IMG/VR virus record: IMGVR_UViG_3300032893_003184
Coordinates: 1-35,802 of that record
DNA from: a virus
Direction: 5' to 3' (one strand)
Length of the DNA stretch: 35,802 bases
Under the pieces are notes generated by a model. It had not been told where the DNA came from. It saw only the letters and a program-made list of their open reading frames with translations, and searched no databases. The translations under genes were made by a program, and so were the position numbers. Positions 1 to 35,802 of this stretch are shown in pieces. The number at the start of each line of letters is the position of its first letter. Positions within the stretch are counted from its first letter, which is position 1.

Positions 1-1089
1 ATGGCGGTCTCATATGTTGAAGCCGAAGAGATGAAACTGAATCCGCCCCCGTCCACCGAGATGGTTCTGAAGCGGATGAACGAGTACTGCAACGCGACGG
101 GGATGGAAGCGAATGACCTGGCGCACGAGATTGGTTACTCACCCGTCGCCTTGCAGCATTTCCGCGCGGGCACCTACGCCAAGCTGGCCAGCACGGATAT
201 TTACCTGCGCCATGCGCTCGCGAAGTACTTCGATCAGCATCCTGCCGCTGGCGTGGATGATGACGTCCCCACCAAGCTGCTGATGACTCGCGACACTAAG
301 ATGATTCTGGCCCGCGCCCGCGAGGCCCAGCGAGCCGGCCGCATTATCGTTGTGGAAGGGCCACCGGGAACAAGCAAAACGACGGCATTCAAGAGCTACG
401 CCGCGAAGAACCGCTCGCAGTCCGTCATCTACATGCGCTGCTGGATGGGCATCTCCCCGGTTGCGATGCTGCGGGAAATCTGCCGTTTGACCGGCGCTCG
501 CGCGAACGCCAGCCGCGACCGGCTGCTGAAGAATTGCATTCGGCGGTTGAGGGCGCTAAAAGCCGCAGACCTAGAGAACAGGTCTGCGCTACTTCTGATC
601 GACGAGTGCCAGTACCTCCTGGGCGCGAGCGGCGAGGCGCTGGAGCAACTCCGGGATGTGCTGGACCTGGCCAAGTGCGGATGCGTGCTGGCGGGTCACT
701 TTAATTTTCTCCGCACGCTCTCCAACGGGCACGGGAAATTCCTCGAACAGTGGCTTTCGAGAATCGATCTGCACGAGCACCTGCGCGGCTTGGAAGAGAA
801 AGAGATTCCCTCGATTGCCCACGACTATCTGGGCGAGGCGCTGCCGGCGTCGGTGATTTCCCGGTTGGTTAAGTTCGCACGCGTGCGCGACCGCAACTTC
901 GCCTGGCGCAACCAACTGGCCCACGCCAAATTTGCGCAGGCCCAGTACCTCTCGATTCGTCGCGTTCACAAGTTCCTGGCGCGCCTCGAAGAGTTGCGCC
1001 AGATCCCGGAGAACGCCGGGCGTTCGTATGCGGAACTTGCGCCGGCTGTGGCCGAGCTGATGATGCAGCCGGAAGCGGAAGCGCTGTAA
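1..1089 (+). CDS. MuB-like AAA+ ATPase, transposition target-DNA activator
   Basis: This 362-residue protein has the layout of phage Mu B. An N-terminal helix-turn-helix-like segment (about residues 20-75) is followed by an AAA+ ATPase domain. Walker A is GPPGTSKT at residues 120-127 and Walker B is LLLIDE at 197-202. A C-terminal helical region follows. In Mu, B binds target DNA in an ATP-dependent way and delivers it to transposase A, stimulating strand transfer; the same role is inferred here. The ATG is the first base of the window, so an upstream in-frame start cannot be excluded, and the expected transposase A gene would lie to the left. IS21-type IstB is a more distant relative, but the Gam and Mu-type head genes downstream favour a phage B protein. 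Confidence 0.88.
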   Translation: MAVSYVEAEEMKLNPPPSTEMVLKRMNEYCNATGMEANDLAHEIGYSPVALQHFRAGTYAKLASTDIYLRHALAKYFDQHPAAGVDDDVPTKLLMTRDTKMILARAREAQRAGRIIVVEGPPGTSKTTAFKSYAAKNRSQSVIYMRCWMGISPVAMLREICRLTGARANASRDRLLKNCIRRLRALKAADLENRSALLLIDECQYLLGASGEALEQLRDVLDLAKCGCVLAGHFNFLRTLSNGHGKFLEQWLSRIDLHEHLRGLEEKEIPSIAHDYLGEALPASVISRLVKFARVRDRNFAWRNQLAHAKFAQAQYLSIRRVHKFLARLEELRQIPENAGRSYAELAPAVAELMMQPEAEAL

Positions 1090-1090
1090 A

Positions 1091-1132
1091 GCAGGCATTA
1101 GGGAATAGGGAACAGGGAACAGGAGCTAGGGT
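1091..1132 (+). repeat. Heptamer array abutting the next start codon
   Basis: Six consecutive degenerate 7-mers fill the whole gap between the ATPase stop and the ATG at 1133. Typical units are ATAGGGA and ACAGGGA; the last units supply the AGGAG ribosome binding site at 1121-1125. One of about fifteen period-7 arrays in the window. Confidence 0.75.
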
Positions 1133-1366
1133 ATGAACATTTTCCGCAGTGATTTTAAGAAGAATCCACGGACCATTTTCCAACTGCTGAACCAACTGAT
1201 GGAGGGCATTGGCAGCCGCATTAAGGATGCCATTCCTGACGACGCGAAAGACCCTCGCCGGGCGCACCGCTGGCGCAGCGGCGACGCTTTGCGGCGCCGG
1301 CGAGCTCGCAACCAGATGGCGCGCGAGTCCCGCCGGATCAATTTTGCTAAGGCTCGCGGCTGGTGA
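1133..1366 (+). CDS. Small basic hypothetical protein
   Basis: A 77-residue protein with an amphipathic N-terminal half (about 1-40) and a very arginine-rich second half (RRRRAR near residue 58). I do not recognise a family. The start is supported by AGGAG at 1121-1125, seven bases upstream and inside a heptamer array. It lies three bases before the receiver-domain gene and is probably co-transcribed with it. The basic tail would suit nucleic-acid binding, but this is only inference from composition. Confidence 0.6.
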   Translation: MNIFRSDFKKNPRTIFQLLNQLMEGIGSRIKDAIPDDAKDPRRAHRWRSGDALRRRRARNQMARESRRINFAKARGW

Positions 1367-1369
1367 ATC

Positions 1370-1807
1370 ATGAACATCCTTATCGTTGAAGACCACGAAG
1401 AATTGGGGCGCGTGCTTGTGGAGAGCTTGGTCGCTATAGACCACCGAGCGGAACCGAGAGACCAAATCGTTGCCATCTGGACGGCGCGCGATGTCGAGAC
1501 GGCTGCAGGGATCCTGCCGCGCTGCTCGGCGGTGCTTTGTGACGGGCGGTTTCTCGCCACTCCGGAAGCAAAAGAGCCTTCAGAAAACTGGATGATCATC
1601 GCCTCGCATGCCGCGCGCCATGGCGTCCGTTTCATCCTCTACTCGGCTGACGAGGACGCTTTGCGGATGGCGCGATTGTGCGGCTTGGCGGCGTTTGCGA
1701 AACCCACGCCTGTCGAGACGCTCTACGCGGTATTGATGGGGCGGGGCGAGGGCGATCCACTTGAGAGCCGCGTGGAAGACGATCTGGGCGCGCCGCGGGC
1801 GGCGTGA
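1370..1807 (+). CDS. Stand-alone response-regulator receiver-like protein
   Basis: The 145-residue product begins with the receiver-domain signature MNILIVEDHEE (acidic residues E7 and D8). It has a hydrophobic strand ending in D58 (AVLCDGR), a strand ending in Y91-S92, and a K111-P112 pair. These match the acidic pocket, phosphoacceptor Asp, Ser/Thr and invariant Lys of CheY-like domains. No output domain follows; the last 25 residues are acidic and probably disordered. A single receiver domain inside an early phage operon is unusual. It could be phosphorylated by a host kinase or act as a binding decoy, which is inference. No histidine kinase is in the window. Confidence 0.72.
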   Translation: MNILIVEDHEELGRVLVESLVAIDHRAEPRDQIVAIWTARDVETAAGILPRCSAVLCDGRFLATPEAKEPSENWMIIASHAARHGVRFILYSADEDALRMARLCGLAAFAKPTPVETLYAVLMGRGEGDPLESRVEDDLGAPRAA

Positions 1808-1832
1808 AGAATTCCGTAACGCGAGGTGGACC

Positions 1833-2135
1833 ATGCCGGTTGTGGAACTGGAACTCAAGGCGAATGTTGATGACGCCGTGAAGGCGATCAGGGCGGTCAT
1901 TGACGAAGCGCATCAGGAGCTCGGGAAACTTCAGTGCGACGTCGAGGCGGAGGTTTTGCATGCGGCTTTTGAGTTTGGCAAGCGCGTGCAGCGGCTGGCC
2001 GATAAACAGGCCGAGGAATCGGCGCGCGGATCGCGCGTCATCGCCTACATGTTCTGCGGGTTCTGTGGCTTCGTCCTCGCGATGGTCGTCGCGGGCGTGC
2101 TGACGTTCTGGAAACTTGGACTCAAGGTGTGGTGA
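1833..2135 (+). CDS. Small membrane-anchored coiled-coil protein
   Basis: Reading from the ATG at 1833, preceded by GAGGTGG at 1823-1829, gives a 100-residue protein; an upstream ATG at 1761 overlaps the receiver gene and is less likely. Residues 1-65 are helical and charged with coiled-coil character. Residues about 70-95 form one transmembrane helix (AYMFCGFCGFVLAMVVAG), leaving a short C-terminal tail. No family is recognised. The topology suggests a tail-anchored inner-membrane protein. Confidence 0.62.
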   Translation: MPVVELELKANVDDAVKAIRAVIDEAHQELGKLQCDVEAEVLHAAFEFGKRVQRLADKQAEESARGSRVIAYMFCGFCGFVLAMVVAGVLTFWKLGLKVW

Positions 2136-2140
2136 CGGCA

Positions 2141-2377
2141 ATGGCTACGAATGCCCAACAACTGATTGACCCGCGGCTGCTGACAGCCATTAGTAACGAC
2201 CGAATCGATCTGGTGGGACAGTTATGCGCTTCAGTGGCGGATCTCCGGAAGGATCTCGGCCACCAGGTGGCGCTGCTCGATAAGTTCCGCCGCGACAAAG
2301 TCGAGCTCGACCAAACCGTCAAGGCGCTCTCCGCGCGCATCGCGAAGCTGGAAGAGGCAGCACATGGCGGCCATTAA
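2141..2377 (+). CDS. Small coiled-coil hypothetical protein
   Basis: A 78-residue protein from ATG 2141, with AAGGTG about 11 bases upstream; a GTG at 2129 would add four residues. The C-terminal 50 residues have heptad-like hydrophobic spacing (LDKFRRDKVELDQTVKALSA) and probably form a coiled coil. It overlaps the following zinc-ribbon gene by 14 bases, indicating a polycistronic early operon. Function unknown. Confidence 0.6.
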   Translation: MATNAQQLIDPRLLTAISNDRIDLVGQLCASVADLRKDLGHQVALLDKFRRDKVELDQTVKALSARIAKLEEAAHGGH

Positions 2378-2582
2378 GTGCCCGAAGTGCAAGGCAACTT
2401 TTGAACTGCATCCGACAGAGATTATCCCGGCCGGAGAGGCAGTCTACTGCGCCAACTGCGAAGGGATTACACGGCGTTCCCTGAACGGATACTGCGCGGC
2501 GTGTGGAAGTGATGCAACGACCAGCCTGGAGCGGTTGCTGGCTGGCTGCCTGCCCGAGTGCTTGGCGAGCGTTAAGGAGTGA
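2364..2582 (+). CDS. Zinc-ribbon-like small protein
   Basis: A 72-residue protein with three CxxC-type knuckles: CPKC near residue 6, CANC near residue 29 and CAACG near residue 44, typical of zinc ribbons. Such ribbons bind nucleic acid or stabilise small adaptors. No catalytic domain is attached. It overlaps the preceding gene by 14 bases and ends nine bases before the Gam gene. Precise role unknown. Confidence 0.68.
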   Translation: MAAIKCPKCKATFELHPTEIIPAGEAVYCANCEGITRRSLNGYCAACGSDATTSLERLLAGCLPECLASVKE

Positions 2583-2591
2583 GGAAGGATC

Positions 2592-3134
2592 ATGGCGAAA
2601 CCGAAAGTCGAAAATGGGCAACCGAAGATCTCGACGTGGGCAGAGGCGGAAGCGGCCATGGCCGAGTACGCTGCCGCGCAGAATGAGATTGATAAGGCCA
2701 AGGCGTTGCTGGATGAGACCGTCCTGGCTGCGGGGAAGGCGTTTGCGGAAAGCAGCCGCGCAGCGCAGCAGAAACTTGACGAGCTCTCCGATATCCTCAA
2801 AAAGTTCGCGCAGGGGCACAAGGGCGATTTCAAGGCCATCGCCGACGGCGGGCGCGGCCGCACGCGCACAGTGGGAAAAGTGACGTTGGGTTTCGAGTGG
2901 GGCCAGCCCTACATCCACATCCCCAAGAAATTCGAAGAGCAGGCGATTGCCTGGCTGGAAAAGACGGCGCCCGACACTTACGTCAAGCGCACGCCCAAAA
3001 TCATGCGCAGCGTGATCGAGGCGGAGCTGCAAAAGGCCGAAGAAACCCACGACCAGGCGCTGATCGACAAGTTCGCGACGCACCACATCACGCGCGAACA
3101 GGATGAGGAATTTGTGCTGAAAGTGGAAGAGTAG
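2592..3134 (+). CDS. gam: Gam-like host-nuclease inhibitor (DNA end-binding)
   Basis: The 180-residue length and organisation match phage Mu Gam. There is an N-terminal helical coiled coil (about 15-80), then the compact basic Gam core (KVTLGFEWGQPYIHIPKKFE near residues 95-114), then a C-terminal helical region ending in an acidic tail. Gam dimers encircle double-stranded DNA ends and block exonucleases such as RecBCD, and are related to bacterial Ku. A clear start with GAGGAAGG upstream (2580-2587) is present. Its place a few genes after the B ATPase is the Mu order. This is one of the firmest family calls in the early region. Confidence 0.9.
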   Translation: MAKPKVENGQPKISTWAEAEAAMAEYAAAQNEIDKAKALLDETVLAAGKAFAESSRAAQQKLDELSDILKKFAQGHKGDFKAIADGGRGRTRTVGKVTLGFEWGQPYIHIPKKFEEQAIAWLEKTAPDTYVKRTPKIMRSVIEAELQKAEETHDQALIDKFATHHITREQDEEFVLKVEE

Positions 3135-3141
3135 GCCCGCG

Positions 3142-3525
3142 ATGACTGAAAAGGAAGCTCGGGAACTTCTGGCAGGGCCTTTGCGGTTTGGCGACCCAAA
3201 CCAAATCCGGGCCATCGGGTTTCTGCACAAAGTTGAAGTGCTGAAGGAGGCACTCCAGAAGCACGAAGTGGTCGTTTTTCCCTGCGCAAACTGCGGTGGT
3301 GATGGTGAGGACGCCGTGGAGTGCCACTGCGTCTTCCACGGAGATCCGCAGCCTGATTGCCCGGATTGCGAAGGCCTGGGGCTGATTCCGTTCCCCTGCC
3401 GAAGCTGCTGCGGCACAGGCTACGAACTGGCCGAGTTTGATGACGAGCAGTACGAACAGGACCCCAATGTGATTGCTGCTGCCGTGAAGGGCCAGCGAGA
3501 ATCAGCACAGGTTACCGAGGGCTGA
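3142..3525 (+). CDS. Cysteine-rich DnaJ-type zinc-finger protein
   Basis: The 127-residue protein has an N-terminal helical part (1-45) and a middle with three CxxCxGxG-like repeats: CANCGGDG, CPDCEGLG and CRSCCGTG, plus CHC between them. This resembles the zinc-binding central domain of DnaJ without a J-domain. The last 30 residues are acidic. A J-domain-like protein is encoded separately at 6169-6741, so the two halves of a DnaJ-like system may be split, which is speculation. The stop overlaps the start of the next gene (TGATG). Confidence 0.7.
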   Translation: MTEKEARELLAGPLRFGDPNQIRAIGFLHKVEVLKEALQKHEVVVFPCANCGGDGEDAVECHCVFHGDPQPDCPDCEGLGLIPFPCRSCCGTGYELAEFDDEQYEQDPNVIAAAVKGQRESAQVTEG

Positions 3526-4037
3526 TGGTGAATTGCCCACAATGCGACGGGACGGGCTGGCGGCCGGTGATGGTTGACGGCGTGCGGCGAGTGGCGCCGT
3601 GCGATCACGGCCGGGGACCCGGAGCTGCCAAGCCGCGGCCCGCGTCTCCGGGCCCTCTATTCGCCACCGCCGAGGAGCGGCAGATCCGCGACCTGATTTT
3701 GAGCCGGCGGGGCCTCGAAAACGCCATCACGGCGCGCCGTATCATTGAGATCGTATGGCCTGAGACCTTGACGGTGCGGCGCACACATGAAGAACAGAAC
3801 AACTGCGAGCGCCTGGTCAAAGACGTCGTCGAGCAGCTTCGGGAAGCGCGGGTGCCCGTCGGCGCCAGCAAGGGTTCACCGGCTGGCTATTACCTCGCGG
3901 AATCAGAGCAGGACCGGCAAGAGGTGCACGACCGGTTGCTACGCGAGGGCGAGAAGCTCATCAAGTTGTCGCAGGTGTTCTGCCAGGATGCGGATTTGGT
4001 CGAGCTGTTGGGGAGACACCTGGAGAGGAGGGGTTAG
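3525..4037 (+). CDS. Zinc-knuckle plus winged-helix-like protein
   Basis: A 170-residue protein that starts with a CPQCDGTGW zinc knuckle and a second Cys/His pair (CDHG near residue 26). A proline-rich linker leads to a C-terminal region (about 48-130) that looks like a winged helix; its wing motif is VPVGASKGSPAGYYLA. Similar folds occur in phage regulators and replication accessory proteins. Its ATG overlaps the upstream TGA, suggesting translational coupling. Regulatory or replication role is inference. Confidence 0.66.
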   Translation: MVNCPQCDGTGWRPVMVDGVRRVAPCDHGRGPGAAKPRPASPGPLFATAEERQIRDLILSRRGLENAITARRIIEIVWPETLTVRRTHEEQNNCERLVKDVVEQLREARVPVGASKGSPAGYYLAESEQDRQEVHDRLLREGEKLIKLSQVFCQDADLVELLGRHLERRG

Positions 4038-4045
4038 GAGTCGGC

Positions 4046-4327
4046 ATGAAAGGCAGATACGCCGTGATCGGAAACGAGGTTGGCAAACTGGTCGAGCTGA
4101 AGAATGCGGCCTATGGAAACTCGTGGAACAAGGCAGGTGAGTTCCTGCAGCTTCTGTACCCCGCCGGCATGAAACCTGAGCAGTACCGCGACGCGCTGCT
4201 GATGGTGCGCATTTTCGACAAGATGATGCGGATTGCCAGCCGCAAGAATGCCTTCGGCGAGAATCCTTATCGCGACATCGCGGGGTACGGGATTCTCGGG
4301 GCATCGCTCGGGAGGAAGACGCAATGA
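4046..4327 (+). CDS. Small phage protein, possibly NMAD1/DUF1599-like
   Basis: A 93-residue protein with AAYGNSW near residue 21, RDALLMVRIFDKMMRIA near 48-64 and DIAGYGIL near 76. These resemble conserved positions of small all-helical phage proteins grouped with nucleotide-modification-associated domain 1 (YG-S/W, D-x3-R-x2-DK-x2-R, GY). The resemblance is from memory and weak. RBS TAGGAG at 4035-4040 fixes the start. It overlaps the next gene by four bases (ATGA). Confidence 0.65.
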   Translation: MKGRYAVIGNEVGKLVELKNAAYGNSWNKAGEFLQLLYPAGMKPEQYRDALLMVRIFDKMMRIASRKNAFGENPYRDIAGYGILGASLGRKTQ

Positions 4328-4518
4328 ACGAAAAGAGATTCGCTGTGGAAGCTGAAGTGAAAATGCGGGTGGAGGTGATTGTGACAGCACCCTCGTTCGA
4401 AGACGCACTGGCGCAGGCGCGCAAACTCAAGCCCAAAGACTTCGCGCGACCCACGGGCGATTGGTGGCCTCATGAGGCACAACTGAAGCTGAAGAGTGTG
4501 CGGCAGGAGGGACGGTGA
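4324..4518 (+). CDS. Small hypothetical protein
   Basis: A 64-residue protein beginning at an ATGA overlap with the previous stop. The first 40 residues read as a beta-strand plus helix unit (VKMRVEVIVTAPSFEDALAQ), like small ferredoxin-like folds. No catalytic motif is visible and the family is unknown. The four-base overlap supports coexpression with the upstream gene. Confidence 0.58.
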   Translation: MNEKRFAVEAEVKMRVEVIVTAPSFEDALAQARKLKPKDFARPTGDWWPHEAQLKLKSVRQEGR

Positions 4519-4575
4519 CGGCCAGAAAAGTGACGGACCGGGTTGCCCCATGCGACCCTGCAGAGGGTTTCGCTG

Positions 4576-4776
4576 CTATTTGCGGCGGGACACAAACTTT
4601 TGACTGAGATACGTCGGCAGATGGCGGAGATCGTCTTTCGGCAGCGTTTTCAACAGCTCGTCTCGGACGTCGGAAAATACCCTCGCGGCCGTTTTCGGGC
4701 CCGGTTTGGGGCCACGTCCGGCGAGGATTCCTGCCGCAAGCACGGCCGATACGATGTTGAACGATTCTTCATCCAT
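4576..4776 (-). CDS. Probable minus-strand small protein
   Basis: Within 4519-4913, a stretch without a convincing + strand gene, the minus strand encodes 66 residues starting MDEESFNIV, with GGAG nine bases upstream of its ATG (reading leftward). The sequence has an alanine-rich hydrophobic helix, a GRGPKPGPKTAARVF segment and a charged C-terminal helix. Third-codon positions are mostly G or C, as in neighbouring genes, whereas the overlapping + frame (4543-4794) reads as low-quality, arginine-rich sequence. An ATG at 4824 would add 16 residues. Orientation opposite to every other phage gene is the oddity. It may instead be noncoding. Confidence 0.48.
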   Translation of the reverse strand: MDEESFNIVSAVLAAGILAGRGPKPGPKTAARVFSDVRDELLKTLPKDDLRHLPTYLSQKFVSRRK

Positions 4777-4882
4777 GGTAGGCGTCTCCATTGACGTGGA
4801 ATGAATCTGGTACGCCTGAAGCATATCACCGATCTGGCAACCTTGTGTGCGGCGACATTCAAATGAACGGAGCGGAAAAAGA

Positions 4883-4910
4883 CAACTCGAAAATCGGCAA
4901 TCGCAAATCG
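4883..4910 (+). repeat. Heptamer array before ATG 4914
   Basis: Four degenerate 7-mers, for example AAAATCG and GCAATCG, run directly into the ATG at 4914. The array is open in the downstream reading frame, so it is either leader or an N-terminal extension if translation starts at 4863. Confidence 0.65.
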
Positions 4911-4913
4911 AAA

Positions 4914-5423
4914 ATGTCTCTCACGACTCAGCGCGCGCTTTACGCCGAGTGGGGGGAGTTCTCGCGCAACAACGCCGGGCCCGAGGGTTTGACGGAGCGC
5001 GATTGGCGGCTCTATTGGACCAACGGCCGGCTTGCGGCGCGCGGGCAGCGGTCCGTCGAGTCGTGGACCGATCTTTCCGAACGCAACGCCCGGTACCTGC
5101 TGAAGGTGCTGCGCGAAGAGACGGGCGAGGGGCCGGCGTATCGCGCCGAGTTAATTTGCCGGATGGCGCGCGCCGTCTGGAGTGATGAGGTTTGTTTGAG
5201 CGCTGTCACCATGCGGTCGTTTGACCGCTTTGGCGTTACCGATCTGCGAGATCTCTCGCCTGCCGATGCGCACGCGTTGATGGAAGAACTACTGAGCCGG
5301 ATCGCGCGCAAGGAAATCGCTATGGCGGATGACGATGCCAGCGAGGGCGCGGTCCTGGAACACAAGATCGAGGAAGTGCGCAATCGGTTTGCACCGCAGA
5401 GGCGGAAAGGCAGTGGACAGTAA
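4914..5423 (+). CDS. Early-region hypothetical protein (GemA position)
   Basis: From ATG 4914 the product has 169 residues; ATGs at 4863 and 4791 are in frame. I prefer 4914 because the upstream codons come from a heptamer array and encode a low-complexity stretch (IGNRKSK). The protein is helical, with TTQRALYAEWGEF at the start, an ESWTDLSERNARYLLKVLRE segment and an acidic C-terminus. Its position resembles Mu GemA (gp16, DUF1018), but I see no convincing sequence match, so function is left open. It ends 10 bases before the DUF2786 gene. Confidence 0.66.
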   Translation: MSLTTQRALYAEWGEFSRNNAGPEGLTERDWRLYWTNGRLAARGQRSVESWTDLSERNARYLLKVLREETGEGPAYRAELICRMARAVWSDEVCLSAVTMRSFDRFGVTDLRDLSPADAHALMEELLSRIARKEIAMADDDASEGAVLEHKIEEVRNRFAPQRRKGSGQ

Positions 5424-5433
5424 AGGACACCCC

Positions 5434-6150
5434 ATGGATCGTGCCATCATCGAGCGCATCGCGAAACTGTTGGAGCTGGCGAAGAGTCCCTGCAATGAGT
5501 ACGAGGCCGCGCTGGCGGCGGAGCGGGCGAAGGAACTGCTGGCGCTTCACAATCTTTCTGTGGGCGAAGTTGAATTGGCGGCAGCGGAGTCAGCAGAGAC
5601 ACACTTCCTCTGCCCAAAGAATCCACCGCGCTATCTATGGATTCTCGTGGCGGCTGTCAACACGCTATTCGATACGGCCAGCATTCTGACGGTGGAGGAC
5701 TTGTTCGGCCCAACCTGCATTGCATTGTGCGGCGTGAAGCAAAATGTGGAGGCCGCGGGCCTGACCTTGCACTACTTTCAGGATTCCATCAAGACCATGG
5801 CGCGGGCGCGCCGCGACCTGCTGACCATCAAGCGCAAGAGTTCGCAGAGGGCAAATCTGCAGCGCCGCATGTCCTATTGCTACGGCGCGGCATGCCGAAT
5901 CCATACCTCAATTATCGAGGCGAAAGCGAAGGCAGAGGCGAGCGAGCAGCGCCAGGCGATTGTGCGGGTCTCGAACGCCATCGCTCTGCGTCACCTAAAC
6001 GAGAAGTACCCGAAACGCAAGGCCAGCAAGCCACGCAAGCCCAACCTCGACGAGCGCGCGTTTCTGCTCGGTCACGCGGATGGCGCGCGGATCGACGCGC
6101 ATGGCGTGCATAAGAGCCTGCCGGCGGGGCCCGGAGGAGAACAAGGCTGA
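5434..6150 (+). CDS. DUF2786 domain protein
   Basis: Starting at ATG 5434 (AAAGGA at 5422-5427) the protein has 238 residues. Residues 1-43 match the DUF2786 signature: IIERIAKLLELA, then a spaced E-A-ALAAERAKELLALHNL helix. A larger domain follows (YLWILVAAVNTLFD; CGVKQNVEAAGLTLHYF) like that usually attached to DUF2786 in phages and plasmids. The C-terminal 70 residues are basic and end with a GHADGARI motif. The biochemical role of DUF2786 is unknown; it is common in Mu-like and other temperate phages. Confidence 0.82.
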   Translation: MDRAIIERIAKLLELAKSPCNEYEAALAAERAKELLALHNLSVGEVELAAAESAETHFLCPKNPPRYLWILVAAVNTLFDTASILTVEDLFGPTCIALCGVKQNVEAAGLTLHYFQDSIKTMARARRDLLTIKRKSSQRANLQRRMSYCYGAACRIHTSIIEAKAKAEASEQRQAIVRVSNAIALRHLNEKYPKRKASKPRKPNLDERAFLLGHADGARIDAHGVHKSLPAGPGGEQG

Positions 6151-6168
6151 AGGGTAAGGGGGGCGGAA

Positions 6169-6741
6169 ATGGTTGAGGCTTATCCACTGTATTGGCCGGA
6201 AGGATGGAAGCGCACGCCCTACGCAAACCGCGTGCATTCCGCCTTCAAGAAGACCACGGGAGTGGTCCGCGACTTTCTGCTTCATGAGATTAGCCTGCTG
6301 GGCGGCAGAAAAGTTATCATCTCCACCAATATTCCTACCCGCTTGGATGGTCTCTTTTACGCATCGTCGCGTGAACCGGAAGATCCGGGCGTGGCCATCT
6401 ATTTTGATTACGAGAAAAAGCCCATGTGCTTTGCCTGCGACCAATATCGCCTGGTGCGCGAGAATCTGCAGGCGGTGGCCATGACCATCGAAGCGTTGCG
6501 CGGTATCCAGCGCTGGGGAGCCTCGGACATGCTGGAGCGCGCCTTTCAGGGGTTCGCGGCGTTGCCGGCCGCCACTTGGAGATCGATTCTCGGGGTTGGT
6601 CCGGCCGCCACCTTGGCCGAGGCGGAACAAGCCTTCCGCAATCGCGTTCAGCAGGGCCACGCCGATCACGGCGGCAATGCCGATATGGATGCGCTGAAAC
6701 AGGCTCGCGACGAGGCACGGAAAGAGCTGGGAACGAATTGA
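6169..6741 (+). CDS. J-domain-like phage protein with altered HPD motif
   Basis: The 190-residue protein has a conserved N-terminal block (YPLYWPEGWKRT; KVIISTNIPTRLDGLFY; PEDPGVAIYFDY; RGIQRWGASDMLERAF) seen in phage and plasmid J-domain proteins. It ends with a short J-like helix pair (WRSILGVGPAATLAEAEQAF). Where DnaJ proteins carry the HPD tripeptide that activates DnaK, this one has H164-A165-D166, followed by HGGNADM. Loss of the proline suggests reduced or altered DnaK stimulation. The zinc-finger protein at 3142-3525 could be a functional partner, which is speculation. RBS is in GTAAGGGGGGCGG just upstream. Confidence 0.8.
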   Translation: MVEAYPLYWPEGWKRTPYANRVHSAFKKTTGVVRDFLLHEISLLGGRKVIISTNIPTRLDGLFYASSREPEDPGVAIYFDYEKKPMCFACDQYRLVRENLQAVAMTIEALRGIQRWGASDMLERAFQGFAALPAATWRSILGVGPAATLAEAEQAFRNRVQQGHADHGGNADMDALKQARDEARKELGTN

Positions 6742-6743
6742 CA

Positions 6744-6771
6744 GCGCTGAGAACTGAGGACTGAGAATCGG
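6744..6771 (+). repeat. Heptamer array at gene junction
   Basis: Four degenerate 7-mers (GAACTGA, GGACTGA and variants) occupy the gap between the J-domain-like gene and the ATG at 6779; the last unit yields CGGAG, five bases before the start. Confidence 0.65.
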
Positions 6772-6778
6772 AGTTGTA

Positions 6779-7144
6779 ATGCCTCTAGATCAGGAAAAGG
6801 AATGCGAGTGCGGATTTTGCGGTGGAGAGTCATTTGCCCAGAAGCGTCGCGACCAGCGATTCAAGAGGGGCCATGCGAAGCGGTATTTCAACTCCCGGTT
6901 AACGTACAGAAGGGCCGGTAGGCGCGCCAGGCTGGCCGTAGAAGAGTCTAAGAATCTTCTGTCGGCCCGTCGACGGTCCCGCACAATTTTCTGGCAGACA
7001 GGAGCCAAATTCGGGAGCGAGTTTGTGAACGGGAAATCGCGTTCCGTGCTGCGCGTCGATGTGTTGGGCGTCGTTACGGCGTTCCGGTTGGTAAAGCGTC
7101 CACAGATTCCGCAGATGACACACATTAAAGGAGTGGCGGCATGA
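6779..7144 (+). CDS. Small Cys-containing basic protein
   Basis: A 121-residue basic protein with an N-terminal CECGFCGG cluster and a KRGHAKRYF segment typical of small phage zinc-knuckle proteins. The rest is arginine-rich with one hydrophobic stretch (SVLRVDVLGVVTAF). The start follows CGGAG. It overlaps the next gene by four bases (ATGA). Nucleic-acid binding is plausible but unproven. Confidence 0.58.
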   Translation: MPLDQEKECECGFCGGESFAQKRRDQRFKRGHAKRYFNSRLTYRRAGRRARLAVEESKNLLSARRRSRTIFWQTGAKFGSEFVNGKSRSVLRVDVLGVVTAFRLVKRPQIPQMTHIKGVAA

Positions 7145-7323
7145 GCGACGAGGACCTTTTCGAGAATATCTGGCGTCAGCTTGAAGAACGTGGCGAGTGT
7201 AACGGCCTCCTGCTCCTGTTTATGCCGGAGGGGGTTTCCGATTGGCAGTGGAAACACATCCTTGCAGAAGTAGTGGCTGCGCGGGCCGAGGCGGCGGGGA
7301 GACAAACGTATGTCACTAAGTGA
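7141..7323 (+). CDS. Small acidic hypothetical protein
   Basis: A 60-residue protein beginning at the ATGA overlap with the previous gene. It looks like two amphipathic helices (DLFENIWRQLEERG; WKHILAEVVAARAEAAG) around a hydrophobic LLLLFMPEG strand. No family is recognised. It overlaps the next gene by 14 bases, consistent with a translated operon member. Confidence 0.58.
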   Translation: MSDEDLFENIWRQLEERGECNGLLLLFMPEGVSDWQWKHILAEVVAARAEAAGRQTYVTK

Positions 7324-7549
7324 ATCTTTGGAAGCCGAAGCAGTGCGGGTACTGGATAGCACCGAATGTCTCTGCGGCCGGGTCAAGACGCGCGGGCATT
7401 CGTTCTGCCGGCCTTGCTACTTCGCGCTGCCGGCTCAAACGCGTCAAAAGCTCTATACGCCGCTTTCCGAGGGCTACGCGGAAATCTGGGATGAGGCGCG
7501 CTGCTACCTGCAGGCGCAGGTGGATAAGGCAGGCCGGCGGGCGAAATAG
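7310..7549 (+). CDS. Small zinc-binding phage protein
   Basis: A 79-residue protein with CLCG near residue 20 and CRPCYFALP near residue 34, forming a likely four-cysteine zinc site. A conserved-looking LYTPLSEGYAEIWDEA helix follows. This pattern (CxCG, FCxxCYxxLP, then a Tyr-rich helix) recurs in small temperate-phage proteins of unknown function. It is the last gene of the early block; the stop is 75 bases before the Fis-like regulator. Confidence 0.66.
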   Translation: MSLSESLEAEAVRVLDSTECLCGRVKTRGHSFCRPCYFALPAQTRQKLYTPLSEGYAEIWDEARCYLQAQVDKAGRRAK

Positions 7550-7566
7550 GCGGGGAATTCGCGGAA

Positions 7567-7598
7567 TTGATAGTTTGTCATGACAAATAATCAATAAT
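7567..7598 (+). promoter_or_regulatory. Candidate promoter with operator palindrome
   Basis: A perfect 14-bp palindrome, TTTGTCATGACAAA (7574-7587), lies between a TTGATA (7567-7572) and an AATAAT (7593-7598). The 20-bp spacing is long for sigma70. A separate TTGACA occurs at 7612-7617 without a good -10. The AT-rich composition differs sharply from surrounding DNA, and this is the only real gap between the early genes and the Fis-like gene. Confidence 0.42.
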
Positions 7599-7624
7599 GC
7601 GGTTTGGGGTATTGACAACTACCC

Positions 7625-7921
7625 ATGAAATATTCATACCATGTGGCCGCGATGAACGATTGGCTTGAAATTCGATGCCCGATTCAAACGTCCCTTGCCG
7701 ATATCGAGGACATGATTGTGAGCCAGGTTGTTGAGAAGTGCGGTACGCAGCTCAAGGCCGCCTACGCCCTGGGCATTACTCCCGAGACAATTTCGCGGCG
7801 CCTCAACCGGCACCGTAAAAAGCTTGGCCGCCTGGCGAATTCGAATGATCACGAAACTGGCGCAGGTGATCACGCGAGCGATCCCCTCCCGCCAGGCGGC
7901 CGGGAGTCCAATTCGAGATGA
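7625..7921 (+). CDS. Fis-type HTH regulator, candidate middle/late activator
   Basis: A 98-residue protein whose residues 24-66 match Fis-family helix-turn-helix domains: an IEDMIVSQVVEKCG helix, then TQLKAAYALGITPETISRRL as the HTH. The C-terminal 30 residues are polar and probably disordered. It stands alone after the operator-like palindrome and just before the lysis genes, the place where Mu encodes Mor and C. I infer it activates middle or late transcription, though it is not a Mor/C homologue by eye. No strong RBS precedes ATG 7625; ATG 7652 is an alternative. Confidence 0.78.
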   Translation: MKYSYHVAAMNDWLEIRCPIQTSLADIEDMIVSQVVEKCGTQLKAAYALGITPETISRRLNRHRKKLGRLANSNDHETGAGDHASDPLPPGGRESNSR

Positions 7922-7942
7922 CGGATGCAAGATTTAAGATGA

Positions 7943-8241
7943 ACCGCAGAGACGCGGAGACGCTAAGCGTCAACCAATACGCCAACAACAAAAGGGGCGG
8001 GCGAGGCCTGGTGAGACAGCGTGTGCCAGCCGGGGGAGCTACGGGGAATCCCGGCCTTGCAGTGAGCCAGCACTTCACGTCTGTGACAGCGGCAGCGTGC
8101 GACAAAGGGCCAAGCGTAGCGTCGAATGGTCTGCCCAGACCAGCCGGAGCCTCCATCGGAGTGAATGCCCCAACCATGACATGTCCGCCGCCCGATCTGG
8201 CAGGGCGGCGGCTGGGCTTGGCGTCTCCGCGTCTCTGCGGT
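7943..8241. repeat. 299-bp element with perfect 21-bp inverted ends
   Basis: Bases 7943-7963 and 8221-8241 are perfect inverted copies (core CGCAGAGACGCG). The arms themselves read as heptamers. The 257-bp interior has further stems: 8127-8133 with 8136-8142 (7 bp), 8185-8193 with 8203-8211 (9 bp perfect, 9-nt loop) and 8030-8034 with 8050-8054. One + frame (7918-8301) is open but encodes compositionally odd sequence. Best read as a mobile palindromic element or a structured RNA. The stretch 7922-8342 otherwise holds no gene. Confidence 0.7.
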
Positions 8242-8305
8242 AAGAGTTTGCCCGCTCCGGGTCTAGGCGGAGTGGGAATCACCTCACAGTGGCCGCTGTG
8301 AGCTG

Positions 8306-8339
8306 AGGGTGGTGGTGGCTGCAGACACCACCATCACCC
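8306..8339 (+). other. GC-rich hairpin before the endolysin gene
   Basis: GGGTGGTGGT pairs with the CACCACCATCACCC side around a short loop, ending three bases before the GTG at 8343. No T-run follows. It could be an RNA control element or a weak terminator; it hides the region where a ribosome binding site is expected. Confidence 0.4.
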
Positions 8340-8342
8340 ATA

Positions 8343-8894
8343 GTGACCGAACAGCAAGTCCAGTTTTTCGCGAAAGTTGTCCCGCCCGCGCTCGACTCCG
8401 AGCGCGAGTACGGCATTCCCGCCGCCGTTACCATTGCCCAGGCCATCCTCGAAAGCGCCACGCCAAAGCTCGGGTGGGGCAGTAGTTCGCTATTTCGGCT
8501 AGCGAACAATCCCTTTGGCATCAAGTACGCGCAGCGGCAGGGTGCGCAGGATTATGGCCACTTCGACGTACCCACCTGGGAGATCGAAAATGGCCAGAGA
8601 GTCGAAGTCCCCGCAGAATTCCAGCGGTTCCCAAATCTAAAGGCAGCTTTTTTCGCGCACGCGGCGCTGCTGCTGCGGCCGCGCTATATGCCGGCGTACA
8701 AGTCGCGCCAGGACTGTCGTGAATATGCGATGGCCGTGATGAACTGCGGCTATTCGACCGACCGGCCGGAACTCTGCAAAAAGCCGGGCTGCCCACACTA
8801 CGCGGGGAAGCTAATCCAGTTGATCGAACAATACCACCTTGACGATCCGACCGCGTTGGCGGAATACGCGGCCGGCGCACAGGGGGCGGCATGA
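8343..8894 (+). CDS. Glucosaminidase-type endolysin
   Basis: A 183-residue protein matching the FlgJ/AcmA-type N-acetylglucosaminidase (GH73-like) fold. It has a helical start (QQVQFFAKVVPPALDSERE), then GIPAAVTIAQAILES with likely catalytic Glu at residue 37, LFRLANNPFGIK, and a late GYSTDRPELCKK block. It cleaves peptidoglycan glycan strands at lysis. There is no signal peptide, so export would depend on a holin, and a candidate is encoded at 9542. GTG 8343 is the only usable start in frame; no clear RBS is seen because the upstream bases lie in a hairpin. The next small gene starts in the stop (ATGA). Confidence 0.85.
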   Translation: MTEQQVQFFAKVVPPALDSEREYGIPAAVTIAQAILESATPKLGWGSSSLFRLANNPFGIKYAQRQGAQDYGHFDVPTWEIENGQRVEVPAEFQRFPNLKAAFFAHAALLLRPRYMPAYKSRQDCREYAMAVMNCGYSTDRPELCKKPGCPHYAGKLIQLIEQYHLDDPTALAEYAAGAQGAA

Positions 8895-9007
8895 CCGCAC
8901 TTCTATTTCTTTCCGTCGTCGGTGGCGCTTGCTGGGCGATTCCGGCAGTTTTGCGCGAGCCCAAGGAGCCGCTCTACAAAACGGCGGCTCCGCGTAAGAG
9001 GAAGTGA
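8891..9007 (+). CDS. 38-residue membrane peptide
   Basis: A short frame starting at the ATGA overlap with the endolysin stop. It encodes one hydrophobic N-terminal helix (TALLFLSVVGGACWAIPAVL) and a basic tail ending in RKRK. Its stop lies immediately before the LuxR-type start at 9009, and GAGGAAG within its 3' end serves that gene. The position, coupling and topology suggest a small lysis-related membrane peptide. Confidence 0.5.
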   Translation: MTALLFLSVVGGACWAIPAVLREPKEPLYKTAAPRKRK

Positions 9008-9008
9008 T

Positions 9009-9269
9009 GTGGTCGCGAGGGAGCTTTTGCGGTTGCCCTGCTTCCGTCCGCTGACCGGGCGCGAGCGGGACATCGCGCTGCATCTCCTGTGCGGACAGTG
9101 CAACAAGGAAATTGCTTCGATGCTCGGATTGAACGTGCAGACCGTGAAGAACCACACAGCGGTGATTTACCGCAAGATGGGCGTCGATGACGCCCGCGAG
9201 TTTTACGCCACGGTCATTCGGCAAATGTTTCTGGCGGCGCCTACGGCGCCGACCGAAGGAGGAAGGTAA
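9009..9269 (+). CDS. LuxR-type HTH protein
   Basis: I take the GTG at 9009 (AGAGGAAG just upstream), giving 86 residues; a GTG at 8922 is in frame but overlaps the small peptide gene. Residues 14-62 are a GerE/LuxR DNA-binding domain: LTGRERDIALHLLCG, NKEIASMLGLNVQTVKNHT, then VIYRKMGV. There is no receiver or ligand domain. With the Fis-like protein it is a candidate late-gene regulator. Pairing with the lone receiver domain at 1370-1807 would rebuild a NarL-type regulator in two parts, which is speculative. Its stop overlaps the next ATG. Confidence 0.8.
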   Translation: MVARELLRLPCFRPLTGRERDIALHLLCGQCNKEIASMLGLNVQTVKNHTAVIYRKMGVDDAREFYATVIRQMFLAAPTAPTEGGR

Positions 9270-9484
9270 TGCAATTCTGGTCAGGGCTGTTGATCGGTTT
9301 GGTGGTGGCGGCCGGTGCTGTCGCCGTTTATCACATCTACTCTGCAAAGATCGTGCGTGCGGTTAAGGCCGAGCGCGACGAGTGGAAATTGAAAGTCGAG
9401 AATCTCGCCAAGCTGCCGGAAACCGAGTTTGCAAACTGGAAGAAACGTTTCGCGGCCGTGGCCACAATTCTGGAAGGCAAGTAG
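9269..9484 (+). CDS. Small membrane protein, spanin-like topology
   Basis: A 71-residue protein with one N-terminal transmembrane helix (FWSGLLIGLVVAAGAVAVYH) and a charged helical tail. The arrangement, in a lysis cassette between endolysin and holin candidate, is like a short inner-membrane spanin (Rz), but it is shorter than usual and no outer-membrane partner is seen. Could equally be an accessory holin. RBS GAAGGAGGAAGG lies just upstream. Confidence 0.6.
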   Translation: MQFWSGLLIGLVVAAGAVAVYHIYSAKIVRAVKAERDEWKLKVENLAKLPETEFANWKKRFAAVATILEGK

Positions 9485-9536
9485 GGACACGTCGCAGCGT
9501 GCCGCTACGAGGGCGAACGCCGTTCGCCCCTACGGG
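9485..9536. repeat. Intergenic palindromic repeat
   Basis: Between the small membrane gene and the holin candidate lies a hairpin GGGCGAAC/GTTCGCCC (3-nt loop) flanked by CGCTACG and CTACGGG. Its right edge supplies GGGAG for the ATG at 9542. It resembles widespread bacterial palindromic intergenic repeats. Confidence 0.6.
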
Positions 9537-9541
9537 AGAAC

Positions 9542-10045
9542 ATGGATATCAAAAGTATTCTCGGGAAAATCGGGCTAGGCGCGGCGGCCGCGGGTGCTAC
9601 GGCCGCGAATGTAATGACGGGCGGCGCGGTGGCGCCCTTGACCAACACGATTGTGACGGCGCTCGGCAAGGTACTTGATCCGACGGCGAAACAACAACTT
9701 GACCTGGCCGTTGCGCAGCAACAAGACGAGCTGCAAAAGGCCGAGTGGGACCACGCCGAGAAAATCGCGGCGATTGCCCAGGCGAATATGGCCAGCGCCC
9801 GGGAACGCGAAATGGCCGTGAAGGACAAAGTCCCTGGCCGGCTGGCTTATGTGACCGTGGCGTTTTTCCTGGCCTACATCGTGTTCGTGACTTTCAAGCA
9901 CACCGTGGTGGACGCGGTCATGCTGGGCACGATCCTGGGCTACCTCATCAAGTGCGTCGGCGACATCTACGGCTATTACTTCGGTTCGTCGGCGGGTTCG
10001 CAGGCCAAGAGCGAAACGATTGAGAAGCTGACCGGCCAGAAATAG
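9542..10045 (+). CDS. Holin-like membrane protein
   Basis: The 167-residue protein has a glycine/alanine-rich N-terminus, a long helix (50-95) and two predicted transmembrane helices at about 101-117 (LAYVTVAFFLAYIVFVT) and 122-140 (VVDAVMLGTILGYLIKCVG). A short polar tail follows. This layout is typical of larger phage holins of the three-helix superfamily. It would form pores that release the endolysin. It lies in the lysis cassette and is preceded by a palindromic repeat. Confidence 0.72.
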   Translation: MDIKSILGKIGLGAAAAGATAANVMTGGAVAPLTNTIVTALGKVLDPTAKQQLDLAVAQQQDELQKAEWDHAEKIAAIAQANMASAREREMAVKDKVPGRLAYVTVAFFLAYIVFVTFKHTVVDAVMLGTILGYLIKCVGDIYGYYFGSSAGSQAKSETIEKLTGQK

Positions 10046-10061
10046 CACAGGAGAGGGCGGG

Positions 10062-10436
10062 ATGACGTTGGCGCAGGTAGCAAATTTACTGGGTGTGATT
10101 GGCTTCCTCCTGGCAGTCATCTCGCTGGGGATGACGGTGTGGAATCGCGGCAAGGAACACGGCCGCCTGGCGCAGGCTATTGACGCTTCGACAACCAGCG
10201 ACCGCGAGGTCTCGAACATGCTTCAGGCGCAAGGGCAGGCCCTGAAGAGTTTTGCCGAGGCGATGAAAGAACAGAGCGCGGCAATGCGAGACGTCGCGCT
10301 AGGGTTCCGGGATTTCGCCTCAACCCAGAAGCAGACTAACGAGGAGCTGTGGACCTCGATTCAGGTGCAATCAGGACGGATTAACCGTCTGGTGGAAGCG
10401 CGGGAGAGCGAGGGAAGGCATGAAGAAGCTGCATGA
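10062..10436 (+). CDS. DUF2730-like membrane/coiled-coil protein
   Basis: A 124-residue protein with one N-terminal transmembrane helix (NLLGVIGFLLAVISLGMTVW) followed by a long charged helix. In Mu-like phages a DUF2730 protein of this size and topology lies between lysis and small-terminase genes; the position fits but the family call is by layout. AGGAGA at 10049-10054 marks the start. It overlaps the next gene by 17 bases. Confidence 0.65.
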   Translation: MTLAQVANLLGVIGFLLAVISLGMTVWNRGKEHGRLAQAIDASTTSDREVSNMLQAQGQALKSFAEAMKEQSAAMRDVALGFRDFASTQKQTNEELWTSIQVQSGRINRLVEARESEGRHEEAA

Positions 10437-10728
10437 AGACATTCGCCACGAAACCGAGCGCGGCGTGCTCCTGTTGGTGCTGATCCTCGCGGACCTCGAC
10501 TGGATGCCGGTTAAGGCGCTGCAGAAGCAGATGGTCGGCCAGGGCTACCTGCTGTCGCTCGAAGACCTGAAGTTTCACCTGAACTACTGCGAGCAGGGCG
10601 GATACGTGGAGCGGCGCTCCTTGCGTGCGGGCCGCACGGATCTGGAGCTTGAGACTGTGCGCGCGACGAAGCGCGCCGTAGATCTGCAGGATGGGCGGAT
10701 CGCGGCGGACCCGGGAATTGCGTTTTGA
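10420..10728 (+). CDS. Small winged-helix-like phage protein
   Basis: A 102-residue protein. Two helices (VLLLVLILADLDWMPVKALQ and LEDLKFHLNYCEQGGYV) followed by a short beta pair (ERRSLRA) read as a winged-helix fold, as in the small protein that precedes DUF3486 terminases in Mu-like phages. AGGGAAGG precedes the ATG. It ends just before a REP-like double hairpin. Confidence 0.66.
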   Translation: MKKLHEDIRHETERGVLLLVLILADLDWMPVKALQKQMVGQGYLLSLEDLKFHLNYCEQGGYVERRSLRAGRTDLELETVRATKRAVDLQDGRIAADPGIAF

Positions 10729-10729
10729 C

Positions 10730-10779
10730 GTGGCGCCGGGCTTTAGCCCGGCAGATGCCGACCTAAAGGTCGGCGCTAC
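10730..10779. repeat. REP-like double hairpin A
   Basis: Two adjacent stem-loops, CCGGGCT/AGCCCGG and CCGACCT/AGGTCGG, are separated by CAGATG. They are enclosed by outer arms GTGGCGC and GCGCTAC. The same architecture with the same outer arms recurs at 20015-20071. It sits between the winged-helix gene and the small terminase. Confidence 0.72.
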
Positions 10780-10781
10780 CT

Positions 10782-11417
10782 ATGGTTGATTTCTATCGGC
10801 CGACAAAAATCGAGGTGCTGAATGCAACTCATGAGGGGTTGCAGAACTTCGTGGAAGAGCAGTTTGCCGCCAAGATCTCCCACACGCAGATTGCCTCGAT
10901 GCTGGAAGAGTTGTACGGCGAGAAGGTGAACGTCCAGGCCATTTCGAATCACTACCGCCTGCGTTGGTGGCCGCAACAGAACGCCGAACTGGCCGAGTAC
11001 CGCAAAGCCAAGAATCAGTTCCGCGTGCTGAAAGAGGAAGCGGAAGCGGACCCCGGATGCGACTCCGCGAAGATGATCGAGCTGCTCACCATCAACGGCA
11101 TCGTGCAGCAGCGCGAGCGATTGCTCGAAACCGACCCGGTGAGGCTGATGGCGGAATTGCGGAAGACCCGCGAGGCGGCCGGGAACTTCCAGATCGAGAA
11201 GGGAAAGCTCGAACTGGACAAACAGCGGCTGGTGAATGAGACGGAAGAACTGAAGCTCAAGATCGCCCAGTTCCGGCAGGACGTGGAAGAAGCCACGGAT
11301 GAAGCCAAGGACAAAATCGGCAAGGGCCAGGCCCTTACCATCGACGACATTAACCGCATCCGCGAGCGAGTGTTTGGGCTGCCAGCAGTACAGGCGCAAG
11401 GGAACGTAGACAAATAG
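10782..11417 (+). CDS. Terminase small subunit (Mu gp27-like, DUF3486)
   Basis: A 211-residue protein with an N-terminal HTH region (ISHTQIASMLEELYG; VNVQAISNHYRLRWW) and a long C-terminal coiled coil (about 115-190), the layout of Mu-type small terminases. It recognises phage DNA for packaging and recruits the large subunit, encoded two bases downstream. The start follows a REP-like repeat; only AAAGGT about 11 bases upstream could act as RBS. Confidence 0.82.
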   Translation: MVDFYRPTKIEVLNATHEGLQNFVEEQFAAKISHTQIASMLEELYGEKVNVQAISNHYRLRWWPQQNAELAEYRKAKNQFRVLKEEAEADPGCDSAKMIELLTINGIVQQRERLLETDPVRLMAELRKTREAAGNFQIEKGKLELDKQRLVNETEELKLKIAQFRQDVEEATDEAKDKIGKGQALTIDDINRIRERVFGLPAVQAQGNVDK

Positions 11418-11419
11418 CG

Positions 11420-12967
11420 ATGGCGCGAGGAATACAAGTCGTCGAGCAAGCCGTGAAGCTGCCGCCCGTGATTCAACTGTACCCATACCAGGCACAGTGG
11501 GTCGAGGACAAGGCTCCGTTTAAAGGCGCCGTTAAAAGCGCGCGCACCGGTTTCACTTTTGGTTGCGCGGTGGACGATACGCTGAACTGCCTCCAGATAC
11601 CTGGCTCGACTTGGCTGTACACCAGCGCCGGCGACGACCAGGTGATCGAATACTTCGAGAAGGGGATTGGGACGATCAAGGAAGCGATGCAGTTTACGGC
11701 TCAGCTCTACAAGGAGCCCTTTGTTGACGAGCTGGGCAGGACTGATCTCATTCAACATCGCTGCGATTTCGCCAATGGCTCTCGCATTATCGGGCGTCCC
11801 TGTAATCCCCGCACGGCGCGCGGTTTTCCCGGCAACGCCACGTTTGATGAATTCGCCCACGTCGAGCTTTCGTTTCAAATCTTCGCTGCTGTTGCGCGCG
11901 GATTGGCGCGGGGCGGACGGCTGCGGATGCTCTCTACTCCGAACGGCGAGCAAGGGAAATTCTACGATCTCGCGAACGCTGTGGGCTTTGCGGAAGGTGT
12001 CGAGCCGCCCATTAACCCCCTTCGCGACGGTGACTGGAGCTGGCACTGGCTCGACATCCATATGGCTGTCAAGCAGGGCTGCCCTATCAGCGTCGAGCGC
12101 ATGCAGCAGCTTTTCAAGGGAGATGATGACGCTTTTGCGCAGGAATTTCTGTGTCGCTTCCTGAAGGCTGTGGGAGCCTGGCTCCCGCTTGAGCTGATCA
12201 CGGCGGCGGAAGACGATGCGTGCGATGGCACGGTGGTCACCGATCCGCGGGCGCTCGATATGAAGGCTGTAGAAGGGCGTTTGGGCGGCGGCTTTCTGTC
12301 GTTGGGAATCGATCTGGGGAGCACAGGCGACCGTACCTGTGCCTGGCTCGATGAAGTGGTAGGAGATGTTTCCTGGGCTCGCCTGGTGCTCTATCTGCAC
12401 AACATGCCGTTCCATGCTCCTGACGGCCGCGACCAGGTACATATCCTCGCTCCACTGGTGGAGCTGGCAAACCGCGCGGCGCTGGATTCCACCGGGCTGG
12501 GCATTCCGCTCTACCAATGGTTCAACGCCAAATATCCCGGCAAAGTGATGGGCGTGAACTTTGCGGGCTCGATCAAGCGTATGGAGCAGGGCGATTCCGA
12601 TGTGCGCAGCCGTGGCGGCCTCGCCGAGTCGGTGAAAATTAAGACGGACATGGCTGTCCGCATGAAGAACCGCATGGAACGCCGCTTGAACCGCATTCCG
12701 CGATACATGGATGTCCGCCAGGAGTTGCAGGCTATTAAGCGAGAACAATCGCAGGGCGGGGCGATCACCTTCGATGCGCCGCGGATTGAACTCGACACGC
12801 CTTCGGGCGGCAAGAAAAAGGTCTACAGCCACGCCGAGGCATTTTGGGCCAAGGCGATGTGCGATCTCGCGGCCGCACAGCCGGTGGCGTCACTGAAGAA
12901 TGGGTACATGGCAGGCGTGCCGAGATCCAGCGAGTTCGGGATGGAGCGAGTCAGGTTCACGGACTGA
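11420..12967 (+). CDS. Terminase large subunit (Mu gp28-like)
   Basis: The 515-residue protein is the packaging motor. The ATPase domain has a Walker A-like loop KSARTGFT (39-46), Walker B ATFDEF (140-145, with D143-E144) and motif III LSTPNG (171-176). The C-terminal RNase H-like nuclease begins with LSLGIDLGSTGD, putting a catalytic Asp at residue 298. Size and motifs match Mu gp28. Mu terminase packages by headful from a site near the left end; the same is likely but not shown here. A 605-residue frame on the opposite strand is a shadow of this gene. Confidence 0.93.
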   Translation: MARGIQVVEQAVKLPPVIQLYPYQAQWVEDKAPFKGAVKSARTGFTFGCAVDDTLNCLQIPGSTWLYTSAGDDQVIEYFEKGIGTIKEAMQFTAQLYKEPFVDELGRTDLIQHRCDFANGSRIIGRPCNPRTARGFPGNATFDEFAHVELSFQIFAAVARGLARGGRLRMLSTPNGEQGKFYDLANAVGFAEGVEPPINPLRDGDWSWHWLDIHMAVKQGCPISVERMQQLFKGDDDAFAQEFLCRFLKAVGAWLPLELITAAEDDACDGTVVTDPRALDMKAVEGRLGGGFLSLGIDLGSTGDRTCAWLDEVVGDVSWARLVLYLHNMPFHAPDGRDQVHILAPLVELANRAALDSTGLGIPLYQWFNAKYPGKVMGVNFAGSIKRMEQGDSDVRSRGGLAESVKIKTDMAVRMKNRMERRLNRIPRYMDVRQELQAIKREQSQGGAITFDAPRIELDTPSGGKKKVYSHAEAFWAKAMCDLAAAQPVASLKNGYMAGVPRSSEFGMERVRFTD

Positions 12968-12995
12968 CGATTTGCGATTGTTGATTGTCGAGTGC
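12968..12995 (+). repeat. Heptamer array before portal gene
   Basis: Four degenerate 7-mers (CGATTTG, CGATTGT and variants) fill the terminase-portal gap and end one base before the ATG at 12997. Confidence 0.7.
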
Positions 12996-12996
12996 T

Positions 12997-15507
12997 ATGG
13001 CGCTGAGAGACACACTTCGTAAGTGGTTACTGGGGCAGACGAACGGCAATGCCTTGATGCCTCCGGATCGCGCGGGGAACCCGGACTTCGTGGAGCGCGG
13101 GTTTGTGGGCCCCACGAATATGCCCAAGGTGGTCGTCGAGCCGGCGCAGCGCGGCGTGGGGCCGGAGGGCAGCAGGCAGACGGCTGTGGGCAGTCGGCAG
13201 CGGTCCACCAAAGCTGAGCGGCAGCAGGCGCGAGAGAACGTGGACGTTGATCAGAACGCCCAGGGGCTCTCGGGCACTGCAAACCTCGCGGGCTTCGTCG
13301 AGGACATCGGTGAGTACGACCCGAAGATGCGGGGCCTGCAGGCCATTCAGCACTACGACAAGATGCGCCGGACCGACGCGGCCGTCTGGGCAGCGGAATC
13401 CGCGCGGCGGTTGCCGATCCTGGCGGCGGATTGGGATATTCAACCCGGCGCCGACGACTCGATTTCGAAGGAAGCGGCGAAGCTGGCCAAAGAGAACCTG
13501 ATGGGCGGGCTCGAATCGGAAACAGCCTCCGGAGAAAAGCATACGCAGACGTTCGAGCAGGTTCTGCGCAACGCGATGCTCTGCGATCCCTACGGCTGCT
13601 CCGCGCACGAGGATCTGTGGACCGTCGATGCCGATAAGAGCCAGATCCGTTTGCGGCGGCTGGCTCCGCGCCTGGCGCGCACCTTTTATCAGTTTGTAAC
13701 CGAGCCGGACGGGGAAACACTTTATCAGTTAATACAGTTCGGCTATCGCGGCCAGATGGTGGAGATTGTTCCGGTGGATGCCTGGAAGATCTGCTACTTC
13801 GGGCTGAACTCGGAAGGCGCGAACTTCTACGGCTGGTCGATGAACCGCACTGCTTACCTGCCGTGGTATTTCAAGCAGCAGATGATGCGCATCGACGCGA
13901 TTGGCGCGGAGCGGAACCGGCTGGCCGTGCCCGTTGTCGAACAAGGCCCCAATGCCGATGACGACGATGTGGCCCAAAGCTGGCGGTGGGTGGAGAACCT
14001 CTCGACCAATGAGCGCACGGGGCTTTCGCTGCCTTATCAATGGAAGTTCGCGCTTCAGGGGATTGAAGGGCGGGCAGTGGACCTGGTTCCCTCGATCCGC
14101 TTCTATGACGAGCAGATCCTGCTCGCCACAATGACCGATTTCCTCTCGCTCGGGAAAACGGAATCGGGATCTCGCGCCTTGGGTGACGTCAAGCTCGATT
14201 TCTTCCTGCTGGCCGAGGAAGCGATGGCGCGGTTCATCGCCAAGACGCTGGAATCGACGACGGTGCGGCGGCTGGTGGACCACAATTTCGAGTTTAAGTC
14301 CGGCCGCACGTTCGCTTATCCCAGGGTCGTTTGCCAGAACATTCCCACGATCAACTTCATGGATGCGCTCTCGGTGGTGAAGGATTTGGCCGCCGCGAAT
14401 GTAGGAATGCTGGAAACGACTGCGGACCGCGATAACTACATTGCTCGCAAACTGGGCTTGCCGCCCGTGAGTGGCACGCCGCGTCCGAAGTACGCGCCGA
14501 TCACGCGAACTATCCGGGAAGAGGAGACAGGTTCGGAGCCGATACCGGATGAGGATGCGCCGAGTGGCGGTGCGGAGCCGGGCGATACGGGCGTGGCGGG
14601 AGGGCTGGACAGCGGGAAGGCAAGTCAAAAGGCAAAAGGCAAAGGGCAAAAAGCAAAAGGGGAGGAACAAAACACCAGCCTGGCCGCCGAGGGGTCTGCT
14701 CTAACTCCGAACCGCGAGCTGAAGCCTCACGAGAAGAAACACGATTTCATGGGGCACGTCCGGCGCGCGGACACCACCGCGCGGCAAGTCGCTCGCGTCC
14801 TTCGGCGGGCAAAGTCGGCAGCTATACAGGCTCTCGCCCAGCATGCCGCGACGTTGCCCGTTTCACAACTCGGCGAGCTGCGGGCAGCCTTTGACCACAA
14901 CCTGGCAGCGCGGGTGGAAAAGACGCTCAAGGTGGCGCATGACTTCGGATACGACCAGGTCTATGCGGAGCGTTACCGGGCCACAGGGCGCGGCAAAAGC
15001 ACGCCGATCCGACATTCCACATTCCACATGGCTGAAGCCGGAAGGCTCCCGAAGAAGAATGTGCAGTTTATTGCACAGGCGGCCATCAGTGATTTTCAAA
15101 ACTGGTTAACAGGCAGAGTCAAGGGTGCTGCCGTGGATGCCGCAAAAACCGGGGAAACCGGAAGCGGGCTGGAAAACGCGATTATCGACGACCTTCTGAA
15201 AGGTTCCGATGGCTTCCTCGACAGGATCGGCGATGAGGCAGCTCGCGTGGCAGTGGCGGGTGGGCGCATGAACGCACTGGGCGAGGTCGCTCCTGAAGTC
15301 GAAAGTTACGTTCGCTCGGAAGTGATGGACAAGGGCACCGAGGATTGTGACGAGGCAGGCGGTGGATGCTGGGCAGGAGACGGCACCGAGTGGAAATCTT
15401 ACGACGCCATTGATTGGCAGCCGGGCGATGACTGTGCCGGCAAGGACGCATGCCGGGGCCAGATCATTCCGGTGTTTGAGGACGAAGGCGCGGTGGTTTT
15501 GGAGTAG
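12997..15507 (+). CDS. Portal protein (DUF935) fused to a MuF-like domain
   Basis: From ATG 12997 the product has 836 residues; a TTG at 12985 would add four. Residues about 80-500 match Mu gp29/DUF935 portals: YDPKMRGLQAIQHYDKMRRT, RRLPILAADWDI, MLCDPYGCSAHEDLW, GYRGQMVEIVPVDAW. A low-complexity lysine-rich linker (about 540-560) follows. The C-terminal ~270 residues look like a head-morphogenesis (MuF/SPP1 gp7-like) domain: ARVAVAGGRMNALGE, then a Cys-containing EDCDEAGGGCWAGDGTEW. In Mu, portal and F protein are separate genes; no separate F gene is seen here. Portal dodecamers form the DNA entry vertex. Two heptamer arrays lie inside the coding sequence. Confidence 0.9.
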   Translation: MALRDTLRKWLLGQTNGNALMPPDRAGNPDFVERGFVGPTNMPKVVVEPAQRGVGPEGSRQTAVGSRQRSTKAERQQARENVDVDQNAQGLSGTANLAGFVEDIGEYDPKMRGLQAIQHYDKMRRTDAAVWAAESARRLPILAADWDIQPGADDSISKEAAKLAKENLMGGLESETASGEKHTQTFEQVLRNAMLCDPYGCSAHEDLWTVDADKSQIRLRRLAPRLARTFYQFVTEPDGETLYQLIQFGYRGQMVEIVPVDAWKICYFGLNSEGANFYGWSMNRTAYLPWYFKQQMMRIDAIGAERNRLAVPVVEQGPNADDDDVAQSWRWVENLSTNERTGLSLPYQWKFALQGIEGRAVDLVPSIRFYDEQILLATMTDFLSLGKTESGSRALGDVKLDFFLLAEEAMARFIAKTLESTTVRRLVDHNFEFKSGRTFAYPRVVCQNIPTINFMDALSVVKDLAAANVGMLETTADRDNYIARKLGLPPVSGTPRPKYAPITRTIREEETGSEPIPDEDAPSGGAEPGDTGVAGGLDSGKASQKAKGKGQKAKGEEQNTSLAAEGSALTPNRELKPHEKKHDFMGHVRRADTTARQVARVLRRAKSAAIQALAQHAATLPVSQLGELRAAFDHNLAARVEKTLKVAHDFGYDQVYAERYRATGRGKSTPIRHSTFHMAEAGRLPKKNVQFIAQAAISDFQNWLTGRVKGAAVDAAKTGETGSGLENAIIDDLLKGSDGFLDRIGDEAARVAVAGGRMNALGEVAPEVESYVRSEVMDKGTEDCDEAGGGCWAGDGTEWKSYDAIDWQPGDDCAGKDACRGQIIPVFEDEGAVVLE
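13170..13204 (+). repeat. Heptamer array inside portal gene (N-terminal)
   Basis: Five 7-mers related to CAGACGG and CAGTCGG lie in frame within the portal coding sequence, encoding a GSRQTAVGSRQRS stretch in the poorly conserved N-terminal arm. Confidence 0.68.
14626..14660 (+). repeat. Heptamer array in portal interdomain linker
   Basis: Five 7-mers close to CAAAAGG encode a lysine-rich QKAKGKGQKAKG linker exactly between the DUF935 region and the MuF-like domain. Purine-rich and unlike flanking codon use. Confidence 0.75.
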
Positions 15508-15527
15508 CCAGGAGTCAGGAGAAAAGA
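15507..15527 (+). repeat. Short heptamer array at portal/next-gene junction
   Basis: Units GCCAGGA and GTCAGGA plus a third degenerate unit begin right after the portal stop and provide AGGAG for the TTG start at 15529. Confidence 0.55.
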
Positions 15528-15528
15528 C

Positions 15529-16266
15529 TTGCGCTGGACGAAGTTCAATTTGCTGCTGTTGGGTCTGATGCTTTGCGCCGGGCAGTCTCTTGGGCAGCAG
15601 AAAACTGTGGTGGCTGACAAGCTGGTGGGCCCGGACGGCGCGGCGGTTAGCGGCTCGCTGGTCGTCACGGCCCTGCACACGTTTCAGTCTGCGGATGGCT
15701 ACACGGTCTTCGCTCAGTCGCACACGACGGCCAGGGTTGGCGTAGACGGCGCCTTCAGCGTCAGCCTGATCCCGAACGCAGGTTCCAGCCCTTCCGGCAG
15801 CAGCTACCAGGTGCAATATACCGTCCAGAGTCATGTCGTGACGGAGACGTGGGCTGTGCCCGTTTCGGCTTCACCCATCACCTTAAGTGCCGTGCGCACT
15901 CTGCCGGCGCCCACGCCTTCGCTTGGCCAGCCCTATGACGCGGGCATGTTTTGGCCGGGAACAATCACCCAGAGTTCACAGCTTCTCGCGCGAATTGTCT
16001 TCACGCGCACGGTGACGTTTCCGGCCGGTCTTGCGAGCAGCGAAGGGGCCGCTCAGGAAACGGCTACCAATTCCACCGTGATCACGCTCGCGCGCAATGG
16101 AACGGCATTTGGAACCTGCACCTTTGGGGCGGGTGCATCGAGCTGCTCGTTTGCGGCGGTGAGCAGTGTCGTTTTTAATCCCGGCGACACTCTGACGGCG
16201 TTGGGCCCGGCGACGCCGGATGCGACGCTCGGGGATATCGCAATTACTTTGGCGGGGACACGGTGA
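15529..16266 (+). CDS. Exported virion accessory protein, fibre-type N-domain
   Basis: A 245-residue protein with a Sec-type signal peptide (FNLLLLGLMLCAGQSLG) from a TTG start preceded by AGGAG at 15517-15521. The mature part is beta-rich. Its first 110 residues (KLVGPDGAAVSGSLVV; VDGAFSVSLIPN; SSYQVQYTV) resemble the N-terminal domain of the tail spike at 31355-33520, suggesting a shared fibre-type module. The C-terminal part (FTRTVTFPAGLA; GTAFGTCTFGAGASSCSF) looks like a small beta-sandwich. It is the first of three exported-looking genes between portal and protease. Virion location is inference from position. Confidence 0.7.
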   Translation: MRWTKFNLLLLGLMLCAGQSLGQQKTVVADKLVGPDGAAVSGSLVVTALHTFQSADGYTVFAQSHTTARVGVDGAFSVSLIPNAGSSPSGSSYQVQYTVQSHVVTETWAVPVSASPITLSAVRTLPAPTPSLGQPYDAGMFWPGTITQSSQLLARIVFTRTVTFPAGLASSEGAAQETATNSTVITLARNGTAFGTCTFGAGASSCSFAAVSSVVFNPGDTLTALGPATPDATLGDIAITLAGTR

Positions 16267-17711
16267 GACGAGCTGCCTTCACATTCGCGCTGGCTTTCTT
16301 GCTGCTGGCTCGCGTCGGGTTCGCGGGCGCAGCCTACAGGAGTTCTAGCGCAGTCGCGTATGCCAGCCGTACGAACACCACACTGACCGCACCTGCCGGC
16401 ATTCAGAATGGTGATGTGCTGCTGATTCATTTCCTGGTGGGGCAGGGTGGGTCTGCATACCCTACGGCCACTCCGCCCAGCGGGTTTACCGTTCTCACCG
16501 GCTTCCCGAAACAGTACAACTCGGATTCGTTCTATCTCAGCACCTACTGTTGGTACAAGATCGCGAACGGCGAATCCGGCAATTACACCGTCACTCATGC
16601 TGCTGGTACATCCGAGGGTTACATCGTCGCAGTCTCGGGCGGCTCGTCATCAGCTCCGACCGCGACCATCAATAGCGGGACTGGGACGACGACAACCGCG
16701 TCATCCATCACTACGACGACTGCGAACAGCTTCGTCATGTTCGTCAGTGAGGATTGGGGTGATAAGACAAACACCTTGACGGCGCCCACCGGCTCTACTC
16801 CAACATTCACAAGCCGCCTGAATCCCGGCAGTACGTCGGGAATTCTGTTTATCTGCGATGGGGTTCTGGCAACGGCTGGGAGCACAGGAGACAAAACCTG
16901 CACCAATAATAACAACACCCCTGATCCCTGGTCGGGCTACCTCATCAAGGTCGAGGCGAGCGCGGGCGCGGCGTACTCCGCTACGATCACCGAGACAAAT
17001 TCCGCGTCCGACAGCCTGGCGCGCCAGGTGGCGTTCAGCCGCGCGGATTCTGAAACTAATACGGTGTCGGTTTCCCTCGCGCGCCTCGTGGCCTTCAGCC
17101 GTGCCGCGAGCGAGACAAATACGGCCTCCGATGCCCTCTCGCGTGCGATTGGGTTCAATCGCGGCGCTTCGGAGACCAACGTGACGAGCGATGGTGAATC
17201 GCGTTCGGCAACGTTCGCCCGTGCCGCCAGCGAAATGTTGAGCTTCGGTGAGTCACTGACGGCCTCGAAAAACGGTGGTGCGCAGGCCTGGTCTCGAGCT
17301 CTGGTGGAAACGTTGAGCTTTTCGGATTCCATTTCGCGGCAAGTCAGCTTCGCGCGAGCGGCCTCAGACGCGAACTCGTTCAGCGATTCGCTAAGGCGCC
17401 AGGTGATGTTTGGCCGCACCCTCTCTGAATTTGACGCGGTGAGTGATTCCGTGGTTCGCCACGCTTCCTTTGGTCGTTCCGCGTCGGATGCCAGTATTTC
17501 CAGCGATACGCTGTTGCGCTTGGCGGCATTCGCGCGTCAAGGCGCTGAGAGTAATCCCGCGGACGATACTCTGGCGCGCCAAGCGCTCTTTGGCCGGGCG
17601 GTGTCTGAGTCCCATGCGGCGAGCGACCTATTACTGGCTGCCAAGAATGCACAGTTGTTCAAACGGCCGTTCATCTGGCTGTCGGCCGAATTCCACAGAA
17701 TGGAGTGGTGA
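16263..17711 (+). CDS. Secreted-like protein with eleven 20-residue repeats
   Basis: The 482-residue protein starts at a GTG overlapping the previous stop (GTGA). It has a signal peptide (AAFTFALAFLLLARVGFAGA) and a beta-sandwich-like domain at about 25-232 (IQNGDVLLIHFLVG; GYLIKVEAS), similar to lectin-like domains on phage tail and surface proteins. From 241 to 460 there are about eleven repeats of 20 residues with pattern FxRxxSExxxxSDxxxRxx; Phe falls at 258, 278, 298, 318, 363, 383, 403, 423 and 443. Such repeats may form a fibre or stalk. Placed inside the head module, it may decorate the capsid or act as a surface adhesin. Function unknown. Confidence 0.72.
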   Translation: MRRAAFTFALAFLLLARVGFAGAAYRSSSAVAYASRTNTTLTAPAGIQNGDVLLIHFLVGQGGSAYPTATPPSGFTVLTGFPKQYNSDSFYLSTYCWYKIANGESGNYTVTHAAGTSEGYIVAVSGGSSSAPTATINSGTGTTTTASSITTTTANSFVMFVSEDWGDKTNTLTAPTGSTPTFTSRLNPGSTSGILFICDGVLATAGSTGDKTCTNNNNTPDPWSGYLIKVEASAGAAYSATITETNSASDSLARQVAFSRADSETNTVSVSLARLVAFSRAASETNTASDALSRAIGFNRGASETNVTSDGESRSATFARAASEMLSFGESLTASKNGGAQAWSRALVETLSFSDSISRQVSFARAASDANSFSDSLRRQVMFGRTLSEFDAVSDSVVRHASFGRSASDASISSDTLLRLAAFARQGAESNPADDTLARQALFGRAVSESHAASDLLLAAKNAQLFKRPFIWLSAEFHRMEW

Positions 17712-17712
17712 C

Positions 17713-18303
17713 ATGAGAAAGAGATTGGCGTTGTTATTTCCCTTTGTGTTCGTTCTGGCGGGGTGCGCTCACCGAGGGGCTAAGGCCCCGGCACCTTCGG
17801 CCACCGCCCCGGCCGCGCAGTCGCTGCGTTCGGCCCTGCCCCTCATGCAGGACTTCGCGCGCTCCCGGCCTGAGAATCCCGTTCACGTTGTTGTTCGTCA
17901 CGCTGACGGTAGCGTCTTCTACGATCACTGGACGCACAACCTGCGGACCAACGCAGGGATCAACTGGCAGTACGGCCAGATGGCGGGCACTCCGGGTAGC
18001 GCCGCGCTATATATTGCCCTTAGCAGCGACACTACGACGCCCGCCGCCGCAGATACCACACTCACTGGCGAGATCACATCCGGCGGGCTGGCGCGCGCGG
18101 CCGCGACGCCGACGCATACCTCAAACGCGACGAGTTACACCCTGTCGTATACCTGGACTGCGAGTGCAACGCAGACGAGTGTCCAAAAGGCTGCGGTGTT
18201 CACTGCATCCACTTCGGGCACGATGCCCTTCGAAAACACGTTCACGTCCGTGACGATGGCTTCCGGCGACACCATCACGGTGACCTGGACTATCAACTTC
18301 TGA
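17713..18303 (+). CDS. Lipoprotein-like virion accessory protein
   Basis: A 196-residue protein starting at ATG 17713 (GGAG seven bases upstream) with a lipoprotein signal peptide: basic start, hydrophobic core and lipobox LAGC with Cys at 18. A proline/alanine linker follows. The rest is beta-rich and threonine-rich (YIALSSDTTTPAAADTTLTG; SYTLSYTWTASATQTSV; TITVTWTINF), like tail-fibre or adhesin domains of phages. A lipidated protein in a head operon could be a superinfection-exclusion or host-surface factor, or a misleading N-terminus on a structural protein. Confidence 0.68.
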   Translation: MRKRLALLFPFVFVLAGCAHRGAKAPAPSATAPAAQSLRSALPLMQDFARSRPENPVHVVVRHADGSVFYDHWTHNLRTNAGINWQYGQMAGTPGSAALYIALSSDTTTPAAADTTLTGEITSGGLARAAATPTHTSNATSYTLSYTWTASATQTSVQKAAVFTASTSGTMPFENTFTSVTMASGDTITVTWTINF

Positions 18304-18358
18304 CTTGGCGGGTTGGAAACGAAATCGGAGCTAGAGACAGAGGTTAAGGGGTAAAACG

Positions 18359-19960
18359 ATGGACCAAGATTTCGCGACACACGATGGCGTCAGGGTTCCG
18401 CGGGAAGACCACGGCTGGGCTCCGGCTGGATCGAGACCTTCTGACTGGAAGCTACCTCTGGACTCAACGCACATCGAGAGCGCGCTGGATATGTTCGCGC
18501 ATGCGAAGGACATCCCGGAAGATCAGAAGCATGCCGTGGCTGCAAAGATCGTGCGTTACGCCGAAAAGCACGGCGTCGCACAGCAGAAAATCGATGCCTT
18601 TAAAGAGCGGCACCTCAATGCATCACAAGCGGCGGAAGCTCCGCGGCTGCTTTTCACGCTTGCAGACTTCGCGCTGGGATCGGCTCCGCGCCTGCCCGTC
18701 GCGGTCACGGGGCAGTGGGTGAAGCTCACCGAGACCGGCAAACAGGTCATCAAGATCACGCTCGACGACATGCACACGATGCGCGCAAATTTCGCCAAGA
18801 AGGCGAATGGCGAAGTCAACGTGGACTATGACCACAAGAGTGAATCGGGCACGGAGATTGCCGAGCCCATTCCCTCGGCCGGCCGCATCACGGAGCTGAT
18901 GGAGCCGGAACCTTTCCTCGACCCGCAGGGTGTCCAGCGTCATGTCCTGTGGGGCGCTTACGAGCCCACCGACCGCGCGCGCCAATTGATCAAAGCGAAA
19001 GAGTACCGCTACACCAGTCCCGCACTGGGACCGGGGATCGACAAGGCCACCGGCAAGCCGCAGGGGATGACTCTTTCGAGTGTTGCCCTCACCAATCGTC
19101 CGGTCATCGAGCAGATGCCCGAAGTCCGGCTGAGCGATCCATCGTACCGGCTGATGGACGCGCAGTCAGTCCATACCGATCAGAATTTGTCCGGATCCCG
19201 AAGTTCGGAGTCCGGAGAAAAAACCGAGCCCGCATCGGCGGGAAAGGAGAAGAGCATGAAAAATCTGAAAGTCAAAAAGCTCGCCGATGGCGAGCACAAA
19301 GGGAAGTTCGGAGTGTTCGATGCCGATGAAATGGTCGGCCTCGCGGAACTCCCCGATGGCTGGGGTCCCAAAGACGACAAGGACACCAAGGAAGCTTGCG
19401 ACAAGGCCAGCGAATCCGCTCGCACCACGTTGCTCGCTGAAATCGGTGCCGTGGGCAAAGCGCCGGGCGAGATCAAGACCTTGATCGAACGCGGCGCGAC
19501 GGTGAACCAGGAAGCAACCCTACTCTCCGAGACGGTCAACGAGAAAGGCCGGGTCGATGTCGTGAAGCTCGATGAGCTGGTCGATTCCGGCGCCGTAAAA
19601 CCCAGCGCGATGCGGCGCGCCCTGGCCGCGGAAACCCGCGTGGCCGAGGCGTTCAAGGCGGGCAAGATTCGTCCCACCGCGTTGCAGCACGCCACGCGCC
19701 TCTGCCTTGCGGACGAAGGCGCATTCCAGACCTTCATCGAGAATGGCAAGCCTGTTGTGGATCTCACCTCGCAGGGCGTGGTGCGCGCGGCCGAGGACCT
19801 GAAAGGCGCGGCGCGCATGCAGCTCAGCGAGATGATCAAGAAGCGCATGGATGAGTCCCATGAGACTTTCGAGCTGGCGGAGCTGAATGTGGTCCGCACC
19901 AAAGAAGGCCTGGCGCTGTGGAACCAGGTTCGCGAAGAAGAAATGGAAAAGACGAAGTGA
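18359..19960 (+). CDS. Prohead protease plus scaffold (Mu gpI-like)
   Basis: A 533-residue protein in three parts. Residues 1-88 form a DUF6582-like helical domain (REDHGWAP; ESALDMFAHAKDIPEDQKHA). Residues 95-260 are a Mu I-type (U35) protease: NVDYDHK at 154-160, KAKEYRYTSPA near 212-222, and MTLSSVALTNRP with the likely nucleophile Ser at 240 or 241. After a low-complexity linker, residues 300-533 are the scaffold part (Mu Z-like). The protease matures the prohead and removes the scaffold. RBS AAGGGGT at 18346-18352. A nested start for the scaffold alone is annotated separately. Confidence 0.88.
   Translation: MDQDFATHDGVRVPREDHGWAPAGSRPSDWKLPLDSTHIESALDMFAHAKDIPEDQKHAVAAKIVRYAEKHGVAQQKIDAFKERHLNASQAAEAPRLLFTLADFALGSAPRLPVAVTGQWVKLTETGKQVIKITLDDMHTMRANFAKKANGEVNVDYDHKSESGTEIAEPIPSAGRITELMEPEPFLDPQGVQRHVLWGAYEPTDRARQLIKAKEYRYTSPALGPGIDKATGKPQGMTLSSVALTNRPVIEQMPEVRLSDPSYRLMDAQSVHTDQNLSGSRSSESGEKTEPASAGKEKSMKNLKVKKLADGEHKGKFGVFDADEMVGLAELPDGWGPKDDKDTKEACDKASESARTTLLAEIGAVGKAPGEIKTLIERGATVNQEATLLSETVNEKGRVDVVKLDELVDSGAVKPSAMRRALAAETRVAEAFKAGKIRPTALQHATRLCLADEGAFQTFIENGKPVVDLTSQGVVRAAEDLKGAARMQLSEMIKKRMDESHETFELAELNVVRTKEGLALWNQVREEEMEKTK
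19189..19216 (+). repeat. Heptamer array between protease and scaffold domains
   Basis: Four 7-mers (GTCCGGA, GTTCGGA and variants) encode a Ser-rich linker between protease and scaffold, about 40 bases before the internal scaffold start. Confidence 0.65.
19256..19960 (+). CDS. Nested scaffold protein (internal in-frame start)
   Basis: ATG 19256 is in frame with the protease gene (codon 300) and is preceded by a strong AAGGAG at 19244-19249, six bases away. Translation from here yields 234 residues made only of the scaffold part, the arrangement of Mu Z inside I and lambda Nu3 inside C. The product would be a helical internal scaffold for prohead assembly, later removed by the protease. The RBS quality is better than expected by chance inside a coding sequence. 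Confidence 0.75.
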   Translation: MKNLKVKKLADGEHKGKFGVFDADEMVGLAELPDGWGPKDDKDTKEACDKASESARTTLLAEIGAVGKAPGEIKTLIERGATVNQEATLLSETVNEKGRVDVVKLDELVDSGAVKPSAMRRALAAETRVAEAFKAGKIRPTALQHATRLCLADEGAFQTFIENGKPVVDLTSQGVVRAAEDLKGAARMQLSEMIKKRMDESHETFELAELNVVRTKEGLALWNQVREEEMEKTK

Positions 19961-19962
19961 GG

Positions 19963-20011
19963 CTTCAGGTGCCAGGCGCCAGGAGCCCCGAAGAGCCTGG
20001 CGCTTGGCGCC
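19963..20011. repeat. Inverted heptamer array
   Basis: Seven 7-mers follow the scaffold stop: TGCCAGG and CGCCAGG on the left, and their inverted forms (CCTGGCG, CTTGGCG) on the right, able to fold into a hairpin. CGCCAGG 19977-19983 pairs with 19996-20002. Confidence 0.65.
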
Positions 20012-20014
20012 GTC

Positions 20015-20071
20015 GTAGCGCCGGCCTTGAGGCCGGCACAAATCAGATGCCGGGCTCAAGCCCGGCGCTAC
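20015..20071. repeat. REP-like double hairpin B
   Basis: Two stem-loops (GCCGGCC/GGCCGGC and GCCGGGC/GCCCGGC) are separated by a short spacer ending CAGAT and bounded by outer arms GTAGCGCC and GGCGCTAC. Same architecture as 10730-10779. It ends directly at the AGGAGG ribosome binding site of the decoration gene. Confidence 0.75.
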
Positions 20072-20084
20072 AGGAGGAAATGAA

Positions 20085-20570
20085 ATGCCGTTTGAACAGG
20101 ATTTTGGCTACACGTACGAAGGCACCGTGCAGGTGGGAACGTTCTCCGCAGTGAAGCCAAGCTCGACCACCTACAAGGATGGCTTTGTGTTGGGCGCTGC
20201 CAAAAACGATCCGGTCCTGGGCATCATCCAGGACGGCATCTATCCCCATGGCAGCTCGGACTACAACAAGGGAAGCTACGGCAGCATTTCGAACGCTGCC
20301 TGGCCCGCCAACGCCCAGCCTGCCTCGCCGGTGGGCCTGAAGCGCAGCGTGCGGCGCTTTGGGCGTTCGCAGGCGATTGCAGCCGGCGCCTGCACGCGCG
20401 GGCATCGGGCGATTATTGCCGACAACCAGGGGCGGGTCGAGGACGTCGATGCGGATGCCGCGATTGTGGCCGGCACTGCGATCAACGTGCTCGGCACGTT
20501 CGAAACTCTGGCAACAAACGCGGGAGACGTGGTCTACATCTTCGTCAATCCGCACACGGAAACGAAGTAG
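20085..20570 (+). CDS. Head decoration protein (DUF2190/gpD-like)
   Basis: A 161-residue protein between protease/scaffold and major capsid, the usual place for a capsid decoration protein. It is glycine-rich and beta-rich with a VLGIIQDGIYP segment, IAAGACTRGHRAIIAD and a final AGDVVYIFVNP strand, like gpD/DUF2190 cement proteins. It would bind the outer capsid lattice. AGGAGG at 20072-20077 supports the start. Family call rests on position and pattern. Confidence 0.74.
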   Translation: MPFEQDFGYTYEGTVQVGTFSAVKPSSTTYKDGFVLGAAKNDPVLGIIQDGIYPHGSSDYNKGSYGSISNAAWPANAQPASPVGLKRSVRRFGRSQAIAAGACTRGHRAIIADNQGRVEDVDADAAIVAGTAINVLGTFETLATNAGDVVYIFVNPHTETK

Positions 20571-20670
20571 GACTGAAGCGGATGGCCGGCGCTGTCCGAA
20601 GCAAGTAAGTCCGCGCGCGGCGTTGCTTACGCCGGAATAAACGAGGCGCGCGGCGGGGGGAAGCGGTCGG

Positions 20671-20746
20671 GAGCAGGAAGTCAGGAGACAGAAAGAAGGC
20701 GCTGCTCTCCTGGCTCCTGAATCCTGGCTCCTGACTCCTTCTTTTC
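20671..20746. repeat. Inverted heptamer arrays before major capsid gene
   Basis: Four AGGA-type 7-mers (20671-20698) face six CTCCT-type 7-mers (20705-20746; for example GGCTCCT, GACTCCT). GTCAGGAG 20680-20687 pairs exactly with CTCCTGAC 20728-20735. The 185-bp gap upstream of the capsid gene also holds GCAAGTAA/TTGCTTAC near 20600-20640. No gene is seen here. Confidence 0.72.
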
Positions 20747-20755
20747 CGAGGTTCC

Positions 20756-21703
20756 ATGGATAAGCAAATTGTCCACGTTGACGCGCTCGACACGCGAATC
20801 AGCGTGGCCTATCAGAACGCGATGTTCATTGCCGACCAGGTGATGCCTATCGTCGGCACGGAAACTCTCTCCAACAAATTCGCTCGGTGGTCCAAACAAG
20901 CGTTCCGAGCGGTGGTCGATACCCTGGATTCGGGAGGCTACCCCAGGGCCTACAACATGTCGATGGAGCCCTATGGCTTCTTCGACGCCAAGGGGCACGG
21001 CGTGGAATCTCCGCTAAAGGATGCTGTACGGAACAACGCGGATAATCCGGCCGAGGTCGACATTCAATACCGCAACTTCGTCCAGGGGCTCATCGCCCTC
21101 GCGCGCGAAGTTGAGGTGATCAGCCTCATCAACTCCACCAACATCACGCAAAACACCACACTGTCGGGTACCAGCCAGTGGTCCAACTCGGCCTCGAACC
21201 CGATTGCCGCTATCCGCGCACAGATCCGTACCATCCAGCAGGCGATTGGCGGCGTTCCTCGCAACCAGTTCCGGCTGCTGCTTCCGGGCCCGGTGTTCGA
21301 TGCGCTGATCGATAACTCCACCGTTCGCGACTACGTCAAGTACACCCAGAATTTGCTGGACGACTCGATTGAACCCAAGGACCTTGCCGCCGCACTTAAG
21401 ATTGGCAAGGTGGTGATCGCTGAGAACGTGGGCTTGACCAGCGCGGAAGGCCAGACCGATGCCATGGCCTTCAACTGGCCCAGCGCTGCGGGCGCTTCCA
21501 TGGCGCTGCTGTATTTCTGCACCGCGGCGCCGGCGCCGCTCACGCCGAATTTCGGCTACATCTTCCGGCCGAAATCCGAGTACTTCCCGTTGCGGACCGT
21601 CCGCGACGAACACTCTCGCAGCACCATTTTCATTTCCGAGGAATATCGCGACACGGTTCTGGTTGAACCGAACGCTGCATTCCTCTGGCTGAATCCCATT
21701 TAG
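20756..21703 (+). CDS. Major capsid protein
   Basis: A 315-residue protein of Mu gpT size and position, following protease/scaffold and decoration genes. Features fit HK97-fold capsids: an N-terminal arm, a long spine-helix region (EVDIQYRNFVQGLIALAREV), NQFRLLLPGPVFDALIDN and an A-domain segment (AALKIGKVVIAENVG), ending with FGYIFRPKSEYFPLRTV. No protease-cleavage delta domain is evident; the scaffold is separate. GAGG at 20748-20751 is the RBS. Confidence 0.86.
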   Translation: MDKQIVHVDALDTRISVAYQNAMFIADQVMPIVGTETLSNKFARWSKQAFRAVVDTLDSGGYPRAYNMSMEPYGFFDAKGHGVESPLKDAVRNNADNPAEVDIQYRNFVQGLIALAREVEVISLINSTNITQNTTLSGTSQWSNSASNPIAAIRAQIRTIQQAIGGVPRNQFRLLLPGPVFDALIDNSTVRDYVKYTQNLLDDSIEPKDLAAALKIGKVVIAENVGLTSAEGQTDAMAFNWPSAAGASMALLYFCTAAPAPLTPNFGYIFRPKSEYFPLRTVRDEHSRSTIFISEEYRDTVLVEPNAAFLWLNPI

Positions 21704-21756
21704 GGATTAGAGATTGGGGGCCAGGGACTGGGCAAAACCCCTGACCCTGGCCCCGA
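21701..21756. repeat. Inverted heptamer array after major capsid gene
   Basis: Eight 7-mers: GGG-type units (TAGGGAT, CAGGGAC) then CCC-type units (GACCCTG). GGGGCCAGGG 21717-21726 and CCCTGGCCCC 21745-21754 are perfect inverted copies with an 18-nt spacer, so a strong hairpin forms 3' of the capsid message. Confidence 0.75.
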
Positions 21757-21780
21757 CCATTTCTCATCCAGGAGACGTCA

Positions 21781-22041
21781 ATGGCAAGAACCAAGCAAGA
21801 TGATGTGACAAAAGCAGGCGAGCAAACCGTCCAGGTGGAGATCCTCCACCCCATCAACCACGACCACAAGGTCTACTCCCGGGGCCTGCATGACCTCGAT
21901 CCGGAACTTGCGGATCTGTTTCTCAGTTTCAAGGACCCGCTCTCGCAGGCGCCGATTGCGCGTTTGCCGGAGACCACGGAAGTGTCGAAGGGAACGGTGA
22001 AGGATGACCCTTCTAAAAAGACAACTGAAAAGAACAACTGA
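21781..22041 (+). CDS. Small head-region hypothetical protein (gp35 position)
   Basis: An 86-residue protein. The first 50 residues include a beta strand and helix (QVEILHPINHDHKVYSRG; ELADLFLSFKD); the C-terminus is charged and disordered (KKTTEKNN). AGGAG at 21770-21774 marks the start. It occupies the place of Mu gp35, but I see no clear match. Possibly a minor head protein. Confidence 0.65.
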   Translation: MARTKQDDVTKAGEQTVQVEILHPINHDHKVYSRGLHDLDPELADLFLSFKDPLSQAPIARLPETTEVSKGTVKDDPSKKTTEKNN

Positions 22042-22048
22042 GCAAGTT

Positions 22049-22076
22049 GAGCGCTGAAGACTGAGCGTGGAGTTCC
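22049..22076 (+). repeat. Heptamer array before DUF1320 gene
   Basis: Four 7-mers (GAAGACT, GAGCGTG and variants) end one base before the ATG at 22078; the last units supply GGAG. Confidence 0.6.
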
Positions 22077-22077
22077 T

Positions 22078-22536
22078 ATGTCCTACTGCACCATCGAACA
22101 AGTCGTGAGCGAATTCCCCCGGTTCGAACGGAATTTAGCCGGGGGAATTCAGGATGACGATATCCAGATGTGGATCGACACGGCGTCCGCTCGGATTAAC
22201 GCCGCACTGATCCAACGCGGGATCGCGCCGGCGTCGCTTGATCTCTCGACCGACCAGGCGAACTGGCTGCAATCCCTGAACACGGACTACGCGGTGGGGC
22301 GCATGGGGCTCGTACTGCAAGCGCAGATCACGCTGCAGCCCGGCGAGGTCTCGCTGGCCGGGCAGCGGCTGAAGCAGTTTGATGCCGTGCTGAATGACGT
22401 CCGCGCCGGCCGCTACGACGCGTTTTTCGGTGTGCGGTCGCGCCTGTGGGGTTCGGTCGGAGGCGCTGAGACGGAGCGTTCGACACCGGCCCAGCGTGAC
22501 GAGAATCGCGCTTTCGGGCGCAACCAAGAGTTTTGA
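22078..22536 (+). CDS. Head-tail connector (Mu gp36-like, DUF1320)
   Basis: A 152-residue protein with the DUF1320 pattern: MSYCTIEQVVSEFP, then IQMWIDTASARINAAL and a final helical region (RLKQFDAVLNDVRAGRYD). Mu gp36-type proteins are head-completion adaptors near the portal vertex. Order with the next gene matches Mu. Confidence 0.82.
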   Translation: MSYCTIEQVVSEFPRFERNLAGGIQDDDIQMWIDTASARINAALIQRGIAPASLDLSTDQANWLQSLNTDYAVGRMGLVLQAQITLQPGEVSLAGQRLKQFDAVLNDVRAGRYDAFFGVRSRLWGSVGGAETERSTPAQRDENRAFGRNQEF

Positions 22537-22547
22537 AAGGAAAGGAG

Positions 22548-22610
22548 GGCAGACGGCAGACGGTAGACGGCACAGGAAGGTGAGGCCGTTTACCGCGTGC
22601 TGTCTACCAC
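22548..22610. repeat. Inverted heptamer array abutting ATG 22611
   Basis: Nine 7-mers (GGCAGAC, GGTAGAC and variants, then inverted forms such as CTACCAC) run exactly to the ATG. GGTAGACGGCAC 22562-22573 pairs with GTGCTGTCTACC 22597-22608 at 11 of 12 positions. The hairpin lies where the RBS would be. Confidence 0.72.
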
Positions 22611-23267
22611 ATGCTGGATTTCAAGTTTGGGTTGCAGTGGCAATACGGAGAAAAGAAGGGCAGCTTCACGCTGATCCATCGTCCCTTCCTGGAGGCCCTG
22701 CGCGACTGGTCGCCGGCATTTGTGATGGTTGCGGAGGACGTGCTGGAGCCCTACGTGAAACAAGCTTTCCAGACCGAAGGCGCCAGCGAGGGAACCAACT
22801 GGAAAGAACTGGCTCCTTCGACGGTGAAGCGGCGCGGATCGGCGCATCCGATTTTGCATGTTAGCGGACGCCTGGAAGAATCCTTCGAAAAAGGTGGCTC
22901 GGACCACATTGAGGACATCGGGCCGAAGACGCTGACGTGGGGGTCGCGCGTCGGCTATGCGCTCTTTCAGCAGTTCGGCACAGGCGGCCGGGTGAATTTC
23001 CGGGCGGCCGGCGCACGCAAGGTGATTGCCGCGACAACCAAGGCGGCAAGGCAGTATGCCGAGTCGCAAGGCCTCACGAACGGCCTGGTGCCCCGCCCGA
23101 TGCTGGTGTGGTCGAAAATGCTCTCCAACGAAATTACCAGCCGCATGCTGGGCTACGGAGCGCTGATCGCGCGGCGCGTGGGATACAAGATCCTGGGACG
23201 GCCGGGCGAGGGTCCGGTTTCACCGATTGAAGCGCGGCAAGTGGGAATGCAGATGTTGAAGGCGTAA
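22611..23267 (+). CDS. Virion morphogenesis / tail completion protein (Mu gpG-like)
   Basis: A 218-residue protein with the hallmark of phage virion-morphogenesis (tail completion) proteins: TNWKELAPSTVKRRG, then PILHVSGRLEESF and GYALFQQFGTGG. The C-terminal ~90 residues are helical and basic. It probably joins head and tail. ATG 22611 is the only usable start in frame, yet no RBS lies next to it; AAAGGAGG is about 65 bases upstream, across a hairpin-forming heptamer array, which suggests structure-dependent initiation. Confidence 0.8.
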   Translation: MLDFKFGLQWQYGEKKGSFTLIHRPFLEALRDWSPAFVMVAEDVLEPYVKQAFQTEGASEGTNWKELAPSTVKRRGSAHPILHVSGRLEESFEKGGSDHIEDIGPKTLTWGSRVGYALFQQFGTGGRVNFRAAGARKVIAATTKAARQYAESQGLTNGLVPRPMLVWSKMLSNEITSRMLGYGALIARRVGYKILGRPGEGPVSPIEARQVGMQMLKA

Positions 23268-23272
23268 CGGCA

Positions 23273-23827
23273 ATGCCCTGGCAAAGCAAATATCGCGCAA
23301 GGTTCGTGAAGCCGCTGGTGGCGCAGGTGATGGCTATCATCCGCCGCGACATTGCCGCTGCGCTGGCGGATGTGAATCCGGCCGCGAAGTATCCGGCCTT
23401 TGCCCAGTACGACCTGAGCCTGCTTCCGGTGATCAATTTCCCGGCCATTCTGCTGCTGCCGCAGTCGGTGGAGTTTGACAAAGACGCGCAGGAGACGCGC
23501 CATTATTCCGTGCGCCTTTACTGCTCGCTGGCGGTGAGGCATCAGGACCCCAACCAGGTAGCGGGGATCCTGGAGGATTACATCGCGGCCGTGGACGAGG
23601 TCCTGAATTCCGCCTGGGAACTGACGCCGGGCGATTTCTACCGCACGGACTTGGAGCTGCCTTCGCCGCCCTGGCCGGCGGGCGCGCTCTCGCCAGGCTT
23701 GCAGGCGGGCTCGCTGATGTTTCTGTTTTCGGAGGGACATGCGTACGACGAGATGCGGCGCGTGTCACAAGGACTTTTTGCCAAGACGGCAACCTGCTCG
23801 ATTCTCTGCGAGCTGGAGGAAACCTAA
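23273..23827 (+). CDS. Minor tail / tail-terminator-like protein
   Basis: A 184-residue alpha/beta protein: a helical N-terminus (KPLVAQVMAIIRRDIAAALA), NFPAILLLPQSVEF, RHYSVRLYCSLAVRH and a final beta strand. Size and position between the tail-completion and tail-tube genes are those of tail terminators (gpU-like) or DUF1834/gp37-type proteins. The call rests mainly on synteny. Confidence 0.65.
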   Translation: MPWQSKYRARFVKPLVAQVMAIIRRDIAAALADVNPAAKYPAFAQYDLSLLPVINFPAILLLPQSVEFDKDAQETRHYSVRLYCSLAVRHQDPNQVAGILEDYIAAVDEVLNSAWELTPGDFYRTDLELPSPPWPAGALSPGLQAGSLMFLFSEGHAYDEMRRVSQGLFAKTATCSILCELEET

Positions 23828-23830
23828 TAA

Positions 23831-23845
23831 GGCCGAGACTCGGCC
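23831..23845. other. Perfect GC palindrome
   Basis: GGCCGAG-A-CTCGGCC lies between the tail-terminator stop and the AAGGAG RBS of the tail-tube gene. Likely a small RNA hairpin; no T-run. Confidence 0.5.
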
Positions 23846-23860
23846 GGAAGGAGTTTGACG

Positions 23861-24661
23861 ATGTCAAGCATAGTAGATGCAGCGTATATCCACCAGGGGC
23901 CGGGCAAGGTATTTATCGACGTGGCCGTTCCGTTGAGCGGCAGCCGGCTGATCATCGATTCCAATGGCGACCCACTGCCGGCGGCGAACTTTACTGCGTG
24001 GGCGGCCACGACGGCCTACAACATCGGTGACCAGCGGTTAGACTCAAATGGAAACGTTCAGCAGATCGTGGACCGCACAGGGGACTACAAAAGCGGCGCG
24101 GAAGCGCCAGCTTGGTCCACCAACTACGGCGCCCTGACAGTGGATAATCATGTGACCTGGAAGTGCGTTGGCGCGCCCACCGGGGGTACCTTCATGGGCG
24201 CTTCCGAAGGCGCCAAGACGCTCACTCTGGGGCCCAAGATCGAAGAGCTCACGGCGGATGAAGAGTTAGGCCCTATCGACGCGCGCGGGACTGCCGAAGC
24301 GCACGAGATCGACGCCGTGCTTAAAGAGTCTGATTTTGCGAAACTCAAGCTCGCCTTCACCACGGCCGTCTTTGCAACCGGGACAGATCCCAATCTGCCA
24401 GCAGGCGCTCAGAATTACGAAGAGCTCAGTTTTGGCGGGGTCAGCAACATCCCCAACCACAGTATTGCGGTGATTTCGCCTTCTCGCACGGCAACCGGAA
24501 AATTCGTGATTGCGCAGCTCTATAAAGCCTACCAGTCCCAGGCCATCAAGCTTGCGATCCAGCATGGGAAGGAAACCACCTACTCCGTGAAGTTCAAGGG
24601 CCTGACCATCTCCGACCGGCCGGTGGGCGACAAGGTTGGGAAGATCTACCGGCAAGTGTAA
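23861..24661 (+). CDS. Major tail tube protein with inserted binding domain
   Basis: I use ATG 23861 (AAGGAG 23848-23853) rather than a TTG two codons earlier, giving 266 residues. The N-terminus and the C-terminal half (TLGPKIEELTADEELGPID; YSVKFKGLTISDRP) fit siphovirus tail-tube proteins. Residues 47-104 are an insert rich in Trp and Gly (AWAATTAYNIGDQ; GAEAPAWSTNYG; DNHVTWKCVG). It resembles chitin-binding/fibronectin-like decoration modules and recurs in the protein at 29125-31044. No sheath gene precedes it, supporting a non-contractile tail. Confidence 0.8.
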   Translation: MSSIVDAAYIHQGPGKVFIDVAVPLSGSRLIIDSNGDPLPAANFTAWAATTAYNIGDQRLDSNGNVQQIVDRTGDYKSGAEAPAWSTNYGALTVDNHVTWKCVGAPTGGTFMGASEGAKTLTLGPKIEELTADEELGPIDARGTAEAHEIDAVLKESDFAKLKLAFTTAVFATGTDPNLPAGAQNYEELSFGGVSNIPNHSIAVISPSRTATGKFVIAQLYKAYQSQAIKLAIQHGKETTYSVKFKGLTISDRPVGDKVGKIYRQV

Positions 24662-24663
24662 AG

Positions 24664-24720
24664 GCAGGGGCTGGGGGATGGCGAAACCCCTAGCCGCCTG
24701 CTCCGCGCAAGCGCTAGGGG
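24664..24720. repeat. Heptamer array with inverted arms after tail-tube gene
   Basis: Units GCAGGGG and CTGGGGG followed by inverted AACCCCT. CCCCTAGC 24687-24694 pairs with GCTAGGGG 24713-24720. Confidence 0.62.
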
Positions 24721-24759
24721 CCACAGCGGCCCACAGAATTGATTTTAAGCGAGGGTCTG

Positions 24760-25242
24760 ATGAGCCAGATGCCACTAAAAAGAATCGAAGATTTTCTGTT
24801 GCCCGAAGCCGAGGAACTGGTACTTCCCTCCGGCCTCGTGGTTACTTTGCGGCCGCCCAACTCATTGGAGTTCTATGCGGCGATGGGTTGGCTGCCGGGA
24901 CGAATTGCCAACGCGATCCGCGGGGAGCACCCGGCGGTTCTGCCTGCCGAGCAGGCCGTCGAAAAGACTTACAAGCTAATCACTCTGGTGGTGGTTTCGC
25001 CGAAGTTCTCACTGACGCCGGCGGAAGGCGAATTCCATCCCCGGCGTCTTCGCGATGCGGATCGTAAAGCCATCGATGATTGGGCTGCGAAATGGCTGAA
25101 TCTCGGAGGTGGCGGCGACGACCTAAAATCCTTTCGCAACCGAGCATCCAGACCAGTTTCTGACGCTGGCAAGAGTGGCGGAGACGTTTCACCTGCGCCC
25201 CAGCGAGATCCTGCGCGGAAGTCCCCAAGACTGGGAGATTGA
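24760..25242 (+). CDS. Tail assembly chaperone, short form (G-like)
   Basis: From ATG 24760 (GAGGG four bases upstream) the protein has 160 residues. Residues 1-125 look genuine: PLKRIEDFLLPEAEEL, VVTLRPPNSLEFYAAMGWLP, VEKTYKLITLVVVSPKFS, DDWAAKWLN. After about residue 125 the sequence turns into Arg/Ser/Pro-rich text while the +1 frame becomes protein-like, so the short form probably carries an uninformative tail and the functional long form arises by frameshifting. It sits directly before the tape measure gene, as tail chaperones do. Confidence 0.75.
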   Translation: MSQMPLKRIEDFLLPEAEELVLPSGLVVTLRPPNSLEFYAAMGWLPGRIANAIRGEHPAVLPAEQAVEKTYKLITLVVVSPKFSLTPAEGEFHPRRLRDADRKAIDDWAAKWLNLGGGGDDLKSFRNRASRPVSDAGKSGGDVSPAPQRDPARKSPRLGD

Positions 25243-25324
25243 CCTGGCGGCGGCGGTGGTTCTCTGGCGCTGCGGCGAAACAAGCGAAGAACCTGCCGAG
25301 GACGTAAGAAACATCTACTGGTAG
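25136..25324 (+). CDS. Tail chaperone frameshift extension (T-like)
   Basis: This +1 frame, open from 25127, encodes 62 residues: EHPDQFLTLARVAETFHLRP, then SEILRGSPQDWEID and LAAAVVLWRCGE, ending VRNIYW. It has no ATG and no RBS, but reads as a typical second tail-chaperone domain. At 25129-25137 (TCC TTT CGC) a tRNA-Phe could slip from TTT to TTC, joining 125 residues upstream to this segment (187 in all). Such G/GT frameshift fusions are conserved in long-tailed phages. Confidence 0.7.
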   Translation, partial: ATEHPDQFLTLARVAETFHLRPSEILRGSPQDWEIDLAAAVVLWRCGETSEEPAEDVRNIYW

Positions 25325-25350
25325 CTTCGATCTTCCGGGAAGGATAGCAG

Positions 25351-27276
25351 GTGGGCATTAGTAGCACAATTTCGCTGCTGTTTGAGATCAACGCGGACCC
25401 CTCGCACGCGACGGCGGCGCTGCAACTATTCGAAGATGAAGTCACTAACAAGCTTGCCAACAGCCTGGGCGTTTCCACCAATCAACTGACGCAGTACGGG
25501 CAGGCCGGAGCGGCCGCCGTGAAGGATGTGGCGGCGCTCGCCGCTGGCGCCGGAGCGTTGGGTACGGTGCTGCTTGCCGATGCTGACCACGCGGCGCATT
25601 TTGCGGAGGCGATCGGCCACGTCGCGGAGAAATCCGGTGCAACCACGGAACAGGTGAGCACCGTGCACTTTGCCGCTCAACAGCTTGGTGTCAGTTCTGA
25701 AGCCACTGACAAAGCTCTGCAGTTCCTCGCCCGAAACCTGGGGCAGATCGCGGAAGGTGGCGGGCCTAAGGCCGCTGCGGCTTTCGCGGACCTGGGAATC
25801 AATATCTACGACGCCCAGGGTAAAGTTCGGTCCGTCAGCGACCTGCTGCCGCAGGTAGTACAAAAGCTCGGAAATATGGAGGCCGGCAGCCGCCGCACTG
25901 CTGATGCCGTCGCGATTTTCGGACGTGGCGGAGCGGAGGTTATCCCGATTTTGTCGCAGTTCCGCAATGGGATGGACGGCGTCACCCAGCGAGCGCGGGA
26001 ACTGGGGCAGGTTGTCGGTGAAAGCGATGTGCGGGCGGCTCAGCAGTTCCTGATTGCTCAGCGCACCCTGACCGCCGAATTAAATTCCTTCGCGCTGGTT
26101 ATAGGGCGCGCGGTTGTGCCGGCACTTTCCCAGATGATTGCGCTGATTACGGTGAAGTTGCAGGAGTCACTCGTTCACAACGTGCTGCAAACGATGCGCG
26201 ACCTGGCGGCGGGCCTGGTGAACACTGCCCTGAATGTCGTCACGCTGGGAGGCGCGTTCGGCCTATTCGAAGACAAGATCAATTCCTTTACCTTGAAAAT
26301 CGCCGGTGGCAAGGCTGAAGTGCAGAAGATGTCAGACGAGCTGGTGAAGTTCGACAGCATGACGCGCGCGGCCGCCAAATCCGCCCAGGATCAGGATGTA
26401 GCAGAAAACGGGAAAACGAAGGCGCTGACTACTTCGACGGCGGCCACGCACCAGGCCACGACCGCGCAGCAGGCCTATAACGTGGCTGTTACAGCGGTGC
26501 ACCCGCTGTTGCGGACCGTCACCATCGACCTCTCGGATTTGGCGCTAGCGGAAGGGAGAGCGCTTTTGCCACTACAGCAGATGGATGCTGAGTGGCGCAA
26601 GTTGGCTCCTGTGACGATTCCGCAGGCGACTAAGGCGCTCGACAAGCAAACAGCCAGTCTCCGGTTGCAGCGGCAGGAGTGGAAATCATATTCGGCGCAG
26701 GTACGGACGGCGCTTTCCGAAGTTATGGGATCGTTGACTGGTTGGGGCGGCGTCGCTGGACGTGTTTTCGACCAGATCTATAACCAGATCGCGCGCCAGA
26801 TTGAAATAGAGCAAGAGGAGGCTGTTTCCCATGCGGCCACCGAGGCGTCGAAGACCTCATCAAGCCTTGACGCCATAAAGCAGCTCGCTCCGGTCAAGGC
26901 CGCAATGTACTTTGCTGAGGGGATGGGGGCGTGGCCAGATGCCGCGGCAATGGCTCACAAGTTCGCCGCCGCAGCCGGATGGGGAGCGCTAGCCGCCGTG
27001 CAGGTTGCGTCGATGGCGGGAGCCTTTCAGGGCGGCAGCGGAAGCAGCAAGTCTTCCGGCACCTCGCTTTCGTCTTCATCAACGTCCAGCTCATCCAGTA
27101 CCAGCACGTCAAGCACCAGCGAGCCCTCAAAATCCATGACCGTCGTGCTGAATGGCGACACGTATAGCCGCAGCCAGGTACGGCAGTTGATTGACAGCAT
27201 CAACCAGGAAACCTCACAGGGCGGCAAAGTGCTCGTCGCTACCTATACAACGCAGCGCTCCCGGAGTCGCAACTAA
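25351..27276 (+). CDS. Tail tape measure protein
   Basis: A 641-residue protein from GTG 25351 (GGGAAGGA upstream), the longest in the tail block after the chaperones. It has tape-measure character: long helical stretches, alanine/glycine-rich hydrophobic segments (AALAAGAGALGTVLLADA; FALVIGRAVVPALSQMIALI), coiled coils and a serine-only linker near residues 565-600. A short folded end follows (KSMTVVLNGDTYSRSQVRQL). It sets tail length; from its size the tail would be roughly 90-100 nm by the usual 1.5 angstrom per residue rule. Confidence 0.86.
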   Translation: MGISSTISLLFEINADPSHATAALQLFEDEVTNKLANSLGVSTNQLTQYGQAGAAAVKDVAALAAGAGALGTVLLADADHAAHFAEAIGHVAEKSGATTEQVSTVHFAAQQLGVSSEATDKALQFLARNLGQIAEGGGPKAAAAFADLGINIYDAQGKVRSVSDLLPQVVQKLGNMEAGSRRTADAVAIFGRGGAEVIPILSQFRNGMDGVTQRARELGQVVGESDVRAAQQFLIAQRTLTAELNSFALVIGRAVVPALSQMIALITVKLQESLVHNVLQTMRDLAAGLVNTALNVVTLGGAFGLFEDKINSFTLKIAGGKAEVQKMSDELVKFDSMTRAAAKSAQDQDVAENGKTKALTTSTAATHQATTAQQAYNVAVTAVHPLLRTVTIDLSDLALAEGRALLPLQQMDAEWRKLAPVTIPQATKALDKQTASLRLQRQEWKSYSAQVRTALSEVMGSLTGWGGVAGRVFDQIYNQIARQIEIEQEEAVSHAATEASKTSSSLDAIKQLAPVKAAMYFAEGMGAWPDAAAMAHKFAAAAGWGALAAVQVASMAGAFQGGSGSSKSSGTSLSSSSTSSSSSTSTSSTSEPSKSMTVVLNGDTYSRSQVRQLIDSINQETSQGGKVLVATYTTQRSRSRN

Positions 27277-27719
27277 TGGCGGGCATTCTGCCGATGATCG
27301 TCTATCCGTCCAGCCTGGTCGAGAGCGACGCTGGCAACCAGAAGCGCCTGACCTTCCAGCATCCCCCCAAGAACCTGGACGAATATGTGCCGGAAGTAAC
27401 CCGGCACGACCACGTTTCAACGGCAGGGGTCTCGCAGACGCTGCTCGAACGCATCGACTACTACCTGACTTTTCAGGTTCCATGGATCGATGACGACGAC
27501 AACTTCGATGGGGACGGGTTGAACGATTTGGGACGCTGGTGGCAGTTCCTGCAGTTCGCCATGACCGGGCAGCCATTTGATTTCTACATCGACGCCGATG
27601 ACCAGAACAACTTTAAGACCTACCAGCTCTGGGCACCCACGCAGCCGATTCCCAAGCACGTTTCGCCCTACCGGCACAGTCTGGATACGCTGACTTTCAG
27701 GGAAGTGGTGACCGGATGA
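27276..27719 (+). CDS. Distal tail-region protein
   Basis: A 147-residue beta-rich protein (PMIVYPSSLVESDAGNQKRL; RIDYYLTFQVPWIDDDDNFD; SLDTLTFREVVTG) whose ATG overlaps the tape-measure stop. In siphoviruses the gene after the tape measure encodes the distal tail protein or a tip component; identity is inferred from position only. An acidic DDDDNFDGDG loop could bind a metal ion. It overlaps the next gene by four bases. Confidence 0.66.
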   Translation: MAGILPMIVYPSSLVESDAGNQKRLTFQHPPKNLDEYVPEVTRHDHVSTAGVSQTLLERIDYYLTFQVPWIDDDDNFDGDGLNDLGRWWQFLQFAMTGQPFDFYIDADDQNNFKTYQLWAPTQPIPKHVSPYRHSLDTLTFREVVTG

Positions 27720-29125
27720 TCGCGGCTTCGGACAATTGGATCAAGGCAGCGGGCGCGCTGGGCGCGCAGCCCGTGTTCGTGCTGTCAATCGACAGCTACT
27801 CTCGGACCTTCATTTCGGTGCTTTCCGAAGAGACCGGAGAATACGCGTGGATCGAGACGGAAAACCACCTGGGCGACTTCGATATCACCGCCCAAGAGCT
27901 GGAAGGCAGCTCGACCCTGGCGGACATGACCGCGACCGTCCTGGATGGCTCAATTGTCGCCGGCCGCCTGATCACGGCCGATTATCCTAATTTCCAGTTC
28001 AAGGGCAAGACGGCCACGCTGCAGGCGGGCTTTGTAGGTCTCGACCGCTCGGACTTCATCACTCTGGCTACCCTGGTGGTGGATTCGATGGATCTCGCGG
28101 CCGACAACTGCGCCTACCAGTTCACGCTCAAAGACTTTTCGCGTTTTCTCCAGCAGAATATCTATCTCTACGGGGATGACGGTCATGGGATTTCGAGCGA
28201 CCACACGCTCTACCGGCGCGGAAACCCGCTCGACTTGGTTGCTGACATCCTGCAAAACCAGCTGCAGACTCCGATTCCCATTAACACGGATGCACTCGAC
28301 GCCATCAAGAACAACCTGCTGGCCGGCGTCGAAGTGGAGTTCACTCTCGATTCCTCGCCTGAGGCAAAGAGCTTCATCGAGCAGGAACTGCTGAAGCCCT
28401 TCGGCCTTTACTATTTCGAGAACAACTTGGGGCAGTTCACGGTTGCCTCAATCATTCCCATCGCGGCTCCGGTGCCGGTGTTTGGTTTCGATGAGACCAA
28501 CGTGATTGGGTTGCCCGGCTCGACCCCCAGCCAGACCACCATGGGCTTGGGCTCGGTGATTAACGCCATCAAGTTCGACTACGACAGCGATGGAAACGAT
28601 TTCAAGTCAGAGTTGCTGTGGGTGGAAGAGGACAGCATCACGCGTTACGGCCAATCGAGCTACTACCAGATTCAGTCGAAAGGCGCGCGGTCGGAGTTCG
28701 GCTATTCGGGTTTTGCCGCCCTGCTCGCGCACAACCTGACGATGCGCTACGGCTATCCCGACGATTACCGGCCGTACGCCATCGACGCGAAGTGGGCGGC
28801 CTGCCGGCTGGAGCCGGGAGACTTTGTCACGCTGAGTCATTCGAAGATCCCAAACCTCGCTGCCGGCACGATGGGCGTCTCCGATCTACTGCTGCAGGTG
28901 CTGGAGCCCACGCGTAAACACACAGACGGCGAGACGAGCTTTCAGTTGCTCGATGTGAGCTGGCTGAAGGGATTGGGCGGGGCGGCGGGAGCTTACCAGG
29001 TGGCCGCAAACGGGACGCCGGCGTGGACCGCCGCCACTGCCGCGCAGAAAGCGGCGGCGATGTTCCTGGCCGGGGCCGCGACGCATAAATACTCGGATGG
29101 CACAGCGGGCCATCCCACACTCTGA
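27716..29125 (+). CDS. Tail tip/hub protein
   Basis: A 469-residue protein starting at an ATGA overlap. Alternating beta strands and helices (FVLSIDSYSRTFISVL; YQFTLKDFSRFLQQNIYLYG; SFIEQELLKPFGLYYFENN; WAACRLEPGDFVTLSH) resemble hub proteins related to gp27/DUF2163-like tail components. An alanine-rich helix ends the protein. Probably the central hub below the tail tube. No catalytic motif is recognised. Confidence 0.66.
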   Translation: MIAASDNWIKAAGALGAQPVFVLSIDSYSRTFISVLSEETGEYAWIETENHLGDFDITAQELEGSSTLADMTATVLDGSIVAGRLITADYPNFQFKGKTATLQAGFVGLDRSDFITLATLVVDSMDLAADNCAYQFTLKDFSRFLQQNIYLYGDDGHGISSDHTLYRRGNPLDLVADILQNQLQTPIPINTDALDAIKNNLLAGVEVEFTLDSSPEAKSFIEQELLKPFGLYYFENNLGQFTVASIIPIAAPVPVFGFDETNVIGLPGSTPSQTTMGLGSVINAIKFDYDSDGNDFKSELLWVEEDSITRYGQSSYYQIQSKGARSEFGYSGFAALLAHNLTMRYGYPDDYRPYAIDAKWAACRLEPGDFVTLSHSKIPNLAAGTMGVSDLLLQVLEPTRKHTDGETSFQLLDVSWLKGLGGAAGAYQVAANGTPAWTAATAAQKAAAMFLAGAATHKYSDGTAGHPTL

Positions 29126-31044
29126 TGCTGACACTCAGTAACATTCCGGGATTGATCGACCAGCCGGAGACGCAGCTTGCGGCAGGCCAGGGTGTCTTTG
29201 ACTGGCGGCTGATGAAGGCTGCGCAGAACGCGCGTCACGGCATCCAGAAGGCCGAGCTCTTCTACCAGGAAGCAAGCGACGGTGACACGGTGGACCTGCC
29301 GGTATCGCGCGTTACCGGCAAACAGTTTCTCGCGCGCGAGTGCATCCAGATCTGGAGCTACCGCGCTACCACCAATCCCACCACCGGAAAATGCAGCCAG
29401 AGCGGCGGCCAACTCCAGCAGTGGTGCTACGTCGATCCCCAGACGCGCACGGCGCGCTCGACTATCACTTACTACGTGCAGGGCGGCCAGCAGAACGATG
29501 CTGCAGATGGCCTACTGGGCGTGTGGACCGTTGGCATCCCCGGACGTGGCAAGCTGCGCATGGCAAGTTCGCCGAGCTACTCGCCCTTGTCGTCAGCGAA
29601 CTTTAGCCAGGACGCGGCACTTACCGAGGCGCTCGCGCAGCAGATCAATAAAAACGCGCGGTTTGCGGCATGCTCGTTCGAGGTGTTTGTGGATTGCGGC
29701 AACACTAGCGCCCAGACGTGGCAGGCTGGCCACAACTACGCCGCGGGCGCACTGGTTAAGCCTACCGCGGCCGCTGCGAATGGCCACTGGTACAAGTGCC
29801 TTTACGCCGGCCAAAGTGGCGCGCGCGAGCCGGAGTGGGGCGGCTGGGGCCAACAGACGACGGATGACACAGTCACCTGGGTTGAGGCGGGATTTGGATA
29901 CAAGTACAACGACGTTGTCCCGCAGTGTGTCAGCTCGTTTGATGGCTACGGCTACACGACCGCGAACGATACGATTGTGCATTGGCCGTTCTGGGTTTAC
30001 ACAGGCGCGGCTGACCGCTCGGGATCAGGGAATGTTTCGGGACGCATCCGGCACATGCAACTTCCCAACATTGATCCGGCCGCGCCCGTGGTGCAGCCTT
30101 ACATCAGTTATTGGGACGGGTCGCACGAGGGCGGCGCGCCGGACGGCATTTACAACGGCGTCGTGGGCATCGTGAGCTTCTGCCTGCGGGGAATGGGAAC
30201 CGGCCGTACTCTGGCTAACTCATTTGTCGATCAGTCGGACCTGGTCTTTTTCAGCGGAGCCACGCTGGATGACGCTCCGGTGCAGCAGCTCGTCAAGAAT
30301 ATCGAGCTTGCGAAGTTGCGTCCTGAAGTCTGTGCCAGCACGCAGAATAACGCGGCCACGGTTGCGCCCTTCACGAGCCCGGTTGACCCCTACAATTACA
30401 GCCGCCCCGAGATTGACTGCATTTTTGGCATCAAAAACACCGGCACAGGACTCGGCGCCGTGCGTTCCGAGAACGTGGGCGTGAGTCCGACCACTGGTCT
30501 GGTCTCGCTCAGCGTGCTCTTCAACGTCGATGGCGGAGGCACCAGCATCCAGACAAACGGCTCGGTGCGCGTGCTGCAGTTCGGCCGCCGCCTGCATGTT
30601 GGTGATTCCTTTGTAAGCGACGTTCAGAACAATCCTGGGGACGGGTTGCAGTCGTCGTCCGGCTTGAATCCCAACGTCGGGTCGAACTACACGAACCAGG
30701 CGACCGTCGATTCCGTAGACGCCGGCAGCGATGTGACGATCCGCGTTTATGGAGCAACCGGAGGGCCGGGAACTGCCTGGTCGCGCCCGGTGGGTTCTCA
30801 GGTTGTCAGCTACCCCGCAACGTCGCTTTACCACTACAGCTACTCCACGACTTACTGGATTGTGTACGACCTGGACGCCCAGATTTACCGCGTCCTCACG
30901 GACTCGCTGAGCGCGTTGAATGACCGGTATGTTTTCGCCGGAAAAATCACGACGGTGGCATCCGGCGGAACGGGAGGAACGGCTGGTGGCGGGGGAGTTA
31001 TGGGCGGCGGTGGTGGCAGGCTCTACCTGGAGATGGAGGCGTAA
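29125..31044 (+). CDS. Tail tip/receptor-binding protein with binding insert
   Basis: A 639-residue protein whose ATG overlaps the upstream TGA. The N-terminal ~190 residues are mixed alpha/beta. Residues 199-256 are a Trp/Gly-rich module (TWQAGHNYAAGALV; GAREPEWGGWG; DDTVTWVEAG) like that in the tail tube. The central part is beta-rich, and the C-terminus is glycine-rich (GGTGGTAGGGGVMGGGGGRL), a usual feature of tip attachment or fibre-anchoring sites. Probably binds the host surface or holds the spike. Confidence 0.68.
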   Translation: MLTLSNIPGLIDQPETQLAAGQGVFDWRLMKAAQNARHGIQKAELFYQEASDGDTVDLPVSRVTGKQFLARECIQIWSYRATTNPTTGKCSQSGGQLQQWCYVDPQTRTARSTITYYVQGGQQNDAADGLLGVWTVGIPGRGKLRMASSPSYSPLSSANFSQDAALTEALAQQINKNARFAACSFEVFVDCGNTSAQTWQAGHNYAAGALVKPTAAAANGHWYKCLYAGQSGAREPEWGGWGQQTTDDTVTWVEAGFGYKYNDVVPQCVSSFDGYGYTTANDTIVHWPFWVYTGAADRSGSGNVSGRIRHMQLPNIDPAAPVVQPYISYWDGSHEGGAPDGIYNGVVGIVSFCLRGMGTGRTLANSFVDQSDLVFFSGATLDDAPVQQLVKNIELAKLRPEVCASTQNNAATVAPFTSPVDPYNYSRPEIDCIFGIKNTGTGLGAVRSENVGVSPTTGLVSLSVLFNVDGGGTSIQTNGSVRVLQFGRRLHVGDSFVSDVQNNPGDGLQSSSGLNPNVGSNYTNQATVDSVDAGSDVTIRVYGATGGPGTAWSRPVGSQVVSYPATSLYHYSYSTTYWIVYDLDAQIYRVLTDSLSALNDRYVFAGKITTVASGGTGGTAGGGGVMGGGGGRLYLEMEA

Positions 31045-31358
31045 TGGGCTGGATTCGCGTAAAGGACGATGCTGATGATAGGTTCGAAAGCGGCACGCAC
31101 ATCGCCGTGCTGCGGCACTCTGAGACCGGCGAGATTCGTAAAGTGCAGATCTCGGTGGTCAACCGCGACGCTCGCTGCCCATTCTGCCAGCGGCCCCACG
31201 CGGTTGCCACGACCGGTGAAATCGACGTTGAGGCAGACGTCCAGGCAACGCTGGATGAATGGAATGCCCAGGAGACACGGATCGCCGCGCACCGCCAGAA
31301 ATATGGCTTCGATGCAGCGACCGGCAGGAAGTTCTCACGAACAGGGGGGAAGCAATGA
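31044..31358 (+). CDS. Small CxxC protein in tail module
   Basis: A 104-residue protein with a short beta-rich start (WIRVKDDADDRFESGTHIAV), a single CPFC motif at about residue 45 and a helical C-terminus. Its ATG overlaps the previous stop and its stop overlaps the spike ATG. Could be a tail-fibre assembly factor or chaperone for the spike; no family is recognised. Confidence 0.62.
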   Translation: MGWIRVKDDADDRFESGTHIAVLRHSETGEIRKVQISVVNRDARCPFCQRPHAVATTGEIDVEADVQATLDEWNAQETRIAAHRQKYGFDAATGRKFSRTGGKQ

Positions 31359-33520
31359 AGCGATTGATCACAGCCCTAGTGCTGGTCCTCGCGGCAGGTC
31401 AGGCGTTTGCCAACACCACAGTGACTGGAAAGACCGTCGATTCGCAGGGCAGCGCCCTGTCGTATGCCGCGAATGGCGTCGTCGTCAGGTTTGAACTGCG
31501 CTACACCGACATGACGACGTTCCAGAAGAACCCGCCGCGCGCAAACTCCGGCGTTCCAGTCCAGAACACCAAGCTCGACGTGAAGCCAGCGAGCGATGGA
31601 AGCTTCTCAGCGAGCCTGCTTTCGAACAGCGATATCACGCCGACAGGATCGTGGTACCACGTCTACTTCCTGCAAAATGGGCGGGCCTATTCGGAAGGCG
31701 ATTTGCCCTCGCTCACGGGAATGGCGGTGAATCTGAATAGCACGGTTTACCAAAACCCTCCGCCTGTCGTGCCCGCTCCCACGGGCGACACCACATATGT
31801 GCGGCTCGACGGCACAAACGCAGAGAGTTTTCGAGGGGCCGGCGCTTACCTCTACGCAGATGCCTTTCCGGGCGCCACAATGGCGCGACGAACCGTCGCC
31901 GCCGCGGCCGCGTGCCCGTCGACCGGGTGCACAATCGACGCGCGCCAGTCAGCCGATCTGACTATGGACGTGGCAATCAGCCTGGGCTCGGATTCCCAGC
32001 CCATTAAATTGCTGCTGCCGGCTGGAACCATCACGCGTTCGGCGGGCGCAAATTTTGTTTACTACAACGGTTCCTGGGTGGAAGGCCAGGGAAACTGCAA
32101 TGGCGGATACTACAGCAACTGCACGGTGATCCAGGGCCCCTCAACGGCGGACACGGCGTTTGTCTATGGGGGAAGCAATCAACCGGGATACGTTCATTTG
32201 AAGAATTTCTACCTTCATCAAACGGCTTCCGGTGCCGTGGGGATTGACTACTCGATGGCCATCAAGAGCACCATCGACGATGTATCGGTTCTTTCGGATG
32301 CAGGAACGGCTCTGATTGTTGGCGGCACAAATGCTTGCGCTTGCTACAACGAGTTTCGCGGCAATGATTTTCGCGCTGGCCAGTACGGTGTGAAGCTCCT
32401 TGATACCGCTAATCAGAACGCGTTCTATGGCGGAACGATCTGGAGTGGTGGGACGGCGGTCTACCAAAGAAGTGTCAATGGGTTTAACGGAACCGGCTCT
32501 GACAACTTCTATGGCGTTGACACTGAGAACACCGGCACGGGCTACGACATCTATGCCAACAACGATACGATTCTCACCCCTTACATGGAGGCTGTCGCAC
32601 ACGCCTTCATTCTGGAACCTGGTGCGAGAGGGAACTGGATTCAGGGGTCGGGCGTGTACTCCGGTACTGTTGGTGCTGATAATGTGACCGACAATTCCGG
32701 CAACGCTTCTAACTTCTACATGGGCTTCGACTGGCCGAATGGAAATGCAGCCACCTTTCCAAAGCGGTTTGGCATCACAGACCGCCTGCTGATCGGAGGT
32801 AACAGCTTCTCAATCGCGCCTGCGAATCAGATATTCTCACTTCGCAACAACTACGGGGGTGGTTACCTGCCGTATGATGATCTCAGCTTTGACTATGAGG
32901 GTGGCCCAGTGTCTAACGGCTATGTTGGACATGCGGGACTGGCGCTCAGCCACATGTCGGTTACAGACCTAAACGCAGGCGATGTGGTAACAACTCCGCT
33001 GGGCCAGCCTTCGGCCCCGACGCTCGCTTGTAGCGGCTCTGGAAGCGGCACCACCTACACCTATTATCTCGTTGCCCACACTCGCTATGGCGTGACAATT
33101 CCCTCTGCCGCTGCCACGATTCAGTGCCCCAACGCGCCATCCTCAAGCTACCCGATCACGATCACACCTCAGAATCTCAACAACATTTGGGATTGGGACG
33201 TGCTCAAGGGTGACACCGCTCATGTGCTGTGCGCAGCAGTGCGGTTTGGTTACAACGCCGCCAACTGCAAAGACGCGGGTCAAGCAACTAACGCCTATAC
33301 GACACCCACGCGGGATACCACGGCCGATGCAAAGTTCGCTGGTGCCGTGGGCGTAGGTCAAACGACAGTAGGTAAGTTGCCTGCTGCGAGTTCCTCGGCG
33401 GGAGTGATGCTGACCGTCACGGATTCCACGGCGATATCGGCCGAGGGGCAAGCGTGCGCGGGGGGGTCGAGCAGCACGGCGCTCGCCTGGTCGAACGGAT
33501 CGGTGTGGAAGTGCTTCTGA
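31355..33520 (+). CDS. Beta-helix tail spike with Sec signal peptide
   Basis: I start at ATG 31355 (ATGA overlap), giving 721 residues with a clear signal peptide (MKRLITALVLVLAAGQAFA). Residues 20-140 form a fibre-type N-domain like that at 15529-16266 (GKTVDSQGSALSY; SDGSFSASLLSN). The central ~350 residues show short repeated strands with stacked Asn/Gly/Val positions (IDYSMAIKSTIDDVSVLSD; NQNAFYGGTIWSGGTAVYQR) characteristic of right-handed beta-helix pectate-lyase-like spikes. A C-terminal cap ends LAWSNGSVWKCF. Likely a host-polysaccharide binding or degrading spike. The signal peptide is unusual for a cytoplasm-assembled virion. Confidence 0.8.
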   Translation: MKRLITALVLVLAAGQAFANTTVTGKTVDSQGSALSYAANGVVVRFELRYTDMTTFQKNPPRANSGVPVQNTKLDVKPASDGSFSASLLSNSDITPTGSWYHVYFLQNGRAYSEGDLPSLTGMAVNLNSTVYQNPPPVVPAPTGDTTYVRLDGTNAESFRGAGAYLYADAFPGATMARRTVAAAAACPSTGCTIDARQSADLTMDVAISLGSDSQPIKLLLPAGTITRSAGANFVYYNGSWVEGQGNCNGGYYSNCTVIQGPSTADTAFVYGGSNQPGYVHLKNFYLHQTASGAVGIDYSMAIKSTIDDVSVLSDAGTALIVGGTNACACYNEFRGNDFRAGQYGVKLLDTANQNAFYGGTIWSGGTAVYQRSVNGFNGTGSDNFYGVDTENTGTGYDIYANNDTILTPYMEAVAHAFILEPGARGNWIQGSGVYSGTVGADNVTDNSGNASNFYMGFDWPNGNAATFPKRFGITDRLLIGGNSFSIAPANQIFSLRNNYGGGYLPYDDLSFDYEGGPVSNGYVGHAGLALSHMSVTDLNAGDVVTTPLGQPSAPTLACSGSGSGTTYTYYLVAHTRYGVTIPSAAATIQCPNAPSSSYPITITPQNLNNIWDWDVLKGDTAHVLCAAVRFGYNAANCKDAGQATNAYTTPTRDTTADAKFAGAVGVGQTTVGKLPAASSSAGVMLTVTDSTAISAEGQACAGGSSSTALAWSNGSVWKCF

Positions 33521-33563
33521 GGCATGCAGCCAGCAAAAATGCTGGTGAGTAGTAAAGAGAGCA

Positions 33564-33587
33564 ACCCCGGCGTTCGCGCGCCGGGGT
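33564..33587 (+). terminator. Candidate terminator hairpin after tail spike
   Basis: ACCCCGGCG pairs perfectly with CGCCGGGGT around a 6-nt loop (TTCGCG), 44 bases after the spike stop. There is no downstream T-run, so termination may be weak or factor-dependent. A second, imperfect stem (GCGGCCGC/GCGGCTGC) lies at 33609-33629. Confidence 0.6.
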
Positions 33588-33687
33588 CACCGGGAGACAC
33601 ACCTCCAGGCGGCCGCTAGCGCGGCTGCCCTCTGCATCCTAAATCGGCTGCAGGGTTCAATTCGATTAGGGAAGTTTGGAGGTGTGA

Positions 33688-34545
33688 ATGCTGCGCAGCC
33701 CGCTTGCTTGGACAGGCGGAAAGTCGAGATTGCGGGGAGAAATCATACGGAGGATCCCCGAGCACACAGCGTACGTCGAGCTCTTTTGCGGCGCGGCCTG
33801 GGTCCTGTTCGGGATGGACCCGAGCTGCTCAAAGTCTGAGATTCTGAATGATGCGGACGGAGAACTCATCAATTTCTGGCGGGTGCTCAAACACCGGCCG
33901 GCCGAGTTTGCGGAGCGAGCGAGCCTGGCGCTTGCGTCGCGCGAGTTGTGGAATAACTGGGCGCTCGCCCTGCGGCGCTCTGAATCCGGAGTCCATGACG
34001 GTACGCAGGCCAATGACGAAATCGACCGCGCAATTCGTTTCTATGTGGTCATCAAGTGCGGCTTCGGCGCGCAGAGAATGCCTTCCGCGTTCGCTGCGCA
34101 TCCGAGGCGTAGGCCCACGATGCGTTGGATCGATATCCGCGAGGACTTTGGCGCGATTCTGGCTCGCTTGCACCAGGTGTGGATTGAGCATCTTGACTGG
34201 CGCGAGTGCCTGGCGAAATATGACTCGCCCAACACGTTCTTCTATGCCGACCCGCCGTATCGGTGTGCCGGCTCAAAAGCCTATCTACACAGGTTTGGGG
34301 ACGCGGATCACCAGGCGCTGGCAAAAGCGCTGCTCGCAGTCCGGGGAAAGTGGCTGCTCTCTTACAACGACGACCCGTGGCTGGCAAGCTTGTATTGCGC
34401 CCCGCGCGGCAGCCGCCAGATTCACATTGAGCGCATTCCGGTCACTTATACCGTCGCCGCCACGTCGCCACAGGCTGTGCGTGAACTGCTTGTACGGAAC
34501 TACGACTTGTCGTCGCTGGGGCGTGGCAAGAAACGGGCTGCCTGA
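33688..34545 (+). CDS. dam: DNA adenine methylase (D12/Dam class)
   Basis: A 285-residue N6-adenine methyltransferase. The SAM-binding region starts SPLAWTGGKSRL, then VELFCGAAWVLFG (30-42), and the catalytic motif IV is FFYADPPY with DPPY at 188-191. LLSYND near 350-355 of the usual alignment is also present (about residue 222). GGAGGT at 33678-33683 is the RBS. Length is normal for the class. As the last phage gene it may protect phage DNA from restriction, time replication or control transcription. Mu uses the unrelated Mom modification at the same end of its genome, an interesting parallel. Confidence 0.92.
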   Translation: MLRSPLAWTGGKSRLRGEIIRRIPEHTAYVELFCGAAWVLFGMDPSCSKSEILNDADGELINFWRVLKHRPAEFAERASLALASRELWNNWALALRRSESGVHDGTQANDEIDRAIRFYVVIKCGFGAQRMPSAFAAHPRRRPTMRWIDIREDFGAILARLHQVWIEHLDWRECLAKYDSPNTFFYADPPYRCAGSKAYLHRFGDADHQALAKALLAVRGKWLLSYNDDPWLASLYCAPRGSRQIHIERIPVTYTVAATSPQAVRELLVRNYDLSSLGRGKKRAA

Positions 34546-34620
34546 GTGCCCTGTTATCTCGTGGCAGGCGGCACGCGCCAGGATGGAGTCAAGGGAACGA
34601 GTTTGGCCGTCCGGAATAAT

Positions 34621-34726
34621 GGGCGGCATGTAAGGTTCGACAAGGAAAATGAGGTAGGACGTGAGGGCATGCCGCCCCGACGTCCAGAGCGCTGGTGAAG
34701 GGAGATAAACCCCGTCAATCCAGCGC
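34621..34726. other. Tandem stem-loops 3' of the methylase gene
   Basis: GGGCGGCATG 34621-34630 and CATGCCGCCC 34668-34677 are perfect inverted copies (37-nt spacer). GCGCTGG 34689-34695 and CCAGCGC 34720-34726 form a second perfect stem with an internal GGG/CCC. The stretch 34546-34762 has no convincing gene. Possibly a small RNA or a transposition-end structure. Confidence 0.5.
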
Positions 34727-34747
34727 GTTAGTGTCTAATATGGAGAT

Positions 34748-34764
34748 GTGCAACACGGTTGCAC
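34748..34764. promoter_or_regulatory. Perfect inverted repeat at right end
   Basis: GTGCAAC-ACG-GTTGCAC lies directly next to the innermost 22-bp repeat. The symmetry suggests a protein-binding site (repressor, host factor or transposition accessory). Confidence 0.5.
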
Positions 34765-34828
34765 TTACTGCCATTCAGCCCCTAACTACTGCCACTCAGT
34801 CCCTCACTTACTGCCACTCAAACCCTCA
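34763..34828 (-). repeat. Three 22-bp direct repeats, candidate prophage right end
   Basis: Read leftward from 34828, three copies of TGAGGG-N2-TGARTGGCAGTA occur at 34807-34828, 34785-34806 and about 34763-34784 (21/22-bp spacing). The outermost begins with TG, the conserved terminal dinucleotide of Mu-type elements. Mu carries three 22-bp transposase A sites (R1-R3) at its right end. The first downstream gene looks like a host gene with its own promoter. I propose the prophage ends at 34828, with GCGCA (34829-34833) as possible target duplication. Confidence 0.62.
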
Positions 34829-34867
34829 GCGCACAGACTCCTTGTCGCCCTCGCTTGGCCCTTATAG

Positions 34868-34873
34868 TATAAT
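34868..34873 (+). promoter_or_regulatory. Promoter -10 for the XRE gene
   Basis: A consensus TATAAT (34868-34873) lies 119 bases before the XRE start, in an AT-richer patch. TTGTCG at 34842-34847 is a possible -35 with a long (20-bp) spacer. Lying 40 bases outside the proposed prophage end, it is probably a host promoter. Confidence 0.5.
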
Positions 34874-34992
34874 GGACCTTTGCTTTCGAGTTACTTGGGA
34901 AGCCGACGGGTGCTTAGCTGTCCTGAAGGAACTGCATCCCGGGATGCGGGAGCAGGCGGGCCAATCTTTGTTGTGATAGCTCGATCCGGGAT

Positions 34993-35802
34993 ATGTCTCA
35001 ACCGTTTCCTACCGTGCCTCCGGTGTCCAGTCTCGCTCTCAGCGAGCAGGCTGGGTTCAGGCTCAAGCAAATAAGAGAACGGCTTGGTCTGACCTTGCGC
35101 CAAGTCGAAGAAGCCAGTCTGGAAATCGCCGACGCCGAGCGCAATTCCGAATACGTAGTCTCCACAGCCCGGCTCAATCAAATCGAAAACGACGGCTCAC
35201 TCCCCAGCATCTACAAGTTCTATAGCTTGACCGTGATTTACCAGTTAAGTATTGAAGATATGATGGGGATATACGGCATTAACCTTGGGAAGATGCAGCA
35301 ACACCGCCTGGCCACGCGGCAGAATTCGACGCATCTTTTCACGGTGGAGGTCGGGGACCCATCGCGCGTCGTGCGTTTCCCCGTCCGCTTCGATCCCGGT
35401 TTCCAGCCGGAGAAGACGGCCTTTCTCTCGCGGCTTATTGAAGTGTGGGGTGAGGTTCCCGCCGGGCTGTTGACGCAGTTGGACCTCAAGAAGTTTCGAT
35501 ATGGCTACATCGGTCTTGAGGACCATATGATGGTTCCCATCCTGCGGCCCGGCTCGATCGTACAGGTGGACGACTCGCGCCGCCGCATTGTGAACTCCGG
35601 CTGGCTGACCGAATATGACCGCCCCATCTACTTCCTGGAGTTGCGCTACAGCTACGAGTGCTGTTGGTGCTATCAGCGCGGCAAAGAGATAACGATGTTG
35701 CCGCATCCGTTGTCCCCTTGCGGGCCACGGACAGTCCGGATTCCAGATGAAGGGGAAGTGCTAGGCCAAGTCGTCGGGGTCGCGATGAGGATCGTGCAGT
35801 AA
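34993..35802 (+). CDS. XRE-family regulator with degenerate S24 domain, likely host gene
   Basis: A 269-residue protein. Residues 21-95 are an XRE-type HTH (GFRLKQIRERLGLTLRQVEE; STARLNQIENDGSLPSIYKF). Residues about 170-269 resemble the LexA/S24 peptidase-like domain (HMMVPILRPGSIVQVD), but the catalytic Ser-Met is His178-Met179, so self-cleavage is unlikely and the domain may only sense or dimerise. The gene has its own promoter and lies outside the 22-bp repeats. Similar regulators occur in acidobacterial chromosomes as far as I recall, so I read it as flanking host DNA; a phage repressor cannot be fully excluded. Confidence 0.75.
   Translation: MSQPFPTVPPVSSLALSEQAGFRLKQIRERLGLTLRQVEEASLEIADAERNSEYVVSTARLNQIENDGSLPSIYKFYSLTVIYQLSIEDMMGIYGINLGKMQQHRLATRQNSTHLFTVEVGDPSRVVRFPVRFDPGFQPEKTAFLSRLIEVWGEVPAGLLTQLDLKKFRYGYIGLEDHMMVPILRPGSIVQVDDSRRRIVNSGWLTEYDRPIYFLELRYSYECCWCYQRGKEITMLPHPLSPCGPRTVRIPDEGEVLGQVVGVAMRIVQ

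Follow-up and report, generated by a model that had tools for sequence, protein, structure and literature searches.

The heptamer arrays of the Mu-like phage genome analysed here are, in the reading we favour as the probable one, phage-borne members of the degenerate intergenic heptamer repeats of Acidobacteriota host chromosomes, which a process tied to the host writes and which gene ends and linkers can tolerate. They keep a seven-base period, lie mostly between genes, come and go patchily among related phages, are replaced by other heptamers at fixed junctions, and in relatives use the same heptamers as the host chromosomes. The window is the whole 35,802-nt stretch of IMG/VR record IMGVR_UViG_3300032893_003184, on which positions are 1-based.

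The carrier encodes a Mu-type portal (Portal_Mu, 1e-36), a Mu-like protease (Mu-like_Pro, 1.7e-23) and a terminase (Terminase_6N, 4e-9), and thus belongs to the Mu-like transposable phages; no transposase gene was identified in the record. A scan of bacterial genomes with the capsid protein found no relatives, but a terminase profile did, the closest cellular ones being Acidobacteriota prophages. The phage very probably lives in soil Acidobacteriota.

Whole-genome lag counts showed no visible effect; they dilute the signal, so that tests on non-coding DNA and on local segments were required. In the non-coding DNA of the window (~2.2 kb), identity was 0.329 at lag 7, against 0.276 at lag 6, 0.292 at lag 8 and 0.257 at lag 9; coding DNA gave 0.252 at lag 7, placing the excess in the non-coding part. 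Ten local segments scored at least 9 at lag 7, where locally shuffled sequence gave 0.45; non-harmonic lags gave 0–3, lag 14 gave five and lag 21 six, and lag 7 with these two multiples are the only lags clearly inflated. Tandem Repeats Finder independently reported period 7 at 1100, 4887, 6747, 14622, 15012, 19966, 20707 and 22548. The arrays described in the initial annotation are therefore real, with coordinates and sequences as given there. When each was scored singly (lag-7 score against 400 shuffles), 11 of the 14 listed proved solid, their score being equalled in at most 2/400 shuffles, and three were weak (21701–21756, 22049–22076 and 24664–24720). The arms of an element at 7943–8241, previously counted in the family, have period 8 and do no better at lag 7 than shuffled sequence, and we excluded them for this reason. 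The arrays are as follows.

1091–1132, plus strand: AGGGAAC/AGGGAAT array (lag-7 24/35, 0/400 shuffles; Tandem Repeats Finder 1100–1123), occupying the gap from an AAA ATPase gene (stop at 1089) to the ATG at 1133.
4883–4915, plus strand: AATCGNA array running into the ATG at 4914 (Tandem Repeats Finder, lag-7 tests).
6744–6771, plus strand: CTGAGAA array in the gap from the stop at 6741 to the ATG at 6779 (Tandem Repeats Finder, lag-7 tests).
12968–12995, plus strand: CGATTGT array, the reverse complement of the AATCG type, in the terminase–portal gap up to the ATG at 12997 (lag-7 tests).
13168–13204, plus strand: GGCAG(A/T)C array within the portal N-terminal linker (lag-7 tests).
14622–14660, plus strand: GGCAAAA array within a linker of the Mu-portal/head-protein gene (Tandem Repeats Finder score 57, lag-7 tests).
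15007–15029, plus strand: ACATTCC array in the same portal/head-protein gene, an extra array missing from the initial list (Tandem Repeats Finder 15012–15029, 100%; lag-7 test).
15507–15527, plus strand: short CAGGAG-type array at a gene end (shuffle test).
19189–19216, plus strand: degenerate TCCGGA-type array within the Mu protease-like gene (1/400 shuffles).
19963–20011, plus strand: CAGGNGC array with inverted partner (hairpin), after the protease-like gene (Tandem Repeats Finder, lag-7 tests).
20671–20746, plus strand: CAGGAG(T/C)C array with inverted partner, upstream of the major capsid protein gene (Tandem Repeats Finder, lag-7 tests).
21701–21756, plus strand: weak hairpin of AGGGATT type, downstream of the capsid gene (7/400 shuffles).
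22049–22076, plus strand: weak CTGA(A/G)-type array before the ATG at 22078 (20/400 shuffles).
22545–22610, plus strand: GGCAGAC array with inverted partner, ending at the ATG at 22611 (Tandem Repeats Finder, lag-7 tests).
24664–24720, plus strand: weak G-rich hairpin following a tail gene (9/400 shuffles; lags 6 and 7 equally good).

As had been proposed, the 14 arrays sit in gaps or linkers, 11 of them intergenic and three within coding sequence, and several stop 0–2 bases short of a start codon. The view that each has its own heptamer stands in part: by computed consensus just 7% of the window's array pairs are alike, slightly more than chance, but words of the CAGGAG-, GGCAG-, AATCG- and CTGAG-types recur by eye, some on opposite strands.

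Among ~100 relatives we found 192 period-7 segments, against 3–15 at periods 4, 5, 10, 11 and 13, and 55 at period 8. By a crude ORF call in 15 array-bearing loci, 45% of array bases are non-coding, versus 12% of the sequence. On the terminase tree, array-rich phages appear at scattered positions, which requires 17 changes (gains or losses), at least 12 of them forced; the window's own clade is uniformly array-rich (6/6), and the close relatives G002 and G003 have no arrays. Between the window and its close relative G001, one array differs by presence (G001 lacks 22545–22610, the stop of one intact gene overlapping the start of the next, also intact, as TGATG), two junctions carry different heptamers (at the junction matching 15507–15527, G001 carries a GAAACTG array, and at that of 21701–21756 a different heptamer hairpin), and the array at 13168–13204 is longer in the window by 21 nt, that is three heptamers or seven codons, in frame. 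L054 and L059 have genes 82–93% identical, yet alignable sequence covers 37% of their array bases versus 83% of the remainder, and at this level of relatedness other heptamers have taken the place of most junction arrays. These two comparisons bear out the rapid change at gene boundaries that had been hypothesized. In three near-identical phage pairs, by contrast, no unit gain, loss or length change was seen. Phase-variable simple sequence repeats were considered and rejected on this constancy of length and on the units, which are degenerate rather than near-perfect. Heptamers were alike in 17% of array pairs within a phage versus 4% between phages (the highest of 1000 permutations reached 7%). 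Phage L042 also bears ACTGA-type arrays.

Host chromosomes hold the same class of array, so that the family is not peculiar to prophages as first supposed. In ~985 kb of host sequence we counted 42 period-7 arrays, against 2–3 at lags 4, 5, 10, 11 and 13. For all five array-bearing prophages with an assigned host, the prophage heptamer was commonest in its own host genome (12–161 matches), and most of 13 other genomes had few or no matches: CAGTAGC of L020 had 161 matches in its own host and 45 in the next genome, GTCCGTN of L024 68 and zero in all others, CTTTAAN of L028 62 and 26 in a sister species, CATTCCG of L031 12 and three in the next, and GAAAANA of L025 30 and one. These host matches lie partly on the prophage contig itself (e.g. 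15 of 68) and mostly elsewhere. The correspondence is between relatives of the window phage and their hosts. Of 200 genomes searched in the Acidobacteriota class, 36 have arrays of the window's main heptamer and almost none have arrays of the reversed control. Array densities of host and prophage, the former from samples of 15–116 kb per genome, showed no significant correlation over 14 pairs (rho 0.24, p 0.42). Some array-bearing hosts carry array-free prophages, and prophages with arrays are denser in them than their chromosomes.

An inverted partner lies within 90 bp of 33% of 169 arrays, versus 1.4% at random positions. Unit order was shared among arrays of one phage in 69 pairs, not beyond the 65.6 obtained after unit shuffling. 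Variation among units is concentrated in two of the seven columns (0.78 vs 0.65), but the duplication of variant units would produce this pattern too, and we therefore do not count it as evidence. An Rfam search returned no match.

STRR of heterocystous cyanobacteria are tandem degenerate heptamers in intergenic DNA, and the likeness drawn to them initially holds, by description rather than by sequence, STRR being cyanobacterial and chromosomal. With their tandem seven-base excess, their concentration in non-coding DNA and, in the hosts of relatives, many dispersed genome copies, the arrays belong with such prokaryotic intergenic heptamer repeats. Within what the SPADE survey (PMC6344855) presents, heptamers are the most abundant intergenic tandem repeats over a broad span of prokaryotes, their function being called unclear; period, intergenic site and wide spread agree with ours, but that account concerns prokaryotic genomes, and the phage setting, host matching and turnover come from the present work. 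The GGGNATC and GGGGA(C/T)T repeats of Xanthomonas and Nostoc (PMC4692102) are likewise degenerate intergenic heptamers of ~4 units, some inverted, with extensive variation at the same gene pairs of related species; there, however, one G-rich word per genome is used and G-quadruplexes were proposed, whereas our phages use several words, many not G-rich. A single G-rich unit is not what we find, and only the AGGGAAC/AGGGATT-types come near it. The TAACTGA repeats of Beggiatoaceae, cyanobacteria and Bacteroidetes (PMC4679880) also abut start codons and are patchy between phyla, but comprise one heptamer, with related heptamers rarely repeated, and are chromosomal (a few on plasmids). Borg tandem repeats (PMC9879509) likewise change fast in an extrachromosomal element, both between genes and in frame within them, but their units are perfect, not fixed at seven bases and virtually absent from the host, whereas ours are degenerate, host-shared heptamers.

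A possible objection is that the arrays are functional phage parts, serving as ribosome-binding leaders, as terminators or as hairpins that stabilise RNA, perhaps with a host protein of cold-shock or S1 type binding the heptamers. Their intergenic position reaching the start codon, the frequent inverted partners, and the translational role proposed for the Beggiatoaceae repeats just upstream of start codons (PMC4679880) speak for this; we nevertheless consider it unlikely, given the absence of the 22545 array from G001, where both genes are intact, the different heptamers at the same junctions of relatives, the array-free G002 and G003, the arrays within coding linkers and the use of both strands. 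Chance or assembly artefact is hardly credible: short degenerate arrays are easily over-read by eye and three of those listed are weak, but we found no positive evidence for it, the lag comparison refutes it, and arrays recur in independent metagenomes (those of L042 and L043 are identical) and in named Cerasicoccus strains with genome records.

Mobile elements of the REP/BIME kind, small palindromes moved by a host Y1 transposase (RAYT), would be extragenic, palindromic and host-specific as our arrays are, with hairpins dispersed at gene ends (PMC2817692, PMC3733652); Y1 transposases occur in 13 of the 14 hosts, and RAYT-like genes have been reported from Acidobacteria (PMC3733652). Known REP/BIME, however, lack a tandem seven-base register and have GTAG/CGTC tags and a linked transposase. 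Array density does not track Y1 density (rho 0.19, p 0.52), Cerasicoccus arenae (G012) has many CTTTAA arrays and no Y1 transposase match, and copying of a fixed palindromic cassette between loci is at odds with the lack of common unit order, all of which makes this account very improbable. An expansion process encoded by the phage and acting at its gene boundaries independently of the host could draw on the array density of prophages relative to chromosomes and on the richness of the window's clade; we regard it as highly doubtful in view of the same heptamers in hosts and the patchy distribution among close phages.

Under the favoured host-linked reading, a process drawing on a genome-specific heptamer set would keep creating and replacing runs of ~3–6 nearly identical units of seven bases, to which an inverted run able to form a hairpin is often added. 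The phage would gain arrays while resident or replicating in that host, and would retain them only at sites where the damage is small: in the gaps between genes, as far as the start codon, and, with the reading frame intact, in protein linkers. The process may be host DNA synthesis or repair, with slippage in a seven-base register and template switching for the inverted arm, and the arrays would be mainly passengers for the phage; for the window itself, we infer this host origin from its relatives. Pure local slippage fails to explain a heptamer common to unlinked loci of one genome. More speculatively, and with little probability in our estimate, Acidobacteriota might have a dedicated activity that writes degenerate heptamers at gene ends (a few bases fixed, one or two positions free). 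Each array would be newly synthesized on a template specific to the genome, and resident phages would be marked with the host vocabulary; this would account for shared words without shared unit order.

We found no description in the open-access literature of phage-borne heptamer arrays that follow host vocabulary. Because the arrays of related phages use seven-base words of their own host chromosome, the phage seems to record passively a repeat process that is widespread in bacteria. Phages that move between hosts are natural reporters of it, in which arrays appear, vanish and change words at fixed junctions, and by tying a heptamer word to a host they allow host effects to be separated from lineage effects. 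Comparison of array-rich and array-free hosts offers a route towards the generating enzyme, and heptamer words may help, as a sequence signature, to link uncultured phages with their hosts. This phage set makes the question raised by heptamer repeats testable.

The seven-base periodicity of the window is real. Identity at lag 7 (the share of bases matching the base seven positions away) is 0.329 in non-coding DNA, against 0.276, 0.292 and 0.257 at lags 6, 8 and 9, and 0.252 in coding DNA; lag 7 and its multiples are the only lags clearly inflated. Ten local segments reach the threshold at lag 7, against 0.45 in local shuffles, and most arrays are also picked up by Tandem Repeats Finder. Scored singly, 11 of the 14 arrays listed in the initial annotation are strong and three (21701, 22049 and 24664) are weak. 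The proposed placement in gaps or linkers, in several cases abutting an ATG, holds: 11 of the 14 are intergenic and several stop 0-2 bases 5' of a start codon, with three lying in coding sequence. In a wider set of 169 arrays, one third are accompanied by an inverted partner at most 90 bases away, against 1.4% at random positions.

Additional array and hairpin arrays in the window
15007-15029, period-7 array absent from the earlier list
19963, array with inverted partner
20671, array with inverted partner
22545, array with inverted partner

The arms of the 7943-8241 element, previously counted in this family, have period 8 (CGCAGAGA/CGCGGAGA) and are excluded. The element is 299 bases long with 26-nt terminal inverted repeats (96% complementary). 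Among the related loci, CGCAGAGA-like arms recur at L054 4524-4670 and L059 2140-2287, related CACAGAGG arrays occur in L039 and L041, and L012 (4118-20886) carries thirteen period-8 arrays (GATCGGGT type) alongside six period-7 arrays, a sister class in an eight-base register. The window also holds a 60-base tandem repeat (2.6 copies, 16991-17143) within the long ORF 16263-17711.

The 35,802-base virus record encodes a Mu-type portal, Mu-like protease and terminase; its left end codes for an AAA ATPase, and its right end shows a weak match to a helix-turn-helix. A 22-base direct repeat in three copies (34762-34828, CACTTACTGCCACTCAGNCCCT) precedes the helix-turn-helix gene and could be bound by a regulator or a transposase. 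In cellular genomes the relatives of the terminase are mostly prophages of Acidobacteriota, the nearest of them lying in metagenome bins of Candidatus Angelobacter and Acidobacteriaceae; the host is therefore probably an acidobacterium, a phylum-level assignment only.

Across about 100 related loci (1.64 Mb, mostly phage contigs, some with host flanks) period 7 accounts for 192 segments and period 8 for 55, with 3-15 for each of the periods 4, 5, 10, 11 and 13. Their distribution is uneven: some phages (L024, L039, L041, L042, L054, L056, L059) have 6-21 period-7 segments per 10 kb, and among the window's close relatives G001 has nine period-7 segments and G002 and G003 (capsid protein 64% identical) have zero. 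L095 has eight arrays, and most phages related to it at 69-75% nucleotide identity lack any. Mapped onto a tree of 114 phages built from the terminase, the array-rich state changes 17 times, against 26 for shuffled labels, and well-supported branches force at least 12 of these changes; the window's clade is array-rich throughout (6/6), and elsewhere array-rich phages are often single among array-free sisters.

Rapid change at gene boundaries is seen between related phages. The window's 66-base array 5' of ATG 22611 is missing in G001, whose stop and start codons overlap at this point; the portal linkers of the two phages differ by 21 nt, in frame (three heptamers, seven codons). Two further junctions, one where the portal/head gene ends and one 3' of the capsid gene, hold arrays or hairpins in both phages, with differing heptamers. 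L054 and L059, 82-93% identical across aligned genes, differ at most array junctions in the heptamer hairpins or other small repeats they carry, one array being kept (L054 4500-4690); 37% of bases are alignable in arrays against 83% elsewhere, and the other related pairs tested behave likewise. No unit change was seen in the near-identical pairs L042/L043, L091/L092 and L088/L089. Array turnover thus outpaces that of genes, yet the arrays are not hypervariable.

Heptamer-free junctions in L054/L059 often hold other small hairpin repeats, such as CCCCACCC...GGGGCACCC and TCATCCCGAGCGGAG, so phage gaps seem to collect several repeat kinds. At L006 3612-3705 a heptamer array at an ORF start is taken for the N-terminus (MTGQIENRNSKLETR...), which may lead to starts being mis-annotated.

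Junctions with non-heptamer hairpin repeats
L054 6000-6340
L054 10240-10450
L059 7070-7225

The 985 kb sampled from the chromosomes of 14 hosts yielded 42 arrays of period 7; lag 8 gave nine, and the non-harmonic lags 4, 5, 10, 11 and 13 gave 2-3. One common heptamer from each array-bearing prophage with a known host (n=5) was searched in 14 genomes, and the own host scored highest in all five cases.

Heptamer matches (overlapping registers included; a minority fall in the prophage contig itself)
161 in own host, at most 45 in others
68 in own host, 0 in others
62 in own host, 26 in a sister species, at most 3 elsewhere
12 in own host, at most 3 in others
30 in own host, at most 1 in others

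Cerasicoccus (Verrucomicrobiota) accounts for two of the five hosts, which takes the link beyond Acidobacteriota. Array densities of prophage and host showed no significant correlation over 14 pairs; the match therefore lies in vocabulary, not amount. Arrays of AGGAGYC, the window's main word, are present in 36 of the 200 genomes searched from the class, a reversed control giving hardly any matches, and GGCAGNN arrays occur in 19 of 149 Acidobacteriota genomes.

Heptamers resemble one another more within a single phage than they do across phages, although the window's own set is wide. Arrays of one phage have words in common but not unit order, which argues against copying of a fixed cassette, and the presence of the same words at unlinked loci disfavours slippage from arbitrary seeds as the sole cause. 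Intergenic heptamer repeats are a known class, described in PMC6344855 as the commonest tandem repeats between genes in many prokaryotes, of unclear function; examples are GGGNATC in Xanthomonas and Nostoc (PMC4692102) and TAACTGA in Beggiatoaceae (PMC4679880). In the open-access literature we came across no account of such repeats in phages, nor of words matching between phage and host. Single arrays may act in expression. The evidence best supports a host-linked process that would repeatedly make and replace degenerate heptamer runs, perhaps by slippage in a seven-base register (proposed earlier for heptamer excess; discussed in PMC4692102), with template switching producing the inverted arm; the phage would be a passive carrier, tolerating arrays where they are harmless.
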